Origin: Saccharothrix sp. ALI-22-I
Lineage (GTDB): Bacteria > Actinomycetota > Actinomycetes > Mycobacteriales > Pseudonocardiaceae
Assembly: GCF_001984175.1 (NCBI RefSeq)
Contig: NZ_MTQP01000047.1
Coordinates: 62,001-126,000, forward strand
DNA length: 64,000 bases
Reading direction: 5' to 3'
Shown here: positions 1 through 64,000 of the stretch, in pieces
How the letters are laid out: the number at the start of each line of letters is the position of its first letter
How positions within the stretch are numbered: position 1 is the first letter of the stretch
The notes under the pieces: model-generated
What the model was told of the DNA's origin: nothing
Database searches by the model: none
What the model saw: only the letters and a program-made list of their open reading frames with translations
Translations under genes and position numbers: made by a program

Positions 1-3000
1 ACGATCTTGAGTTGGTCGCTGGTGTGGTCGGCGTAGTAGAGATCACCGTGGTGGTCCAGGGCCAATGAGTCGATGGTGCCGCGGCGGTTGTCGATGAAAG
101 GGTTGTCCACGAGCCGGAGGATGGTGCCCTCGGGTGTGACACGGTGGATGCCCGCGGAACTGCTGATGAACACGGTCCCGGCCCCGGTGGCAGCGACGTC
201 GGTGGGTGACAAGGTCGTCTCAAGGGCTTCGTCGGTGTCGTTGTCCTGCGGCGAGGACGAGTCACCGGTGCCCGCGATAGTGGTGCGCTCCCCGGTGGGG
301 GTGACCCGGTAGACCTGACCTGCTTCCATCGCGGCGATGTAGACGTTGTCCGCCTCGTCTACGGCCAGGGCGTTCACCGCTCCGGCGCTCGTGTGGCGGT
401 AGGTCAGGGCCAGCGTGCCATCTCCGGCGAGACGGTAGGCGCCGTCGTCGGTGGCGATGTGCAGGGTGCCGGTGGGGCTGAGCGCCAGGTCATTGATGAC
501 CTGCAGGTGAGCGATGGTCGCGGGCTGGCCGGGGTCGACCCGGTCGCCGCCGTCGTTGCCCGCGGGGCCGCCGCCCGCGACGCGGACCGGTGGTTCGTCC
601 CCGGTGGCCCGGTAGACGATCCTGTCCCTGGCGAAATAGCGCGTGCCGTCAGGGCCTACGGCCACGGAGGTCACCCGGCTGAGGGCGGGATCGGTGGCAT
701 AGTGCCACTTCGATGTGCCGTCGACCTCGAGCGCGCGCAGTCCCCTGCCCTGCTGGGCCAGCAACAGCGCGCCGTCGTGGTCGACAGCGAGGTCCTGCAC
801 GCTCCACTCGTTCCCGGTCTCGTTCCCGGTCTCGTTCCCGGTCTCGGTCGCGGCAGGTTGCGGCGCCGGTGCGGCAACAATGCCTGCGGTCGTGGTGATG
901 CCCCGCTCGATGCGGCGGATCCGGTCGCCGGTCAGGTTGACGGTGTGCAAGGCGCCACTCGCACCGACGCTCACCGCCTGCGGCTCGTCGACTCCGGTGG
1001 TCGTGGCGGGGCCGCCGTCGCCGGAGTCCGCGGCCTGACCGGTGCCCGCGACGGAGCTGATCACCCCCGCCGGGTCCACTGCCCGGATGCGGGCGTTGTA
1101 GGTGTCGGCGATGTAGAGGGTGCCGTCCGGGCCGACGGCGATGTCGTGCGGGTTGTTCAGCTCGGCCGCAGGCCCAGGGCCGCCGTCGCCGCCGAACCCG
1201 GCTTCCTCCGCGTCCCGGAAGCTGTCGCCCGCGACCCCACGGACGGTGCCCCGGGGGTCGATCATCCGCACGGACGGCCGGACCCCGTAGGGGCTTGCGT
1301 CGAGCACGTAGAGGGCTCCGTCGCGGCTGACCGCGACCGCCACCGGCTGGTAGAAGTCCGCCTCGGCGGCAGGGTGCCCATCGGCCTTCCACAGGTACCG
1401 CGCGCCAGCACCCGCGACCACCGTGATCGTTCCGTCGGGGGCCACCCGACTGACCCGTGAGTTCCTGCCTTCGGCGAGGTAGAGGCTGCCGTCCGGGCCG
1501 ACGGCGATGTCGTCGGGCGACACGATCGCGGCGGTTGCGGGGCCACTGGCCGAGGTGTTGTTCGGGTGCCCAGGCTGACCGTTGCCCGCGACCGTGGTGA
1601 TGACGCCCGTGGGATCCACCTTGCGTACCCGGTTGTTGCCGGTGTCGGCGATGTAGACGCTGCCGTCCGGGCCGACATCCAGCCCGGACGGGAAGCTCAG
1701 GGAGGCCCCGGTGGCCGCCGCGCCGTCGCCGCCGTAACCGCCCTCGCCGGTGCCCGCGAAGACTGAGCTGGTCCCGTCGGAGGCGAGCCTCAGCACGCGG
1801 TTGCCGGCGGCGTCGGAGTAGTACCGCGTTCCGTCAGGCCCCTCTGCGATCCGTAGCCTCGGCGGCGACATCGACTGCCCGGGTGCGGGAACCGGCGAGG
1901 ACGAGATGTCTTTTGCTTCGGCCACCACGCGCACCGCGCCCGGTTCGGCGTCGGGGAATCGGGCGGGGTGGGCGGGCGCCCGGTCCTGGCGCGACGCGGG
2001 CGCGTCGCGTACCAACTTCTGGATGCGGGCGCCGCCTTGCACGTAGATCTCGCCGCCCGGACCGACAGCCAGATCGCTGCGGTAGGACGCGGCGCCCTCG
2101 ACTGGGGCCACGGACCTGATGACGCCGTCGGTGCCGATGGCGCGGACCACGCCGTTGGCGCTGTCGTGGACGTAGACCGTGCCCGCCCCGTCCACGGCTA
2201 CCCCGCCGAGCACGCGTCCCACCCGCGCCTCGGTCGCAGGACCGCCGTCACCGGTGAAGCCGGGCTCGCCCCCTCCCACCACGGTGCGCACCACGCCGTC
2301 GGTGCCGATCGTGAACAGGGTCGAAGTCTTCGTGTGCGAGAGCGAATCCGGATGCGTGACGACGTAGACGGTTCCGCGCGGGTCGACCGCGATCGAAAGC
2401 GTCGACGACTTGGTCCCCACCTCGGTCGCCGGTTTGCCCTCGGCGTTCGCCGGGTCGAGAGCCCCGTCGCCGGTGATGGTCGTGACCTGCCCGGCGGGAT
2501 CGATTTTGCGGACCCGGCCGCGGGTGCTGACGTAGACGTTGCCGCCCGCGTCGACCGCGATGTCCTCGCCTTCGCGGACGGCATCGGTGAGCGTGGTCGA
2601 GGAACCGTCGGGCGCGACCCGTCGGACGGCCTCGCTGCCCGAGACGTAGAGGACGCCGTCCTTGCCCGCGGCGGCCGCCCACGGCCGGTCTACCGAGCCG
2701 TTCGCCGCCGGCCCGGCATTGTCCGGTGGCCGCACCGCCCGGGTGCCGGGCACGGTGTCGATCACCCCCTCGGGAGTGACTGCCCGGACCCGGCGGGAGA
2801 ACCTGTCGGCGAGGTAGAGGGTGCCGTCCGCGGCGACGTCGATCGTGCCGTCCCCGCCGATCCGGGCATTCACGGCCGATTGGCCGTCGCCTGAGTAGCC
2901 CTTCTCGCCGGTGCCCACCACGGTGACGGCTTGGCCATACGTCGGATTCGCCGCAGATGCCTCCGCGGCGGCCAACGACCCCGCTAGAGCGCCGACACCA

Positions 3001-3044
3001 CCCACAACGACCAGGCGACGCACCCACGTACTGAACGAACGCAT
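1..3044 (-). CDS. Secreted NHL-repeat protein (C-terminus outside window)
   Basis: The minus-strand frame from the ATG at 3044 stays open to base 1, giving more than 1,014 residues with no stop in the window. The start has a GAGGGGGAGCA Shine-Dalgarno. It is followed by a signal peptide (MRSFSTWVRRLVVVGGVGA, then a small-residue stretch) with an ASA|A cleavage site near residue 31. The rest is a chain of NHL/beta-propeller units of about 50 residues. They repeat the pattern FGGDGGP..., IAVGPDGTLYIADT, RIRAVDPAG and VISSVAGTG. NHL propellers are scaffolds for protein, RNA or glycan binding, so no enzymatic role can be claimed. Secretion is inferred from the signal peptide. Long plus-strand open frames across this gene are antisense shadows. 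The true C-terminus and any wall anchor lie to the left. Confidence 0.85.
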   Translation of the reverse strand, partial: MRSFSTWVRRLVVVGGVGALAGSLAAAEASAANPTYGQAVTVVGTGEKGYSGDGQSAVNARIGGDGTIDVAADGTLYLADRFSRRVRAVTPEGVIDTVPGTRAVRPPDNAGPAANGSVDRPWAAAAGKDGVLYVSGSEAVRRVAPDGSSTTLTDAVREGEDIAVDAGGNVYVSTRGRVRKIDPAGQVTTITGDGALDPANAEGKPATEVGTKSSTLSIAVDPRGTVYVVTHPDSLSHTKTSTLFTIGTDGVVRTVVGGGEPGFTGDGGPATEARVGRVLGGVAVDGAGTVYVHDSANGVVRAIGTDGVIRSVAPVEGAASYRSDLAVGPGGEIYVQGGARIQKLVRDAPASRQDRAPAHPARFPDAEPGAVRVVAEAKDISSSPVPAPGQSMSPPRLRIAEGPDGTRYYSDAAGNRVLRLASDGTSSVFAGTGEGGYGGDGAAATGASLSFPSGLDVGPDGSVYIADTGNNRVRKVDPTGVITTVAGNGQPGHPNNTSASGPATAAIVSPDDIAVGPDGSLYLAEGRNSRVSRVAPDGTITVVAGAGARYLWKADGHPAAEADFYQPVAVAVSRDGALYVLDASPYGVRPSVRMIDPRGTVRGVAGDSFRDAEEAGFGGDGGPGPAAELNNPHDIAVGPDGTLYIADTYNARIRAVDPAGVISSVAGTGQAADSGDGGPATTTGVDEPQAVSVGASGALHTVNLTGDRIRRIERGITTTAGIVAAPAPQPAATETGNETGNETGNEWSVQDLAVDHDGALLLAQQGRGLRALEVDGTSKWHYATDPALSRVTSVAVGPDGTRYFARDRIVYRATGDEPPVRVAGGGPAGNDGGDRVDPGQPATIAHLQVINDLALSPTGTLHIATDDGAYRLAGDGTLALTYRHTSAGAVNALAVDEADNVYIAAMEAGQVYRVTPTGERTTIAGTGDSSSPQDNDTDEALETTLSPTDVAATGAGTVFISSSAGIHRVTPEGTILRLVDNPFIDNRRGTIDSLALDHHGDLYYADHTSDQLKI
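809..844 (-). repeat. Three tandem 12-bp units inside the NHL gene
   Basis: Three perfect copies of CGTTCCCGGTCT (plus strand) encode three Glu-Thr-Gly-Asn units at about residues 734-745 of the NHL protein, in a linker between propeller blades. The unit is a multiple of three, so slippage would change linker length without breaking the frame. Confidence 0.9.
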
Positions 3045-3190
3045 TGCTCCCCCTCGACGATTCGCACCTGCTGTGCGACGAACACCGACGCGTGTCGGTT
3101 CCCCCAGGGTGAGCAGATCGCACTCATCCGGTTGCTCACGCTTCGATGCCGACCGACGTGGCCCAAGGATGTGGCGGGCAACGGGCACGG

Positions 3191-4152
<962 letters not shown>

Positions 4153-4470
4153 GTGACGAGCCACTACCGCGACGAACGGGCGGCGAAGCGTCGGCCGCCT
4201 CTGGTGCCCGTGTTGTCACAGCACGTGGACGAGGGATATCGGCTGGTTACTCCAGCCGGTGCGCTCACGCCGGTCGTGGAGCACGTGCAGTGGGTGGACA
4301 ACCACACGGCCGGGCCGAACACCCACGCGGTGATCTCGTTCGCGGACGGCACCGATGTCGAGTTCCCGTTCGACGTGCCGCTGACCGCCGTCTGGCACGC
4401 CGAGCAACGCCCGGTCGATCAGGACCAGCTCGACTCCGCCGCCCCTGCCGCATGGGGCGCGGAACTGTAG
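4153..4470 (+). CDS. Small hypothetical protein (105 aa)
   Basis: A GTG-started frame encodes 105 residues beginning MTSHYRDERAAKRRPPLVPV. The middle part (VEHVQWVDNHTAGPNTHAV, then SFADGTDVEFPFDVPL) looks like a small beta-rich cytoplasmic domain. There is no signal peptide, membrane segment or motif I recognise. The upstream CCAGG is a weak ribosome site. The gene sits alone between two IS-derived sequences and opposite to the RHS remnant, so it is not placed like an RHS immunity gene. Coding character is plausible from codon bias, but function is unknown. Confidence 0.5.
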   Translation: MTSHYRDERAAKRRPPLVPVLSQHVDEGYRLVTPAGALTPVVEHVQWVDNHTAGPNTHAVISFADGTDVEFPFDVPLTAVWHAEQRPVDQDQLDSAAPAAWGAEL

Positions 4471-4641
4471 TCGCGCGGCCGAAGGCCGCAGAGTGCTCGA
4501 ATCATCCGCGAAGGACGTGAAGCCGGTTCAGCAGCAGGCTGGTCATGGCACGGACGCCGACCCCGATCGCCCGTTTCGTCGGCGGCGAAGTCCGGCGCGT
4601 GCGGCACGCCGTTGACGCCAGGGTCCGGATCGGCCACACCG

Positions 4642-4746
4642 TGCGAGGTGCCAGAAGTCGGTATTGATGCTCCGACCTGCGCGTTGGGCTGCTGCGGGTT
4701 TCGTACTCGTTGATCAGGCCGCATGGCCGACTTTAGGCACCCCACA
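4642..4746. repeat. Solo IS481-like end pair (about 105 bp)
   Basis: This short element is bounded by GTGCGAGGTGCCAGAAGTCGG and CCGACTTTAGGCACCCCACA, the same ends as the element at 3191-3603. Its body is the reverse complement of the terminal coding sequence of that IS (read backwards it encodes LINEYE). It therefore consists of one IS end in inverted orientation joined to another, with nothing in between. It lies directly downstream of the RHS stop codon. Confidence 0.6.
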
Positions 4747-4764
4747 GGGCGTGACAGGCTCTCC

Positions 4765-5385
4765 TCACGAGGAGCGTTGCCAGCTCTCGTACTTCGCGAT
4801 CGCGGCGGCCAGGTCGTCGAGCGGCTTGCGGTCCTCTTCCACCTCGGCGGAACCCAGCGCGTGCAGGTCGCGGGCGCCGTCCAGGGCGGCAGCCCGGAAA
4901 TCGTCCGCTGTGGACACGTCGACGACCTGCCCGTCGTGCCTGGTCTCGACCTTGGCCTTCTTGAGGGCGAAGGCCAGGGTGAAGGTCGAGTCCGCTTGCT
5001 TCCAGCCCTGCTTGGACGTGCCGTCCTCCATGCGCGGGGTGGCGCGGCACAGGGCGAGGCCGAACGGGTCGGCCCAGCTGAAGGGGTTGGGCACGTACCA
5101 GTTCGGGTTGAGGCCGCCGGCCAGGCCGAGCGGGTCGATCGAGGCGTACCGCCCGGCTTCCGGGTCGTAGTGGCGGAAGTAGTTGTGGTGCAGGCCCGTT
5201 TCGACGTCGTGGTACTGGCCGGGGAACCGCAGCGGGCAGCTCGCGCCCGGCGCGGGGCCGTCCGGCGCCTGACCCCACAGGGTGGTGCGGGCGCGCCACA
5301 CCAGGTCGCCGTTCGGGTCGATCATCTCCGCCGGGGTGCCGGCGATGTCGGTGATCAGCGCGTAGAACTGCTCGTGTAGGCCTCG
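4765..5385 (-). pseudogene. RHS/YD-repeat protein, C-terminal fragment with toxin-like tail
   Basis: About 205 residues remain of the 3' end of an RHS protein. The fragment begins within the core-end region (FYALITDIAGTPAEMIDPNG, then GQYHDVETGLHHNYFRHYDP) and carries the conserved RHS boundary RYASIDPLGLAGGLNPNWYV followed by NPFSWADPFGL. After this boundary comes a variable C-terminal domain of about 95 residues (MEDGTSKQGWKQADSTFTLA, then DLAAAIAKYESWQRSS). In intact RHS proteins this part is the polymorphic toxin, but I do not recognise its fold. The 5' part is missing. The fragment joins the tail of the ABC transporter gene at about 5355-5385 and has no start of its own. No immunity gene is evident next to the toxin end. 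Confidence 0.75.
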
Positions 5386-7178
5386 GCCTGCGTGCGGTAC
5401 AGGTCGGCGTAACGTCCGCCGCGGGCCAGCAGTTCGTCGTGGCGACCGGCCTGGACGAGCTCGCCGTGGTCCAGCACGAGGATCTGGTCCGCGTCGGCCA
5501 CGGTGGAGAACCGGTGCGACACCACGACGGTCACCGCACCGGTTCTGGCCGCCAGTTCGCGGGCGCGGGCCATGTAACGGGTGAAGATGGCGTGCTCGCT
5601 GGGGGCGTCCAGGGACGCGGTCGGTTCGTCGAGGACGAACAGCAGCGGCGCGGGGCGCATCGAGGAACGGGCGAGGGCCGTCTTCTGCCACTGGCCTTCG
5701 GACAGCTCGACGCCGCCGAAGTCCTGGCCCAGCTGGGTGTCGAGGCCGTGTGGCAGGCGGCCGAGGAGGACGTCCGCGTCGGCGGCGCGCACCGCCTCGC
5801 CGATGCGTGCGCGGTCGTCGATGTGCGGCAGGTCGCCCAGTCCGACGGTGGTGGCGAACGTCGTCTGGAAACGCCCGAAGTCCTGGAAGGCCGCGCTGGT
5901 GCGCTTCCGCCACTCGTCGGCGGGCAGGTCGTCGAGGTTCGTGTCGTCGACCCTGATCGTGCCCGAGCCGGGCGAGTAGAACTTGCACAGCAGCTTGACC
6001 AGGGTCGTCTTGCCCGAGCCGTACTCACCCACGATCGCCACCACCGAGCCCGCCGTCAGGTGGCAGCTCACGTCGGTGAGGGTCGGGCGATCGGCACCGG
6101 GGTAGGTGAAGCCGACCCGGTCGAAAGTGATCCCGCGCCGCAGTGCCGCCGGAACGGGCCGGGTGCCGCGCTGCGCCCGCGTGGCGGCCACGTGGTCCCG
6201 CAGCCACAGGTAGGGCTCGATCACACGGCCGCTCGCCGTCGAGTTGTTCACGTCGCGCAGGGTGTCCTGCACGGACTGCCGCAGGGTGAGCGCGACCGTG
6301 ACGGCCAGGACGATGTCTCCGACGGTGCCCGTGCCCGTGGTGGCCTGCCGGATCACCAGGGCGAGGCCCGCCGTGAAGCCCGCCGTGAACAGCGTCCAGC
6401 CGGCCAGCTTCCAGCCGGCGGCCCGCACCCTGGCCCGCAGCCGCACCCGGAAGACCTCGTTCCACGCCGCCACCTGGCGGTCCACGACCTCGTCGCCCGC
6501 GCCCGCGATGCGGAGTTCCTTGCTCGTGGCGGGTTTGGTCGCGAGACGGAACAGGTGGCGCTGCAACCGGAAGTTCTCCGCGGTCTCGGTCTCGGCGGTG
6601 TTGACCGCGCGCTGCCCGCGGCGGTCGCACCACAACGGCGCGGCGGCGCACGGCAGCAAGGCGATCAGCCACGGGTTCGTCGTGGCGAGCAGCGTGACCA
6701 GCACCGCCAGCCTGATCACGTTGAAGCACGCTGCCACCGCGCCCCACATGCCGAACACCAGCTCCCACGAGGCACCGCGCAGCGTGGTGATCCGGTCCAG
6801 GACGTCGGGCCGGTCCAGGTGGTCCATGCCCGGCAGGCCGACCAGGTCCGCGTGCAGCCGGTGCTGCACGTGCAGGAGACCGACCCGTTCGATGAGCACG
6901 ATCCACAGTCCGCCGTTGAGATCGCTCAGGTAGGTGCCTGCCGCGAACACGGCCGCGGCGGTCACGGCGCCGATGACCGCGGCTGTGGGGTCGGCCGCGA
7001 TCACCCCGTTCACCGCCATCCGCAGGGCCAGTGCGCTCGCCGCGACCACGACGACCTGTCCGGCGTAGACCGCCAGCAGGCCGGAGGTCATCGCGGGGTA
7101 CAGCCGCCAGGAGAGCGCGAGCAGCTCCGCCCACAGCCGGACGTACCGCTTCACCGCAATCGGCTTCTCCGTGCTCAC
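5355..7178 (-). CDS. ABC exporter half-transporter (membrane + ATPase), subunit 2
   Basis: A 607-residue fused ABC exporter. The first 320 residues or so are membrane-spanning. The nucleotide-binding domain has Walker A GEYGSGKTTLVK near residue 381, the ABC signature LSEGQ near 493, Walker B LLFVLDEPTASLD near 517 and the H-loop SHRFSTV. The GTG start at 7178 overlaps the stop of the upstream partner (GTGA), so the two are translationally coupled and probably form a heterodimer. Substrate is unknown; the family exports drugs, lipids or peptides. The last residues (AYTSSSTR) lie at the join with the RHS fragment, so the original C-terminus may have been replaced. Confidence 0.9.
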   Translation of the reverse strand: MSTEKPIAVKRYVRLWAELLALSWRLYPAMTSGLLAVYAGQVVVVAASALALRMAVNGVIAADPTAAVIGAVTAAAVFAAGTYLSDLNGGLWIVLIERVGLLHVQHRLHADLVGLPGMDHLDRPDVLDRITTLRGASWELVFGMWGAVAACFNVIRLAVLVTLLATTNPWLIALLPCAAAPLWCDRRGQRAVNTAETETAENFRLQRHLFRLATKPATSKELRIAGAGDEVVDRQVAAWNEVFRVRLRARVRAAGWKLAGWTLFTAGFTAGLALVIRQATTGTGTVGDIVLAVTVALTLRQSVQDTLRDVNNSTASGRVIEPYLWLRDHVAATRAQRGTRPVPAALRRGITFDRVGFTYPGADRPTLTDVSCHLTAGSVVAIVGEYGSGKTTLVKLLCKFYSPGSGTIRVDDTNLDDLPADEWRKRTSAAFQDFGRFQTTFATTVGLGDLPHIDDRARIGEAVRAADADVLLGRLPHGLDTQLGQDFGGVELSEGQWQKTALARSSMRPAPLLFVLDEPTASLDAPSEHAIFTRYMARARELAARTGAVTVVVSHRFSTVADADQILVLDHGELVQAGRHDELLARGGRYADLYRTQAEAYTSSSTR

Positions 7179-9013
7179 AGCAGTTCGCCCTCCTCGACGC
7201 GGTCGTCGAAACCGCGCTTGAAGCGGTCGGCCTGGATCTCGAAGAGCTCGGCGTAGTCACCGCCGAGCGCCATCAGCTCGTCGTGGGTGCCCGACTCGCT
7301 GATGCGGCCGTCGCGCAGCAGCACGATGCGATCGGCCTGGCGCACCGTGGAAAGCCGGTGCGAGATCAGCACCACCGTCGCGTCCCCGTGACGCGCGGCG
7401 AGCCGGTGGAAGACGTCGAACTCCGTGCCGACGTCCAGATGTGCGGTGGGCTCGTCGAGCACCAGTACCTTCGCCCCGGTCCGCAGCGCGTACAGGGCCC
7501 TGGTGAGAACGAGCTGCTGCCACTGGCCTCCGGACAGGTCCGCCCCGCCGGCGCGTTCCCGGCTCAGCGGCGTCGCCCAGCCCTCCGGCAGCCGGTCGAG
7601 GACCTCGGTGAATCCCGAATCGCGGGCCGCCGCTTCGATGGTGGCCTGATCACGTGGTGCCGCGGCGTTGCCCAGCGCCACGTTGTCGGCGGCGGACAGG
7701 TGGTAGCGCACGAAGTCCTGGAACACCACCGAAACGCGCTCGCGCCACACGGCGGGATCGAGATCGGCGAGGTCGGTCCCGTCCGCGGTGACCCGGCCGG
7801 AGGACGGCGGGTAGAGCCCGGCCAGCAGCTTGATCAACGTCGACTTGCCCGCCCCGTTGAGCCCCACCACGGCGAGCAGCTCACCGGGCCGGATCTCCAG
7901 GTCCAGCCCGTCCAGCACCTTCCGCTCGCTGCCGGGATAGCTGAAGCCGACGTCCTCGAACCGCACGAGCGGAAGCGCGCTGATCTTCGCCGGGGACGTG
8001 AGGGCCGCGGCGGGCGCCGGTGTGCCCGGCAGCTCCTCGCGCAACCGCTCCAGTGCCTTCAGGACGACGAGAGCACCCCTCACCTCGCGGCTGTCGGCAC
8101 CCGCGTACCCGAACATCGCCGAGCCCGCGGCGAAGACCGCGGTCGCGACGGCCACCGACACGGCACCTCCGGCGCCGGCCAGGGCGACCATCACGTAGAC
8201 GATCGTCAGCGGCAGGAGCACCAGGAGGAACCTCCGCCACTGCCCGCGCATGTTCTCCACGCCGACGGCCCACACCGGTTCGAACATCGACCGCACGTGG
8301 GCGGTGACCCGCTCGACCGCCCAGCCGCCGAAGCCGAAGACCCGCAGTTCCTTGCCCTCCGCGGGGGCGAAGATCGCGTCCGCCCATACCTCCGCGCGCC
8401 GGCCCTGGTCGGTGCCGCCCAGCCACTTGTCGTACCACCGCATCGCGTTGCGCCGACCGATCATCGTGTGCGCCACGACGGCCGCGAGCAGCAACGGCAA
8501 CACCCACCACGAGAACGCGACCAGCACCACGCTCAGGCCCACCAGACTGACACCGTGGGCCAGCAACTTGAGCTGGGTCAACGCGCCGTCCGCCGGTGTT
8601 TTCTCCGTCCAGTTGCCAGGATCGGCTCTGGCCTTCCACACCAGGTTTCGCACGTCCTCGCGTTCCAGCGTCGCGAACGCGGGGCTCGTCACCGCGAGCC
8701 GGGCGACCTCCGCCCGGTGTGCGCCGTCGATCCGCGCGGTGGCGAGGAAGAACAACGGCTCCTGCACCACCTCCAACGCGTGCCCGAGCAGCAGCGCGGC
8801 GCCGAACACGACCAGCGGAACCGCCGCGCTGGCCAGGAAGTCCGCGTTGGGCCCGTCCGCGACCCGCCCCACCAACATCGCCATCGCGACAGCGGAGACA
8901 GCGGGAACAAGGCTCGCGGCGACGGTCACCACGACGATCACCAGAAGCAGACCGGGCCCCGCCCCGGCCATGACGCGCAGCAACAGGGCACGCTCTCGGA
9001 GCGCGTTGTACAT
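7175..9013 (-). CDS. ABC exporter half-transporter (membrane + ATPase), subunit 1
   Basis: A 612-residue ABC exporter. The ATG at 9013 is chosen over a longer frame to 9067 because GTGAGGGTTGAG places a ribosome site just before it. About five to six hydrophobic segments fill residues 15-290. The ATPase domain shows Walker A VGLNGAGKSTLIK near 385, signature LSGGQ near 489, Walker B KVLVLDEPTAHLD near 519 and H-loop SHRLSTV. It overlaps the next gene by four bases. Both subunits keep canonical ATPase motifs, so neither site looks degenerate. No precursor peptide, modifying enzyme or dedicated regulator is visible upstream, so a peptide-export role cannot be supported. Confidence 0.9.
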   Translation of the reverse strand: MYNALRERALLLRVMAGAGPGLLLVIVVVTVAASLVPAVSAVAMAMLVGRVADGPNADFLASAAVPLVVFGAALLLGHALEVVQEPLFFLATARIDGAHRAEVARLAVTSPAFATLEREDVRNLVWKARADPGNWTEKTPADGALTQLKLLAHGVSLVGLSVVLVAFSWWVLPLLLAAVVAHTMIGRRNAMRWYDKWLGGTDQGRRAEVWADAIFAPAEGKELRVFGFGGWAVERVTAHVRSMFEPVWAVGVENMRGQWRRFLLVLLPLTIVYVMVALAGAGGAVSVAVATAVFAAGSAMFGYAGADSREVRGALVVLKALERLREELPGTPAPAAALTSPAKISALPLVRFEDVGFSYPGSERKVLDGLDLEIRPGELLAVVGLNGAGKSTLIKLLAGLYPPSSGRVTADGTDLADLDPAVWRERVSVVFQDFVRYHLSAADNVALGNAAAPRDQATIEAAARDSGFTEVLDRLPEGWATPLSRERAGGADLSGGQWQQLVLTRALYALRTGAKVLVLDEPTAHLDVGTEFDVFHRLAARHGDATVVLISHRLSTVRQADRIVLLRDGRISESGTHDELMALGGDYAELFEIQADRFKRGFDDRVEEGELL

Positions 9014-9555
9014 CTCAACCCTCACCTGTTGATTCGATTGACATCGACGACTGTCATGCAGGTGCACGGTATCGTCGTCGCAGTTTCCGGAAATGACAAG
9101 GCGACACCATCGTCGCGTTTGATTCGAATCCGCGGTGCAGACGACTTCGTCAAGAGTGAGCTGATGGCAAAATGTCGCAACGTCGTGGACACCGACACTG
9201 TCTTCTCGTCCCCAGAATCAGGTGTGCTCCACGAGCCATGTTGAGTCGAAGCGCTTCACCTGTCTGGAAGGTAGTCCTGCACTTTCGCGCCTGTCAACCC
9301 GTTTCTACGGCTGACGAACACTCGCCTCGCGCCGGCACTCCGGGTTTCGCAGGCTCTGGGAAGAACGGTGCGCCGGGCCCCACCCGTTTGAGGAGTGGTA
9401 AGAGTGAATTGAAGCTCGGCAGCACGGTGGTGTACTCGGTGCCGGCACCGAGCGCTTGCGGTACCAGCGCACAAGCCCGAGGTGGCGAGGGCACCGGCAT
9501 CGGCTTCTCCGTGTCCAGCACGGACAATCCGTTCGTCGTCGCGACGACGAACGGT
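9014..9555. other. No recognisable gene upstream of the ABC operon
   Basis: About 540 bases contain the expected promoter region of the ABC operon (AT-richer stretch near 9030-9060) and degraded sequence. A plus-strand stretch near 9400-9560 reads ELKLGSTVVYSVPAPSACGT and GIGFSVSSTDNPFVVATTNG. It could be a secreted-protein fragment, but I cannot assign it. Confidence 0.4.
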
Positions 9556-9559
9556 GTTT

Positions 9560-9813
9560 CGGGCCCCGCCAGCCGTCATCTGCCGCGTCGCTCGCGCAGC
9601 GCAGCATGAGATACAGCGCCGTCTCTTCACTACAACCACCGCCGCCCACCAAGCCCGACAACTCACACCGCCACGACCGGACCACCCAGTTCCGCAGTGG
9701 AACCGCACGTCGGTACGTCGCCGACAAGGCCTCGGCGGCCTGATCAACGAGTACGAACCCGCGGCAGCCTAACGCGCAGGTCAGGCCGTGTGGCCGACTT
9801 TTGGCACCCCACA
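9560..9813 (+). mobile_element. IS481-like transposase 3' end with right terminal repeat
   Basis: The reading frame ending at 9772 closes with RRRQGLGGLINEYEPAAA, the typical C-terminus of actinobacterial integrase-type transposases. It is followed by the right end GCCGACTTTTGGCACCCCACA (9793-9813), which matches the ends at 3583-3603 and 4727-4746. No left half is present. The element stops one base before the IS1182 remnant, so the two insertions are adjacent or nested. Confidence 0.65.
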
Positions 9814-9814
9814 C

Positions 9815-10127
9815 GACTCTGTTGCCCAATTCGGCTATGCGGCGAGGTCGAGCCTGGCGAGGTGGCTGGTGCTTCGCTGGTCGGTTGATTTGCCGCTCCA
9901 CCATGCGTCCAGGCGGATCAGGTTGAGGGCGGTGGCGGTGAAGACGTGGGCGAGGCCACCACCGCGGTCTGCTCGGGCACCTCCGGCCACGGGCAAGGCT
10001 GGACCGACATCACCTGCTCCTCCCGCGACCGGAACCGGCGCCGGCCGCAGTGGATCATCATCCACCGAGGTGATCACGCCATAGGAACCGCCCGTGACCA
10101 GCGCATACTCAATTGGGCAACAGAGTC
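9815..10127 (-). mobile_element. IS1182-family deletion derivative (313 bp) with terminal inverted repeats
   Basis: The left end GACTCTGTTGCCCAATTCGG (9815) and right end CAATTGGGCAACAGAGTC (ending 10127) are near-perfect inverted repeats of about 25 bp. The minus-strand frame ending at 9835 encodes LAHVFTATALNLIRLDAWWS and finishes with TSHLARLDLAA. That is the characteristic C-terminus of IS1182-type transposases. Upstream of about 9960 the frame loses similarity, so most of the transposase is deleted while both ends remain. The element separates a sortase-type tail from its gene body. Confidence 0.75.
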
Positions 10128-10128
10128 T

Positions 10129-10242
10129 CACACGGGTGCCTCGGTGTGGGGCCTGATCGGTGCCGGGCTCGCCCTGCTGTTCGTCAGCGCGCTCCTGTTC
10201 CTGCCGGGACGCCGCCACAGGGCTCCTGGGAGGGAACGGCTG
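10129..10242 (+). pseudogene. C-terminal sortase-anchor tail of a wall protein
   Basis: Immediately right of the IS1182 end the frame reads HTGASVWGLIGAGLALLFVS, then ALLFLPGRRHRAPGR. This is the tail of an LPXTG protein: the last residues of the sorting motif (HTG; the L-P is lost at the IS junction), one hydrophobic helix and a basic end. The body of the protein is not found upstream; IS481 and IS1182 remnants lie there instead. In this frame no stop occurs until 10524, beyond the terminator, so the native stop has also been lost. Confidence 0.6.
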
Positions 10243-10248
10243 AATTTG

Positions 10249-10292
10249 AGCGAGAGTGGTCCCGGTTCGGCGAACCGGGGACCACTCTCGCT
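10249..10292. terminator. Strong bidirectional hairpin terminator
   Basis: AGCGAGAGTGGTCCC and its near-perfect complement GGGACCACTCTCGCT form a stem of about 20 bp around a short GGTTCGGCGAACC core. It lies between the convergent ends of the wall-protein tail (plus strand) and the GH30 gene (minus strand), where a shared terminator is expected. Confidence 0.8.
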
Positions 10293-10350
10293 GTTGCCCA
10301 CTTGGATCGGAGCGGCTGCGCCGGACTGTGAAGTCCGCCCGGGACAGCCG

Positions 10351-11621
10351 TCAACCCACGACGAAGGTCCTGATGCTGAGGGCCGGCAGCTGGGAGTCGA
10401 AGGAGCCGTTCGACATCGTGATGGTCTTGTCTTGAGCGAGGGTCCGTGCCCCGGTGGTCACCCAGGTCGGGATCGTCGCGGAAACGATGTCCCGGATGGT
10501 GAACGGCTGGTACACCGCCGATGAGTTCTTGTTGATGGCGACGATGACGATCTTGGACCCGCTCTTGAACGCCGTGATGTAGACGTTCGACTGTGGGTTC
10601 GCGGTCGCGGTGATCCGAGAGTAGCCGGGGCGGACCCACGTCGAGAAGTGGGCCATGTTGGCGCCGCGCTTGCTGATTTGCCCGTTCTCGCGCATCGGGC
10701 CGTACGAGCGGCGGATGTACCACCACACATAGGTTTGGAACCGGCCGTGGACCAGCGCGCGGTGGATGTGCTCGCCCACGTCGAGTGCCTGCGGCCAGAG
10801 GTCGGCCGAGTCGGTGCTGTTCGGGTGGTAGACCTCGGTCATCCACAGCTCCTTGCCGCCGCCCTTCTCGCGGAAGAGCGGGTAGGGGAAGTCCTCGGGC
10901 CTGGTGCCGTAGAGGTGGGCGCCGATGATGTCCACATTCGCCAGCGCGACAGCGTCGTTGAGGATGGGGTCTGAAGTGCTCTTGCGGTACTGGAACGACT
11001 CGGGCGCGATGACCCTGGTGTTGATCGAGCCGGCGTTCTCGCGCAGGAACCTCACCATCTCGCCGGGGTCCACGCCGTCCAGTCGTGCGCGTAGTCCGGC
11101 CCGTTCTGCACCGAGATCCCGTACAGGTTCACTCCGTTGTTCCTCATGAACGTGGAGAAGTCGTTCAGGTGCTGCGCATAGGCGCCGTAGGAGTCGTAGC
11201 GCAGCCGCTTGCCACCGGAGAAGGTCTCGGTCATCGAAGCCGGCGGGTCCCACGGCGAAGCGAAGACCTTGGCCCCGAGCTCACCGGCGCGCTTGGCCGT
11301 AGCGACCTCGCGGCTCCAGTTGGCGCGGTCCTCGGGAACGGGGATGCGCAGCACGGTGAAGCCCAGCTGCCCCGCGCCGTTGCCGAAGGCCGTCTCGCGC
11401 TGGGCAGCGGTGAGATCGCCGATCCAGCCGGGGTGGTTCATGCCGCCGAAGCCGAGGATCGTCTGCTGCACGATCGACGGTTCGACGACCACCCTGGTGG
11501 TCTGCGCTGAGGCAGGTGTCGCCACCGCCAGCACCGGCAGCGCCGCACCTGCCGCCAGCAATGACCGCCGCCGCAGCAGCCGCAAACCTGAGTCCTCGGA
11601 TTGGTTTCGACGTGGTGCCAT
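10351..11621 (-). pseudogene. GH30 glucuronoxylanase (XynC-like), frameshifted and lacking the acid/base Glu
   Basis: The sequence closely follows the bacterial GH30 subfamily 8 glucuronoxylanases (XynC) along its whole length. The N-terminus has a signal with RLLRRRSLLAAGAALPVLAV ending ATPASA. It is followed by ILGFGGMNHPGWIGDLTAAQ, GVNLYGISVQNGPDYAHDW and, in the second half, AGSINTRVIAPESFQY, KELWMTEVYHPNS and VWWYIRRSYGPM. Two lesions are visible. A single-base deletion near 11066 moves the second half into another frame (DWTAWTPARW-stop versus GEMVRFLREN). The conserved NEP motif carrying the general acid/base is NGP (codon GGG). The nucleophile Glu in WMTEVY is kept. Repairing the frame would still leave a hydrolytically impaired enzyme. 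Confidence 0.85.
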
Positions 11622-11808
11622 GGTTTCTCCACAAGGTTGATCTTGTTCGGGGTTGGCCGTCGTTGGATGCCGAGGAGGCGGGGCGGGGCTGACGGGTTCT
11701 TGCCGTTGGGGTGCTTCCGAGGCAGGGCGATTGCGCAGTCGGTTAGCGCATCGCCGACCAGGAATCTGTGGCGTGAACGGGTGCCGCTCGAAAAGTCATC
11801 GCTGCCGG

Positions 11809-11940
11809 TCACGCGACATGTCTGTACTCGTTGACGAGTCCGCTCAGGATCCGGGTGCGCAGCAGCCTGCGGTACCGGAATCGTGCACCGTGGTTGCGTG
11901 CTCCCGGGCCTCGGGTGGTAGTTGGTCGCGGGCTCGGTGG
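11809..11940 (-). mobile_element. IS481-like transposase C-terminal remnant
   Basis: The minus-strand frame ending at 11809 reads GARFRYRRLLRTRILSGLVN and finishes EYRHVA. This is the C-terminal signature of integrase-type transposases, with a different variant from the remnants at 9772 and 51499. No inverted repeat could be paired. The surrounding 11622-12156 interval otherwise holds no gene I can support. It presumably includes the upstream region of the GH30 gene. Confidence 0.5.
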
Positions 11941-12156
11941 GGCCGATGCTTGTCGTAGTGGTTTTCGTAGGCCGCGAGGACCCGACGCGCGTAGGGCTCC
12001 CCCATGACGAGGACGTGGTCGAAACCTCGCGTCGGATGCTGCCGAATTGGGCTCGGGCTCGAGGCTGAGGACGTGAAAGCGCCGTCCGCCGGGCGACATG
12101 GCGGACGGCGCTGCGCCTGCTCGTTCCACAGGGGAGAAGCGGTGTGAGGAGGCGAT

Positions 12157-12747
12157 TCAGAAAGTGTGCGTCAGACAGGCCAGCCGGTCACCCGCGGTGC
12201 CCGCCTTCCCCGGCTCGGTGTGCGTGTGCGTGGCGTGCAGGACGATCGCGTTCGCGTCGCCCTTGCGGAACTGCCAGTCCACGGTCGCCGACGAGGTCGC
12301 CGACCCCTTGTCGTCGGTGGTGAAGTCCAGCCAGATCTCGTTGTCCGGGCTCGCGTACTTCGGATCGACCGACGGCGACACCGGATCCTTCTCGTTCTGG
12401 TAGTGCGGACCCGCGTCCGCGGGCTTGGCGCCGCAGACCTTGGTGTGCACGTGCGCCCCGTACGCGGTTTTCGGCGGCAGGCCGGTGACCGTCAGAGTCA
12501 CCGCGGTCCGGCTGTTCGCCACGGTGGCCGAGGTGGCCAGTTGTGCGCCGACCGGGACTCGCTGCGTGTTGTAGGTGATGGCCGCGGGTTGGTCGGCGGA
12601 TGCCGCGGGTTCGGCGACCGGGGTGCCCGGCACCGGGGTGTCGGCGGTGGTGGCAGGCGCCGGGCTCGTGGCGTTGCCGGAAGAGCAGGCGGTGAGGCCG
12701 CCTGCGAGCAGGACAGCTCCCATGAGGACTGTCGCCGTCGTGCGCAT
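12157..12747 (-). CDS. Cu/Zn superoxide dismutase-like lipoprotein (copy 1, intact)
   Basis: A 196-residue exported protein. It has a lipoprotein signal (MRTTATVLMGAVLLAGGLTA, lipobox LTAC), a Pro/Thr/Ala-rich linker and a Cu/Zn-SOD fold with GAHVHTKVCG and GPHYQNEKDP as candidate metal/disulfide region. Further on come HATHTHTEPGKAG and the terminal GTAGDRLACL. AGGAGA sits eight bases before the ATG. Members detoxify superoxide at the cell surface, though many actinobacterial homologues lack some metal ligands. Here the first histidine pair and the later HTHT are present. A near-identical second copy, frameshifted and fused to another gene, is at 63116. Confidence 0.85.
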   Translation of the reverse strand: MRTTATVLMGAVLLAGGLTACSSGNATSPAPATTADTPVPGTPVAEPAASADQPAAITYNTQRVPVGAQLATSATVANSRTAVTLTVTGLPPKTAYGAHVHTKVCGAKPADAGPHYQNEKDPVSPSVDPKYASPDNEIWLDFTTDDKGSATSSATVDWQFRKGDANAIVLHATHTHTEPGKAGTAGDRLACLTHTF

Positions 12748-12828
12748 GCTTCTCCTTGCGTTTCTCGCGTGAACTCATTGTCTTAAGTGGACAGTAGTCG
12801 AATGTCGCGTGCGAGCGATTTCTGCCAA
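12748..12828. repeat. Duplicated SOD promoter region (inverted relative to 63035-63115)
   Basis: About 80 bases upstream of SOD copy 1 match those upstream of copy 2. Shared strings include TTCGACTACTGTCCACTT, GAGTTCACGCGAGAAACGCA and AGGAGA. A further shared block (GGCCGGGACGGTTCGCCCCG, 13010-13045 versus 63005-63030) is separated from it here by roughly 190 extra bases. Confidence 0.75.
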
Positions 12829-13001
12829 GAATCGGCGGAGGAAGTTCCGCGAAGTTCTGATCGTGGCGCGGCCTCAGCTCGAACCGGCCGACCAGGTTGT
12901 GCGCAGCCGAAAGCCTCAACACACTTGGCGCGCCGACTTCAGTCGTCGCTTACGCAGGCCGCGGGCTCGCTGACGAAGTCGACCTGCACTCGTCCAGGGC
13001 C

Positions 13002-13197
13002 TCAACGAGGCGACGCCGGGGCGAACCGTCCCGGCCTTGTCTCAGTTACAGTCACGACGACCATCTGCTTGGCCTCGGCCAGGTCGATGGCGGCGATCGT
13101 GTTGCCGGCCGGCACCAGTGCCCGCAGGCGGGTCAGCCGGGCGTTGCGGTTGCGATCACCCCGGGACACGCCGCTACCGTTGCCCATGAACGTCCTC
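13002..13197 (-). mobile_element. IS110-family transposase N-terminal fragment
   Basis: From an ATG at 13197 with a GGAGGACG ribosome site, the frame reads MGNGSGVSRGDRNRNARLTR, then LVPAGNTIAAIDLAEAKQMV. The AIDLAEAKQ segment is the first acidic motif of the DEDD/RuvC-like IS110 transposases. Similarity ends near 13050, where the sequence changes into the duplicated SOD-upstream block. The transposase was therefore truncated at a recombination point, and the 13002 stop is not native. Confidence 0.6.
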
Positions 13198-13267
13198 CTC
13201 CTGCGATGGGATACCAAGCCGACAGCGCATCAGGAGGTGTCAATCCCCTCAAATCGTGGAGACGGTG

Positions 13268-13560
13268 TTATGCCACTCCGGCCCTGAGCTGGTCCACTGA
13301 CGTTGCCCGTGCTCGTGCCACCTCATGCTCGAACGGGATCGGAGCCAGACCGTCGTTGGCGCTGTGTCTCCGGGTGGTGTTGTAGAAGTCCGCGATCCAG
13401 GTCGCGACCTTGATGCGCGCCTCGGCGCGGGTCCGGAAGTGCTGCCGGTGCACGAACTCGACCTTGAGCGTCGAGTTGAACGCCTCGGCCGCGGCGTTGT
13501 CCAACGCGCATCCGACCCGACCCATGGACTGGATGACGCCCAGGGCTCGGCAGGCGGCGG
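13268..13560 (-). mobile_element. IS3-family transposase (orfB) C-terminal fragment
   Basis: The frame contains ALGVIQSMGRVGCALDNAAA, EAFNSTLKVEFVHRQHF and FYNTTRRHSANDGLAP. This matches the last third of IS3-type orfB with the DNA..E part of the DDE core. The longer open frame leftward through the flavoprotein gene is a shadow. The 5' two thirds and the inverted repeats are not identifiable. Confidence 0.7.
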
Positions 13561-13731
13561 CGGTCGTCGCGGCGGTGTATTCCATGACCGTCGACACCAA
13601 CTCGGCTTCGTCGCCGACGACCGGCCGCAGGCTGCTTTCAGGGATGTCCGTCGGAACCGCACGGTGGGGGGCGGCGGGGCGAAGCCCGCGGATTGCGCTG
13701 AGGCTTCGATCGCGCCCGTCGCCCCCGCGCG

Positions 13732-15069
13732 TCAGGCCAGGCCGAACCGCTCGGCGTGCACCTGCCGGTGGGGAACCTTCAGCCTGCGCAGGGCGCTGAG
13801 CACGGTCGAGGTCATCGCGGGCGGGCCACAGACGTAGACGTCGCGTTCGGTTATGTCGGGAACCAGGGCGAGGAGGCTGTCGGGCTCGAACGGCGGGTTC
13901 GTCTCCCCCGTGCGGCCGGTAAGCAGGTGCAGCCGCCCGCCGCGGTCCGCGATCAGGGCTCGTACCTCGTCGACCAGCACGGCGTCGTTCTCGCTGCGCA
14001 CCCGGTAGAGCACGACGACGTCGTCGCCCGGTTCCTCCTCCAGCAGGGCTCGGACCGGCGTGATCCCCACTCCTCCGGCGATCAGGAGCGCACCGGGCCG
14101 CGTTCGGTGCAACGCGGTGAATGCCCCGTACGGCCCTTCGATGAACGCGCGGCTCCCGACCGGGACGTGCCGCAGGCCGCCGCTGGCGCTGCCGACCGCC
14201 TTGGCGGTCAGGCGCAACGTGCGGCCGTCGGGTGCCGCCGACAGCGAGAACGGATTCGCCAGCCACCAGTGGTTGTGCCCAGGGAACCGCCAGATGCAGA
14301 ACTGGCCGGCCCGGGCGGGCAGCCTGTCGAGGTGACGGCCGGTGACGCGCACCGACACCACGTCGTCCGACTCCCGCACCACCTCCGCGACCCGGAACCG
14401 GTGATAGGCGTTGCGCCACAGCGGCAGGACGATCCGCCCCGTGACCAGGGCACCGAACGCGAACAGCCACAGGGCCCACCAGTAGATCTTCGCGGGCGCG
14501 GAATAGCTGAACGTCGTGGTCTCCTGCAACTGGTGGACGAATGCCAGCCCCAACGCCAGGTACAACAGCAGATGCAGGCCGTGCCAGATCTCATACCGAA
14601 GCCGCCGTCTGACATTCCGGCCGGACACCGCGGCGACCACGACGATGATCGCCGCGGCTCCCATCCCGAGCAGCGAGGCGGGCACTCCGGCCAGTGAGAA
14701 GAACGTCGTCGTCATGGACGCGTTGTCCAACGTCGCGTAGCCGAGCACCACCAGCACGGCGTGGGTTAGCACGGTCCACAGCAGGGTGAAGCCGACCCAC
14801 CTGTGCCACACCGTCAACCGATCCATCCCGATCCGCCGGTCCAACCACGGCAGCCGGGCCACCAGCAGCAACTGGAACATCATGATCAGCGCGGCGTGCA
14901 CGCCGAAGAACTTGGCGACGGTGAGGACCTCGTTCTTGCCGGCGCCGGCGGTGAAGAACAGGACCTCGACGATCGCCACGTTGACGATGACAAACGTCCA
15001 CAGCGCCCAGCGCGCCGCAACGACCGGAGGTATGGTGCCTGTCCGCACCTGTGTACTCGTCGCCTCCAC
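13732..15069 (-). CDS. Ferric reductase-like transmembrane flavoprotein / ferredoxin-NADP reductase type
   Basis: A 445-residue membrane oxidoreductase. Residues about 20-220 carry six hydrophobic helices of the ferric-reductase-like domain, with conserved histidines in VWHRWVGFTLLWTVLTHAVL and RYEIWHGLHLLLYLAL that would bind haem. The C-terminal half is a ferredoxin-reductase-type FAD/NAD(P)H module: FAD loop LANPFSLSAAP, pyrophosphate loop GGVGITPVRALL and NAD motif VYVCGPPAMTS. Electrons would pass from cytosolic NAD(P)H across the membrane to an external acceptor such as ferric iron or a periplasmic partner. It stands alone, with no obvious operon partner. Confidence 0.85.
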   Translation of the reverse strand: MEATSTQVRTGTIPPVVAARWALWTFVIVNVAIVEVLFFTAGAGKNEVLTVAKFFGVHAALIMMFQLLLVARLPWLDRRIGMDRLTVWHRWVGFTLLWTVLTHAVLVVLGYATLDNASMTTTFFSLAGVPASLLGMGAAAIIVVVAAVSGRNVRRRLRYEIWHGLHLLLYLALGLAFVHQLQETTTFSYSAPAKIYWWALWLFAFGALVTGRIVLPLWRNAYHRFRVAEVVRESDDVVSVRVTGRHLDRLPARAGQFCIWRFPGHNHWWLANPFSLSAAPDGRTLRLTAKAVGSASGGLRHVPVGSRAFIEGPYGAFTALHRTRPGALLIAGGVGITPVRALLEEEPGDDVVVLYRVRSENDAVLVDEVRALIADRGGRLHLLTGRTGETNPPFEPDSLLALVPDITERDVYVCGPPAMTSTVLSALRRLKVPHRQVHAERFGLA

Positions 15070-15289
15070 CGCTTCCCCTTCATATGTCCATGTGACACGT
15101 TCGCGCCCGACCCCGCGAGGTCGCGAGGACCCGAGCGTCCTGATCTGGTACGGCCCCGATCGGGGCAGAAAAGGGAACTTGACGTAACGAGGGCTCTATT
15201 TGGCCTCGGCCGTTCTTGTTCCACGATCGGCACGCTGGTCGAGCGGACCACACCGTGTCTTACAGGCTTGCATTCCGACCCTTCATCAC

Positions 15290-15550
15290 CGGGCACAGGA
15301 TTCCCTGCTCGCGGAGACCTCTGACGCCCTGCCGACCGCCTGCGCCGGCGCGCTGCCCTGGGCTGTGGTGAACACCCGCCCGTTCAGCACCACGGTGGCC
15401 ACCCGTACCGGGGCCGACCGGTCGCGGCCTGGACGGCCGTACCGAGGGAGCCCACTACGGGGCGCCCACCCCGGCCGCGGCCAGGAACGTACGCCGGTGC
15501 AACGGGCCGCCCGCGGATGCCGCGGAGGTGCCGCCGTGAACATCTGGCAT
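15290..15550 (-). pseudogene. Tat-exported amidohydrolase, N-terminal stub
   Basis: From the ATG at 15550 (GAGGAG ribosome site) the frame reads MPDVHGGTSAASAGGPLHRR, then TFLAAAGVGAP and a stop. HRRTFL is a twin-arginine export motif. Further on, in another frame, comes VATVVLNGRVFTTAQGSAPA, the usual N-terminal beta strand of YtcJ-like amidohydrolases. Nothing recognisable follows. A frameshift after the signal and loss of the whole catalytic barrel make this a stub. It is divergent from the LacI stub and may once have been regulated by it. Confidence 0.5.
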
Positions 15551-15649
15551 CTGATCACTCCTCACCCGGCGGCGGTTCCGGCCGCTGTCGCCGGTAGGTT
15601 GAGTGATTAACGTCTTAACCACAAGCCGTCACAGGCTGTTGGGGAACAC

Positions 15650-15829
15650 ATGAGAAGCTCGCGTGTCTGGCAACGCCCCACGCTCGGTGCCGTGGCCGCA
15701 CGGGCCGGGGTGTCCACGGCCACGGTGTCGAACGCGCTCAACGGCACCGGACGGCTGTCCGAGACGACCAGGCAGCGCGTGCTCGCCGCGGCACGCGAAC
15801 TCGGTTACGCCCCGGCCGTCACGGGTTGA
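15650..15829 (+). pseudogene. LacI-family regulator, DNA-binding domain only
   Basis: A 59-residue frame reads MRSSRVWQRPTLGAVAARAG, then VSTATVSNALNGTGRLSETT and RQRVLAAARELGYAP before stopping at 15829. This is the complete LacI helix-turn-helix and hinge start. The sugar-binding domain is absent. It could still bind DNA weakly, but LacI proteins need the effector domain to dimerise. The 99-bp gap to the divergent amidohydrolase stub contains the imperfect palindrome TTAACGTCTTAA (15608-15619), a plausible old operator. Confidence 0.7.
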
Positions 15830-15963
15830 CCGGCAGTCTCCACCGCAACGGCTGGAATCCCAGCCCTCCGGATCGGTGGTGCTGTCGTGACCGAGCGCCC
15901 CGTCCCTTGTTCGTTCCGCCCGCCACCCGGCTGAGGTCGACGCTCGCACCGCCGCCGGCGGCG

Positions 15964-16227
15964 GTGTTGCCCAGGTTTGAAGACGACCATGGTCTGCGGT
16001 TGGCGATCGCCCGCATCGACCACTCCGGCCGGGTCGGCGACCGTCGGCTGGCCGAACTGCTCGGCTGGCGGCCCGGCGGTCGGCACGACGTCAGGATGCT
16101 GCCGGACGGCGCGATCGTGTCGCGCACGCTGCTGGTGCACTCGACTTCGATGGTCGCGTCGCTGCTGTTCCGGCACTACGCCGCTCAGGGGGGTGTTCCA
16201 TGCTTGACGAGGACAGGATCGAGCTGA
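15964..16227 (+). CDS. AbrB/SpoVT-like small protein upstream of a recombinase
   Basis: A frame with an in-frame GTG at 15964 encodes about 87 residues. It includes LRLAIARIDHSGRVGDRRLA, then ELLGWRPGGRHDVRMLPDGA, a pattern like swapped-hairpin AbrB/MazE-type DNA-binding domains. The 3' end overlaps the start of the recombinase gene at 16200, which suggests translational coupling. Such proteins often accompany integrases and may regulate them. Family assignment rests on pattern only. Confidence 0.4.
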   Translation: MLPRFEDDHGLRLAIARIDHSGRVGDRRLAELLGWRPGGRHDVRMLPDGAIVSRTLLVHSTSMVASLLFRHYAAQGGVPCLTRTGSS

Positions 16228-17371
16228 TCCGGCGTCCCTCGCGGAGCTGGACGTCTCGTGGTCTGATCTGCTGCTTCAGAACACGGTTCCGACTGTCGCC
16301 GAGTACATGCCACGGGTCGTGGCGGCCGCGTCGGTCGGGCAGGTGCGCAAGTACGCGGTGCACTGGCGCCGGGCCGTGGCCGCCTTTGGCGAGCACCGGA
16401 TCGACGCAGTCACGGTGACCGACGTGCTGGCCTTGCAGCAACAGGCGACCCGAGAGGCGCAGGTGCGCTCGAACCACCGCAAGGGACGGCACGCGGGCGA
16501 GAGCGCGGTCCAGGCGATGCGGATGCTCTTCCGGCTGGCCGCCGCCGACGGTCTGCTCGGGCGCGGCGGCAATCCGGCCCTGGCGGTGACGTTGCCGCGT
16601 CGACTGCCCAACGTCCGTCGGGCGTTGACGCGCAAGGAGGTGCGCTTGATCAACGAGGTGGTGGTGGCCACCAGCCGGGACGCGGTGCTGGACGCGCTGT
16701 TGCTGCGGCTGCACACCGAGACCGCCTGCCGTCGATCTGGGGCACCGGGTCTGCGGCTGATGGACCTGGACACCGAATCGTGCGCGGTGCGGCTTCGCGA
16801 GAAGTTCGGCACGGAGCGCTGGCAGCCGGTCAGCCCGAGCCTGGCCGAGCACGCCGAGGCCCGCGGGGTGCGAGAGCCCGAGGAGCGGTTGCTGCGGCAC
16901 GCGGACGGCACACCGCTGTCCGGGCGCCGCTACGACCTGCTCTGGAAACGGGTGAAGAACCACCTGCTCTGGGCGGCGAAGCTCGGCGTGTCCATGCACT
17001 GGCTGCGGCACACCACCCTGACCTGGGTGGAACGCCGCTACGGCTACGCCGTCGCCCGAGCCTATGCGGGACACACCGACACCAAGGGCGGCTCCACCCT
17101 GACCTACATCAAGGGCATGCCCCAGGACGTGGCGCGAGCCTTGTCGGCGTACACCGGTGAACCCCATCCGCTGATGGGGCTGGCGGTAGTGGCCCGACTG
17201 CCGGCGGACGGCGGAGCGGGCGGGAGCCCTGGTGCTCGATCTGGAACCGAACGCCGAGTTGCGCATCGCGCTGATCAGCCGCCGCGGCCCGCTGTCCCCG
17301 GCGGCGATGGCCTTCCTGGACGGAGCGCTGACGGAACCGCGATAAGGCCGGCTTATAAGGCGGCCTTATAA
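16200..17371 (+). pseudogene. Tyrosine recombinase/integrase with early frameshift and altered C-terminus
   Basis: The ATG at 16200 gives MLDEDRIELIRR. The rest continues in another frame from about 16232 (LAELDVSWSDLLLQNTVPTV), so a one-base lesion separates start and body. An internal ATG exists at 16307. The body shows the tyrosine-recombinase set: Arg in ETACRRSGAPGL, HWLRHTT (HxxR), AYAGHTD (second His) and the nucleophile Tyr in GGSTLTYIKG. After PHPLMG, near 17175, the original end is lost and the frame runs antisense-like through a LysR remnant to 17371. The enzyme would mark the edge of an integrated element, but no att repeats are visible. Confidence 0.75.
17223..17345 (+). pseudogene. 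LysR regulator, last 40 residues
   Basis: This frame encodes GALVLDLEPNAELRIALISR, then RGPLSPAAMAFLDGALTEPR and a stop. It aligns with the C-terminus of the intact LysR gene at 37199-38083 (VLVIEPEATLDIALVSRRGS, LSPAAAAF). It sits at the same position relative to a tartrate dehydrogenase gene, so it is the residue of the regulator of this degraded cluster copy. The recombinase remnant replaces the remainder. Confidence 0.7.
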
Positions 17372-17373
17372 GG
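17352..17373. promoter_or_regulatory. Tandem CTTATAAGG palindromes upstream of the dehydrogenase
   Basis: CTTATAAGG at 17352-17360 and CCTTATAAGG at 17364-17373 are palindromes in an otherwise GC-rich gap between the LysR remnant and the dehydrogenase start. The intact cluster has a related CCTTATAACC at 37181-37190 in the same relative position. A LysR operator is the natural guess. Confidence 0.45.
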
Positions 17374-17428
17374 CACATCGGGATTGTGTCTTGGACGCGC
17401 TGCCCGGCCCGCTGCTGCAATCGACCGT

Positions 17429-18475
17429 ATGACGATCCAGAACCACCGCATCGCCCTCATCCCCGGTGACGGCATCGGGACCGAGGTCCTGCCGCCCGCC
17501 CGGCGGTCCTGGACACCGTCGGCCGCCGCCACGGAATCGGCTTCTCCTACACCTCCTACGACTGGTCCTGCGAGCGCTATGTGCGCGAGGGCTCGATGAT
17601 GCCCGAGGACGGCTTGGACCGGCTGCGCGAGGCGGACGCGATCCTGCTGGGCGCCGTCGGCTACCCGGGCGTGCCGGACCACGTCTCGCTGTGGGGGTTG
17701 CTGATCCCCATCCGCCAGTACGTCAACCTGCGGCCGATCCGGGTCTTCGAGGGCGTGGACAGCCCGCTGCGCAGCGCCGCCGCGGGCGAGGTCGATCTCG
17801 TCGTCGTGCGGGAGAACGTCGAGGGCGAGTACAGCGAGATCGGCGGACGGCTGAACCACGGCACGCGCGAGGAACTGGCCGTCCAGGAGGCGGTGTTCAC
17901 CCGGGCCTGGTCACCCGGATCGCCGACTACACGTTCTCGCTCGCCGCCCGCCGCCGAGGGAAGCTCACCTCCGCCACCAAGTCCAACGGCATCATCCACA
18001 CCATGCCGTTCTGGGACGAGCTGATCACCGAGCGGGCCGCCGCGCACCCCGGTGTCACCTGGGACCAGGAGCACATCGACGCGCTGGCCGCGAAGTTCGT
18101 CCTCGACCCGCCCGCTTCGACGTGGTCGTCGCCTCGAACCTCTTCGGCGACATCCTCAGCGATCTCGCGGCCGCGGTCGCCGGCTCCATCGGCATCGCCC
18201 CGGCGGCCAACCTCAACCCCGAGCGGGACTTCCCCTCGATGTTCGAGCCGGTGCACGGCTCCGCGCCCGACATCGCGGGCCAGGGCATCGCCAACCCACT
18301 GGGCGCGATCTGGTCCGCGGCCCTGATGCTGGACCACCTCGGCCACCCCGAGGCCGCCCAGGACATCACGGACGCGATCGCCTCGGTCCTGGCCAAGACC
18401 GATATCCGCACCCGTGACCTGGGCGGAACCGCGACCACCACCGAGTTCACCGACAAACTGATCGAGCTTCTCTGA
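17429..18475 (+). pseudogene. Tartrate/D-malate dehydrogenase, multiply frameshifted copy
   Basis: The ATG at 17429 opens MTIQNHRIALIPGDGIGTEV, the N-terminus of the isocitrate/isopropylmalate dehydrogenase superfamily (tartrate/D-malate branch). Compared with the intact copy at 36070-37125 there are several lesions. A G is lost in a GGG run near 17505, about four codons after IPIR are missing, a frame change falls near 17907, and one C is lost from CCCC near 18108. The enzyme would oxidatively decarboxylate a 2-hydroxy-dicarboxylate with NAD. The last 417 bases appear identical to the intact copy, unlike the 5' half. Confidence 0.85.
18059..18475 (+). repeat. Inverted repeat partner A (417 bp) shared with 36070-36487
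   Basis: Read base by base, this segment matches the reverse complement of 36070-36487 except for one missing C near 18108. Identity begins at CTGGGACCAGGAG and ends exactly at the TGA stop. The flanks diverge at once on both sides. Confidence 0.85.
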
Positions 18476-18664
18476 CCGTCCCGGCCCTTCGGAACCGCAG
18501 CCGAGTACACCGCCGTACCGGGATCTCGAGCCGGAACTCCGAGACAACGGACGGATGCGAGCTGTGGGCCCCTCAGGGCCCGGCTCCCGTCCAAACCACC
18601 TCGAATCGAACAGCCTCACGTCGAGGGCACAGCATGCGCACCGGCGATACGAAAGGAAAGTCCT

Positions 18665-19325
18665 GTGTCAGCTGAGAGGAAGCGCGTCGCCGTCGTCGGC
18701 GTCGGAACGATGGGCAGCCAGGCCGCCTGGCGGCTGGCGGCTGGCGGCGCGGGGCGCCGAGGTGGTCGGCTACGACCGGTTCGCCCCCGGCCACGACCGC
18801 AGTGCCGCCGGCGGCGAGACCCGGATCTTCCGCAGCGCGCACTTCGAGGACTCGCGGTACGTCCCGCTGCTCAAGCACGCCGACGTCCTGTGGGAGCAGC
18901 TCCAGCGGGAGACCGGCCATGAGCTGCGCCGTCTGACCGGGTGTCTGCTGATGGGGCGGACCGAGCACCACCAGATGGCCACCGTCCTGCAGTCCATCGC
19001 GGAGCACGACCTCGACCACGAGGTGCTGGACGCGGAGTCCCTGGCAAACGCTTCCCGCAGTACCGCATCGAGGACGGCGACGCGGCCGTGCTCGACCGCC
19101 GCGCCGGCTTCATCCGCCCGGAGTTGACGATCCAGACCGCCGCCCGCCGCGCCGAGCAGTTGGGCGCAGTGATCCACCGCTACTCCACGGTCCGCGAGAT
19201 CGTGCCCGTCGCGAACGGCGTCGAGATCCGCACCGACGCCGGCAGCGAACGCTTCGACACCGCCGTCGTCACCCCCGGCCCCTGGGTCAACGACCTGCTG
19301 CCCGACCTGCCGTGGGAAGTGGAAG
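18665..19325 (+). pseudogene. FAD-dependent amine oxidase (MSOX/SolA-like), broken copy
   Basis: GTG at 18665 opens MSAERKRVAVVGVGTMGSQA, an N-terminal Rossmann FAD motif. It parallels the intact gene at 34768-35904, with shared strings such as GYDRFAPGHDRSAAGGETRI and RRLTGCLLMG. A seven-base tandem duplication near 18745 breaks the frame in the first helix, and another shift near 19050 follows DAESLA. After DLPWEVEVRRD (about 19325) the rest is missing and an aspartase end takes over. Only the N-terminal half remains, without the FSGxGFK C-terminal flavin motif. Confidence 0.8.
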
Positions 19326-19475
19326 TCCGCCGCGACCGACATCGCCAAGGAGACCCTCGCCACCCGACGCGGAGTCGCCGAACCCTTCCTGGAGAAGGGC
19401 CTCTCGCCCGCCGACACCCTCGCCGAGCTGCTCCGTCCCGACGTCGTCGCGGGACCCGGTCAAGCCCTGGTGTGA
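19326..19475 (+). pseudogene. Aspartate ammonia-lyase/fumarase-type C-terminal fragment
   Basis: This frame gives ATDIAKETLATRRGVAEPFL, then EKGLSPADTLAELLRPDVV and a stop at 19475. The pattern matches the C-terminal small domain of class II fumarases and aspartases (IAKEA...GRGV.E.VLEKGLL...L..LL.P). It is directly joined to the broken oxidase, so a deletion removed the lyase body. A second fragment of the same family lies at 24815-24990 on the other strand. Confidence 0.6.
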
Positions 19476-19540
19476 CGTGATCAAGCGCGACCTCGACTGA
19501 CGTTCCCCCTCAACCACTCGTAACAGGTCAGGAATTCGCC

Positions 19541-20989
19541 ATGTCTCGACCTCTCCGTGCCCAGACGCGGCCCGTCCCCGAGGCCGCAGTGCTGGAAGGG
19601 CTGCCTCCAGTCCGCGAGGTGAGCGCCGCGGAAGTGGCCGCCCGCATATCCGGTGGCCCCCGTCTCGTCGTCCTCGACGACGATCCGACCGGCACCCAGA
19701 CGGTCGCCGACGTGCCCGTCCTGACTTCCTGGACGGTGGACGACCTGCGCTGGGCGCTGCGCCAGGACAGCGCCGTCTTCTTCGTCCTCACCAACACCCG
19801 CAGCCTGTCCCCTGAGGACGCCGCCGCCCGCAACCGCGAAGTGGTCCGCGCCCTGCACGCGGCGTCGGCGGCCGAGGGCACCGGTTACGTCCTGGCCAGC
19901 CGTGGGGACTCGACGCTGCGCGGCCACTTCCCGCTGGAGACCGATGTCCTCGCCGAAGAGCTGACCGAGATGGACGTCGGAGCTCCGGACGGAGTGGTAC
20001 TGGTCCCCGCCTACATCGAGGCGGGCCGGCTGACCGTCGGCTCCCGCCACTGGATGCGGACCGCCGACGGGCTGCTCCCGGTCGGCGAGAGCGAGTTCGC
20101 CCGCGACGCCACCTTCGGCTACCGCAGCTCCTCGCTGCCCGAGTGGGTCGAGGAGAAGACGGGCGGACGCGTGCCTGCGGACGAGGTCCTGCGCATCACC
20201 CTCGACGACCTGCGCACCGGCGGCCCCGCGCACACCGCGCGACTGCTGTCCTCACTGCGCGGCGGACGCACGGCCGTGGTCGACGCGGTGTGCGACGACG
20301 ATCTGCGGGTGCTCGCCCTGGCCCTCGCAGAGGCGGAGGAGAACGGCACGCGGCTGCTGTACCGGGTCGGGCCGTCCTTCGTCAGGGCCCGCGCCGGACA
20401 GGCGGCGCGGGCACCGCTCACCCCGGCGGAACTGCGCCCGCTGCGCGGGGACGCACCGCACGGTCTCATCGTCGTGGGGTCTCATGTCGCGCTGACGACA
20501 CTGCAGTTGGACCGGCTGCGGGAGCGAGGCGGGATCGCCGAGTACGAGCTGGACGTGGCCCTCCTGCTCGACGAGGAGCGGCGTGACGCCCACATCGCCG
20601 AAGTCGCGACTGCGGCCGCCGGCGCGCTGGACTCGGCCGACGCCGTGATCCGCACCTCTCGCGTGCTGGTGACGGGTGCCGACGCGGACGACAGTCTGGC
20701 GATCTCCCGCCGGGTCTCCGCCGCGCTCGTGGAGGCCGTGCGCCAGGTCAACGCCACCCGGCGGCCCGCTTTCGTCGTCGCAAAGGGCGGTATCACCTCC
20801 AGCGACACCGCCACCCATGGCCTTCAGATCCGCCGTGCCTGGGCCCGGGGCACGCTGCTCCCCGGCATCGTCTCACTCTGGGAGCCCGCGGACGGCCCCG
20901 CGGCCGGCATCCCCTACATCGTCTTCGCCGGGAACGTCGGGGGCACCGACGCGCTCGCCGACGCCCTCGACCTGCTGAGGAGTGCCTGA
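19541..20989 (+). CDS. Four-carbon acid sugar kinase family protein (DUF1537; OtnK/DtnK/DenK-like)
   Basis: A 482-residue intact protein with the two-domain DUF1537 architecture. The N-terminal substrate domain has LDDDPTGTQTVADVPV near residue 46 and RGDSTLRGHFPLE near 127. The C-terminal ATP domain has VAKGGITSSDTATHG near 412 and FAGNVGGTDALA near 465. Characterised members phosphorylate 3-oxo-tetronates, D-threonate, D-erythronate or related acids on a terminal hydroxyl. The TGA overlaps the ATG of the aldolase (TGATG), so kinase and aldolase are coupled. The product would be a phosphorylated oxo-acid sugar, cleaved next. The true substrate is not predictable from sequence alone. Confidence 0.9.
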   Translation: MSRPLRAQTRPVPEAAVLEGLPPVREVSAAEVAARISGGPRLVVLDDDPTGTQTVADVPVLTSWTVDDLRWALRQDSAVFFVLTNTRSLSPEDAAARNREVVRALHAASAAEGTGYVLASRGDSTLRGHFPLETDVLAEELTEMDVGAPDGVVLVPAYIEAGRLTVGSRHWMRTADGLLPVGESEFARDATFGYRSSSLPEWVEEKTGGRVPADEVLRITLDDLRTGGPAHTARLLSSLRGGRTAVVDAVCDDDLRVLALALAEAEENGTRLLYRVGPSFVRARAGQAARAPLTPAELRPLRGDAPHGLIVVGSHVALTTLQLDRLRERGGIAEYELDVALLLDEERRDAHIAEVATAAAGALDSADAVIRTSRVLVTGADADDSLAISRRVSAALVEAVRQVNATRRPAFVVAKGGITSSDTATHGLQIRRAWARGTLLPGIVSLWEPADGPAAGIPYIVFAGNVGGTDALADALDLLRSA

Positions 20990-21852
20990 TGCTGCTGCAC
21001 GGAACCGATGCTTTGAAGGAGGCCGCGGCCACCGGTCACGCCCTGCCCGGGTTCGTCGCCTACAACCTGGAGACGGTCCAGGGCATCACGGCCGCCGCCG
21101 AGGCCGCCGGACGGCCGGTCCTCATCCAGGCGGGCTCCAGCCCCTTCAAGCACGCCGGGCGCGACGCCCTGATGCGGCTGGCGCTGGACGCGGCCGGACA
21201 CTCCGCCGCCCGCCTCGGTGTGCACCTCGATCACAGCCGGGACCTGGACGAGATCATCGCCTGCCTGGAGGCGGGCTACACCTCCGTCATGGTCGATGGC
21301 TCCCATCTGCCGTTCGCCGAGAACATCGCATTGACGAAGGAGGCGGTCCGGCGGACTCGTGACCACGGTGCCTGGGTGGAGGCCGAGCTCGGTGCCCTGC
21401 CGGGCGACGAGGACGTCTCCACCGACGCCGTCGCGCAGGCCGCGGCGATGACCGATCCGCAGCAAGCGGCCGAGTTCGTGGCCGCGACGGGCGTGGACGC
21501 ACTCGCCGTCGCAGTCGGCAACGTCCACGGCTTCACCAAGCACCCGGTCCGCCTGGACCTGGAGCGGCTGGCCGCGATCCACGAGGCCGTACCGGTCCCG
21601 CTCGTCCTGCACGGCGCCAGCGGTCTGCCCGTCGAGGAGCTGCACGGCGCCCTCGCCCGAGGCGTCGCCAAGGTCAACGTCAACGCCGAACTGCGCCGCG
21701 CCTATCTGGAGGCCGTCCGCGTGACCATCCCGTCCGCGTTGCCCGGCTCCGACGCCGTCTCCCTGTGGGCGGCGGGCCGCGTCGCGGTCCGGGACGCCGC
21801 CTTGGACGTCATCGGTCGCCTGAGCCCCCGCGCCGAGGAGGGAAACCCGTGA
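20989..21852 (+). CDS. Class II (zinc) ketose-bisphosphate aldolase family protein
   Basis: A 287-residue TIM-barrel aldolase of the FbaA/KbaY/GatY family. Zinc and substrate motifs are visible: GVHLDHSRDLDEI (HLDH), SVMVDGSHLPFAENI, WVEAELGALPG, AVAVGNVHGFT and LVLHGASGLPVEEL. It overlaps the DUF1537 kinase start-stop. In known acid-sugar pathways the kinase is followed by a PdxA-type dehydrogenase or a class II (adducin-like) decarboxylase. A KbaY-type aldolase instead suggests retro-aldol cleavage of a phosphorylated keto-acid or ketose to dihydroxyacetone phosphate plus a small aldehyde. That step is inference. Confidence 0.9.
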   Translation: MLLHGTDALKEAAATGHALPGFVAYNLETVQGITAAAEAAGRPVLIQAGSSPFKHAGRDALMRLALDAAGHSAARLGVHLDHSRDLDEIIACLEAGYTSVMVDGSHLPFAENIALTKEAVRRTRDHGAWVEAELGALPGDEDVSTDAVAQAAAMTDPQQAAEFVAATGVDALAVAVGNVHGFTKHPVRLDLERLAAIHEAVPVPLVLHGASGLPVEELHGALARGVAKVNVNAELRRAYLEAVRVTIPSALPGSDAVSLWAAGRVAVRDAALDVIGRLSPRAEEGNP

Positions 21853-22016
21853 CCTGAGCTCAGCCCCGCTGAACCCGAGCCGCACCACACCGGCGGAACA
21901 CAAGACCGTCGTACGCCCCCGGCCGTGCGCGTTGCGCGCGGTTCGCACCGCTCTGTCTCGCGCTCTCGTGCCCTCCTCGGCACGCGGGGCCTATACCGCA
22001 TCCTGTTGGAGCCACC

Positions 22017-22727
22017 ATGTCCACCACTGCCTCGATCGCCGTGTTGCACACCAGCCTGCTGTTCGTCACCGTCGATCCGGTCATCAACGACTGCCTCGCG
22101 GAACTCGCGCCCGACGCCAAGGTCCTGCACTTCGTCGACAGCGACGTGCTCGCAGCCGTGATGCGCGACGGTGGGATCTCGCCTGCCAGCACGCAGCGCA
22201 TGGTGCACCTGGCCCAGGCCGCGGAGTCCGCGGGGGCCGACGTCATCTTCTCCGCCTGCTCCTCGGTCGGTCCGGCCATCGACGTGGCCCGACGCCTGGT
22301 CTCCGTCCCGATCGTCAAGATCGACGACGCGATGACCGCGTCAGCGGTCGAAACCGCGGACGCCGTCGGCGTCCTGGCGACGGTCCCCACGACGCTGCCG
22401 CCGACCCGTGCCCTCGTCGAGGAGAAGGCCCGGGCGGCCGGTCGCGACATCACCGTCCAGGAGCGGCTGTGCGAGGGCGCCTTCTCGGTGCTGATGTCCG
22501 GTGACCGCGACCGCCACGACGCGATGGTGCTGGACGGGGCGCGGGCGCTGGCCACCGAGGTCGACGCGATCGTGCTGGCCCAAGCATCCATGGCACGGCT
22601 GGCTCCCGCGATCGCCGAAGCCGTCGGCAAGCCCGTGCTCTCCAGCCCTCGCAGCGGAGCGGAGAACGCGGTACGTGTGCTGCACGAGCAGACGGCTGAA
22701 CCTGTCCATGCCACAGAGAGTGCCTAG
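22017..22727 (+). CDS. Asp/Glu/hydantoin racemase-family protein
   Basis: A 236-residue protein starting MSTTASIAVLHTSLLFVTVD. The family fold is visible from the first catalytic-type loop VIFSACSSVGPAIDVARR and the second DAIVLAQASMARLAPAI. Racemases of this family use two cysteines. The first is present (SACSS), but the second loop reads AQAS, with no cysteine. It may therefore act as an isomerase, decarboxylase or lyase rather than a two-base racemase. It follows the kinase-aldolase pair after a 164-bp gap with no clear terminator, so co-expression is likely. Confidence 0.8.
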   Translation: MSTTASIAVLHTSLLFVTVDPVINDCLAELAPDAKVLHFVDSDVLAAVMRDGGISPASTQRMVHLAQAAESAGADVIFSACSSVGPAIDVARRLVSVPIVKIDDAMTASAVETADAVGVLATVPTTLPPTRALVEEKARAAGRDITVQERLCEGAFSVLMSGDRDRHDAMVLDGARALATEVDAIVLAQASMARLAPAIAEAVGKPVLSSPRSGAENAVRVLHEQTAEPVHATESA

Positions 22728-22737
22728 GCGGACCGCA

Positions 22738-23030
22738 GGACCGAGGAGATCTTCGGTCCGGTGGCTCCCGTCATCCCGTTCGGCAGGGAGGAGGAAGCCG
22801 TCCGCATGGCCAACGACACCCCGTGGGGTCTCGCGGGCTACCTGTTCACTCAGGACGTGGACCACGGCTTCCGTGTGGGCGAGGCCCTCGAAGTCGGCAT
22901 GGTCGGCCTGAACACGGCATCGTGTCCAACCCAGCCGCGCCGTTTGGCGGGGTCAAGGCCTCGGGTCTGGGCCGTGATGGCGGCCGCGTGGCATCGACGA
23001 GTTCCTCGAGTACAAGTACATGGCGGTCCG
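22738..23030 (+). pseudogene. Aldehyde dehydrogenase, C-terminal fragment
   Basis: Fragments in successive frames read EEIFGPVAPVIPFGREEEAV, RMANDTPWGLAGYLFTQDVD, then [19 protein letters not shown] and [12 protein letters not shown]. These are the last 100 residues of a GabD-like aldehyde dehydrogenase, similar to the intact gene at 26630-28081. At least two frame changes lie near 22918 and 22985. The catalytic Cys region is absent. It starts straight after the racemase stop. Confidence 0.75.
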
Positions 23031-23131
23031 CTCCGGGCATAATCCGCCGGCTGCGGCCGAGATGGCCAGAGCCCTGATCCCTCAGGGCCTGAGCGGGGCA
23101 TTTGGCGCTGCTCAGGCCCTGAGTTCGGGGC

Positions 23132-23251
23132 ATCCTCGACGAGCAGGCGGTCGACCGTTTCGACCCGCCCCGGGCGTTCAGCACGTTTCCCGACCTCGCC
23201 GTCGGAGCCGCAGCGGTGCTCACCACCAAGAAGCACGTCGTCAACCACTGA
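23132..23251 (+). pseudogene. Unassigned 3' gene fragment
   Basis: A 39-residue tail reads [20 protein letters not shown], then [19 protein letters not shown] and a natural-looking stop, with good actinobacterial codon bias. It has no start and is preceded by the aldehyde dehydrogenase debris. I do not recognise the family. It is probably the end of another gene of the original cluster. Confidence 0.35.
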
Positions 23252-23286
23252 CCGTGGCCGTCCCCGGCCGGAACACAGGAGCCAGC

Positions 23287-24102
23287 ATGCCGAGGTTCGC
23301 AGCGAACCTGTCCATGATGTACAACGAGCACGATTTCCTCGACCGCTTCGCCGCGGCCTCGGCTGACGGCTTCCAGGCCGTCGAGTACCTCTTCCCCTAC
23401 GCGTACGACGCCGCCGAGCTGCGCCGCCGGCTCGACGACCACGGCCTCGAGCAGGTGCTCTTCAACGCACCTCCCGGAGCGTGGGAGTCCGGAGAGCGCG
23501 GGATGGCGGCACTGCCCGGACGCGAGGCGGAGGTGCGTTCCGGGGTCGACCGGGCGCTGGAGTACGCGGCGGCGCTGGGCTGCCCGCGGGTGCACCTGAT
23601 GGCCGGGCTGGTCCGACCGGACGCGACACCGGTCGAGCGGGCCAAGCACCGCGACACCTACCTGACCAACCTGGCCTGGGCCGCGGAACGGGCCGCCGCA
23701 GCGGGCGTCGACATCCTGATCGAGCCGATCAACGGCCGCGACATGCCCGGATACTTCCTGAGCACCCAGGCCGAGGCCCACGCCGTGGTGCAGGAGGTGG
23801 GAGCCTCGAATCTCAAGGTGCAGCTCGACCTCTACCACTGCCAGATCGTCGAAGGCGACCTCACTGTGACCCTGCGCCGCGACCTGGCAACCGGCCGGGT
23901 CGGTCATCTGCAGATCGCGGGCGTGCCCGACCGGGGTGAGCCCGACCGGGGTGAGTTCAACGTCCGCCACCTGCTCGACGTGGTCGACGAGCTGGGCTTC
24001 GACGGGTGGATCGGCTGCGAGTACCGCCCCCGCGCCGGCACGAGCGAAGGTCTCCGCTGGCTCAACGACTACCGGAGCCACCAAGGGGAAAGCGGATACT
24101 GA
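23287..24102 (+). CDS. 2-oxo-tetronate isomerase/hydroxypyruvate isomerase family (OtnI-like)
   Basis: A 271-residue xylose-isomerase-like TIM barrel beginning [20 protein letters not shown], the N-terminus typical of Hyi/OtnI. Metal and substrate positions appear as [44 protein letters not shown] and WIGCEYRPR. OtnI interconverts 2-oxo- and 3-oxo-tetronates ahead of the DUF1537 kinase OtnK, which fits the kinase 2.3 kb upstream. The six-residue repeat GEPDRGE ([10 protein letters not shown]) is a small in-frame duplication. The start at 23287 follows CAGGAGCCAGC. A longer frame upstream belongs to debris. Confidence 0.85.
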
Positions 24103-24455
24103 TCCACCTCGCCGCCGCTGTCTCGGTCGAACGCGAGGCCGACTTCGACCTCGCTGCCGCTTGCGAGGCGTTGGAGAACCGGCGGCGCGCTTCGCCACTC
24201 ATCGCCTGCGGGGCCGCGGGCCACGGAGGGACCCTTCGATCTGGGACTCTCCGTGCGCCCGCCTGCTTTCTGCGCGGCGACGCCGAGCTGTACGGATGGG
24301 ACCGGGCGGCAGCCGCCGGTCTCATCGCCGCATACCCCATCGCTGAGCCGGATTTCCGCCACAGCGCGGTCCTCAGGCCGTCGAGGACATGTGCCTTCTG
24401 GGCAGGTTGCCCTCGCGGGAGGTCTCGACGACGACAGTGCCCTGAGGCATCGGCG
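24103..24455. other. No recognisable gene; convergent gap
   Basis: About 350 bases separate the convergent isomerase (plus) and cupin (minus) genes. The open frames on both strands lack recognisable motifs. I see no convincing terminator hairpin. Confidence 0.45.
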
Positions 24456-24809
24456 TTACGACACGGTCAGGTAGATCTTGCGCACGGTTTCGATGGTCTT
24501 CCAGACACCGACGAAGCCCGGCTTCATGACAAAGCTGTCGCCTGCCTTGTAGACCACCGGCTCACCACCTTCCGGCGTGATTTCGACGACGCCTGAAAGG
24601 ATGTGGCAGAACTCGAAGATCTCACCCTTGATCGAGCGCGTCTCGCCGGGCGTGGCTTCCCAGACACCCGTATTGATCGTTTCCCCGCGGGCGGCGTCCT
24701 GGGCCCAGGTCTTGTAAGTCGGGTCGCCGGAAATCAGGCGCTCCGGCAGCGGGCCGGACTCGCGGGGCGTGAAGGAGGGATTGGTATCGATGGTCTTCAG
24801 GAGCGACAT
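24456..24809 (-). CDS. Cupin-domain protein (117 aa)
   Basis: ATG at 24809 is chosen because GAGGAAAGC precedes it; the longer frame continues into aspartase debris. The protein starts MSLLKTIDTNPSFTPRESGP and is a single cupin barrel. EIFEFCHILSGVVEITPEGG carries motif 1 (the Glu/His metal positions are partly replaced), and GDSFVMKPGFVGVWKTIET is motif 2. It resembles small cupins of the DUF861/ureidoglycine-hydrolase type that accompany amine and amino-acid oxidation genes. The role is unknown. It lies downstream of the FAD oxidase at 25199 on the same strand. Confidence 0.8.
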   Translation of the reverse strand: MSLLKTIDTNPSFTPRESGPLPERLISGDPTYKTWAQDAARGETINTGVWEATPGETRSIKGEIFEFCHILSGVVEITPEGGEPVVYKAGDSFVMKPGFVGVWKTIETVRKIYLTVS

Positions 24810-24814
24810 GCTTT

Positions 24815-24990
24815 CCTCTACTGGTTTGGGAACGACGCAAATCTGGAGCGGACATACCTGCCCGGTGGTGGTGACGGCGTGCCGATCACCGAAGGCGACC
24901 TGATGGGCGACCTCGGCAATCACCGGATTGCCCTTGCCGGGCATGATGCTCGAACCGGCCCGCACCGCGGCGCGGGTGGTGCGACTGTTG
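24815..24990 (-). pseudogene. Aspartase/fumarase signature fragment
   Basis: Upstream of the cupin and in the same frame, the minus strand reads GSSIMPGKGNPVIAEVAHQV, then AFGDRHAVTTTGQ. GSSIMPGKxNP is the signature of the aspartase/fumarase/argininosuccinate-lyase superfamily. The rest of the protein is missing on both sides. With the C-terminal piece at 19326-19475 it suggests one lyase gene broken up by rearrangement. Confidence 0.6.
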
Positions 24991-25198
24991 CGGTCCATCG
25001 AGTATCTCCGACGCCCCGCACGGAGCCCACGCGCGATCCGTCCGTTGCGGGCACGATAATCGGACGTTGTGTCAAGCATGGGGCCGGGAGGCGGCACTCA
25101 CGGCCCCCTCGGCCCAAGGAGATGCTGAAACCTCCGCCGTGTGCTCCCGCAGCGGTGCCCTTCCGGCCGGACTGCGCCGAGGCGGCGGAAGTGCGTGG

Positions 25199-26344
25199 CT
25201 ACCTGGTCTTGAACCGGTCCGGACGCACGAAGTCCAGGCCTTCGATGGTCTGTGCGCCGAGCACCTCGTGTGCGGCGATGTGGCCATAGCCGGTGGCCAT
25301 TTTGAAGCCGTGTCCGGAGAATCCGGTGGCGCAGTAGACCCTGCTGTTCTCATCCAGCCAGCCGAGGAGGGGATTCCTGTCCTCGGTGAAAAGGTCGGGG
25401 AAGGCGTCGGAGCGCACGATGGTGGGGATGAGGCCGGGGAAGAATTCGGTGACGATCTCGGTGGCCTTTTCGATTTCTTCCGGGGTGAGTTCTCTGGGGA
25501 CGGAGTCCGGGTTGGGGGTTGCCCTTCCGCGTCCGTCCAGCGGTCCGTCCACCGATGCCTTGACCGTCACGCCGTCGACGGCGGGTGCGCCGTACATGGA
25601 GCGATCGTCGTACATCCGGCTGAACACGGGGAATTTCTCTGGCGAGAACTGCGTGCCGTCTTGGGCGATGAACCAGGTCAGGATGATCCGTTTGGTTTCC
25701 GTAACGGCCTTGAGGTGGTCGGGCATGAGTCTTCGGGACCAGCCGCCCGAGGCGACGATGACCTTCTCGAACGTCCAGGTTCTGTCGCCGGAGGCGACGA
25801 CCACGCCGTGTCCGGTTTCGGTGATGCTGTCCACGGATGTGTTTTGAAGGACGGCGGCGCCGTTGGCCTGGGCCGCCGCGACTGCAGCGCTGACGGCGCG
25901 GTCGGTGCGCAGAACGCCGGCGCGGGGGTCGTAGATGGCGCAGTCGTCGGGGCGGAGGTTGTGCTGGGGATAGCGTTCCGCCATGTCCTCCCGGCTGAGG
26001 ACGTAGTGCTCGGCTCCGGTGATGCGGGTTGTCTCGAGGACGCTGTTGATGTAGCTGCCGTTCGCCGTCCCGATGGACAGCCCCCCGGTAGGCGTGAGGA
26101 TGTCCTGCCCGGTTTCCGCTTCGAGCTCGGCCCAGAGACTTCGGGAGCGTTCCATGATGGGGTAGTAATCGGGGTTCCCGCGGTAGATCATGCGGAACAG
26201 GCGGGTGTCCCCGCCCACGGCACTGCGGCCGTGGGCGGGGGTGGCGGCCTCGAAGCCCACTACCGAGTCGGACAGCCGGGAGGCCTGCCACAGGGCCATG
26301 CTCCCAATGCTGCCCAAGCCGATGACTGCGAGTTTTGCGTCCAT
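25199..26344 (-). CDS. FAD-dependent amine oxidase (sarcosine/N-methyltryptophan oxidase-like)
   Basis: A 381-residue flavoprotein starting MDAKLAVIGLGSIGSMALWQ, with the Rossmann GxGxxG and an MSOX-type layout. FAD ribose region GFEAATPAHGRSAVGGDTRL, IVASGGWSRRLM in the middle and YCATGFSGHGFKMATGYGHI near the C-terminus are recognisable. MSOX and SolA attach FAD to a Cys in a CMYT-like stretch; here the equivalent DAFPDLFTEDRNPLL has no Cys, so flavin is probably non-covalent or the substrate class differs. It would oxidise a secondary or N-methyl amine to an imine with H2O2 release. A weak AAAGAAACTGCTC precedes the ATG. Confidence 0.85.
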   Translation of the reverse strand: MDAKLAVIGLGSIGSMALWQASRLSDSVVGFEAATPAHGRSAVGGDTRLFRMIYRGNPDYYPIMERSRSLWAELEAETGQDILTPTGGLSIGTANGSYINSVLETTRITGAEHYVLSREDMAERYPQHNLRPDDCAIYDPRAGVLRTDRAVSAAVAAAQANGAAVLQNTSVDSITETGHGVVVASGDRTWTFEKVIVASGGWSRRLMPDHLKAVTETKRIILTWFIAQDGTQFSPEKFPVFSRMYDDRSMYGAPAVDGVTVKASVDGPLDGRGRATPNPDSVPRELTPEEIEKATEIVTEFFPGLIPTIVRSDAFPDLFTEDRNPLLGWLDENSRVYCATGFSGHGFKMATGYGHIAAHEVLGAQTIEGLDFVRPDRFKTR

Positions 26345-26362
26345 GAGAGCAGTTTCTTTCCT

Positions 26363-26628
26363 TTACTCGTGAAGTCCGGCGAGTCTGCTGCCGAATTCGG
26401 CCAGCGGTGATGCCGTCGCTGTGGGGCGCGGATGCCACTCGCGGCGCTGCTGGTGCTCCCAGGTGCCGGGGAAGCCCTTGGCGTGGCTGTCGGGCCAGGC
26501 CTTGCGGATGGCCGGAGTGATGGTCACCCAGGCAGGAGGGCGGCGTAGACGGTGTCCGAGAGGCGTTCGACGAGTGTGGTGGCGGGTGGCCGGTTGCCCC
26601 GGTAGAGGACGACGAGTCGGTCGCGCAT
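26363..26628 (-). pseudogene. Small coupled gene of unknown family, one frameshift
   Basis: The ATG at 26628 lies one base after the aldehyde dehydrogenase stop (TGACATG), so it is translationally coupled. The first frame reads MRDRLVVLYRGNRPPATTLV, ERLSDTVYAALLPG and stops at 26524. The neighbouring frame continues AWVTITPAIRKAWPDSHAKG, then FPGTWEHQQRREWHPRP and ends LAEFGSRLAGLHE at 26363, just before the oxidase start. Codon bias is good in both halves, so one protein of about 87 residues was probably split by a single indel in the CC/GG run near 26530. Family unknown. Confidence 0.5.
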
Positions 26629-26629
26629 G

Positions 26630-28081
26630 TCAGGCTCCGACGGGGACGGCTATGTACTTGTACTCCAGGAACTCGTCGATGCCGACGCGTCCGCCTTCGC
26701 GGCCCAGGCCGGACTGCTTGACGCCACCGAAGGGCGCGGCGGGGTTGGAGACCAGTCCGGTGTTGAGGCCGATCATGCCGCTTTCGAGGCGTTCGGCGAC
26801 GCACAGGGCGCGATCGAGGTTCTGGGTGAACACGTAGGCGGCCAGGCCGAATTCGGTGTCGTTGGCGGCGGCGACGACCTCGTCCTCGGTCTCGAAGGTG
26901 CGGATCGCGGCGACGGGGCCGAAGATCTCGGTGTCGATGATCGCCGACTCGGGGGCGATGCCGGTGAGGACGGTGGGCGGGTAGAAGCAGCCCGGCCCTT
27001 CGGGGAGTTCACCGCCGGTGAGGACGGTGGCGCCGCGCTTGACGGCGTCCCGCACCAGGTCGTGGGCCTTGCTGCGGCCGGCGATGTCGATGAGGGGGCC
27101 GACATCGGTGCCGGGTTCGGTACCGTGCCCGACCTTCAGAGCGGCCATGCGGGCGGCCAGGCGGGCGGCGAACTCCTCGGCGACGGAGGTGTGGACGAAG
27201 ATGCGGTTGGCTGCGCAGCAGGACTCGCCCATGTTGCGCATCTTGGCGACCATGGTGCCCTCGATGGCCACGTCGAGGTCGGCGTCGTCGAAGACGATGA
27301 GGGGGGCGTTGCCGCCCAGTTCCATGGAGGTGCGGATGACGGTGTCGGCGCACTGGGCCAGCAGGATCCGGCCGACCTGGGTGGAGCCGGTGAAGGAGAG
27401 CTTGCGGATCTGCCCGCCGCGCAGGAGGGGTTCCACGACGCCGGCGGCGTCGGTGGTGGTGACGATGTTCAGCACACCGGCCGGCAGACCCGCTTCGGCG
27501 AGGATCTGCGCCAGGGCGAGGCTGGACAGGGGGGTCTGGGGGGCGGGTTTGAGGACGATGGTGCAGCCGGCGGCGATGGCGGGGCCGATCTTGCGAGTAC
27601 CCATCGCCAAGGGGAAGTTCCAGGGGGTGATGAGAAGGCAGGGGCCGACGGGCTGACGGGTGACCAGCAGACGGTTCCTGCCGTCGGGGGCGGTCATCAA
27701 CCCGCCGTCGACACGAACGGCTTCCTCGGAGAACCAGCGGAAGAACTCCGCCGCGTAGGCGACTTCGGCACGCGCCTCGGCCAGGGGTTTGCCCATCTCC
27801 ACGGTCATCAGCAGCGCGAGGTCCTCGGTGCGCGCGATGATGATGTCGTAGGCGCGGCGCAGGATCTCGCTGCGCACCCGGGGCGCGGTGGCGGCCCAGG
27901 CGGCCTGCGCGGCGACCGCCGCCTCGACGGCACGCCGGCCGTCGGCGGGTGAGGCGTCGGCGACCTGGCACAGTTCCTCGCCGGTGGCCGGGTTGTCGAC
28001 GGACAGGGTCCGGCCGGACTCGGCGTCCTGCCAGCCACCGCCGATGAACAGCTGCTTGGGAACATCACGGACGACGGTCAT
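26630..28081 (-). CDS. gabD: NAD(P)-dependent succinate-semialdehyde-type aldehyde dehydrogenase
   Basis: A 483-residue ALDH. The ATG at 28081 has AAGGAGATAT upstream. Motifs are PWNFPLAMGTRKIGPAIAAG (cofactor), LSFTGSTQVGR, MELGGNAPLIVFDDADLDVA with the general base Glu, GESCCAANRIFVHTS with the catalytic Cys, and EIFGPVAAIRTF. The NTGLVSNPAAPFGGVKQSG and YKYIAVPVG endings are typical of GabD. It would oxidise the semialdehyde formed after amine oxidation to a dicarboxylate such as succinate. Upstream is the FAD oxidase at 28123, downstream the small coupled gene and a second oxidase, which supports a polyamine- or GABA-like route. Confidence 0.9.
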   Translation of the reverse strand: MTVVRDVPKQLFIGGGWQDAESGRTLSVDNPATGEELCQVADASPADGRRAVEAAVAAQAAWAATAPRVRSEILRRAYDIIIARTEDLALLMTVEMGKPLAEARAEVAYAAEFFRWFSEEAVRVDGGLMTAPDGRNRLLVTRQPVGPCLLITPWNFPLAMGTRKIGPAIAAGCTIVLKPAPQTPLSSLALAQILAEAGLPAGVLNIVTTTDAAGVVEPLLRGGQIRKLSFTGSTQVGRILLAQCADTVIRTSMELGGNAPLIVFDDADLDVAIEGTMVAKMRNMGESCCAANRIFVHTSVAEEFAARLAARMAALKVGHGTEPGTDVGPLIDIAGRSKAHDLVRDAVKRGATVLTGGELPEGPGCFYPPTVLTGIAPESAIIDTEIFGPVAAIRTFETEDEVVAAANDTEFGLAAYVFTQNLDRALCVAERLESGMIGLNTGLVSNPAAPFGGVKQSGLGREGGRVGIDEFLEYKYIAVPVGA

Positions 28082-28122
28082 CGTGGATATCTCCTTGTAT
28101 GTGCAGAGGGGCTGCCGACCGG

Positions 28123-29403
28123 TCAGCGGATGCGGTCCAGCGTCTTGTAGTAGGCGCCCGCGAAGGGCAGGAACCAGGCCGTGCCGTTGTAGAGGGGGAT
28201 GCGGGGTGGGGCGATGTCGCGGACCGGGCTGACCTCGGGGTGGCCGTCCACCACCTCGGCCATGACCTGCCCCATGTGCGTGGCCATCTGCACGCCGTGG
28301 CCCGCGTATCCCATGGAGTAATAGACGCCGTCCTCGGTCTGCCCGGCGTGCACGATGCGGTCCATGGCGAAACCGACGGAGCCGCCCCACACGTACTCGA
28401 CCTTCGTCCGGGAGAGTTGGGGGAAGATCTCGCACATCTCACGGGACAGGACCTGTCCGCTCTTCTTGTCCGAGGTGGGGTCGGACGGTGCGAAGCGGGC
28501 GCGGCCGCCGAACAGCAGTCGGTTGTCCGGGGTGAGCCGGAAGTAGTGGCAGACCTTGTTGGAGTCGACGATGAGGCGGGCCTTCGGGATGATGTCCCGG
28601 GCGAGCTCCTCGCCGAGCGGCTCGGTCGCGATGATGAAGCTGCCCAAGCAGACCTGCCGGCGGCGCAGCCACGGGAAGTTCTTGTCGGTGTAGGCGTCGG
28701 TGGCCATCATGACCTGCCCGGCGCGGATCACACCGCGCTCGGTGCTGACCTCGTAACGGCCGGCGGAGGTACGCCGCACTCCGATGGCCGCGTTGCGCTC
28801 GTGGATCTCGACACCGGTGCGCTCGCACGCCTCGGCCATGCCGCGCACGAAGCGGCCGACGTGCAGTGCGGCGCTGAACGGGTCGAGCAGACCGCCGTGG
28901 TAGGCGTCGGACCCGATCTCCGAACGCAGCTCGGACTTACCGATCAGAGTGGTCTCGTGTCCGAAGTGCTTGGCCAGGTCGCGCTGTTGGGCCTTCTTGC
29001 TCTCGAAGTGGGCGGGGCGGGATGCAACGCCCAGGCGTCCGACGCGCCGGAACTGGCAGTCGATGGACTCCTCTTTCACGAGCCGCTCGACGGTGTCCAC
29101 GGCCTCGCCGTAGGAGTTGTAGATCTCACGGGCCCGTTCGAGTCCGTACCTGCGGATGGCCTGGCGTATGCCGATGGTGAAGCCCAGGTTCGCCATGCCG
29201 CCGTTGCGCGCGGAGGCACCCGAGCCGATCTGGCCCTTCTCGACGAGCGTGACGCGGGCGCCCTTGCGGGCGGTGTGGAGGGCGGTGGACAGACCGGTCA
29301 GGCCACCGCCGACGACCACGAGGTCGGTGTCCTCGGTCAGCGGCTTGCCGGAGCGGTCGGGAAACACCCCAGCGGTTTCAATCCAGTAGGGAATCGTCTT
29401 CAT
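28123..29403 (-). CDS. FAD-dependent oxidoreductase, gamma-glutamylputrescine oxidase-like
   Basis: A 426-residue DAO-family flavoprotein. ATG at 29403 (MKTIPYWIETAGVF) has AGAGGACCCGAA in front; a longer start is less likely. TDLVVVGGGLTGLSTALHTA is the FAD motif, GQIGSGASARNGGMANLGFT a conserved loop of PuuB/OrdL-type oxidases, and MGYAGHGVQMATHMGQVMAE the C-terminal flavin region. PuuB oxidises gamma-glutamylputrescine to an aldehyde that PuuC/GabD-type dehydrogenases consume. The adjacent aldehyde dehydrogenase and the PotABCD-type importer upstream support a polyamine-like substrate. No gamma-glutamyl ligase (PuuA) is in the window. Confidence 0.85.
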   Translation of the reverse strand: MKTIPYWIETAGVFPDRSGKPLTEDTDLVVVGGGLTGLSTALHTARKGARVTLVEKGQIGSGASARNGGMANLGFTIGIRQAIRRYGLERAREIYNSYGEAVDTVERLVKEESIDCQFRRVGRLGVASRPAHFESKKAQQRDLAKHFGHETTLIGKSELRSEIGSDAYHGGLLDPFSAALHVGRFVRGMAEACERTGVEIHERNAAIGVRRTSAGRYEVSTERGVIRAGQVMMATDAYTDKNFPWLRRRQVCLGSFIIATEPLGEELARDIIPKARLIVDSNKVCHYFRLTPDNRLLFGGRARFAPSDPTSDKKSGQVLSREMCEIFPQLSRTKVEYVWGGSVGFAMDRIVHAGQTEDGVYYSMGYAGHGVQMATHMGQVMAEVVDGHPEVSPVRDIAPPRIPLYNGTAWFLPFAGAYYKTLDRIR

Positions 29404-29504
29404 TTCGGGTCCTCTGCCGGGGTTTCGAAGTGGCGTGCGGCCGGGCACCATCGGGGGCCCGCCGACCGGGCTGCGGTCGCTGATCAGCGGGTGTGCGATC
29501 TGGA

Positions 29505-29768
29505 TCAGCGGCGCGGAACGGTTGTGGACGCGGCGAGGAGGCCGGCCTGGCGCAGTCGACGCGCGATCAGGTCGACGAGTCGGCGCGGGATACAGCCCGA
29601 CAGACCGGCGATGTAACGCCTGCCGTCGGTGTCCTCCACGTACGGGCCCTCTCCTCGCCGGACGACGAGGAGGTCCTCGCCCTCGGGGCCGAGCGAGCCG
29701 TTGGCGGTCATGTGCGGCAGCAGGTGCCGCTGAGCGGTGGCGACGTTGAGCTGAGCGGTGGCGGTTAC
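29505..29768 (-). pseudogene. Class III aminotransferase, N-terminal fragment with destroyed start
   Basis: The frame from 29768 reads TATAQLNVATAQRHLLPHMT, then EGEDLLVVRRGEGPYVEDTD and GRRYIAGLSG. This is the N-terminus of omega-amino-acid class III aminotransferases. Similarity ends at GLSG and unrelated sequence follows to 29505. The first codon is GTA, overlapping the permease stop as GTAA. A GTGA overlap would have given both a stop and a GTG start, so a G-to-A change at this spot would remove the start but keep the permease stop. Confidence 0.65.
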
Positions 29769-30631
29769 GCGGCCTCCCCTCCGGGAGCGGCGGTGGCGGT
29801 CACGGTCTCGACCGAGAGCAGGGAGTCCTGCCGGCCGGAGCCGAGCCAGCGCACCAGGGCCACCAGGGCGAGGGCGAGGATCGCGAAGGCGATGAGGATC
29901 GCGCTGACCGCGGTCACGCTGGGGTCGATCTCGAAGGTCAGTGAGTTGTAGACCTGCACGGGCAGTGTGACGGTGTCGACCGAGGAGAGGAACTGGGAGA
30001 TGTAGAACTCGTCCAAGCTGGTGATGAAGGAGAAGATCGCCGCCGCGATCATTCCCGGCGCGGCGAGGGGGAAGGTGATCCGCCGGGCGATCGTCAGACG
30101 GCCGGCGCCCATGCTGGCCGCGGCGTCCTCCAGCCGTTCGTCGATCCCGCGCAGGGTCGCGATCAGGATCAGCACCGCGATCGGCGAGGCCAGCACGGTG
30201 TGTCCCAGGGCGATCGCGAGCGGGCTGCCGAGCATCGTGGCGGGCTCGAAGAGCAGGAACAGGCCCAGCGCGGTGACGATGTTCGGGATGACCAGTGGTC
30301 CGAGAACCAGGGCGTAAACCGCGGAGCGCAGCGGCAGTTCGCTGCGAGTCAGGGCGGTCGCCGCGGTCACACCGATGATCAGCGAGAACACGGTGCTCAG
30401 GGCGGCGATCAGGGCGCTCAGTGACAGCGCGGCCGGCCACTTGCTGCCGTCGGCGAACAGCACCTTGTACCAGTTCAGCGTCCACGTGTCCGGGGGGAAC
30501 GCCGCGAAGGCGTTGTCGCTGAAGGAGGTGACGAGGACGACGACGATCGGCAGGGCCAGGAACAGCAGGATCACGGTGGCGACCGCGGTCAGGGCGATCC
30601 GCCCGGCGACGGTCTTGCGCAGCCCGATCAT
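29765..30631 (-). CDS. Polyamine-type ABC permease, PotC-like
   Basis: A 288-residue inner-membrane permease. ATG at 30631 (MIGLRKTVAGRIALTAVATV) overlaps the upstream permease stop (ATGA). Six hydrophobic helices alternate with the binding-protein-dependent transport motif EDAAASMGAGRLTIARRITF (EAA loop), which contacts the ATPase. Downstream sequence FSFITSLDEFYISQFLSS is typical of PotC/PotI (LDEF). With the PotB-, PotA- and PotD-like genes upstream it forms a complete importer. A longer open frame that runs on into the neighbouring permease is an artefact. Confidence 0.9.
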   Translation of the reverse strand: MIGLRKTVAGRIALTAVATVILLFLALPIVVVLVTSFSDNAFAAFPPDTWTLNWYKVLFADGSKWPAALSLSALIAALSTVFSLIIGVTAATALTRSELPLRSAVYALVLGPLVIPNIVTALGLFLLFEPATMLGSPLAIALGHTVLASPIAVLILIATLRGIDERLEDAAASMGAGRLTIARRITFPLAAPGMIAAAIFSFITSLDEFYISQFLSSVDTVTLPVQVYNSLTFEIDPSVTAVSAILIAFAILALALVALVRWLGSGRQDSLLSVETVTATAAPGGEAA

Positions 30632-31512
30632 GACGCGCTCCTTTTCTTCGCGCTGGCGCCGAGGGAGCTGATGAGCTTGACCAGCAGCAGTCCGGCGAGG
30701 GTGAGCAGCAGCAGGAGGACCCCCTGAGCGGCCGCCCCGTTCCACTGGTTTTCTTTCGTCACCTGCTGGTTGATGAGGGTGGCGATCATTGTCTGGTTGG
30801 GTCCGCCCATCAGGGCCGGGGTGATGTAGTAGCCCAGCGACAGGATGAAGCTGAGCAGTCCGGCACTGGCCAGTCCGGGGGCGACCAGCGGCAGGTAGAC
30901 CCGACGGAAGATCGTCACCCGTCCCGCGCCCATGCTGGCCGCGGCCGCGAGCAGTCCGCGGTCCACGCCGCGCATCACGCCGTACAGCAGCAGCACGGTG
31001 TAGGGCAGCATCATGGAGGTGGTACCGATGACCACGCCCAGCTCGTTGTAGAGCAGGTGGTACGGCGCCCCCGGTGCCCAGGCCAGGGTCTCGTTCACCA
31101 GGCCCTTGTCGCCGAGCAGGATGATCCATCCGTAGGTGCGCACCAGGGCACTGATGAAGTGCGGGACGACGACGATCAGCATGGCCAGTCCGGCCCACAG
31201 GGGCCTGAGCCGTGAGATCGCGTTCGCCAGAATGAACCCGAAGACCAGGCTCAACAGCGCCGTCTCGGCGGAGATCCGCAGCGTGGTGATCAAAACGGAG
31301 AGGTTGACGCCCGTCAGCGCGTCGACGTACCAGTGCAGCGTCAGCGACCCGTCGGCGTTCTTCAGACTGAGGAACAGCGTGCTGATGATCGGGTAGACGA
31401 ACAGCACCAGCAGGTAGACGACGACCGGCAGCGCGTAGAGGATCCCGACCCTGGTCTTGCGCGAGGCCAGGAGCTTGCGCGGACGGGCGGGGGCGGCGGT
31501 GAGAGCGGCCAT
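30628..31512 (-). CDS. Polyamine-type ABC permease, PotB-like
   Basis: A 294-residue permease, MAALTAAPARPRKLLASRKT, with six transmembrane helices. The EAA loop is AAAASMGAGRVTIFRRVYLP and the conserved SFILSLGYYITPALMGGPNQ is shared with PotB/PotH. It starts 4 bp after the ATPase gene and its stop overlaps the next permease, so the order is receptor, ATPase, PotB, PotC in one transcript. The substrate is inferred only from family: spermidine/putrescine or similar cationic amines. Confidence 0.9.
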   Translation of the reverse strand: MAALTAAPARPRKLLASRKTRVGILYALPVVVYLLVLFVYPIISTLFLSLKNADGSLTLHWYVDALTGVNLSVLITTLRISAETALLSLVFGFILANAISRLRPLWAGLAMLIVVVPHFISALVRTYGWIILLGDKGLVNETLAWAPGAPYHLLYNELGVVIGTTSMMLPYTVLLLYGVMRGVDRGLLAAAASMGAGRVTIFRRVYLPLVAPGLASAGLLSFILSLGYYITPALMGGPNQTMIATLINQQVTKENQWNGAAAQGVLLLLLTLAGLLLVKLISSLGASAKKRSAS

Positions 31513-31515
31513 GGC

Positions 31516-32655
31516 TCACCCTTCCTGTTCGCCGGCGAAGAGGTTGACGTCGTCCGGGTCGGCGGTGATCCCGACCCGCTCGCCGGCGACGGGGCCTCGG
31601 CCGGCCGGTACTTCCAGGCGCAGCAGCGGCGCGTCACCGCCATCGATCCGCACGCCGGCGCGGACCAGGGTGCCCACGTAGGTGGCGGTCTCCACCGTGC
31701 CGCTGCAGAAGCCGTCGTCGATGGCGCAGGCCCGCAGTCGGCCCGGCTGGACGGCGACCTTGACCGGGGTGCCGGAGGCCAGGTCGTGGCGGCGTGCCTT
31801 CAGCAGTCCGCCACTGCGGTCGAGGCGGACCAGGGTGTGCTCGTCGGTGTGCTGCTCGATGCGGCCGGGCAGGAAGTTGGCCGCGCCGAGGAAGTCCGCG
31901 ACGAAGGGGGTCTTCGGCCGCTCGAACAGCTCCCGGGGGGTGTCGAACTGCTCGACCAGGCCGTTGCGCATCACCGCGATGCGATCCGACATGACCAGCG
32001 CTTCTTCCTGATCGTGCGTCACGTAGATGACGGTCAGGCCGAGCTCCTGCTGGATGGTCTTGATCTCGACCTGTAGCTGGTCGCGCAGTTTCTTGTCCAG
32101 GGCGCCGAGCGGCTCGTCCATGAGGATGACCGGCGGGCGGTAGACCAGTGCCCGGCACAGCGCCACCCGCTGCTGCTGACCGCCGGACAGCTCGCGAGGC
32201 TTGCGGCCGCCGAAGCCGGACAGGCCGGCGATCTCCAGCGTCTCCCCGACGCGCCTGCGGATCTCGTCCTTCGGCACGCCGCGCAGCGTGAGCGGGAAGG
32301 CGACGTTGTCGTGCACGGTCATGTGCGGGAACAGCAGGTACTGCTGGAAGACGAAACCGAGGTTCCGCTTCTGCGGGGCGAGCCTGGTGACGTCGCGGCC
32401 TCCGACGGTGATGGTGCCGGAGTCGGGTTCGCAGAACCCGGCGATCATCATCAGGGTCGTGGTCTTGCCCGACCCGGAGGAGCCGAGGAAGGTGACGAAC
32501 TCCCCGGCCGCGATCTCCATGGACGCCTCGTCGACGGCGACGATGTCCCCGTACGTCTTGCGCAATGCCACTACCGACAGCGCCTTGCCGGTCGCGGTGG
32601 CGGGCTTGCCGCCGACCACCGCGACGGACGGCGTGATCACACCGAATTCAGCCAC
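31516..32655 (-). CDS. Polyamine-type ABC importer ATPase, PotA-like
   Basis: A 379-residue ATPase starting MAEFGVITPSVAVVGGKPAT. Walker A LGSSGSGKTTTLMMIAGF, Q-loop FVFQQYLLFPHMTVHDNVAF, signature ELSGGQQQRVALCRAL, Walker B VILMDEPLGALDKKLRDQLQ and the switch VTHDQEEALVMSDRIAV are all intact. The C-terminal 110 residues form a TOBE regulatory domain. The start overlaps the end of the receptor gene by eight bases. The ATPase energises the two permeases downstream. Confidence 0.92.
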   Translation of the reverse strand: MAEFGVITPSVAVVGGKPATATGKALSVVALRKTYGDIVAVDEASMEIAAGEFVTFLGSSGSGKTTTLMMIAGFCEPDSGTITVGGRDVTRLAPQKRNLGFVFQQYLLFPHMTVHDNVAFPLTLRGVPKDEIRRRVGETLEIAGLSGFGGRKPRELSGGQQQRVALCRALVYRPPVILMDEPLGALDKKLRDQLQVEIKTIQQELGLTVIYVTHDQEEALVMSDRIAVMRNGLVEQFDTPRELFERPKTPFVADFLGAANFLPGRIEQHTDEHTLVRLDRSGGLLKARRHDLASGTPVKVAVQPGRLRACAIDDGFCSGTVETATYVGTLVRAGVRIDGGDAPLLRLEVPAGRGPVAGERVGITADPDDVNLFAGEQEG

Positions 32656-33748
32656 GAGCCCACTCCAACCAGCGCTGGGTGACGGCGGCTTCGTTCTTCA
32701 GCCACCAGTCGATGTCGGTGTCGAAGCCCTTGTCGTAGTACTGCGGCGCACCCGCCAGTGCGTTGCGCTCGTCCTCGGTGAGCTTCTCGTAGGCCACCGG
32801 GGAAGACGGGTTCGACGGGAAGGCCTTTGCCAGGTTGGCCTGGACCTCGGCACGCAACGAGAAGTCCATGAGCTGGTAGGCGGCGTCCACGTTGGCCGCG
32901 TCCTTGGCGATGGCGTAGCCCGAGAACTGACGGCGAATACCGTTGAGCTGCCTGGCGACCGGGACGCCCTGCTTCTGCAGATCGGCGATCCGGCCGTCCC
33001 AGACGGTGGACATCGTCACCTCCTGGCGGCTCAGCAGCACACCCGGGAGCGGGCCGCTGTCCCAGAACTTCTTGATCTCGGACCGCAGCCGGGTCAGCAC
33101 CTTGAAGGCACGGTCCACATCCAGCGGGTACAGCTTGTCCATCGGGACACCGTCGGCCAGCAGCGCGAACTCCAGCTCCGGCAGGTCACCGTCCGGACTG
33201 CACATCGCACGGCCGCCCTGGAACGCCTTGGTGTCCCAGAAGTCCGCCCACGACTCGGGCTTGCGGCCGCCGAAGGCGTCGGTGCGGTACGCGATGCACT
33301 GGCCGTAGAAGCTGTGGCCGATGGCATGGTCGGTGATCTGGTTGTCGGGGATCTTCGCGCTCTTCAGGCTCGTGATCCGGTCGCGGTCCAGCTTCTCCAG
33401 GGCGTCCTGGCCCGCGTACTTGGCGTGGGACATCATCGAGTCGTTGATGAGGTCGCACTGCGGGCGGCCCTGCTTGATCTGGGCGAGCAGCGGGGCGTTG
33501 TCCAGGTTGAGCACCTTGACGCTGATGCCGGTCTCCTGGGTGAACGGCGTGTAGATCGCCTTCTGCAGGGCCGCACCGTAGGAACCGCCGCTGTCGCGGA
33601 CGACCACCGTCTTGCCACCCCCGCCGCTGGACGAGACACGGCTGGTGCCGGTGCCGCAGGCGCCGAGGGCGGTCGCGGCGGCTACACCCGCCGCGACCCC
33701 TCCGATTCCTCGCAGGAACAGTCTGCGGTCAATTCGGGCGTCTTTCAT
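32648..33748 (-). CDS. Polyamine-type ABC importer substrate-binding lipoprotein, PotD-like
   Basis: A 366-residue exported receptor. The N-terminus MKDARIDRRLFLRGIGGVAA has a twin-arginine motif (RRLFLRG) and a lipobox LGAC near residue 30, so it is probably folded, exported by Tat and lipid-anchored. The mature part begins with a Ser/Gly linker and contains VVRDSGGSYGAALQKAIYTP and GHSFYGQCIAYRTDAFGGRK, as in PotD/DUF1537-associated receptors. ATG is preceded by AGGAGGCACACG. It is the first gene of the transport operon. Confidence 0.9.
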   Translation of the reverse strand: MKDARIDRRLFLRGIGGVAAGVAAATALGACGTGTSRVSSSGGGGKTVVVRDSGGSYGAALQKAIYTPFTQETGISVKVLNLDNAPLLAQIKQGRPQCDLINDSMMSHAKYAGQDALEKLDRDRITSLKSAKIPDNQITDHAIGHSFYGQCIAYRTDAFGGRKPESWADFWDTKAFQGGRAMCSPDGDLPELEFALLADGVPMDKLYPLDVDRAFKVLTRLRSEIKKFWDSGPLPGVLLSRQEVTMSTVWDGRIADLQKQGVPVARQLNGIRRQFSGYAIAKDAANVDAAYQLMDFSLRAEVQANLAKAFPSNPSSPVAYEKLTEDERNALAGAPQYYDKGFDTDIDWWLKNEAAVTQRWLEWARG

Positions 33749-33973
33749 CGTGTGCCTCCTGGTGGTGCCGGCCGCGAGATGAGGGGAGCGGCTGGGGACG
33801 TGGGAAGAGGGGCAGTGGGAGCTGGGCCGCGTGCTCGCGGCGGTCGGCCGAGTCGACGATGCGGCCGATGACTTCGCCCTCGGCCCGGTACTTCGAGTTC
33901 TGCGCGGGCGTCGCCGACAGCTCGGCGTGGAGGTCCTTCGGGGCTGTCCGTGCGGGACGGTGTGCGTCGCGGG

Positions 33974-34654
33974 TCAGATGCCGAGCATGCGGTTGAGCTC
34001 GTCCAGGGACTTCACCGTCACGTAGTCGTAGCCGTGGGTGACCGGGTCGCAGCCGCGGTCCAGGAGGACGAGGTTGCGGAAGCCCATGTCGTGCATCGGC
34101 ATCAGGTCGTAGCGGGTGTGCGAGGAGACGTGCACGAAGTCCTCGGGGGACGCGTCGAGCTGGTCGAGCATGTACTCGAACGCGGCGTAGCGGGGCTTGT
34201 AGTAGCCGGCCTGCTCCGCGGTGTAGACCGCGTGGAAGTCCGCTCCGAGCCGGGGCACACTCTCCTCGAGGAAGGCGTCCTCGGCGTTGGAGAGGATCAC
34301 CAGCTTGTAGTTCTCGCCCATCTTCTTCAGCGGTTCCGGCACGTCGGCGTGCGGGCCCCAGCTGCGGACGCCGTCGGCGAACCGCTTGCCCGCGTCCGGG
34401 GCGGCCTTCACGCCCCACTTGCGGCAGACCCCCTCGAAGGCGTCCTGCAGCGTCTGCTCGTAGGGGTAGTACTTGCCGAGGACCGAGTCGTAGCGGTAGC
34501 CGCGGAACTCCTTGACGAACTGGTCCCAGTGCTCGGCCGGGATCTGGTCGCCGACGAGTTCACGCGTGATGGGGGTCATCGGCCACTCGATCAACGTGCC
34601 GTAGCAGTCGAACGAGACGTACTTGGGGCGGAACTGGAACGAGGGAATGGGCAT
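33974..34654 (-). CDS. HAD-superfamily hydrolase, L-2-haloacid dehalogenase type (HAD type II)
   Basis: A 226-residue HAD protein. ATG at 34654 (MPIPSFQFRPKYVSFDCYGT) is preferred, with GGAG nine bases upstream. Motif I FDCYGTLIEW supplies the nucleophilic Asp. Motif II is LVILSNAEDAF. The Lys is in YYKPRYAAFEYML, and HVSSHTRYDLMPMHDMGFRN is motif III. In true L-2-haloacid dehalogenases a Ser-Asn follows (VSSN); here it is VSSH, so dehalogenation cannot be assumed. It lies between the importer operon and the FAD oxidase, as similar HAD genes do in amine-catabolism clusters. The 225 bases between it and the receptor gene hold no clear gene. Confidence 0.85.
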   Translation of the reverse strand: MPIPSFQFRPKYVSFDCYGTLIEWPMTPITRELVGDQIPAEHWDQFVKEFRGYRYDSVLGKYYPYEQTLQDAFEGVCRKWGVKAAPDAGKRFADGVRSWGPHADVPEPLKKMGENYKLVILSNAEDAFLEESVPRLGADFHAVYTAEQAGYYKPRYAAFEYMLDQLDASPEDFVHVSSHTRYDLMPMHDMGFRNLVLLDRGCDPVTHGYDYVTVKSLDELNRMLGI

Positions 34655-34767
34655 GGTGGTACTCCATTTCTTGCTTCGGGGGGACTGATTGCGGCCGGGT
34701 GCCGGTTTTTCGGGCATGCCTGTGGCAGGGATGCCGAGGTGAGGTGATGCCGTGGATGTCGCCGGGG

Positions 34768-35904
34768 TCAGACGGCGCGGACTCCTGCCGGAGCGAGGAA
34801 GTCGATGGGGTGATCAGTGCTGCCGTCGAGTGCCAGGTCGGCGGCGATCTCTCCCATCGCGGGCGAGAGCTTGAAGCCGCTGCCGGAGAATCCGGCCATG
34901 ACGATGATGTCGTCCTCGCCGGGGAGATGACCGACGAGCGGGTTTCCGGACTCCGTGTAGCCCTCCATGTAGGCCGACATCCTGATGGGGTCGGGGTTCA
35001 GGTCGGGCATGAGTTCACGGATGAGCTCGTGGAACGTGCCGAGTTCTTCGGGGCGGACCGTCCGGTCGAGCCGTTCCGGATCGGGCACCGGCAGATGGCG
35101 TGCGAAGGAGAGACCGAGCTTGACGGAGATGCCGTCGGGCGACGGGAGCCCGAAGCAGTCGTGGGGTGTGCTGCGCACGAAGGGAGGGGCTCCGCCCGTG
35201 AACCAGTCGTGGCGGGTGGGCAGGTGCCAGGAGCAGATCACCCTGCGGACGTCGACGGTCCGTGGGAGGTCCGGGAGCAGTGTGTTGATCCAAGGGCCCA
35301 CGGTCACCACGGCGGCGTCCACGTGGTCCGTGCCGTGGTCGGTGACGATCTGCACGCCGCCTCCCGCCGCGGGGACGACCTCCCGCACCGGGGTGTAGCG
35401 GTGCAGCCGGGCGCCCAGCTGTTCGGCGCGGGTGGCGGCCGCCTGGACCGACGCCTCGGGCCTGATGACGGCTCCCATCCGGTCGAGTACGGCGGTGTGT
35501 CCGTCCGGGAGACGGTGCTGCGGGTAGCGACGGGCGAGGGCGTCCCGGTCCAGTACCTCGTGATCCAGGCTATGGGCGGCGCTGGTGGAGAGGAGGAGAC
35601 GCATGGCCGGTGAGGCGGCCTCTCCCATCACGAGGCTGCCGCTGCGGCGTCGCAGCGACCGGCCCGTCTCCGCCTGGAGTTGCTCCCACAGCGCGTCCGC
35701 GAGCCGCAGCAGCGGAATGTACCCGGGCTCGCCGAGGTGGGCGGCTCGGAAGATGCGGCTCTCGCCCCCAGCCGCGCCGCGGTCGTGACCCGGCGCGTAC
35801 CGGTCGTAGCCGATGACCTCGGCTCCGCGGGCGGCCAGTCGCCACATGGCCTGGCTGCCCATGCTGCCGGCACCGATCACGGCGACGCGCTTCCGGATGC
35901 TCAT
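34768..35904 (-). CDS. FAD-dependent amine oxidase (MSOX/SolA-like), intact copy
   Basis: A 378-residue oxidase. ATG at 35904 (MSIRKRVAVIGAGSMGSQAM) is chosen because it aligns with the start of the broken copy at 18665; an upstream ATG at 35955 is possible. FAD motif GAGSMGSQAMWRLAARGAEV, loop GYDRYAPGHDRGAAGGESRI and C-terminal VMAGFSGSGFKLSPAMGEIA are present. The flavinylation Cys region of MSOX is here SAYMEGYTESGNPLVGH, with no Cys. It would oxidise a secondary amine or amino acid. It sits 165 bp downstream of the dehydrogenase gene at 36070, in the same gene order as the broken pair at 17.4-19.3 kb. Confidence 0.88.
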   Translation of the reverse strand: MSIRKRVAVIGAGSMGSQAMWRLAARGAEVIGYDRYAPGHDRGAAGGESRIFRAAHLGEPGYIPLLRLADALWEQLQAETGRSLRRRSGSLVMGEAASPAMRLLLSTSAAHSLDHEVLDRDALARRYPQHRLPDGHTAVLDRMGAVIRPEASVQAAATRAEQLGARLHRYTPVREVVPAAGGGVQIVTDHGTDHVDAAVVTVGPWINTLLPDLPRTVDVRRVICSWHLPTRHDWFTGGAPPFVRSTPHDCFGLPSPDGISVKLGLSFARHLPVPDPERLDRTVRPEELGTFHELIRELMPDLNPDPIRMSAYMEGYTESGNPLVGHLPGEDDIIVMAGFSGSGFKLSPAMGEIAADLALDGSTDHPIDFLAPAGVRAV

Positions 35905-36069
35905 GAGGTCGCTCTTTTCGATGGTGTGGTCTGGGTGGTGGTTGGGCTCCAGCACGGTGGGGATACCGTGCGAACCCTTCCGGTCCCGTTGGGGATGGCG
36001 TTCACTTTCGGCCCGGGAACCTGCAGGTCAACCCCCGCTGTATTCCACCTTGAGGCAGGGGGAGATGGC

Positions 36070-36487
36070 TCAGAGAAGCTCGATCAGTTTGTCGGTGAAC
36101 TCGGTGGTGGTCGCGGTTCCGCCCAGGTCACGGGTGCGGATATCGGTCTTGGCCAGGACCGAGGCGATCGCGTCCGTGATGTCCTGGGCGGCCTCGGGGT
36201 GGCCGAGGTGGTCCAGCATCAGGGCCGCGGACCAGATCGCGCCCAGTGGGTTGGCGATGCCCTGGCCCGCGATGTCGGGCGCGGAGCCGTGCACCGGCTC
36301 GAACATCGAGGGGAAGTCCCGCTCGGGGTTGAGGTTGGCCGCCGGGGCGATGCCGATGGAGCCGGCGACCGCGGCCGCGAGATCGCTGAGGATGTCGCCG
36401 AAGAGGTTCGAGGCGACGACCACGTCGAAGCGGGCGGGGTCGAGGACGAACTTCGCGGCCAGCGCGTCGATGTGCTCCTGGTCCCAG
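36070..36487 (-). repeat. Inverted repeat partner B (418 bp) shared with 18059-18475
   Basis: This is the 3' part of the intact dehydrogenase, identical by eye to 18059-18475 in reverse orientation apart from one extra C (CCCC versus CCC). The two lie about 17.6 kb apart in opposite orientation, so homologous recombination between them would invert the whole island interior. Confidence 0.85.
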
Positions 36488-37125
36488 TCGACCTGCGGGA
36501 ACGAGGCGGCACGCTCGGTGACGAGCTGGTCCCAGAACGGCATGGTGTGGATGATGCCGTTCGACTTGGTCGCGGAGGTCAGGCGGCCGCCCCGCTGGGA
36601 GGCGAGCGTGAAGGCGTAGTCCAGCACGCGTGTGACGCCGGCCCGGGTGAACACGGCCTCCTGCACGGCGATCTCGTCCGGGAAGCCCCTGTTGAGCCGG
36701 CCGCCGACCTCGCCGTACTCGCCTTCCACGTTCTCGCGCACGACGACGAAATCGACCTCGCCCGGCCGTGCGCCGCGCACCGGACTGTCGATGCCTTCGA
36801 AGACGCGGATGGGCCGGAGGTTGACGTACTGGCGGAAGCTGCGCCGGATCGGGATCAGCAGCCCCCACAGCGAAACATGGTCGGGCACCCCCGGGTATCC
36901 CACCGCGCCCAGCAGGATCGCGTCCGCCTCGCGCAGCTGGTCGATCCCGTCGGCGGGCATCATGGCGCCCTCCCGCAGGTACCGCTCGCACGACCAGTCG
37001 TACGACGTGAAGGACAGGCTGAAGCCGTGGCGGCGGCTCAGAACATCGAGGACCTGCTGTGCCGGGGGCAGTACCTCGGTGCCGATGCCGTCGCCTGGGA
37101 TCAGGGCGATGCGGTGGTTCGTCAT
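36070..37125 (-). CDS. Tartrate/D-malate dehydrogenase (TtuC/DmlA-type), intact copy
   Basis: A 351-residue beta-decarboxylating dehydrogenase. MTNHRIALIPGDGIGTEVLP at 37125 is preferred over upstream ATGs at 37152 and 37170 because the broken copy starts at the same point; no clear ribosome site is seen. Motifs are [86 protein letters not shown] and [20 protein letters not shown]. The family oxidises D-malate, tartrate or related 2-hydroxy acids with NAD and Mn/Mg. LysR lies 73 bp upstream on the same strand. Its last 418 bases match the broken copy. Confidence 0.9.
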   Translation of the reverse strand: MTNHRIALIPGDGIGTEVLPPAQQVLDVLSRRHGFSLSFTSYDWSCERYLREGAMMPADGIDQLREADAILLGAVGYPGVPDHVSLWGLLIPIRRSFRQYVNLRPIRVFEGIDSPVRGARPGEVDFVVVRENVEGEYGEVGGRLNRGFPDEIAVQEAVFTRAGVTRVLDYAFTLASQRGGRLTSATKSNGIIHTMPFWDQLVTERAASFPQVDWDQEHIDALAAKFVLDPARFDVVVASNLFGDILSDLAAAVAGSIGIAPAANLNPERDFPSMFEPVHGSAPDIAGQGIANPLGAIWSAALMLDHLGHPEAAQDITDAIASVLAKTDIRTRDLGGTATTTEFTDKLIELL

Positions 37126-37198
37126 GCCGACGATTGCAGCAAGGCGGTCCATGAGGCGTCCAAGACGCAAAGCGGATCACCCTTATAACCGGTGCCTA

Positions 37199-38083
37199 TC
37201 AGCTGTCGGCGGCCGAGGTTGCGGCTGTGACGAACGCGGCGGCCGCGGGCGACAGGCTGCCGCGGCGGCTGACGAGGGCGATGTCCAAGGTGGCCTCCGG
37301 CTCGATGACCAGGACACGGGCGCCCAGTCGCCGGACGACGTCCCGCCACGCATCCGTGACCACCGCGAGCCCGACCCCGGCCAGGACCAGGGGCATGAGC
37401 GACACGCGGTGCTCGGTCTCGGCGGCGATGGTGAACTCGATGCCCTGGTCCCGCAGCGCGTCGACGTAGGCGCGCATCCCGGTACCCGACTGTCCGACGA
37501 TCAGCCGCTGTCCCGCAAGCTCCCGGCACTCCACCTCCGTCCGATCGGCGAACGGGCCCTCGGCCGGCACCGCCAGCACAAAACGCTGCCGCCCCAGCGC
37601 ATGTGAGGCCACCTCCTTGTCGGAGACCGGACCGGCGGACGCCAGAAGCCCCAACTCCACGGCACCCGTGCGCACCATGTCGATCACATCACGCGAGGTG
37701 AACGCCGCCTTGATGACCACCGAGACGCCGGGATACCGGTGGCTGAAGGCACTCACCAAGGTCGTCAGCGGCTCCACCGCCTGCGACGGCATGGATGCCA
37801 CATCGAGGCGCCCATCACGCAGCTCATGCACCGCCGCGACACTCGCCCGCGCCGTCTCCAGACTCCGCACGGCCTCCCGGGCGGGCTCGATCAGGGCCCT
37901 TCCGGCCTCCGTCAGCACTGCCCTACGCCCGATGCGATGGAACAGTTCGGAGCCGAGGTCACGCTCCAGTGCCCGCACGGCCTGCGACAGCGACGGCTGC
38001 GACACGTACAGGGCCGAGGACGCACGGTTGAACCCCCCACGATCAACAATCGCAAGGAAGTACTCCAGCTGCCGAATGTCCAT
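37199..38083 (-). CDS. LysR-family transcriptional regulator
   Basis: A 294-residue LysR protein starting MDIRQLEYFLAIVDRGGFNR, with the helix-turn-helix ASSALYVSQPSLSQAVRALE at residues 20-40 and a periplasmic-binding-like effector domain after about residue 90. It precedes the dehydrogenase in the same orientation. The gap holds CCTTATAACC (37181-37190), related to the paired CTTATAAGG sites of the degraded copy. It most likely activates the dehydrogenase-oxidase pair in response to a substrate such as a hydroxy-dicarboxylate. The last 40 residues have a decayed homologue at 17223-17345. Confidence 0.9.
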   Translation of the reverse strand: MDIRQLEYFLAIVDRGGFNRASSALYVSQPSLSQAVRALERDLGSELFHRIGRRAVLTEAGRALIEPAREAVRSLETARASVAAVHELRDGRLDVASMPSQAVEPLTTLVSAFSHRYPGVSVVIKAAFTSRDVIDMVRTGAVELGLLASAGPVSDKEVASHALGRQRFVLAVPAEGPFADRTEVECRELAGQRLIVGQSGTGMRAYVDALRDQGIEFTIAAETEHRVSLMPLVLAGVGLAVVTDAWRDVVRRLGARVLVIEPEATLDIALVSRRGSLSPAAAAFVTAATSAADS

Positions 38084-38251
38084 ACGCGCTCTCTGCCCCT
38101 CAAGAAATCAACCGACGACTCGATTGATCCCGACCATGGTTGCGTGAAGGATCGCCTCGACGAAGTACGGACCACCGATACACTGGCCGTAATCGTCACC
38201 GAAGCGCGGTCACAGCTACAGAGGTTAAAAGAATGATGGCAGTTGACGCAC

Positions 38252-38800
38252 TCATGATGTCGTGAAGGTCAGTCCGGTCTGGATGAGGCAGCCGTCGAGC
38301 AGGTGGGGCCGGTACTACTGGATCTTCTTGAGTTTGCGTTTCACCACGCGCGTCAGGTGGTCGAGGTCGGCCGCGGCGAAGTCGGCCAGTGGCCGCTTGA
38401 GCAGCGACCACACCCCTTCGCCCGGGTTCAGGTCCGGAGCTCAGGAAGACAGGTGGACCACCCGTAACCAGTCCCGGTTTACGGCGATGAACTCGGTCAG
38501 CTCGTGTGTCGAGTGAACGTTCAGGTTGTCCCAAGATCCGCCACGACCACCGCGTGCCCCCTCGACCAGCAGTTCGGACATTTCCCGCTGCCACAATCGC
38601 GACATGTGGCGGCCCTGATGCTCCGAGGTCGACATCCGCCCGTAGAACGCGAACCGCAACCCCGGGTGGGCGTGCGGTCCCGCGAACGCTTCCGCTCACC
38701 GTTGAGCTGCTTGGCCCGCAACCAGCCGTCCAGCAAATCCTGACCGTTCTCCGACACCACCACGGCCACCTTCGCGATCGGGGACAAGTCACCGCAGTGC
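38252..38800 (-). mobile_element. IS630-family transposase remnant
   Basis: The minus strand reads GSWDNLNVHSTHELTEFIAV with the Asp of the DDE triad, then NRDWLRVVHLSS and a stop at 38441. In the same frame APDLNPGEGVWSLLKRPLAD carries the final Glu, and FAAADLDHLTRVVKRKLKKI is the usual end. A stop replaces the expected Tyr codon before APDLNP, another interrupts KKIQ, and the upstream half is shifted near 38660. No inverted repeats could be paired with confidence. Confidence 0.7.
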
Positions 38801-39122
38801 CCACCGCTCCACCTCCTCATGACATGAAGTGACCCGGACGGCCCATTGTATACACCCGTATAGGCTAATTTTGATCATGAGAGGGTCGCCGAGAACACCA
38901 CCCGCCGCCACCGCCGGGGCGGTGACTCGCGCCGCGCACACCCCTCACCCTGTGCCGCATGGGGTGCAGGGGTCGCCCGAGTGAGGGACTCGGTCGTCAC
39001 GATCTTCTCCACCGGCGTGTCGACGTCCGCCTGCCGGTCGGAGGCCCCGGCTACCGTTACCGCATGTGTGCGCGAGCGCCGACCGTGATCAGCGGGGCGG
39101 CGTCGCGCGGGGGACACCGCCG
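38801..39122. other. Gene-free stretch with a local AT-rich patch
   Basis: No gene is supported here. Bases 38845-38882 (CATTGTATACACCCGTATAG, then GCTAATTTTGATCATG) are AT-rich compared with everything around and include TTGTAT and TAGGCTAAT, which could serve as a promoter for rightward genes or mark the old IS boundary. Confidence 0.35.
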
Positions 39123-39600
39123 ATGACCGACCCGCACGTGTCCCCGTCCCCGGCGCGAAGCCCGGACGAGGTGGTGTTCGTGCTGTTGCCGCCGACCGGC
39201 GAGCTGGTGCCGCGCACCGTCTCCGGCACGATCGTCCCCGACGAACGGGGCACGCCCTACCAGCAGGAGCTGTGGTCGGCCGTGGCCGCCGCGGTCGATC
39301 CGCACCGGGGCCTGGTCAACGGGGTGCCGTTGGAGGAGGGGATCCGGGCCAAGGTGGTCGACGCCTCCGAGGACGCCGCCGCGTCGCTGTCCGAGCTGTA
39401 CCCGCCCAACCCGGTCGCCTGGGCCGTGCTCACCGTCCTCGGGCGCCCGGCCCGCCGCTGGTTCGGCACGACCGCCCCGGTCGGCACCGAGGACGAGGAC
39501 GGGATCACCGCCTCACTCACCCCCATCAGCTCGATCCGATCAACCGGGCCGAGGAGCCGTGCGGCCGGGTCGGGATCGGGTTCCGGACGGATGCTCACGC
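39123..39600 (+). CDS. Hypothetical protein, 3' end unclear
   Basis: ATG at 39123 follows GGGGGACACCGCCG. The protein begins MTDPHVSPSPARSPDEVVFV, LLPPTGELVPRTVSGTIVP, then YQQELWSAVAAAVDPHRGLV and AVLTVLGRPARRWFGTTAPV. Codon bias is good up to about 39530. Beyond that the frame runs antisense into the ATPase gene and continues to 40103, but a neighbouring frame (HQLDPINRAEEPCGRVGIGF) looks more protein-like, so a frameshift near 39525 is likely. No family is recognised and there is no signal peptide or membrane segment. Confidence 0.5.
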
Positions 39601-40005
39601 CGTGGCGCGGGGAACCGTGGCCCACACGGTCTTGCCGACCTTCCGCATGGTGGCGCCCCACGCCTTCGCGACCCTGTCGACGATCACCAGGCCCCGGCCG
39701 CGGTGGCGGGTCACCGTCGACCGGCCCAAAATCGGCGGTTCCGGGGACGTGTCGTCCACCTCGACCCGGACGAACGGCGGCTGTTCCGAGCGCAGGAACC
39801 GGATCTGACACGGGCGCTGTCCGTGGTCGTAGGCGTTGGTCAACAATTCGGTGGCGACCAGCATCACGTCGTACAGCTCGTCGTCGGACAGGTCGCTCAA
39901 CGCCTCGGCGGCACAGTGGCGTACCTCGACGATCGAATACGGATGCTCGTGAAGATCGAGCACCAGGCGGTCGGTCCTACGCTGAGGCTCGTCACCGTGT
40001 CCCAC
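39595..40005 (-). CDS. Anti-sigma-factor-type histidine kinase-like ATPase
   Basis: A 136-residue HATPase_c_2 (RsbW/SpoIIAB-like) domain. The GTG at 40005 has GGGAG seven bases upstream. The N-box region is MLVATELLTNAYDHGQRPCQ, the G1 region VEVDDTSPEPPIL and the G2 region RHRGRGLVIVDRVAKAWGAT, ending GKTVWATVPRATA. Such stand-alone domains bind ATP and control sigma factors or partner antagonists in Streptomyces-type stress and developmental switches. No sigma factor or anti-anti-sigma gene is next to it. It converges with the hypothetical gene at 39123. Confidence 0.85.
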   Translation of the reverse strand: MGHGDEPQRRTDRLVLDLHEHPYSIVEVRHCAAEALSDLSDDELYDVMLVATELLTNAYDHGQRPCQIRFLRSEQPPFVRVEVDDTSPEPPILGRSTVTRHRGRGLVIVDRVAKAWGATMRKVGKTVWATVPRATA

Positions 40006-40589
40006 TTCGATACTCCCTTCGGCTGATAACAACGACCCGGGGCCGGTTACCCGGACACGCCACACACCCAACCCCCGGCTCAGTCGATCACCGTCACGGG
40101 TGAAGACCTGCGAGCCTCCGACCACCTGCCGGAAGGTGGCCGGCTACTTCCCGGGCGGGAGAGCCACGGCGAACAACTCACGCTGAGGTAGAGCGTTGTG
40201 CGGGCACGACCACACCGGCCGTGACGACTGACCGTCCCACCACACCCCGGTCCACAGTGGACCCGACGCGGCCAGGTTCACCGGTTTTGGTGAACGCGGA
40301 CGGGAGCGCGGGTCGCGGTGCGCCTGGGATGCTGTGGGGGCGCCTCACCGAAAGGGGCGGGTTCCGGACAGGGCGAGTGGGAGGCCCGCATCACCGGGAC
40401 GCGCCCGGCGTTGGTTCGGCGGCACCCGGCCGGTCTGCGTGACCCGGCGGGCGCGCGCACGCCCGTGGCCCACAACGGACCCGGACGGGTCATCGCGGCG
40501 GTGCCGCCGAACCACGACACTGCGCGGCGCACAGCGCCGTGGTCGGGAAGAGGTCGGCCAGCCCGGTCGGGACCGTCGTTGTCACCAAC
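40006..40589. other. No recognisable gene
   Basis: Nearly 600 bases upstream of the ATPase and downstream of the ASCH gene. Several GC-rich frames are open, but none shows recognisable motifs or a convincing start, so I call none. Confidence 0.45.
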
Positions 40590-41866
40590 TCATGGCCTCA
40601 CCGGAGGGCCGGACATGACGAAGGCCCGGCGTTCGATGCCGATCGCGACCACGCCCAGGGCCTCGCGTTCAGGCGGGTAGATCTGGCGGATGTTGGCCAA
40701 CTGCTCCTCGCGGGTCGCGGTGGGGTTGACCGAGGAGACCTGCTCGTGGTCGAACATCTCTTCGAAGCCGGTGTAGCGGGCCACGCGGGTGACGCGGGTC
40801 AGGACCGAGTCGCCCTGGCAACGGAACCGGATCAACGACCCCTTGCGGATCTTGCGGCGGCTGGAGTCGTTGACCCGGATCTCGGTGGTCTTGCGGCCGG
40901 TGGCGATCAGGTCGAAGTAGCGCTTGTAGATGCCCATCTCGTGTGCGCGGACGGCGGGTTCGGTGGGGCGTGAGGTCATGAGTCGGCCGAGTTCCTTGAC
41001 GGTGAACGAGCGGAAGAAGTGCTTGGGGTCGGTCAGCAGCTCGCCGACCAGCCACACGAGGGCGTCGACGTAGGCGTCGACGCTGCCGGGCCAGGCGGTG
41101 GTGTCCAGCATCCACGGCTCGACGTCGGCGGGCACTGCGTCTCTGCCCTGTTCACGCAGCAGGGACTTGGACAGCTCGGCCCCGGTCGGGGCGAGCACCT
41201 GGGGTGTGAAGATCCGCACCGGCATGTGCCCCGGCGGGGTGTCCAGCGCGCCGAGGGCGCCGTCGACCAGTTGGCAGCCGAACACCCAGTCGCCATCCTT
41301 GAGCATCACGTGCAGCACGTCGGGGTCGCGGCCGAACGCGCGTTCCTTGACCAGGTTGCGGTACAGGGTGGCGAGGTCGAGTCAGGGTGCGCAGGAATTC
41401 CGCCCGGAAGCCCGGTGTGGCCTGTTGGTCGGTGTAGGTCTCCACCGCGTAGTCGGTGTCGGTGGCCTCCGACAGCGAACGGAAGAACGCCCGGTAGTAG
41501 CGGTCGATCAGCTCGTCGACCTGGTCCTTGCCCAGCGCGTGGTAGTAGGTCTGCTGGTAGGCGGTGTGGGTCTCCGGGTCCAGCACCACCTCGTACGGGG
41601 CGTTGTCCAGCGCGCCGAACCGCACCGCTGTGTCGATGGAGAACTCTCCCGCCGCGCGATCTTCGCGAGCAGGAACGCCGCGGTCTGCACCAGGTTCGTG
41701 CCCAGGTGCGGGGCGCCGTTGATCTGGGTGCCGACCACGAACTCGATCCGCTCCGGCCGGGCGCCCAGCACGCGCGGCCGCAGGATGTCGATCGAGCGCA
41801 GCAGCGCGTTGGCCAGGATGCTGTTGGGCGACAGCAGTAACGACGGTTTCCCGTTGCGCGACGCGG
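40590..41866 (-). pseudogene. Class I synthetase-like / ASCH fusion protein, three frameshifts
   Basis: Read across frames, about 410 residues belong to one protein. The N-terminal part LRPRVLGARPERIEFVVGTQ, INGAPHLGTNLVQTAAFLLA resembles a class I aminoacyl-tRNA synthetase or nucleotidylyltransferase site (HIGH-like HLGT). The middle reads FSIDTAVRFGALDNAPYEVV, DLATLYRNLVKE and LHVMLKDGDWVFGCQLVDGA. The C-terminal 110 residues are an ASCH RNA-binding-type domain (MGIYKRYFDLIATGRKTTEI, then IRKGSLIRFRCQGDSVLTRV). Frame changes lie near 41838, 41648 and 41383. The last segment from 41318 is still an intact 242-residue frame. It is downstream of an ATPase fragment on the same strand and may have formed an RNA- or nucleotide-processing unit with it. 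Confidence 0.65.
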
Positions 41867-41870
41867 GTGA

Positions 41871-42115
41871 TCACGCTCCTCTGCTGGGTTTGGGCAGGCA
41901 CAGGTTGGCGCAGATGAAGTCCAGCCGCGCCGTGGCGGAGTCCGGGGCGACGAACACCGGCTCGTAGCCGGCGTCGTAGTAGCCCTGCACGATCAGCTCG
42001 TGCACCCGGCGGACCTCGCGGTCCTTGGCCCACACGATGTCGTCGGGGTCCTCGAAGGTGTCCAGCGGGTCCAGCACGAAGACCGCGTCGTAGCGGTGGA
42101 GGCGGGCAAGATCAG
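41871..42115 (-). pseudogene. AAA-type ATPase/kinase, C-terminal fragment
   Basis: This frame ends ...LCLPKPSRGA at 41871. It contains RYDAVFVLDPLDTFEDPDDI, VWAKDREVRRVHELIVQGYY and DAGYEPVFVAPDSATARLDF. This looks like the second half of AAA_28/NadR-like P-loop proteins (the LD-P-L strand as Walker B). The P-loop half upstream of about 42115 is missing. The stop lies just before the start region of the synthetase-like gene, which suggests an operon before decay. Confidence 0.5.
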
Positions 42116-42299
42116 GGGCGCGATGCCGCGTACCTGTCGAGATGCGGCCGAGACGGGTCACGACACTCTCGGAACACGGTCGCGGCCCGTTCAAGGGCGA
42201 GGACGGCGGCTTGGCGGCCCTGCGCGGACTGCCCGCAGAGCTGGGTGTACGGGCTGCCGGTGGGCGACCTGTCGCACTCCCTGAGGTCCGTCATCAACA

Positions 42300-43200
42300 A
42301 TGTCTGACGCACATGCCGGTGCCGTCGCCCCGCAAGCGCGTCCACGCGATGTGCTTGACGCAGCAGGCATGAAAGCAGGCGTGGCGACCACGGGAGCCGA
42401 ACTGATCCGTGATGGAACGAATGCCATCTACCGACTGCCCGGCGAGGTGGTTGCCCGTGTCGGCCCTCCCGGGTCCGGCGGAATCGCCGCGCGTCAGATC
42501 ATGGCTTCACAGTGGTTGGCCGATGCCAGCATTCCCGTTGTACGCGCACTGGACCATGTCGAACAACCAACGATCATCGACGATCGACCTGTCACGTGGT
42601 GGGCCCGATTGCCCGAGCATCGGCACGCCGACCCCGCCGAGCTGGGCGCGACACTGAGACGGCTCCACGCATTGGCCGTACCGGACTCTCATTCCTTTCC
42701 CATCGTCGACCCATTCGACGGCCTGAGCGATGCCATCGCCAGGGGAACGGTGCTGTCGGAGACGGAACGAACCTGGCTTCGACACCTTGCAGAACAACTG
42801 CACACGGAATACCAGGCCCTCCTTCCTCAGCTACCTCTGTGTCTCATCCACGGCGACGCCTGGCAGGGCAACGTCGTAGTTCCCTCCCGAGGCACCCCGG
42901 TGTTGTTGGACCTCGATCACATGGGTATCGGCCCTCCCCAATGGGACTTGGTTTCGCTGGCAGCTGACTACACCGACTTCGCCCGGATCACACAGTCGGA
43001 CTACCACGCTTTCGTGGACGCCTACGGCGGCTACGACATGGTCCGGCTACCGCACACTGGCGACAGTCAGGGAGCTGCGCTGGGCCGCCTTCGTCCTCGA
43101 CAAAGCCCGCATCAGTCCCACTGCGGCGGAGGAGGCTCGGCATCGAGTGGCCTGCCTGCTGGGCAAGATTGAGCGGCCGCGGTCATGGTCCGCATTCTGA
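42300..43200 (+). pseudogene. Aminoglycoside/choline phosphotransferase family protein, late frameshift
   Basis: ATG at 42300 (MSDAHAGAVAPQARPRDVLD) opens an APH-fold kinase. The N-lobe has ELIRDGTNAIYRLPGEVVAR. The catalytic loop is LCLIHGDAWQGNVVVPSRGT (HGDxxxxN), and the metal-binding LLDLDHMGIGPPQWDLVSLA follows. Near 43045 the frame shifts after GGYDM; the correct continuation SGYRTLATVRELRWAAFVLD, then EEARHRVACLLGKIERPRS ends at 43200. All catalytic residues precede the break, so a truncated product might fold partly. The family phosphorylates antibiotics, choline or small amines; substrate unknown. Confidence 0.75.
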
Positions 43201-43340
43201 TATTGAAACGAAAGTGATCATTTGCCTGTAGGCAGATCGCTCTGCGGGCCCCGCCGGCGGACCTTCGGGGTTGCCGTCTCGACGCCGCTTGACCGGCTGC
43301 TCCGAACCCGCCCCGTTGATCGCTCGGACAGCGAACCGAA

Positions 43341-43712
43341 TGGACATCACCGCCGACACCGGCCTGTTGCGGGGCGCGGACATCTCCTACGACGAGTGGA
43401 GCGGTGAGCCACTACTCCAACACCTGGAGAAGAGGGCTGGAATGCCGATGTTCCTCGTGGCGCAGACCTACAAAAGGGCATGACAGGCCGGGATGACCGC
43501 ACTCATGGCCCTGACCGAGTCACGCGGCCGGTTCCACCACGGCAACCCCGTCGCCGAGTGGTGCTTCGACTCCGTCGAGGTCCGCCACCCACCCGGCGAA
43601 CCCGACCTCATCCGCCCCGACAAGCCCGAACGCGGCAAGGCCGGCAAGCACATCGAAGACGTGCCCATGGCTGCCATGGCGGCAGGCGGTCGGAAGCTGC
43701 ACGGTGCCCAAA
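43341..43712 (+). pseudogene. Phage terminase large subunit fragment
   Basis: Two frames together read GADISYDEWSGEPLLQHLEK, MPMFLVAQTYKRA, then ALMALTESRGRFHHGNPVAE, WCFDSVEVRHPPG and RPDKPERGKAGKHIEDVPMA. The QTY..M.PAL..L...GR..HGGNPV..W...V pattern followed by the K..KIDG-type loop is the nuclease-domain end of TerL proteins. A frame change lies near 43485. No other phage gene is nearby, so this is an isolated prophage ghost. Confidence 0.55.
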
Positions 43713-43763
43713 GAATCGAGTCGTCACGAATGACGATTCCCGAACGAAGACGTACACAAAGAG

Positions 43764-44591
43764 TCACAATGCCGGTACGGCCACCGCGTCGATCAACCCC
43801 AGTTGGGTGTCACATTGATTGGAATCGGCCTCCAGTTCGATCCGAAGGGCTCCTGAAACATCCACTTCGACCGGTTCGACCTTTCCGACCCGAACGGTAA
43901 CTCCACCCTTGACGACACCATCGGCTTTTACCTGGAATTCCGTCGCGATCGCCGGGTCGTAGTCGTCGCTCACACCAACCGACATCTTCAGCGATGCGTA
44001 CCGCCGATCGGCCTGCAAAATAACCGGACCAAAGACACATGAAGTACTTTTACCCATGAGAAGGACGTTATCGTGGTCCACTGCGCCCACTCTGAGCGAT
44101 CCGCCCTCAAAATTTCTTTGAGAGTTAGGGGCAATTGGGATCGACGAGAGGGGTACACCTTCGACCGGGCCGGTCGGACTTGAAACGACGGTCGCTCCCG
44201 TCGGGGACGCCCGGGGATCTCTTGCCTGACTCGAAACGTCCGAATCGACGGTCTCGCTTCCGGTTTTTAACCCGACCTGACTGGAAGGCGAACGGCCAGT
44301 TGCCTCGACGACCGCACCGGTGAGACTGTGATCGACCACTACCGTTATTGTAATCGAACCGGCAACTATGAGACCGAGGGCCGCCGCGACGCGAAACTTA
44401 GGCAGATTCCTTGCCATCTGCAGAAATAGCAGTAGACCTGTCAGCAACAGTAATGATCCTGCGACGGCCGCAAACAGCGGCCCAGGGCTGCCGATCCATG
44501 CGACAACCGCAGCCATGTCGGCGACAATGGCCAAGACACCCAGAACCTTGCTACTTAAACCGCTTTGCGGACCAGGCGAGTCGTCGGCCAT
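43764..44591 (-). CDS. Membrane protein with NPCBM-like extracellular domain
   Basis: A 275-residue protein starting MADDSPGPQSGLSSKVLGVL. Three hydrophobic segments (about residues 15-35, 38-60 and 70-88) are followed by a Ser/Thr/Pro-rich linker and a C-terminal beta-sandwich-like region. There GSLRVGAVDHDNVLLMGKST, ADRRYASLKMSVGVSDDYDP and VDVSGALRIELEADSNQCDT resemble NPCBM/NEW2 carbohydrate-binding-like domains. Two Cys could form a disulfide outside the cell. G+C and codon use are visibly lower than in the neighbours, a sign of transfer. Function unknown. Confidence 0.7.
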   Translation of the reverse strand: MADDSPGPQSGLSSKVLGVLAIVADMAAVVAWIGSPGPLFAAVAGSLLLLTGLLLFLQMARNLPKFRVAAALGLIVAGSITITVVVDHSLTGAVVEATGRSPSSQVGLKTGSETVDSDVSSQARDPRASPTGATVVSSPTGPVEGVPLSSIPIAPNSQRNFEGGSLRVGAVDHDNVLLMGKSTSCVFGPVILQADRRYASLKMSVGVSDDYDPAIATEFQVKADGVVKGGVTVRVGKVEPVEVDVSGALRIELEADSNQCDTQLGLIDAVAVPAL

Positions 44592-45267
44592 TGCACATCC
44601 TCCAGTTTAACGCCTGATGATCAACCCGAAGGTCACCCAGTCGCACGATTCTGCCACATCGACTGCCGGCAGGTATTCGCATCTCATGAACTGCGCCTCT
44701 TGGCAGAGTGGTTGGCGGTGATCATTGGCCTTTTCATCGTGATGGTGCAGGTCACGGCGCAGGCTGAACGGCTGGATGCGGGAGGGACGAGGCTCCCGGC
44801 AAGACAGCAGTCGACCAAGATCCGATGCCCTGACCGGGAGCCTCGCCGTGCTGTCCTACCCTGCCGCGATGCGTCACGGCGTCGCCGCGCGTCGACGACA
44901 AAGCATGTCGTAGCGTCGGCGACGCGCTCACGGCGCTGGGTGGCGTCTTCCACCTCCGCGGTGGCCTGGCCGTCCACCGGCTCGTTTACAGCTCGATACA
45001 ACTCGCGGGCCTGGTTGTCGGTTTCGCCCCGCCGATCCCGAGGAGGCGCAGCGGGTGCTCCGGGCCTTGGACACTGACCCGAAATTCAGCCGATCGATAC
45101 CTCCTTCACATGGCTGTCCTTACTTACGTGGTGCGACTTCGTGTCGCACACTGAGCGTTTTCAGTTGGCCAGTTGAGCGCGATAGCCCGCCAGTTTGGCG
45201 CTCAAGCCAGCCTGGGTTCTCCGGCTGCAGCGTCCGCTCAGTAGCCGAGAGAAGGGTGGCAGGCTGC
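44592..45267. other. No recognisable gene
   Basis: About 680 bases. Frames on both strands stay open for 100 or so codons, but I find no family motif. A plus-strand piece (LTGSLAVLSYPAAMRHGVAA, near 44850) might be transposase debris, but I cannot place it. Confidence 0.4.
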
Positions 45268-45771
45268 TCAGGCGCTGTCGTCGGCGAGGAGGATGTTGAG
45301 CTCGACGCGCCACTTGGTCTTCATGCGCTCGGATCGCGGGTCGGTGAGGTAGGCCTCGTACCGGCACGCGAAGTGGTCACCGGCGGCCCCGTCCCACCTG
45401 TCGAACGTGATGCCGTTGTCCCGCACCCATTCGAGCAGTGTGCGGTTCGCACGACGTGCATGGTTGACGTAGGTGAGGCCGGCGTACCGGCCCGCCGGCA
45501 GGACGCCCGCGCGGACACGATCGTCGCCCTCGAGCGCCTCTTGGGTGACGACACCGACCTCGACGTCCATCGGGCCGTCCATGTCGATCACGTGCAGCCG
45601 GAAGAAGGTGGGACCGATGTCGGGCACGCTCCGCCGGTCGAGCCAGGCGTAGAGTTCGTTCATCAGCTTGTCGCGGACGGCGAACATGCCTCGAAACGGT
45701 GTGACGACACGGATACCCACGTAGTGGCTCGCGGGTTTCGACACGATCCTTGGGCCGTCGACGATCTCCAC
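45268..45771 (-). CDS. GyrI-like small-molecule-binding domain protein
   Basis: A 167-residue stand-alone effector-binding domain. MEIVDGPRIVSKPASHYVGI opens the first strand, and FRLHVIDMDGPMDVEVGVVT and RVRAGVLPAGRYAGLTYVNH follow, ending VELNILLADD. The fold is that of SbmC/GyrI and BmrR/AraC effector domains, which bind amphipathic cations or inhibit gyrase. There is no DNA-binding domain. The ATG at 45771 is followed by good codon bias; the ribosome site is weak. It stands alone. Confidence 0.85.
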   Translation of the reverse strand: MEIVDGPRIVSKPASHYVGIRVVTPFRGMFAVRDKLMNELYAWLDRRSVPDIGPTFFRLHVIDMDGPMDVEVGVVTQEALEGDDRVRAGVLPAGRYAGLTYVNHARRANRTLLEWVRDNGITFDRWDGAAGDHFACRYEAYLTDPRSERMKTKWRVELNILLADDSA

Positions 45772-45913
45772 GCGTGCACGCTAGCACTGCGGCAGTGTCC
45801 GCTCATGTAGCCGCTGATCGAGCGTTGTCGACGCCCTCACATGCCGACGTGCGGACGTGCGGACGTTCGACGCTACTGCTGGCCGGTCCCGCGACGACCG
45901 AACAGGAACGGCT

Positions 45914-46680
45914 TCAGGTCGATCTCGCCTTGTCCAGATTTGACCGGATCGTTCTGGTTGTGGGGTGGTCGGAACCCAACACCCGCTCGGCATCGGCCAA
46001 CGTCGCCTCGAACAGCGGGATCGCCCGCCCCAGATCACCCGCCGACTCATAGGCACCGGCCAGATTGCTCCGCAAGGACAGTGTGTCCGGGTGGTCGGGG
46101 CCGCTGAGGCGGTGGTGGCTGTCGGTGGCGCGGGCGTAGTAGGCGATGGCGGTGCCGAGGTCGCCCTGGCCTTTGAGGTAGTGGCCCAGATCGTTGAGAA
46201 GTCGGCTGGTCCGGGTGGTGTCGGTGTCGGGTGGGGCGTGGTCGAGCAGGGTCAGTGCGTGGGGAAGGATCATCCGATAGGCAGGCCAGGCGACGGGATC
46301 GTGCGGGTGGTGTTCGGCGAGGGCGTTCACCAGGGTGGTCGTGGCGGTGTCGCGGGCGGTGGCGATGTCGGCGGGGCTGTCGGTGGGGGTCGGTCGGGTC
46401 GGGGGGTGCGGGTGACCGCCTGGACCAGGCGGTGCACGGCCACGGCGTCCATGGTGAGGGTGATCATGTTGTAGGCGGCCAGGCGGCCCAGTGCCTCGGA
46501 CAGTTCCGGTTCCCCGACCGCCCCACTCCCGCCCAGCAGGGCGCGGGGGATGCCGTCGGGTGCGTACCACGCCAACTGCCGCAGCATCCGCCCCACGGCG
46601 GGGGTGTCGGTCAGGCGGTCGAGGGTGACGTGCCAGACCCGCGCCATCGTCCGCTGCGCGTCACCGCCCTCCGCCGTCGC
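45914..46680 (-). pseudogene. NB-ARC/TPR signalling protein, C-terminal part, frameshifted
   Basis: Two frames together give MLRQLAWYAPDGIPRALLGG, LGRLAAYNMITLTMDAVAVH, RLVQAVTR (the winged-helix end of an NB-ARC ATPase), then DIATARDTATTTLVNALAEH and tetratricopeptide repeats. One repeat ends DLGTAIAYYARATDSHHRLS; another runs SLRSNLAGAYESAGDLGRAI. The frame changes near 46400. The P-loop half is missing and sequence upstream of 46680 is unrelated. Such actinobacterial NB-ARC-TPR proteins act in signalling or regulation. Confidence 0.6.
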
Positions 46681-47192
46681 GCAGGCGGCGCTGCCCGACC
46701 ACAGCCTCGCCCGGCTGATGCGACAGGCCCTCATCGCCGGGTATCCACCGCAAGCACTGCGTTCGTTCTGCGAGGAGGCCCTGGACGCCGGTCGGGAATC
46801 GAGCCAACACACCGACACCTGATCGAGCCGGGTCGTCAGAGGCAATCACGCGACCGGTCGACTTCTCCCACGTCGAGTGCGCGGAGTTGAGGCTACCTCT
46901 CCAGGGCTGCCCCAGCGTGGGCACGGCCTGCCTCCGTGCGGGAGGGCCGAACGCGGAGTGCTCGCCTTCACAGGACCGTGCTTGTGGTCGCGACCCAGCT
47001 GCGGAGCAGGTCGAGGGCGTCGGCCGACGGGGTGCCCGGGTCGGCGAGGTAGACGATGATCCGGACGTCGGAGGCCGACGATCGACTCAGGCCTTTACAA
47101 CCACGAACCCGACCCCACCGAACCCAGGGCACATCACTCAGTGACCAGCCGGCGCACCTGACTCGTCGTGATGACCCACCTCTCCCGGTGGT
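46681..47192. other. No recognisable gene
   Basis: About 510 bases between the TPR remnant and the 3' end of the beta-lactamase-like gene. Only short or motif-free frames are present and no repeat stands out. Confidence 0.4.
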
Positions 47193-48089
47193 TCAGAACG
47201 TCCGCAGCTCGTCGCGCAGGCTTCGGGCGACCTGCGCCATCAGTGCTTCCGCGCCGGGTTGCGCCACGGCCGGCACCCGGGACTCGGTGAGGGCGGCGAC
47301 GGCGAACGTCTGACCGTCGGCGTGCTCGACGACCCCGACCTCGTGCCGGAGGTTGAGCAGGGTGCCGGTCTTCGACGACCACCTCGACGCGTCGGAGGCG
47401 AAGTCGGGGGCCAGCCGCTGCCGCAGCACGTTGGCGCCCATCAGTTCGCGGACCCGTGCCGCCACCGATGGCGTGATCGTCGTCGGCCGCCACACGCCCT
47501 GCACGAGGTCCACGAAGGCCCGAGCGGTGCCGGTGTTCGCGCGGCTCACGTCGAGCTGGGCGACCAGGTGCCCGCGGCCCGCCGTCACCGCCGTGATGGC
47601 GAGGGCGTGGGCGAGGTGCACTTCCTCCGGTTCGAACCGCTCGGCCGGCGTCTGGACGAGGTCCTCGGTGAGGTGGCGGACCGCGATGCCGTCGTGGCCG
47701 AGCCGGCGCATCTCCGCGGCGACGTCGGTGGGCGGGGTGAGGGCGAACAGGGCGTCGGTCGCGGTGCCGTCGCTGATCGCGATGCTGAGGTAGAGCAGGT
47801 CGTCGAGCGCGATCGTGGCCGGGTGCCGGAACCTGCTCAGGCCGGTCGGGCCCGGCGTGGCGATGCGGCCGGGCTCCACCACGATCGGGGTGGCCGGGTC
47901 GAGTTCGCCCCGCGCGACGCGCTCCAGCGTGGCGATGGCGAGCGGGACCTTGACCAGCGACGCGATCGGGAACTCGAGGTCCGGGTCGAGCCCGAGTTCG
48001 TCGCCGGTGTCGAGGTCGCGCACGAGGAACGAGCCGCGCAGGCCGCCGTCGTCCAACGCCTCCCGCAGCTCCCTCAGGATCCTGGTCAT
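47193..48089 (-). CDS. blaB: Cytoplasmic serine hydrolase, BlaB-like (penicillin-recognising fold)
   Basis: A 298-residue class A-type serine hydrolase without signal peptide. SxxK is IASLVKVPLAIATLE, the second motif is LSIAISDGTATDAL (SDG instead of SDN) and the third is SSKTGTLLNLRHEVG (KTG). The ATG overlaps the stop of the LysR gene (ATGA), so the two are coupled. In Streptomyces cacaoi the LysR gene blaA and the cytoplasmic BlaB act together in control of the divergent beta-lactamase blaL; the same order and polarity occur here. A sensing or regulatory rather than hydrolytic role is therefore likely. Assignment by synteny and motifs. Confidence 0.75.
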   Translation of the reverse strand: MTRILRELREALDDGGLRGSFLVRDLDTGDELGLDPDLEFPIASLVKVPLAIATLERVARGELDPATPIVVEPGRIATPGPTGLSRFRHPATIALDDLLYLSIAISDGTATDALFALTPPTDVAAEMRRLGHDGIAVRHLTEDLVQTPAERFEPEEVHLAHALAITAVTAGRGHLVAQLDVSRANTGTARAFVDLVQGVWRPTTITPSVAARVRELMGANVLRQRLAPDFASDASRWSSKTGTLLNLRHEVGVVEHADGQTFAVAALTESRVPAVAQPGAEALMAQVARSLRDELRTF

Positions 48090-48961
48090 CGCTCCTCCTG
48101 CAGGCAGCGGCCGATCGCGGCGGTCAACAGAGCCCGGATCCGCTGGGCGTCCTCGCGCAGCCCGGCCACGACGTCGTACCCGCGGGCCAGCTCCAGCTCC
48201 CCGATCGGCCGCCAGTGCAGGCCCAGTTCGCCGGCCTGGCTCCGCGAGCAGAGCAGCAGGTCGGTCGAGCCGAGCACCTCGGCCGAGGCGGCGACGAGCG
48301 AGGCGGCCACGGCCACCTGGGAGGGGCGCAGCCCGGCCGCGTCGCGCAGCCGGGTGACCTGGTCACGGATGTGGGGCACGTCGTCCTCCGGCTGGAGCCA
48401 GACGCGACGCCGGCGGGCGTCCCGTTCGGCACGGCTCGGCCGCAGAGTCTCCACGTAGGTCTTCGCCGCACGCGGCTCGTCGTGGCCGGCGAGCCCCAAC
48501 GGCACCTGCCAGGTCCCCTCACCGGGCGGCACGGCGGCGAGCGCGGCACGCACCTCCAGGGTGCGGACCAGCTCCGCGCGCTCGCCGGGACCGGCCGGGT
48601 GCAGGTCGAGGGTCAGGCCGTGCCGCCGCCCGTCGGCGACGAGCCGGGCCAGCGGGCGCGGGCCGCAGACCGCGGGCACGCCCATCCGGAAGGGCCGGAG
48701 CTTGGCGCGTTCGGCGTCGTGCTCCATGGTCTCGGCGAGCTCCACCAGGCGCCTGGCCGACGGCAGCATCTCCCGGCCGAACGACGTCAGCGTGACGTTC
48801 CGCGAAGACCGGTCGAACAGCCGGGCGCCGAAGTGCTCCTCCAACGCAGCCACGCGCCGGCTGGCGACCGACTGCGGGATCCGGGCCGCGGCGGCCCCGA
48901 CCGTGAAGCTGCCGTACCCGCTGACGGCCACGAAGGCCTTGCAGGCCGCGACGATATCCAC
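48086..48961 (-). CDS. blaA: LysR-type regulator of beta-lactamase, BlaA-like
   Basis: A 291-residue LysR protein, [20 protein letters not shown], with the helix-turn-helix [20 protein letters not shown] and a C-terminal effector domain. It is divergent from the beta-lactamase gene across a 106-bp gap that holds repeated ACAGCAT/ATGCTGT sequences. It is translationally coupled to the serine-hydrolase gene. The arrangement matches blaA-blaB/blaL of Streptomyces cacaoi, where BlaA activates blaL. Inducer recognition cannot be read from the sequence. Confidence 0.8.
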
Positions 48962-48980
48962 GATCCCACTCTATGCCGAA

Positions 48981-49017
48981 ACAGCATTGATACGCGCATT
49001 GCTGTCTTGGACAGCAT
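48981..49017. promoter_or_regulatory. Putative LysR operator between blaA-like and blaL-like genes
   Basis: ACAGCATTGA at 48981 and CATTGCTGT ending at 49005 form an inverted repeat with arms ACAGCA/TGCTGT, and a third ACAGCAT follows at 49011-49017. The spacing suits a LysR tetramer and the stretch is less GC-rich than its surroundings. Confidence 0.6.
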
Positions 49018-49067
49018 GCGCGACCGGTCGGCAGGCTCTTGATCGTCAACCGACGAAGGGAACGTCA

Positions 49068-49982
49068 ATGATCTTCAGGCGTGCTGCCCTGGCGGCCGCG
49101 GTCACGCTGGTGCTCGTCCCGCTCGGCGCCTGCCAGGCGGACGAGACCGCGTCTCCTCCGGGTGCCGCGACCACCACCACGTCGTCAACCCCGACCACCA
49201 CGGTGGTGTCCAGCGACTTCAGCGGGCTGGAGGCCGAGTTCGACGCGCGACTCGGGGTGTACGCACTCGACACCGGGTCCGGCCGGGCGATCGAGCACCG
49301 GGCCGACGAGCGGTTCGCCTTCTGCTCGACGTTCAAGGCGCTGGCCTCCGCGGCGCTGCTGCGCAGGACGGAACCGGCGGACCTCGACCGCCGGGTCACC
49401 TACACCAGCGCCGACCTCGTGCCCAACTCCCCGATCTCCGGGCAGCACGTGGCCGAGGGCATGACGCTCCGCGAGCTAATGGACGCGGCGATCCGGTACA
49501 GCGACAACACGGCCGCCAACCTGATCTTCAACGAACTGGGCGGCCCGGCGGGTTTCGAGGAGGACCTGCGCGGCATCGGCGACCAGACCACCGAGTCCGA
49601 CCGCATCGAACCCGGGCTCAGCGAGGCCGTCCCGGGCGACACCCGCGACACCACCACCCCGCGCGCCTTCGCCGCCAACCTGCGGACGTACGTCCTCGGC
49701 GACGTGCTCCCCTCCGACGACCGCACCCTGCTGACCGAATGGCTGCGCAACAACATGACCGGGAACGAAACGATCCGGGCCGGCGTGCCGGCCGGCTGGG
49801 TGGTCGGGGACAAGACCGGCTCGGGCGACTACGGCACCCGCAACGACATCGCCGTGGTGTGGCCGCCGGACGGTGCGCCCATCGTGCTCGCGGTCATGTC
49901 CGACCGCGACGAGAAGGAGGCCACCCGCGACAACCGGCTCATCGCACGGGCCGCGCAGACGGCCGTCACGGCACTTCGATGA
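49068..49982 (+). CDS. blaL: Class A beta-lactamase (exported lipoprotein)
   Basis: A 304-residue enzyme with a lipoprotein signal [20 protein letters not shown] and lipobox LGAC, then a Thr/Pro linker. Active-site motifs are FCSTFKAL (SxxK near residue 88, with Cys just before the Ser), [10 protein letters not shown] (SDN), [11 protein letters not shown] (omega loop) and [16 protein letters not shown] (KTG). In most class A enzymes the omega loop reads ExxLN; here Asn170 (Ambler) is replaced by Ser while the general-base Glu remains, which may slow deacylation. No second Cys is seen at the usual position 238 partner site. It hydrolyses penicillins outside the membrane. Start chosen by the GAAGGGAAC ribosome site. 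Confidence 0.92.
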
Positions 49983-50002
49983 AAGCGACGAAGGAGAAAA
50001 CG

Positions 50003-50938
50003 ATGACCATCGGCCGACGCCTGTTCCTGGGCTCCGCCGCGGCCTTCGCCGCTGTACCCGAGGTGGCTTCCGCCGCCCCTCGCCGCCGAGGTGCCGGTGG
50101 CCCCGCCGCCACGTTCCGCTGGCTGGGCACCTCCGGCTGGCGGATCGACATCGGCGCGAAGACCCTGCTGGTGGACCCGTACCTGAGCCGCTTCAAGACC
50201 GGGCTGTTCGAGCCGCCGTTCAACCAGGAGGCCGAGCTGACCGTCGACACCACCCGCATCGCCGATCACCCCGGCACACCGCAGGCGATCCTGGTGACGC
50301 ACACGCACTGGGACCACTTCAACGACGTGCCGCACATCGCCGGCCGGTCCGGCGCCAGGGTGTTCGGCACGCTCACCGCGTACCACCTCGGACTGGCCTA
50401 CGGGTTGCCCTCCGACCGGCTCAGCCCGGTCAAGGGCGGCGAGGTGCTGGACTTCGGCGACTACACCGTCGAAGTGGTGGCGTCGCTGCACAGCCGGAAC
50501 GCTTCGTACTCGATGGCCTTCCCCGGCGTCCGGGTGGCGCCCCCGCCCAAACCGGCGACGATCGCGGACCTGCCCGAGGGCGACACGCTCGCCTACCAGG
50601 TGACCGTGCGGGGCGGCCCTTCGGTGTTCTTCATGGGCGCCAGCGACTTCGTCGAGCGCAACCTCGCCGGCCTGGCTCCCGACGTCGCGATGATCGCGGT
50701 GCCGAGCACCGACGTCACCCCCGCCTACGTGCCGCGCCTGCTGGCGGCGCTGGACTGGCCGGCCACGGTGGTGCCGGTGCACTGGGACAACTTCGAGACC
50801 GAACTGCACAACCCGCCGACGACCACACCCAAGGACCGGGACCGGCTGGAGAAGTTCCTCGCCGCCGTACGCCAGGCCGCACCCCGCACCCATATCGTGC
50901 TGCCCGAGTACCTAACGCCGTACACGTTCGCGAGGTAG
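50003..50938 (+). CDS. Tat-exported metallo-beta-lactamase-fold hydrolase (UlaG-like)
   Basis: A 311-residue protein starting MTIGRRLFLGSAAAFAAVPE, a twin-arginine signal with cleavage near ASAAP. The MBL core shows FRWLGTSGWRIDIGAKTLLV, the zinc motif VTHTHWDHFNDVPH (HxHxDH), VASLHSRNASYSM, FFMGASDF and VVPVHWDNFE. AAGGAG precedes the ATG at 50003, 20 bases after the beta-lactamase stop, so both are probably transcribed together. UlaG-type members cleave lactones or phosphodiesters; beta-lactamase activity should not be assumed. It may process a cell-envelope product under the same control. Confidence 0.85.
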   Translation: MTIGRRLFLGSAAAFAAVPEVASAAPRRRGAGGPAATFRWLGTSGWRIDIGAKTLLVDPYLSRFKTGLFEPPFNQEAELTVDTTRIADHPGTPQAILVTHTHWDHFNDVPHIAGRSGARVFGTLTAYHLGLAYGLPSDRLSPVKGGEVLDFGDYTVEVVASLHSRNASYSMAFPGVRVAPPPKPATIADLPEGDTLAYQVTVRGGPSVFFMGASDFVERNLAGLAPDVAMIAVPSTDVTPAYVPRLLAALDWPATVVPVHWDNFETELHNPPTTTPKDRDRLEKFLAAVRQAAPRTHIVLPEYLTPYTFAR

Positions 50939-50940
50939 GG

Positions 50941-51213
50941 ATGCGGAGTCGCTTCGACGTCACCGTCGCGGTCACCGTGGCGGTGGCCGTCGGGATCGTC
51001 GCCTTCTTCCTCGCGGGCATGGTGGTGATCGTGTCCTCCACCTTGCTCGCGCCGTTCCTGGGACCCGTGCTGGTGAGTGCGGCGGCTCTCGGCGCCGTGT
51101 GGCTGGTGGTGCGGCGCGGCCCGTCCGCGAAGGGGTTCGGCACCGGCATGCTGGTCGGCTGGGCGCTGCTGGCGTTCTGGTCTTCGAGGATGAGCATCGG
51201 GTACTTCGGCTGA
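50941..51213 (+). CDS. Small membrane protein (90 aa)
   Basis: Starts two bases after the MBL stop (ATG at 50941) and encodes MRSRFDVTVAVTVAVAVGIV followed by two further hydrophobic stretches (MVVIVSSTLLAPFLGPVLVS and GTGMLVGWALLAFWSSRMS). Three transmembrane helices are predicted by eye. It appears to be the last gene of the blaL transcript. No family is recognised. Confidence 0.7.
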   Translation: MRSRFDVTVAVTVAVAVGIVAFFLAGMVVIVSSTLLAPFLGPVLVSAAALGAVWLVVRRGPSAKGFGTGMLVGWALLAFWSSRMSIGYFG

Positions 51214-51225
51214 CCTCACTCCAGC

Positions 51226-51485
51226 CACGAGAGCCGCCACGCCGGGGCCAGCGGCTTCGTCGACCTCGCCAGCCCCGTCCAGCACCCGACCGTCGGCGCC
51301 AACGCGTTCACCGGGCCGCACCGGGACGATGTCCCCGACCGCGAGGTCGGCGGTGGTGACGGCCTCCTCGTTCCCGTCGTCGGCCAGCCGGGTGGCGGTG
51401 GTGGGGGCGAGGTCGAGCAGCCCGCGCACCGCGTCCTGGGTCCGCGCGGTGGCCAGCGCCTCCAGCGCTGTGCTTGCCGAAAATG
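51226..51485 (-). pseudogene. Metal P-type ATPase internal fragment
   Basis: The minus frame reads FSASTALEALATARTQDAVR, GLLDLAPTTATRL, then AVTTADLAVGDIVPVRPGER and VGADGRVLDGAGEVDEAAGP. This is the start of the actuator domain of heavy-metal P1B ATPases (LxxLxPxTAxxL...VGDIVxVRPGExxxxDGxVxxGxSxVDE). Nothing of the phosphorylation or ATP domains remains. Its 5' side meets the IS481 remnant at about 51490. Confidence 0.7.
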
Positions 51486-51498
51486 CTGTCCATGCAGG

Positions 51499-51890
51499 TC
51501 AGGCGGCGTGGTGGTACTCGTTGAGGATGCCGCTCACTCGCCGCCGTCGATGGGCGTTGAGCCGGGTAACCGTAGCTTGATCGGTGATCGGTCGTGGTAG
51601 CTCGCGTAGCGGTCGGGTGTTGGCTATGCCCTGGTGGGGTCGGTGCGTGTTGTAGAACTGCTCGTACTCGCGCAGGACGTGGAGCAGGTGCCGTTGGTTC
51701 CAGATCAGTGTGCGGTCGAGGAGTTCGCGGCGGCAGGTCCGGATCCACCGTTCCATGATCGCGTTCATCCGTGGGGTGCGGACACCGGTGAGAACGACTC
51801 GGATGACCGCGTCGGCGAGGACGGCGTCGAACAGCGTGGAGAATTTCCCGTCGCGGTCGCGGATCAGGAACTGATCCTCACCCCGCTTGA
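51499..51890 (-). mobile_element. IS481-family transposase, 3' half
   Basis: The frame reads EDQFLIRDRDGKFSTLFDAV, VRTPRMNAIMERWIRTCRRE, LLDRTLIWNQRHLLHVLREY, EQFYNTHRPHQGIANTRPLR and ends RRVSGILNEYHHAA. This is the C-terminal half of the integrase core with DDE acidic residues in the RDRDGKF and IMERW segments. The 5' half is missing beyond about 51890. It separates the P-type ATPase fragment from the gas-vesicle operon. Confidence 0.8.
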
Positions 51891-51955
51891 CGGAGCCGGG
51901 TTACTGGAGTTCAGGCTACTGGGGCGATCCCGGACAGGTCAGCGCCACCTCCCGG

Positions 51956-52693
51956 CTACCAGCCCCAGCGGGACGTGGTCTTGCTGAACCGGTCAGGTTC
52001 GGGAGCGACCGTCGCGTTCAGGAAGCTGAAGGCGGGCAACGGCCCTGTGCAGGTGACCGTGACGCCTTCAGCGTCGCCGAGCCCTGCCACGGTCGCGCGG
52101 ACGGTCTCGACCTGGTGCAGCGGCACCAGGAACGCGCGGCGTTCCTCGGTGTGCTCCTGCTCCGCCACGGACGCCACCTCCCGCGCCTGAGCGGCCACCG
52201 GCGCGAGCAACGCCTCGGCGCGCTGACGCCGCCACACCACGACCCGTTGCGCGATCAACTCGCCCTGCCGGATGTGCGCGCCCAGATCGGTGCCGCCTCC
52301 ATCGAACGCCTGCCGGTCCTGATCCCCGTCGAACACCGCGCTCAGCGCGAGATCTTCGTCGAAAGCCAAGTGCACGTGCATCTCCGCCAAGCCGTCGAGT
52401 CGGTCCAGGTGACCGCGCAACGCGGGCACGGACAGAGCGTGCACCGCGGCCGCCGCGGCGTTCTCGTCCGCTGCGGCGGTACCGAACCGCAGTGGGAGGA
52501 CCGGGCCTGTCACGACGAGGTCGCACAGACCCGCCAGGTGCGCGATGGCGTCCTGGTCGGTCAGCGACCGTCCGTCCGCCAGAGAGCTGACGACCACCGC
52601 CAGGTCATCCACCACGATCTTCCGGGCCGCCCACCCGCCGGCCGGCGGGAGCGGATGGGCGGCCCGGACGACACCGTGGAGGTGAAGCGTCAC
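51956..52693 (-). CDS. Gas vesicle protein GvpF/GvpL family (second copy)
   Basis: A 245-residue GvpF/L protein, [40 protein letters not shown] is the conserved PxRFGT region and [13 protein letters not shown] the C-terminal GPxPxYSF-type motif. GvpF/L proteins are chaperone-like factors for GvpA and minor shell parts. The GTG at 52693 overlaps the GvpA stop (GTGA). It is the last gene of the operon and ends close to the IS481 remnant, so a further downstream gene (such as gvpG) may have been lost there. Confidence 0.85.
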
Positions 52694-53064
52694 GACTTGT
52701 CCTGAGCGGAGGACTTCGTCGTCGGGGCGGGAGTGGGGGTCAACGCCTGGGCGGGAGCGGTGGCAACGAGCGGCACTTGCGTCGGGAGTGCGGCGGTCAG
52801 CAGACCGTAGGTTCCCGCGATGCCCTGGGGGTTGGGAGGAGGCAGCACGACGCCCTTGCGGGCCGCGTCGAGCCGTTGCATCGCTTCCAGGTAGCGGATG
52901 TAGGTGTCGACGCTGGCGATCACGACCTTGATCTCGATGCTGAGGATCTCGATCCCGATCAGCGACACGCGTACCGACGCGTCGATCACGAGTCCCTTGT
53001 CCAGCAGGACGTTCAGGACGTCGGCCAGGCCACCGCCGGAAGTCTGGATGGTGGGAGCTGTCAT
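52690..53064 (-). CDS. gvpA: Gas vesicle structural protein GvpA with Pro/Ala/Thr-rich tail
   Basis: A 124-residue protein. ATG at 53064 ([20 protein letters not shown]) follows CCGGAGAGGGCCCAC. The GvpA core is [40 protein letters not shown] and [13 protein letters not shown], the two helices and two beta strands that build the vesicle ribs. About 50 further residues of Pro, Ala and Thr follow ([16 protein letters not shown]), longer than classical 70-residue GvpA. It is coupled to gvpF/L downstream and 20 bases from gvpK upstream. Confidence 0.9.
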
Positions 53065-53084
53065 GGTGGGCCCTCTCCGGAGCA

Positions 53085-53378
53085 TCAGAATCGGTCGGGT
53101 GAGTCGGGGTGGATCAGGCGCGTGACGTCCACCGGCAGTTGAATGCCGGTAGGGCCGTGGATTCCGAGCGCCTCGCGCAGTTCGGCGAACTGGCTTTGCA
53201 GCGCGATCAACGCCTGGCCGAGGTCCTCGATCTGCTGGGGGGTCAGGGTTTCGGCCTCCACCCGCCGCAACGCTTGCCGTTCCAGGAGTTCGTGCACGAC
53301 CTCCAGCACGGCGACCACGAGCCTGACCAGTCCGCGGCCCGCGTCGGCGGGCACCACGGAGCTGCCGCCGGGGGTCAC
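53085..53378 (-). CDS. gvpK: Gas vesicle protein GvpK
   Basis: A 97-residue GvpK starting at a GTG (53378) that overlaps the stop of the upstream GvpS-type gene. [20 protein letters not shown], then [20 protein letters not shown] and [17 protein letters not shown] are the family helices. GvpK is needed for vesicle assembly. Spacing to gvpA is 20 bases. Confidence 0.9.
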
Positions 53379-53569
53379 CGGGGGAGTTCTTCGAACGTCG
53401 GGACGGTGTCGGACAGCGCGCCGCCGATGCCGATCAGCAGCAGCCGCAGGTCGAGCCGGATCAGTTCGACGCCCGCCAGCGTGATGATCACGTCACCGCG
53501 GACCACCGCTCCCCGGTGCACCACTCGGTCCAGCAGGTCGGCCAGACTCGTCGTGTCCGGCTCAGCCAT
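53375..53569 (-). CDS. Small GvpA-family protein (GvpS/M type)
   Basis: A 64-residue GvpA-fold protein, [20 protein letters not shown], then [20 protein letters not shown]. It has only the GvpA core with no tail, as in GvpS/GvpM minor shell proteins. The ATG at 53569 overlaps the upstream GvpF/L stop by eight bases and its own stop overlaps gvpK (GTGA). A longer frame starting at 53749 is a shadow. Confidence 0.85.
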
Positions 53570-54329
53570 TGGCGACCACTCCCGCGACGGCGAACTCGAT
53601 CTGAGTGAAGGAGTACGGGGGCCAGGGGCCGGTGACCTCGACCGACACCCCGCGTGGTCCGAGCTCGTCGGACAGGCGCCGAACCTCCGCGTGGAAGTCC
53701 GCCTCGGCGGTGGTGTCCACGAGGTAGGCGGCATCGAGCAGCAGGTCACCAGGGTGGTCGCGGGACGTGCTTTCGGCCGCTCGCCGGGAGAGTTCCCCGT
53801 GCAGGGTCCTGATCGCGGCGATCCTGCCGCGCCGCGCGTCTTCGACGCCGGTCAGCTGCTGACGCCGCAAGGCGAGGTACTGCGTCCCCGACACATTTGC
53901 CAGGTCGACCTCGCCGGGCACGGTCGTGTCGTCGATGCGGGAGCCGCGCCCCCGGACACCCCACTCGCGACGGCCCTGAACCCGGTCCAACCAGACTCGC
54001 GCCTCCTCGTGGTGGGCGCGCAACAGCAGGAGCGCCGCATCGGAGTCGGTGATGACGGTGCCAAACCGCAGCGGCAGCACCGGCGCGCACCGGAACACGG
54101 CGCGCACCACGGCATCGTGTTCGCGGGCGAGCCTGGCGAGCCTGCCGTCCTCCGCGGGCTCGATCCCGAGCCCGGCGAACCGGTCGACGTCGACCTCCGC
54201 GACGACGAGTGCCACTCCGAGGTACGCGATCAGCCGGGGCTCTACTTCGAAGGAGACTGCAGGTGTCCCGGACAGGTCCGGAGCGTGGTCCGTGGTGATC
54301 GCGTACGCGCACAGCGCGGTGGGGCTCAC
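53562..54329 (-). CDS. Gas vesicle protein GvpF/GvpL family (first copy)
   Basis: A 255-residue GvpF/L protein, MSPTALCAYAITTDHAPDLS, with [20 protein letters not shown] and, at the end, VTGPWPPYSFTQIEFA. GTG at 54329 overlaps the GvpJ stop. The long acidic/arginine middle (REHDAVVRAVFRCAPVLPLR, then DLANVSGTQYLALRRQQLTG) is typical. It and the second copy at 51956 are only distantly similar, consistent with the separate GvpF and GvpL roles seen in actinobacteria. Confidence 0.88.
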   Translation of the reverse strand: MSPTALCAYAITTDHAPDLSGTPAVSFEVEPRLIAYLGVALVVAEVDVDRFAGLGIEPAEDGRLARLAREHDAVVRAVFRCAPVLPLRFGTVITDSDAALLLLRAHHEEARVWLDRVQGRREWGVRGRGSRIDDTTVPGEVDLANVSGTQYLALRRQQLTGVEDARRGRIAAIRTLHGELSRRAAESTSRDHPGDLLLDAAYLVDTTAEADFHAEVRRLSDELGPRGVSVEVTGPWPPYSFTQIEFAVAGVVANG

Positions 54330-54667
54330 GGTCGTCCCCCCTCGGCGATCTGCGCCGACTGCTCACCCAATGCCCGCTCCAGTGCGGTCACCCGGTCGCG
54401 CAGTTCGGTGTTCTGCCGCTCCAGTTCGTTCGTCCCGATGACCGCGATCGCCTTGTTCGGCGAGAAGAACGGGTCGTTCGTCCACCAGTCCATTCCCATT
54501 TCGCGGGCGGTCTGGGCGGACGAGATAAACAATCGGACGCGCAAGGTGAGAAGCTCGATATCGACAACGTTGATGGCGATTTCCCCCACTATCACCACAC
54601 CTTTGTCGAGTACGCGTTCCAAAGTATCGGCCAGCGAACTGGGCCTATTGTCCATTATGGAGTGCAC
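54326..54667 (-). CDS. gvpJ: Gas vesicle GvpJ-type protein with C-terminal coiled coil
   Basis: A 113-residue GvpA/J family protein: SLADTLERVLDKGVVIVGEI, then AINVVDIELLTLRVRLFISS and AREMGMDWWTNDPFFSP. The tail LERQNTELRDRVTALERALG is a heptad-like coiled coil. The MGMDWW stretch and tail distinguish GvpJ from GvpA. ATG at 54667 (or 54655) starts it 11 bases after gvpO. Minor shell or nucleation component. Confidence 0.88.
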   Translation of the reverse strand: MHSIMDNRPSSLADTLERVLDKGVVIVGEIAINVVDIELLTLRVRLFISSAQTAREMGMDWWTNDPFFSPNKAIAVIGTNELERQNTELRDRVTALERALGEQSAQIAEGGRP

Positions 54668-54678
54668 CTGCCCCGTCG

Positions 54679-55026
54679 TCAGATATCGGTCGTTCCGCGG
54701 GTGAAACGTCTGAGTCGTTCGCAGGCGAACAGTTCGCCGGTCGCGTCGACGTCGACGCGGTAGGTGGCCATGACGCTGGTCGTGGCGGGAACCCGTTCCA
54801 GTTCGACTACGTCCACCAACACCGACCAGCCTCCCTCGGGGAGTGCGCGCACGCCGGAGACGGCTTCCGGCGTCCTGCCCGTCAGCGAACCGAACTGCTC
54901 CATCGCCGCCCGGATGGCGGAAACAGCGGTTGCCCTACCGGCTTGCCGGAAGGATTCCTCAGGTGATACGGCTGCGTTGTGGCCGGGGATCTTCGACGGA
55001 TCATGCGGATCTGAGCTCATTGTCAT
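54679..55026 (-). CDS. gvpO: Gas vesicle protein GvpO
   Basis: A GvpO protein of about 115 residues. Starts at 55032, 55026 or 55020 are all ATG (MIMTMSSDPHDPSK) and none has a clear ribosome site; 55026 is an arbitrary middle choice. The conserved part is AVSAIRAAMEQFGSLTGRTP, EGGWSVLVDVVELERVPATT and VMATYRVDVDATGELFACER. GvpO is the first gene of actinobacterial gas vesicle operons. The longer upstream frame to 55191 lacks coding character. Confidence 0.85.
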   Translation of the reverse strand: MTMSSDPHDPSKIPGHNAAVSPEESFRQAGRATAVSAIRAAMEQFGSLTGRTPEAVSGVRALPEGGWSVLVDVVELERVPATTSVMATYRVDVDATGELFACERLRRFTRGTTDI

Positions 55027-55191
55027 GATCATCGACATGCTGACCAGCGCGTTACCGGATGCCGTCGAAATGAGATGCGGACTACCCGGAGAAGATAGGA
55101 AAAAGGGCCGCTTTCTAGGCTCTTTGCCGTAGCTTGACAGCAGCGAAACGGGTGCTCCCGCACGCCCGTTCGGACCCATTTGAAATGCCAT

Positions 55192-55703
55192 GCCGGAATC
55201 TCAATTGGACAGCGCCGGCCGGAGTGATTGATTGGTTCTCGTTGCTGGCCCCTGGCCGGATTCTCGACTCCTCAGGGTTTCGGCAGAGTCGTTGTTGCTG
55301 TTCAGGCCATCATTCCCAGTAGTCGGGTGATGTGAGCAGTCGTCGCCAGGTCGCGTCTCCCGAGCTCACGGGCCGTATCGGCGTCGATCGGCCCGTAGCC
55401 GGCCACTCACCGGGCTGATCGTCCGGACGCATCGCCATCGACACCGGCACCGCACCTGGACCTGGACCTGGACCTGGACATCGTGAACCGAAGTCATGGA
55501 GTAACTGGTCAGGTCGGTTGCAGGGGCTGGTCACGGAGCTGCGATGATCTTCGTGCGCAGGCTGGGGATGGGCGTCTGTCGCATGACGAGCTTGCCACCC
55601 TGGTCGTCGAGTCCTCGGCAGGAACAGGTGCCCGTGCGCCGCAGTCCGGTTCTGCGGGTCCCCCTTCGGCAGGTTCGCTCGCCCGGGGTCCTGGGGATGA
55701 TGC
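55192..55703. other. Upstream region of the gvp operon; no recognisable gene
   Basis: About 510 bases between gvpO and the 3' end of the NmrA-type gene. It contains a tandem CTGGAC repeat (55455-55481) and short frames without known motifs. The gvp promoter must lie near 55050-55250, where the sequence is less GC-rich, but I cannot point to -10/-35 boxes with confidence. Confidence 0.45.
55455..55481. repeat. Four-unit CTGGAC tandem repeat
   Basis: ACCTGGACCTGGACCTGG continues to ACATC, giving four consecutive CTGGAC-like hexamers. It lies in non-coding sequence upstream of the gas vesicle operon. Confidence 0.8.
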
Positions 55704-56567
55704 TTACGGGGTCGGCCGGAATGCGTCCCGGTGGTCCTGGACCCAGGTGATGAAGGCAGTGGCCGGGCGTCCCAGTATCCGGTGAACGTCCTGGGTCAGG
55801 ACGGCGTTGTGTCCGGCTCGGGCCCAGGCGATTCCGGTGAGGGCTGCGTCCGCGGCCTCCGGGTCGGTGCCGTGTTGCAGTATCTGGTCACGGGCGGTGT
55901 CGAGGGGAAGGTCGACCGTGGTGACGGGGCGGTCCAGAACGGATTCCAGGATGGCGGCCTGGTCGGGGACGCTGAGCAGTTCCGGACCGGTCAGGGTGTA
56001 GGTCCGTCCGGCGTGGCCTGGCGTGGTCAGTGCCTCGGCGGCGACGGCGGCCACATCGCGTGGGTCGATGACGCCCTGGGTGGCTGTGCCGGTCATGTTG
56101 GGGATGGGATGCCCGGCGTTGATCGTCTGCGCGAATCGCAGGACGTTCGAGGCGAAGCTGGAGGGTCGCAGCACTGTCCAGGCCATTCCGCTGGACCGCA
56201 CGGCCTGCTCGGCCTGCAGATGCCAGGCTCCGACCGTTCGGTTGTCGCCGATCGTCTCGCCGGTGCCGATCGCGGACAGCTTCACGACGGTGGTCACTCC
56301 TGCTGACCGGGCGGTGTCCAGCATGGCCAGATCGTGACGCGGGGTGGGCGCGGTGGGCGCGGTGAGCAGGAACACCGCCCGCACATCGGCCACCGCCGCT
56401 GCGAGCGAGGCCGGATCGTCGAAGTCCGCCCGGACGAGATCGACGCCAGGTTCGGCCCGCACAGCGCCGGGGTTGCGCGTCATGGCCCGGACTGTCTCCC
56501 CACGGGAGGTCAACTGGTGCAGGAGGTGGCTTCCGATGGTGCCGGTGGCACCGGTGATCAGGATCAT
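55704..56567 (-). CDS. NmrA-like NAD(P)-binding protein / azoreductase-type SDR
   Basis: A 287-residue atypical short-chain dehydrogenase. ATG at 56567 opens MILITGATGTIGSHLLHQLT with the GxxGxxG cofactor motif; a longer start at 56618 is less likely. VFLLTAPTAPTPRHDLAMLD, VKLSAIGTGETIG and AWTVLRPSSFASNVLRFAQT are typical of NmrA/QorB-type proteins, which reduce quinones or sense NADP. It is divergent from the AraC gene at 56654 with an 86-bp shared promoter gap, so the AraC protein is its probable regulator. Confidence 0.88.
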   Translation of the reverse strand: MILITGATGTIGSHLLHQLTSRGETVRAMTRNPGAVRAEPGVDLVRADFDDPASLAAAVADVRAVFLLTAPTAPTPRHDLAMLDTARSAGVTTVVKLSAIGTGETIGDNRTVGAWHLQAEQAVRSSGMAWTVLRPSSFASNVLRFAQTINAGHPIPNMTGTATQGVIDPRDVAAVAAEALTTPGHAGRTYTLTGPELLSVPDQAAILESVLDRPVTTVDLPLDTARDQILQHGTDPEAADAALTGIAWARAGHNAVLTQDVHRILGRPATAFITWVQDHRDAFRPTP

Positions 56568-56653
56568 GCCGGCGACGCTGTCACGGTGGTCGTGCCGGCG
56601 GCTTGGAAGTTTCGGCACGAGCTGCCGCGCCAGGCGCGTCTACTGTGGACGCC

Positions 56654-57457
56654 ATGGGTGTGGACGAGCGCGCCATCGAAGTGCCCGATGGCCTGCGCGC
56701 GTGGATCTCGGGGATCAGCGTCGCGACGGTCAACGATCATGGCCGTGGACAGACGATGCTCGACGAGCCGGATCACGCCACCACGCTGGTCCTGCGCGCG
56801 GTGCCCGGTCAGGGTGGCGAGCTCGTGGTTATGGGGCCACGCACCCGCGCCCTGTACCACGTGGGCCAACCGGGACCGTGGTGTGTCAAGGCCAGGCTCC
56901 ACACCGGCCGGACCCGGCGCTTGCTCGGTCGTCCCGCCCGTGAACTCGTCGACCAGGTCCTGCCGCTCAGTGCGTTCTGGGGTGAGCCCGCCGACCGCCT
57001 CGCTCGTGAGGTGGCCGATCTCACCCCCGGTTCAGCCGGTGATCTGTTCGGTCAACACCTCGCCGACGCGCTTCCGGCCGGTGAACAGGGCAGCAACCCG
57101 GAGCGAGACCGGCTCGTGCGCGAAGCGACCATGTTGCTGTCCGCAGGGACCGACGGAGTGGCAGCGGCCGCGCGGCGGCTGCACGTCAGCGAACGCCACC
57201 TGCGTAACCTCTTCGTCGACGGCGTCGGCCTGTCACCCAAACACTTCGCCAGGATCGACCGGGTGCGAACCGTACTCGCCTACGCCCAGGTCCGGCCGTG
57301 GGCCGACCTCGCAGCCGAGGCCGGCTACTACGACCAGGCGCATCTGACCGGCGAGTTCCGCCGCCTCATGGGTGTCCCTCCTGCCGCGTTTCGCCGTGGT
57401 GAGCTGCCCACCCCCACCTCGTGCCACGCGCCGGCGGACACAGTTCCCCTCACCTGA
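56654..57457 (+). CDS. AraC-family transcriptional regulator
   Basis: A 267-residue protein. ATG at 56654 (MGVDERAIEVPDGLRAWISG) is preferred over 56603. The C-terminal double helix-turn-helix is complete: AARRLHVSERHLRNLFVDGV in the first, then LAAEAGYYDQAHLTGEFRRL and MGVPPAAFRR in the second. The N-terminal 150 residues are a cupin-like sensor with PDHATTLVLRAVPGQGGELV. Divergent from the NmrA-type gene, which it likely controls. Confidence 0.9.
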   Translation: MGVDERAIEVPDGLRAWISGISVATVNDHGRGQTMLDEPDHATTLVLRAVPGQGGELVVMGPRTRALYHVGQPGPWCVKARLHTGRTRRLLGRPARELVDQVLPLSAFWGEPADRLAREVADLTPGSAGDLFGQHLADALPAGEQGSNPERDRLVREATMLLSAGTDGVAAAARRLHVSERHLRNLFVDGVGLSPKHFARIDRVRTVLAYAQVRPWADLAAEAGYYDQAHLTGEFRRLMGVPPAAFRRGELPTPTSCHAPADTVPLT

Positions 57458-57600
57458 CACCGGTGTCCGATGAGGCCGTTCGCCGACAAATCCAGACGGC
57501 CCAGTCTCATCCTCGCTTCACAAATGAAACGGAGATGAAGCGGTCAGTGAGAAAATGAAGCCAGTTTTGAGACCCCTACACGTGAGGAGACCGAGTCGGC

Positions 57601-60183
57601 TCACGTCGTCGTCGCACGCAGGTGGTCGCTGAGGTAGCCGGCGGTGACGCTGTGCGGATCTTGCGTGATGTCGTCAGGTGTGCCGGTGGCGACGATGGCG
57701 CCGCCGGCGGTGCCGCCGCCGGGGCCCATGTCGATGACGTAGTCGGCGTTGGCGATCATGTCGAGGTCGTGCTCGACGACGATGACGGTGGCGCCGTTGT
57801 CGCCCAGGCGTTGGAGGACGTCCAAGAGGGTGCGGATGTCGAGGGGGTGGAGTCCGACGCTGGGTTCGTCGAGGACGAAGAGGGTGTCGGACTGGTTCCG
57901 GGTCAGCTCGGTGGCGAGCTTCAGTCGCTGTGCCTCGCCGCCGGAGAGGGCGGGGGTGTCCTCGCCGAGGGTGAGGTAGCCCAGTCCGAGGTCGACGAGC
58001 GCCTGGAGGCGGGTTCGGACGCGCCGGATGTCGCCGACCTGGTCGACGGCCTGCCGGACGGTGAGGGCCAGCAGGTCGGGCAGGCTGATCCCGCCGTCCG
58101 GGTCGCCGGGAGTCGGGCGGAGGATGTCGGTGGCTTCGGGGGCGTAGCGGGCGCCGTCGCATGCGGGGCAGGCGATGTCGACGTCGGGCAGGAACTGCAC
58201 GTCGAGGGAAACCTGTCCGGTGCCTTCGCAGCGAGGGCAGCGCAGTGATCCGGTGTTGTAGGAGAAGTCCGCGCCGGTGAGACCCCGTTGCTTGGCCGCG
58301 TCGGTGGCGGCGTAGGCGCGGCGCAGGTCGTCGAGGATGCCGCTGTAGGTGGCGACGGTGGAGCGGACGTTGATGCCGATGGGGGTGGCGTCGACCATGT
58401 TGACCCGGGTGATCGCCGGTGCGTCCACCGCCGTGACGTGGCCGGGCAGCGGGTGGCCCGCGGCGTTCGCCTGGAGTGCGGGGACGAGGCTTTCGAGGAT
58501 CAATGTGGTCTTGCCTGATCCGGACACGCCGGTCACGGCGGTCAGGCGGCCCTGGGGGATGTCGACGTCCAGGGCGTGCACGGTGTGCAGGGGGCGGGTG
58601 GACAGGTGGATGCGGCCCTGGTCGAACATCTCGTCGCGGTGTGCCCTGGAGCGCACGAGGACGGGTTCGCGGCCGGCGAGGAATCCGCCGATCAGGGAGT
58701 CGGGGTTCCTGCCGAGGGCGGTGAGGTCGCCGGTGGCCAGGACGGTGCCGCCTTCGGTGCCGGAGCCGGGGCCGATCTCGATGAACCAGTCGGCCTCGCG
58801 CAGGACCTGGATGTCGTGGTCGACGAGCACGACGGAGTTGCCGTCGCGGAGGAGGTCGCGCATGACGCCGAGCAGGCCGTCCACGTTCGAGGGGTGCAGG
58901 CCGATGGAGGGTTCGTCGAGGACGTAGAGCACTCCGGTGGTCTGGTTGCGCACCGCGCGGGCCAGCTGGACGCGTTGCCGCTCGCCGGTCGACAGCGTCG
59001 AGCTCGCCCGGTCCAGGCGGAGGTAGCCCAGGCCGAGTTCGATCAGACGGCGAGCGGTCTCCAGCAGGGTGGCGACGATGTTCCGCGCCATCCGGTGCAT
59101 CTGCGGTGGCAGCGTGTCGGCGAGGGTGGGGGCCCAGGCGGTGAGTTCGTCGAGCGTCTTCGCTGTGGCCTCGGCGAGGTTGATGCCGTCGACGAGCGGG
59201 GCGCGGGCCTGCTCGCTGAGCCGGGTGCCGTGGCAGGCGGGGCACACCTGGGCGCTGATGAACTTGTTCACCCGGTTCAGGCCGCGTTCGGTGGTGGCGT
59301 TGTTCAGGGCCTCTTCGACGGCCCGGCGGGCGTTGCGGTAGGTGAAGTCGAGCTCGAAGAGTTTGCCGTTGTTGGACCGGACGCTGACGTGCCGCTTCTC
59401 CGCGGGGCCGTGCATGACGATCTCCCGCTCCTGCGCGGTCAGGTCCGCGTAGGGCACGTCCGTGCGTACTCCGAACTCCGCGACGACCTGCGGCATCACC
59501 GTCAGTCCGAACATGGACCACGGGGCCACCGCCCCGTCGGCGATGGTGAGTTCCGGGTCGGGGACGAGGGATGCCTCGTCGACTTCCCGGACCACGCCGG
59601 TGCCGGTGCACCGCGGGCACGCGCCGTCGGAGTTGAAGGCGAGCGACTCCGCGCCGGGTGGGTAGAACGTCGCTGCGCACACCGGGCAGGTCAGGGTGAG
59701 CCCGGCGGCGACGTCGATGGTCGGGTCCTGCCGGTGACCGTTCGGGCACAGGTGCGAGGCCAGACGGGAGAACAGCAAGCGCAGCACGTTGAGCAGTTCG
59801 GTCGACGTGCCGAAGGTGCTGCGGACCCCGGGCACACCCGGACGCTGCCGCAGGGCGAGAGCCGCGGGCACGTGCTCGACGCTGTCCACCGCCGCACGTG
59901 GCGCCTGCGCCATGCGCCGACGCGTGTAGGTCGACAGCGCCTCGATGTAGCGCCGTGACCCCTCCGCGTACAGAACCCCCATCGCCAGCGACGACTTGCC
60001 GGAACCGGACACCCCTGCCACCGCGACGAGGCGGCGCAGCGGCACCGTCACATCGATGCCCTTCAGGTTGTGGACCTTCGCCCCGCGGACCTGGATCGCC
60101 GACGGCTGATCGTGCGTGCCCGAACCCTGCGTGCCCGAACCCTCGGTGCCTGAAGCCCCGCCCGCCACCTCGTCATGCGCCAT
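57601..60183 (-). CDS. UvrA-like excinuclease subunit, class II (UvrB-independent, drug-resistance type)
   Basis: An 860-residue tandem ABC ATPase. ATG at 60183 (MAHDEVAGGASGTEGSGTQG) has GGAGGGAGACGTA in front and is preferred to 60285. First Walker A GVSGSGKSSLAMG near residue 58, first signature LSTGERQRVQLARA, second Walker A GVSGSGKTTLILE near 551 and second signature LSGGEAQRLKLATE. Zinc-finger pairs CPVCAATFYPPG/CPRCTGTG and CPRCEGTG/CPACDGARY are present. The UvrB-binding domain of UvrA1 is absent, as in class II UvrAs such as DrrC, linked to resistance to DNA-binding drugs. The N-terminus has a short GS(G)TQ repeat (GTEGSGTQGSGTHD). It lies downstream of an HxlR regulator. Confidence 0.92.
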   Translation of the reverse strand: MAHDEVAGGASGTEGSGTQGSGTHDQPSAIQVRGAKVHNLKGIDVTVPLRRLVAVAGVSGSGKSSLAMGVLYAEGSRRYIEALSTYTRRRMAQAPRAAVDSVEHVPAALALRQRPGVPGVRSTFGTSTELLNVLRLLFSRLASHLCPNGHRQDPTIDVAAGLTLTCPVCAATFYPPGAESLAFNSDGACPRCTGTGVVREVDEASLVPDPELTIADGAVAPWSMFGLTVMPQVVAEFGVRTDVPYADLTAQEREIVMHGPAEKRHVSVRSNNGKLFELDFTYRNARRAVEEALNNATTERGLNRVNKFISAQVCPACHGTRLSEQARAPLVDGINLAEATAKTLDELTAWAPTLADTLPPQMHRMARNIVATLLETARRLIELGLGYLRLDRASSTLSTGERQRVQLARAVRNQTTGVLYVLDEPSIGLHPSNVDGLLGVMRDLLRDGNSVVLVDHDIQVLREADWFIEIGPGSGTEGGTVLATGDLTALGRNPDSLIGGFLAGREPVLVRSRAHRDEMFDQGRIHLSTRPLHTVHALDVDIPQGRLTAVTGVSGSGKTTLILESLVPALQANAAGHPLPGHVTAVDAPAITRVNMVDATPIGINVRSTVATYSGILDDLRRAYAATDAAKQRGLTGADFSYNTGSLRCPRCEGTGQVSLDVQFLPDVDIACPACDGARYAPEATDILRPTPGDPDGGISLPDLLALTVRQAVDQVGDIRRVRTRLQALVDLGLGYLTLGEDTPALSGGEAQRLKLATELTRNQSDTLFVLDEPSVGLHPLDIRTLLDVLQRLGDNGATVIVVEHDLDMIANADYVIDMGPGGGTAGGAIVATGTPDDITQDPHSVTAGYLSDHLRATTT

Positions 60184-60356
60184 TACGTCTCCCTCCGGAG
60201 TGAAGTCGTTCGACGGGTCTTCAGCGTCGTCGCCTCGGTCTCGACGATCTTCATGCTCGCTGACAATGCTGTGGACCGTCGACACTGAGGTTCTGCTCGG
60301 CGAGCGTTCCCGGTGGCCGGCGGTGTGCGCGGTGCCGGAGTGTTTCCCTCTCGAGA

Positions 60357-60725
60357 TCAGCGGCGGGCGTCGTAGGTCTCGCGGGCGGCGAGTACTTCTT
60401 CGATGTGTTCCTCGGCCCAGCGGCCCAGTGCCTGGAGGGGTGCGTGCAGGGTGCGTCCGAGGGTGGTGAGTTCGTATTCGACCCTGGGTGGCATCTCGGC
60501 GTAGACGTGTCGGGTGACGAGTCCGTCGCGTTCCAGGTCCCGCAGTGTCTCGGTGAGGACTTTCCCGCTGATCCCGTCGACCGTGTTGCGCAGGTCGCCG
60601 AAGCGCATCGGGCCGTCGCTGAGGGCGATCACCACCATGGCCGTCCGCTTGTTGGCGATGCGAGCCAGTGATGTGCGGGACGGGCAGGTCGCGGTGAGCA
60701 CGTTGAATTCTGGGTGCTGGGACAT
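60357..60725 (-). CDS. HxlR-family regulator 1
   Basis: A 122-residue winged-helix regulator, MSQHPEFNVLTATCPSRTSL. ATG at 60725 has CGGAGACAGTCC before it. The conserved Cys of HxlR proteins is present (TATCPSR). The DNA-binding region reads MRFGDLRNTVDGISGKVLTE, TLRDLERDGLVTRHVYAEMP and VEYELTTLGRTLHAPLQALG. It is upstream of the UvrA-like gene with a 173-bp gap and may control it. It is a close paralogue of the protein at 62141, with the same length. The palindrome CTACGTCGAGGTAG lies in its own promoter. Confidence 0.9.
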   Translation of the reverse strand: MSQHPEFNVLTATCPSRTSLARIANKRTAMVVIALSDGPMRFGDLRNTVDGISGKVLTETLRDLERDGLVTRHVYAEMPPRVEYELTTLGRTLHAPLQALGRWAEEHIEEVLAARETYDARR

Positions 60726-61242
60726 GGACTGTCTCCGTTCCTCACCTACGTCGAGGTAGTTGGTCATCGCCCGTTGCCGTGGTCGGCGTGGAATACGGGA
60801 GTAGGTGCTCGCTGCGGCCACGAGTTGGTCGACCGGGCCCGGTAGGAGCCGGCGCCTCCCTCGACCGCCCATGGTGCGGCCGAGCCGTTGCGAACGTGAC
60901 GGTTCGGCTTTGCCGGAGGTGTCCGGTCCGGACGCGTGGACGACCGCGTCGGTTTCTCGCTGCTACCTCTTACCCGGTGCGGAAGAGAGACGGCTCGCCG
61001 GGTCGGGGGCTGCGAGGGTCGGGTGCGCGGCAGTCCGCCCGGCTGCTCGAGGGTGGCCGGGCGGACTCGGCACAGGTGCACGGCCGGATGCTCCGGAAGG
61101 ACTGCGGCCGTCCGCCGCCGCATCGTGGATGCGCGCAACGTCGATCACCTGGATGAAGTCGACTTCTTGGTGTTGTTCGGGACGTCGGCGGCCCCGAGGT
61201 GGAGGAGGATCATCCGCGTTCGACAACGTCGCCGGACTGGTG
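60726..61242. other. Gene-free stretch with HxlR operator
   Basis: About 510 bases between the first HxlR gene and the first NTF2-like gene. Apart from the operator at 60746-60759 I see no coding or repeat signal I can defend. Confidence 0.45.
60746..60759. promoter_or_regulatory. Palindromic HxlR-type operator, site 1
   Basis: CTACGTCGAGGTAG, arms CTAC/GTAG, 20 bases upstream of the HxlR 1 start. It matches the sites at 61705-61718 and 62530-62543. Confidence 0.55.
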
Positions 61243-61644
61243 TCAGTTGGCGTCCCAGAAGGCGTTCTCGGCGTCCTGGTCGGCGGAGAACAGCCACACC
61301 TCGGCGATCCGGTCGTCCTCGACCCGGAAGACGTCGATGCCGTCCATCGACATTTCGGCGCCGTCGCGTCGGGCGCTGAAGTGGACCGGGATGGTGAACA
61401 GCGCGCCGTTGACCATCGTGGGGCCGGTCGGCGTGATCTCCAGCGTGCCGTTGGTGGCGGCCATCTGGGCGCCGAGCATCTGGTTGACCGCGTCACCGCC
61501 GACGTGGGCGCCGGCGAGGCGGTGGTTGCCGGGCTGGTGCCACACGACGTCCTCGGTGAACAGGGCGGCGACCGCGCCGAAGTCCTTCGCGGCCACCGCG
61601 TCGGCGTACTTGCGGGCGACGGCGAGCGTGGTGCTGGAGTCCAT
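61243..61644 (-). CDS. NTF2-like (SnoaL-fold) protein 1
   Basis: A 133-residue cone-fold protein. The second ATG (61644, MDSSTTLAVARKYADAVAAK) is chosen because AAGGAG lies nine bases before it and none before 61653. Core segments are ALFTEDVVWHQPGNHRLAGA, LEITPTGPTMVNGALFTIPV, HFSARRDGAEMSMDGIDVFR and VEDDRIAEVWLFSADQDAEN. SnoaL-like proteins act as ketosteroid-isomerase-type enzymes, polyketide cyclases or stress proteins. It is a paralogue of the protein at 62605. The operator TTACCTCAACGTAA lies at 61705, 61 bases upstream. Confidence 0.88.
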   Translation of the reverse strand: MDSSTTLAVARKYADAVAAKDFGAVAALFTEDVVWHQPGNHRLAGAHVGGDAVNQMLGAQMAATNGTLEITPTGPTMVNGALFTIPVHFSARRDGAEMSMDGIDVFRVEDDRIAEVWLFSADQDAENAFWDAN

Positions 61645-61704
61645 CGTGAACATCTCCTTGACGAGTCCTTGCTGGTGGACCCGATACTCACCAACGGTAA
61701 CCAC

Positions 61705-61718
61705 TTACCTCAACGTAA
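61705..61718. promoter_or_regulatory. Palindromic HxlR-type operator, site 2
   Basis: TTACCTCAACGTAA, arms TTAC/GTAA, in front of the first NTF2-like gene. Its reverse complement TTACGTTGAGGTAA differs from site 3 by one base. Confidence 0.6.
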
Positions 61719-61788
61719 CTAACGCTCCAGTGTGACCCAGGTCATAACAGCTTCGCTGTCCATCGCTACTTGCGTGCTAGGCGAAGCG

Positions 61789-62125
61789 TCAGCGCTGGAC
61801 GGTGTTGTTGCAGGTGTACCAGCGGACTTCGGCGCCGGGGTTGGGGTTGAACTCCCAGTTGTCCAGGCACAGACCGCCACCTGGAGGCCCACGCGAGGTA
61901 CGGGGTGGCGCGCTGCCCGTTGACCACCGACCGGATCGGATCGGAGTCGATCACGTTGTAGGACATGCCGCCCTGCGAGCGCAGCACCTCGCCCTGGTCG
62001 GTCCACGGACCCTCGATGTTCGTCGCTGTGGCCAGCCCGATCGCGGACCGCTGGCTGCCGAACGTCGTGCCCGCGTAGTACACCCGCCAGCCACCGTCGA
62101 CCTGACCTAGGCTCGGCGCAGACGT
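61789..62125 (-). pseudogene. GH43 arabinanase-type hydrolase with lectin tail, fragment
   Basis: The minus frame reads WDYTSAPSLGQVDGGWRVYY, AGTTFGSQRSAIGLATATNI and EGPWTDQGEVLRSQGG, a GH43 five-bladed propeller strip with the conserved SQRSAIG. After about 61885 another frame continues GLCLDNWEFNPNPGAEVRWY, TCNNTVQR and a stop at 61789, the end of a ricin-type lectin domain. The N-terminal catalytic Asp and most of the propeller are absent. With the GH30 pseudogene it indicates lost hemicellulose-degrading capacity. It sits between the two NTF2/HxlR pairs. Confidence 0.6.
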
Positions 62126-62140
62126 GTAATCCCAGGTAGA

Positions 62141-62509
62141 TCAAGAACGAGCGTCATAGCTCTCGCGGGCCGCAAGGACCTCTTCGGCGTGCTCCTCGGC
62201 CCAGCGGCTCAGCGCCTCCAAGGGCGTGTGCAGCGTGCGGCCCAGCGCGGTCAACTCGTACTCGACCCTTCGCGGCACCTCGGCGTACACGTGCCGCACG
62301 ACGAGACCGTCGCGCTCCAGATCCCGCAACGTCTCGGTGAGGACCTTGGCGCTGACCCCCTCCACGAGGGTGCGCAGGTCACCGAAGCGCATCGCGCCGG
62401 GACCGAGCGCGATCAGGGCCATCGCCGTCCACTTGTTGTCCATCCGAGCCAGTGACGTGCGGGACGGCCAGGTCGCCGTGTTCACATTCCACTCAAGATA
62501 CTGTGACAT
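62141..62509 (-). CDS. HxlR-family regulator 2
   Basis: A 122-residue paralogue of HxlR 1, MSQYLEWNVNTATWPSRTSL, with the same ending (EEVLAARESYDARS). ATG at 62509 is preferred by alignment; 62518 is possible. The Cys of the HxlR CPxR stretch is replaced by Trp (TATWPSR), so a redox switch through this Cys is excluded here. DNA-binding residues are otherwise kept (MRFGDLRTLVEGVSAKVLTE, TLRDLERDGLVVRHVYAEVP). It is divergent from the NTF2-like gene at 62605; the 95-bp gap carries operator site 3. Confidence 0.9.
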   Translation of the reverse strand: MSQYLEWNVNTATWPSRTSLARMDNKWTAMALIALGPGAMRFGDLRTLVEGVSAKVLTETLRDLERDGLVVRHVYAEVPRRVEYELTALGRTLHTPLEALSRWAEEHAEEVLAARESYDARS

Positions 62510-62529
62510 GGGCCACATCCGCTCATTGG

Positions 62530-62543
62530 TTACGTTGAGGTGA
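62530..62543. promoter_or_regulatory. Palindromic HxlR-type operator, site 3
   Basis: TTACGTTGAGGTGA lies in the divergent gap between HxlR 2 and NTF2-like 2, 20 bases from the HxlR start. It is one base different from the inverted site 2. Confidence 0.6.
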
Positions 62544-62604
62544 CCGTCCGTCGACGACGACCATGGCGCTGTCATACGTCGGGCCTCACGAAGGAGTGGC
62601 CACA

Positions 62605-62997
62605 GTGGACACTACGCGCGCCCTTGCCCGCAAGTACGTCGACGCGCTGTCCGCCAAGGACTTCGCCACCGCCGGTGCCCTGTTCACCGACGACGCAGTG
62701 TGGCACCAGCCCGGCAACAACCGGCTCTCCGGCACCGACCACGACCGCACCGAAGTCGACCAGGTCATCGACGCCACCACGATCATCAACGAAGGTACCT
62801 TCGAACTCGCGGTCACCGGCGCCCCCATGGTCAACGGCACGATGGTCGCCATTCCTGTGCACTTCTCGGCACAGCGCGACGGCACCAAGCTCGCACAGGG
62901 CGGCATCGACGTCCTACGGATCGAGGGCGACCGGATCGTCGAGGTCTGGTTGTTCTCCACCGCCCAAGACGCCGAGGACGCCTTCTGGGGGCACTGA
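62605..62997 (+). CDS. NTF2-like (SnoaL-fold) protein 2
   Basis: A 130-residue protein. The GTG at 62605 (MDTTRALARKYVDALSAKDF) is chosen over an ATG at 62563 because AAGGAG lies seven bases before it and the start aligns with the paralogue at 61644. Core segments are ALFTDDAVWHQPGNNRLSGT, GTFELAVTGAPMVNGTMVAI, PVHFSAQRDGTKLAQGGIDV and RIEGDRIVEVWLFSTAQDAE. Divergent from HxlR 2. The second SOD copy begins 118 bases downstream on the same strand. Confidence 0.88.
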   Translation: MDTTRALARKYVDALSAKDFATAGALFTDDAVWHQPGNNRLSGTDHDRTEVDQVIDATTIINEGTFELAVTGAPMVNGTMVAIPVHFSAQRDGTKLAQGGIDVLRIEGDRIVEVWLFSTAQDAEDAFWGH

Positions 62998-63115
62998 CTG
63001 GGACAAGGCCGGGACGGTTCGCCCCGGCGTCGCCTCGCCGAGGCCTCGCTCGCACGCGGCATTCGACTACTGTCCACTTGAGACACTGAGTTCACGCGAG
63101 AAACGCAAGGAGAGC

Positions 63116-64000
63116 ATGCGCACGACGGCGACAGTCCTCATGGGAGCTGTCCTGCTCGCAGGCAGCCTCACCGCCTGCTCTTCCGGCAACGCCACGAGCC
63201 CGGCGCCTGCCACCACCGCCGACACCTCGGTGCCGGGCAGCCCGGTCGCCGAACCCGCGGCATCCGGCGACCAACCCGCGGCCATCACCTACAACACGCA
63301 GCGAGTCCCGGTCGGCGCACAACTGGCCACCTCGGCCACCGTGGCGGACAGCCGGACCGCGGTGACTCTGACGGTCACCGGCCTGCCGCCGAAACCGCGT
63401 ACGGGGCGCACGTGCACACCAAGGTCTGCGGCGCCAAGCCCGCGGACGCGGGTCCGCACTACCAGAACGAGAAGGATCCGGTGTCGCCGTCGGTCGATCC
63501 GAAGTACGCGAGCCCGGACAACGAGATCTGGCTGGACTTCACCACCGACGACAAGGGGTCGGCGACCTCGTCGGCGACCGTGGACTGGCAGTTCCGCAAG
63601 GGCGACGCGAACGCGATCGTCCTGCACGACACGCACACGCACACCGAGCCGGGGAAGGCGGGCACCGCGGGTGACCGGCTGGCCTTCGGCGACGTGTTCG
63701 TCACCCGCACGGCCGGAAACGTGCTGTCGGACCCCACCGTCGGCACGATCGAGTACGGCATCGTGGCGCTGAACACGCCGCTGATCATGGTGCTCGGCCA
63801 TCAGAACTGCGGCGCGGTCAAGGCTGCTGTGGACGCCATGAAGGACCCGAGCAAGACGCCGCCCGGCGCGCTGGGTGCACTGGTGTCCGCACTCGTGCCC
63901 GCCGCGCGCGAGGTCAAGGACCGCGGTGACGACATCTACGCGGCCGCGCTCGAGGCGCACATCCGCAACACCGTCGCGACCCTCGATGCCAACCCGGTCG
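63116..64000 (+). pseudogene. Cu/Zn-SOD-like lipoprotein (copy 2), frameshifted and fused to beta-carbonic anhydrase (runs off window)
   Basis: ATG at 63116 gives MRTTATVLMGAVLLAGSLTA and the same lipoprotein and SOD start as copy 1. At 63392 one A of an AAAA run is missing (GAAACC versus GAAAACC), which shifts the frame. In the corrected frame the SOD continues AHVHTKVCGAKPADAGPHYQ to GTAGDRLA. At about 63682 it then turns directly, in frame, into beta-carbonic anhydrase: FGDVFVTRTAGNVLSDPTVG, TIEYGIVALNTPLIMVLGHQ, NCGAVKAAVDAM. The HxxC zinc ligands are present, but the CxDxR site of the missing N-terminus is not. The ORF continues past the window. Confidence 0.75.

Follow-up and report, generated by a model that had tools for sequence, protein, structure and literature searches.

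The right arm of a two-armed gene island in Saccharothrix sp. ALI-22-I may, as a tentative reading, encode a pathway that oxidatively degrades an N-substituted C4 amino acid through D-malate to pyruvate. What we observed are gene families, gene order, adjoining genes, importer swaps and receptor residues, and it is from these that we infer the substrates, the reactions and their stereochemistry. The right arm would be a laterally shared catabolic module.

Gene content of the two arms

The window (the whole stretch of DNA that was analysed, 64,000 nt) comprises positions 62,001-126,000 of the forward strand of contig NZ_MTQP01000047.1 (GCF_001984175.1). The host is a soil actinomycete. Using domain and family profiles together with tblastn, we recovered in both arms all the parts listed in the original prediction (Table 1). 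Its picture of a degraded left and an intact right cluster stood for the broken genes of the left arm only: four left-arm genes without internal stops (19541-24102) had been overlooked, and the right arm holds three remnants beside its open genes (LysR, TDH, SMOX1, HAD, the four importer genes, the PuuB-like oxidase, the aldehyde dehydrogenase, SMOX2 and the cupin). The internal gap of the aminotransferase remnant is also present in Saccharothrix deserti. In Streptomyces versions of the cluster, a 327-aa D-2-hydroxyacid dehydrogenase gene (PF02826, 4.2e-54) lies after the aldehyde dehydrogenase. The cupin occurs in a 117-aa form in loci L018 and L029.

As had been claimed, the two arms have a gene order in common, LysR-TDH-oxidase, and since their DNA also matches (86% over 1128 bp and 71% over 660 bp) the likeness is not due to chance. 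The left arm is nevertheless not a degraded version of the right one, as its oxidase belongs to a different clade: the main pieces of SMOX' are 90-96% identical to the oxidase of locus L036 and 61-63% identical to SMOX1, and a fuller relative lies on contig C67 of the same genome. The left arm is what remains of another, distinct cluster of this kind, joined to an acid-sugar (tetronate) operon; the DUF1537 kinase scores far under both NCBIfam kinase cut-offs. Synteny with S. deserti ends at ~17175, inside the tyrosine-recombinase ORF. The last 369 bp of the right-arm TDH and of TDH' (18107-18475) are identical, which is not so in S. deserti and therefore points to later gene conversion. Decay of the left arm took different courses in the two sister genomes.

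Table 1. Features of the left (+) and right (-) arms, in window coordinates.
Feature	Position	Strand	Evidence
Tyrosine recombinase/integrase ORF	16307..17371	+	PF00589 7.5e-9; at left synteny break
LysR remnant	17190..17333	+	tblastn 1.9e-8
TDH' pseudogene, pieces in several frames	17384..18475	+	sequence match to right-arm TDH
SMOX' pseudogene (oxidase pieces)	18653..19333	+	clade of C67 cluster, judged via S. deserti and L036 copies
Aspartase tail, joined to SMOX'	19326..19466	+	74% to residues 422-468 of own-genome AspA (contig C2)
Four-carbon acid-sugar kinase (DUF1537 family)	19541..20989	+	PF07005, PF17042
Class II (fructose-bisphosphate-type) aldolase	20989..21852	+	PF01116 4.6e-80
Asp/Glu racemase-family protein	22017..22727	+	PF01177 1.2e-22
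Aldehyde dehydrogenase tail, broken	22746..23037	+	tblastn 5e-25
OtnI-like 2-oxo-tetronate isomerase	23287..24102	+	NF043033 391 bits, cut-off 325
EutQ-like cupin	~24456..24809	-	PF05899 4.1e-26
Aspartate ammonia-lyase (aspartase) remnant, broken	24726..24968	-	sequence match
SMOX2, second sarcosine-oxidase-like oxidase	25199..26344	-	NF008425 261.8 bits, cut-off 257
D-2-hydroxyacid dehydrogenase remnant, broken	26420..26628	-	pieces of Streptomyces 327-aa gene
Succinate-semialdehyde-type aldehyde dehydrogenase	~26630..28081	-	PF00171 2.9e-162
PuuB/AmaA-like FAD oxidase	~28123..29403	-	PF01266 2.5e-65
Class III aminotransferase remnant, broken	29473..29741	-	start and end pieces of C67 aminotransferase
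ABC permease 2	29765..30628	-	PF00528, C-terminal part of ORF 29765-31519
ABC permease 1	30628..31512	-	PF00528
ABC ATPase (PotA/PhnT-like)	31516..32655	-	PF00005, PF08402
ABC solute-binding protein, GABA/opine clade	32648..33748	-	PF13416; relatives 4i1d, MotA, Pf622, Atu4243
Type II HAD hydrolase, conserved start ~34654	33974..34717	-	TIGR01428
SMOX1, sarcosine-oxidase/N-methyl-tryptophan-oxidase-like flavin oxidase	34768..35955	-	NF008425 279 bits, cut-off 257
TDH, tartrate/D-malate dehydrogenase (decarboxylating)	36070..37170	-	TIGR02089; PDB 3flk 1.6e-123
LysR-type regulator (LTTR)	37199..38083	-	PF00126, PF03466

Conservation in other genomes

We compared the best 80 of 444 TDH loci, so that the counts are not a census. 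A LysR match lies at most 1.4 kb upstream of TDH on the same strand in 70 of the 80. The order TDH-SMOX1-HAD, on whose conservation the original prediction had staked itself, recurs in 25 of these best 80 loci, 23 of them from Streptomyces. An oxidase is present in 29 of the 80, with an opposite-strand PucR regulator between TDH and oxidase in 15 of the 29; GabT is present in seven of the 29. Among the 35 loci with a TDH at least 84% identical, SMOX1 occurs in 26 and was not found in the available DNA of the other nine, at least one of which is explained by a contig end (L023).

The association extends to distant actinomycetes. In G072 and G384, TDH has a SolA-type oxidase as its neighbour, HAD-TDH-SolA abut in G586 and aminotransferase-SSADH-TDH abut in G540 (ORF starts in the latter two being mechanical); in all four genomes the sole TDH match above 50% identity sits in the cluster. 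HAD was detected at E 1e-50 in 6/248 genomes of the order concerned, and in the remaining two HAD-bearing genomes of that order (G582 and G493) no TDH lies beside HAD. TDH genes without an oxidase adjoin predicted dicarboxylate symporters, an SDF symporter family directly after TDH in 5/80 loci and, in 7/80, a DASS-type family that lies just before TDH or no more than 1.1 kb from it (one member of each Pfam-tested). Open GabT/class III aminotransferases are found in relatives and in C67-type clusters, and the latter hold no TDH in the stretches read. Cation-efflux (CDF) genes accompany all four clusters with an Opp-type importer beside HAD, and occur in none of the 80 TDH loci or of 15 other long regions.

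We found no published description of the right-arm gene set in the literature searched, in agreement with the earlier statement that no described pathway has exactly these genes. A stretch of Rhodococcus opacus B4 pROB01 (290-311 kb) encodes proteins with identities of 42% (SolA), 46% (HAD), 48% (PuuB-like) and 55% (SSADH), a class III aminotransferase 38% identical to that of C67, and an AspA 70% identical to that of the window's genome. Unlike the window, it has an SBP_bac_5 (Opp-type) receptor and a CDF metal efflux gene; no TDH is annotated in it and the record names no pathway.

Importer and receptor

The importer (29765-33748, minus strand) consists of a receptor, an ATPase and two permeases. 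The best solved relatives of the receptor include binders of GABA, mannopine and agropine (4e-44 to 6e-26 among the matches listed), compared with only 1.2e-11 for E. coli PotD, and neither PotD nor PotF is among its closest relatives. By ungapped mapping, the receptor keeps the Arg aligned to R205 of a GABA sensor, which may bind a carboxylate, while the position of Asp228, the amine-binding residue of the GABA receptors (Atu4243/Pf622), is Ser and is immediately preceded by Arg-Arg. In an alignment of 14 actinomycete receptors, the R205-equivalent Arg is present in 14/14 and the Asp228 position is Ser or Asn. These residues suggest an anionic ligand. The proposed import of cationic amines therefore finds no support, the receptor being nearer to GABA/opine binders than to PotD and devoid of the amine-binding Asp. 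The predicted receptor structure model failed (pLDDT 33). Elsewhere, related enzyme sets are served by importers of three receptor families (SBP_bac_8, SBP_bac_3 and SBP_bac_5).

The same receptor bears on whether the cluster serves the catabolism of GABA or of a putrescine-like polyamine, in which a PotABCD-type importer would work with the PuuB-like oxidase and a succinate-semialdehyde dehydrogenase; we consider this unlikely. Its GABA clade agrees with such a pathway, as do PucR and GabT in the related loci and the ATPase and permease HMMs, which lean towards models of the PotA/PotB/PotC and PhnT2 types without reaching a cut-off; its distance from PotD and its lack of the amine-binding Asp do not, importer type is exchanged between clusters, and HAD, TDH and aspartase are given no explanation. 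The Puu pathway combines a PuuB-like oxidase and an aldehyde dehydrogenase with GabT and PucR. In this γ-glutamylation route (E. coli; Streptomyces GlnA2/GlnA3), the first two are common to the right arm, and GabT and PucR to some of its versions, whereas the GABA/opine-clade receptor, HAD and TDH set the right arm apart. The four genome matches to PuuA-type glutamine synthetase (PF00120) lie on contigs C32, C48, C56 and C61, with none on the window contig C44 or on C67, and this absence near the cluster counts against the Puu pathway. An M24-type hydrolase, presumably the mark of ectoine (Eut/Doe) catabolism, was absent among the window proteins scanned, the C67 cluster having been scanned in part.

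Regulator and dehydrogenases

TDH passes TIGR02089 (531.5 bits versus a cut-off of 470.4), a family model by which tartrate and D-malate would suit alike; the predicted use of a hydroxy acid by this dehydrogenase is supported, and D-malate fits. The right-arm aldehyde dehydrogenase scores 581.6 bits against TIGR01780, under the cut-off of 646, and agrees with the semialdehyde dehydrogenase that had been predicted.

In carnitine breakdown, LysR, malic-semialdehyde dehydrogenase and a beta-decarboxylating D-malate dehydrogenase form a proven module that follows a C-N-cleaving step (PMC11353897). The right arm could by analogy oxidise 4-amino-3-hydroxybutyrate (GABOB, possibly N-methylated) or a carnitine-like compound at its C4 nitrogen, yielding malic semialdehyde that would be converted via D-malate into pyruvate. 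This corresponds to the Acinetobacter carnitine scheme with flavin oxidases replacing CntAB. Related loci also encode a class III PLP enzyme and an APH-family kinase, which would suit it. We nonetheless judge it improbable, as no Rieske oxygenase (CntA) domain occurs among the right-arm proteins scanned, HAD is left without a role and aspartase is unaccounted for; unlike the CntAB system, the right arm has flavin amine oxidases, HAD and an ABC importer.

Flavin oxidases and HAD hydrolase

The predicted functions support uptake and oxidative deamination, as originally proposed. SMOX2 is 32% identical to SMOX1 and 56% to an oxidase of G540; the PuuB-like oxidase reaches no NCBIfam cut-off (best AmaA, 195.6 of 600 bits). 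Both SMOX1 and SMOX2 exceed the N-methyl-tryptophan oxidase cut-off, and SMOX1 aligned with MSOX retains the equivalents of the Arg pair, Lys265 and Lys348 (presumably carboxylate-binding Arg/Lys and an O2-activating Lys). Catabolism of an N-methyl amino acid of the sarcosine type is still a poor candidate, because the positions of Cys315 (not Cys in SMOX1, and which we take to be the site of covalent FAD attachment in MSOX numbering), Tyr317 and His269 are changed, and HAD, TDH and aspartase would be left over.

HAD passes TIGR01428 (haloacid dehalogenase type II; 136.9 versus 125.4 bits). Its nearest PDB entries by sequence are 8hp5-8hp7, labelled (S)-2-haloacid dehalogenase, followed by L-azetidine-2-carboxylate hydrolase (3smv/8ywo/9v14, 5.9e-21), to which it is closest among solved structures of stated function; cis-epoxysuccinate hydrolase (CESH, 6e-11) and L-DEX (1jud, 5e-7) are weaker. 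The fold search, with a weak predicted model (pLDDT 62), gave a tie that did not set azetidine hydrolase apart. The two share the FDCYGTLI, SN and KP motifs, whereas HAD has HVSSHTRYD in place of HTAESLYHD; lacking several azetidine-hydrolase residues beyond the nucleophile, SN and KP, HAD may have a different substrate. Hydrolysis of cis-epoxysuccinate by HAD with oxidation of tartrate by TDH is very improbable: CESH appears among the sequence and fold matches and TDH bears the family name, but the CESH match is far weaker than that to azetidine hydrolase, the His190 position of CESH (three residues before Asp193) is, by our mapping, Thr in HAD, and oxidases and aminotransferase are left without account.

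Proposed pathway

In the pathway through D-malate, the importer would take up a carboxylate-bearing, N-substituted C4 amino-acid compound, whose C-N bonds the flavin amine oxidases would cleave. HAD would then open or substitute the L-2-amino-type carbon with inversion, the chemistry of L-DEX, to give a D-2-hydroxy-4-amino acid. The aminotransferase, broken in the window and assumed to be rescued in trans by C67, would form malate semialdehyde, which the succinate-semialdehyde-type dehydrogenase would oxidise to D-malate for decarboxylation to pyruvate by TDH. In fuller versions, a second aldehyde dehydrogenase and aspartase could take aspartate semialdehyde and aspartate to fumarate. The likely effector of LysR is the substrate or D-malate. 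The recurrent gene order, the associations in distant actinomycetes, the dicarboxylate symporters beside TDH, the PDB neighbours of HAD, the proven carnitine module and the receptor residues all speak for this pathway. Azetidine is hydrolysed to 2-hydroxy-4-aminobutyrate, which is then transaminated (PMC8016842), and in soil Pseudomonas and with Aspergillus AzhA a HAD-type ring hydrolase feeds GABA-like transamination, as proposed here. Compared with that assimilation, the right arm adds the amine-oxidase pair, TDH and aspartase, and the HAD active-site motif is shared only in part.

Nicotianamine and mugineic-acid-type metallophores are built of C4 aminobutyrate units round an azetidine ring, and their catabolism is a more doubtful candidate for the role of the cluster. 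SolA and PuuB would cut the 3-amino-3-carboxypropyl arms into aspartate semialdehyde, passing via aspartate to fumarate through AspA, and free azetidine-2-carboxylate, whose ring HAD would open with inversion. The ring product would then pass via D-malate to pyruvate through the aminotransferase, the SSADH-type dehydrogenase and TDH. Opp-type versions would take up the chelator with its metal and expel the metal through CDF pumps of their own. Phytosiderophores are degraded in soil, for which a 2021 paper could only propose candidate genes (PMC7786132). We found no assigned genes for soil degradation of plant metal chelators in the literature searched. If correct, this would give a gene handle on the bacterial destruction of plant iron and zinc chelators in soil. 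If the reading through D-malate is true, the cluster would represent a modular actinomycete pathway in which one enzyme core is combined with importers whose receptors belong to three or more families.

Composition of the island

The genome, 10.3 Mb in 69 contigs, falls in the same genus group as Saccharothrix deserti (G005), a near relative. The catabolic island proposed in the original prediction is real, and all of its listed parts were found. The twelve open genes of its right arm share 94.7-99.7% amino-acid identity with their S. deserti counterparts, and the window copies contain no internal stops. The broken aminotransferase reported earlier is likewise genuine, with an internal gap common to S. 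deserti, and two further remnants had been missed. The full form of one of these, the D-2-hydroxyacid dehydrogenase, has 327 aa (PF02826) and in several Streptomyces comes after the aldehyde dehydrogenase. A frame-broken stretch (38200-38650) on the island's right edge resembles, by eye, an IS630-type transposase; the ORF at 38196-38804 gave no Pfam match.

Features of the right arm and of a fuller relative on another contig (C67) of the same genome
Feature	Position	Strand	Content
Open right-arm genes	24456-38083	-	LysR, tartrate/D-malate dehydrogenase (TDH), sarcosine-oxidase-like oxidase SMOX1, type II HAD hydrolase, solute receptor, ATPase, two permeases, PuuB/AmaA-like oxidase, succinate-semialdehyde-type dehydrogenase (SSADH), second sarcosine-oxidase-like oxidase SMOX2, cupin
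Aspartate ammonia-lyase remnant	24726-24968	-	missed in the original prediction
D-2-hydroxyacid dehydrogenase remnant	26420-26628	-	missed in the original prediction
Aminotransferase remnant	29473-29741		start and end pieces, class III
C67 cluster	990-1024 kb		PucR, SSADH, IclR, SMOX, AstE-like protein, importer, aminotransferase, aldehyde dehydrogenase, aldo-keto reductase, HAD2, PuuB

Elsewhere in the window, a 642-bp stretch (12177-12818), overlapped by a Cu/Zn superoxide-dismutase-like ORF (12157-12747), is repeated inverted 50 kb away at 63046-63685 with 98% identity, possibly a recent duplication. A beta-lactamase-family ORF (PF13354, 47193-48089) adjoins a second ORF (48086-48961), and within 60364-62989 two ORFs, starting at 61243 (SnoaL-like) and at 62563, belong to a single family and are surrounded by 75-78% DNA repeats.

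Gene order and distribution of the right-arm cluster

The gene order was checked by a neighbourhood scan seeded with TDH, and all locus counts from it refer to the best 80 of 444 loci. A LysR match lay at most 1.4 kb upstream of TDH in 70 of the 80. In 29 loci TDH was followed, on its own strand, by an oxidase with 55% or more identity to SMOX1; in three of them (L036, L038, L040) it was of the kind of the left-arm pseudogene SMOX'. An opposite-strand PucR-type regulator separated TDH from the oxidase in 15 of these 29. The order TDH-oxidase-HAD recurred in 25/80 loci (23 Streptomyces, one Lentzea, one S. deserti); among the 35 loci whose TDH is at least 84% identical, SMOX1 was present in 26 and HAD in 25. 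After the HAD, a PotD-type importer was found in 10 of the 25 loci and an SBP_bac_3 importer in 9, with none within the DNA stretches examined in 5; L022 is an eleventh PotD-type case, with the receptor upstream.

With the genome itself counted, SMOX1 was detected in 3 of 25 genomes of the genus (E 1e-100), and in 6 of 394 genomes and 2 of 138 genera of the class (E 1e-120). Because the gene is rare in its own genus and class and Streptomyces is the main carrier, its distribution points to lateral gain.

The left arm as the remnant of a different cluster

In the left arm, LysR, TDH' (the TDH pseudogene) and SMOX' are broken, the truncated SMOX' being fused to an aspartase tail, and the four genes that follow lack internal stops: a DUF1537 acid-sugar kinase, a class II aldolase, an Asp/Glu-racemase-family protein and a 2-oxo-tetronate isomerase. 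The original prediction took the arms for a degraded and an intact cluster; that the left arm is a degraded copy of the right one is ruled out by the oxidase clade. The main pieces of SMOX' in the window share 90-96% identity with the L036 oxidase versus 61-63% with SMOX1, and SMOX' of S. deserti and L036 shows 83-89% identity to the oxidases of C67-type clusters versus 61-63% to SMOX1. Since SMOX' is thus closer to the C67-type oxidases, the left arm is the remnant of a different cluster, which became joined to a tetronate operon.

Both sister genomes have a broken TDH'. The S. deserti SMOX' reads through and its aldolase is split over two frames, whereas the window shows the reverse, so the two genomes are losing different genes. 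The window stretch 9824-17175, which includes most of an integrase ORF, matched nothing at DNA level in the compared part of S. deserti, where ~8.8 kb of other sequence lies between the same flanks.

The final 369 bp of TDH' (18107-18475) and TDH (36070-36438) are identical and inverted, and the stretch next to them is 80% alike in the two genes. The left tract agrees with the right copy of S. deserti at 359/369 positions versus 337/367 for the left copy; being nearer to the former, it was most likely overwritten by the right TDH copy through gene conversion after the species split.

Importer specificity and related clusters

Among solved structures the receptor is closest to 4i1d and 3rpw and to receptors for mannopine, GABA and agropine, E. 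coli PotD scoring far lower. All 14 actinomycete receptors aligned retain the arginine that corresponds to R205 of the GABA sensor. D228 of that sensor, described in PMC12999171 as hydrogen-bonding the GABA amino group, is replaced in these 14 by Ser or Asn, with Arg-Arg a few residues before. Together these residues favour an anionic, carboxylate-rich ligand; the receptor structure model (pLDDT 33) was too poor for placing the side chains. The cationic amine importer of the original prediction was therefore dropped, and a polyamine importer was rejected on the same relatives and binding residues.

The C67 cluster is a fuller relative in the same genome; relatives in S. deserti and two further genomes (G018, G042) add GabT or AspA (aspartase), and contig C2 of the same genome holds another PuuB-AspA pair. 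Varying subsets of HAD, SolA-type oxidase, PuuB-like oxidase and aldehyde dehydrogenases/aminotransferase occur in the actinomycete genomes G072, G384, G586, G540 and G582 and on the Rhodococcus opacus plasmid pROB01, with SBP_bac_5 (Opp-type) or SBP_bac_3-type receptors. HAD, TDH and SolA ORFs abut in G586, as do aminotransferase, SSADH and TDH in G540, although ORF starts were set mechanically and exact overlaps may differ. The cluster copy is the sole genomic TDH match above 50% identity in G072, G384, G586 and G540; no TDH adjoins the HAD in G582 and G493.

Where an Opp-type importer stands next to the HAD, each of the four clusters (G072, G384, G586, pROB01) carried CDF cation-efflux genes, the queries having come from three of these regions, so that G586 alone was found independently. 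Across the 14.2 Mb of G072, G384 and G586 there are 12 CDF matches, 5 of them in 126 kb around the clusters against ~0.1 expected. This suggests that Opp-type versions import a metal-loaded ligand. No CDF gene was found in 15 other long regions or the 80 TDH loci, in the PotD-type and SBP_bac_3-type regions examined (the sister region of S. deserti included), or in two regions, C67 and one of G372, whose SBP_bac_5-like ORF is more distant. In G582 a TDH gene does neighbour a CDF gene, on a different contig from the HAD cluster. The metal-efflux link is confined to clusters with an Opp-type importer beside the HAD, and the cluster in the window does not show it.

Elsewhere, at L166 (G000:C46:1-16000, same genome), L162 and L165, HAD genes have a class III PLP enzyme nearby, which we read as phospho-lyase-like, with an APH-family kinase as well at L166 and L162; these loci may represent an amino-alcohol branch of this pathway family. 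L160-L162 (G072:C1:1118001-1172000) hold four type II HAD genes in 34 kb, beside different gene sets.

D-malate and the proposed pathway

TDH scores above the tartrate dehydrogenase family cut-off. Within the same superfamily, Acinetobacter MDH converts D-malate to pyruvate and E. coli DmlA accepts D-malate, L-tartrate and isocitrate (PMC11353897). TDH genes elsewhere adjoin dicarboxylate symporters, SDF-type in 5 and DASS-type in 7 of the best 80 of 444 loci, LysR being present in some only of the latter seven. Taken together, these point to D-malate as the likely node of the pathway.

Carnitine-type cleavage is one route from amine to D-malate (PMC11353897). We infer a second, in which the type II HAD inverts an L-2-substituted acid. 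Such inversion, argued from L-DEX chemistry, would give D-form 2-hydroxy-4-aminobutyrate and, from it, D-malate. In a structure-sequence comparison the HAD was nearest to azetidine-2-carboxylate hydrolase, after 8hp5-8hp7; the product of that hydrolase, 2-hydroxy-4-aminobutyrate, is then transaminated (PMC8016842). The fourth HAD motif differs from that of the azetidine hydrolase, and the actual substrate may therefore be a compound related to azetidine-2-carboxylate. In the fold list of the HAD structure model (pLDDT 62), dehalogenases, epoxysuccinate hydrolases and azetidine hydrolase tied.

An ectoine route was considered because C67-type clusters hold AstE-like proteins, a class III aminotransferase, an aldehyde dehydrogenase and, in the sisters, aspartase; it was set aside, as none of the scanned proteins was an ectoine hydrolase. 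Neither an opine nor an N-methyl route accounts for TDH and HAD. Nicotianamine/mugineic-type metallophores are the boldest candidate substrate, and an unlikely one. For the cluster we tentatively favour the breakdown of a C4 amino-acid-derived amine through D-malate.
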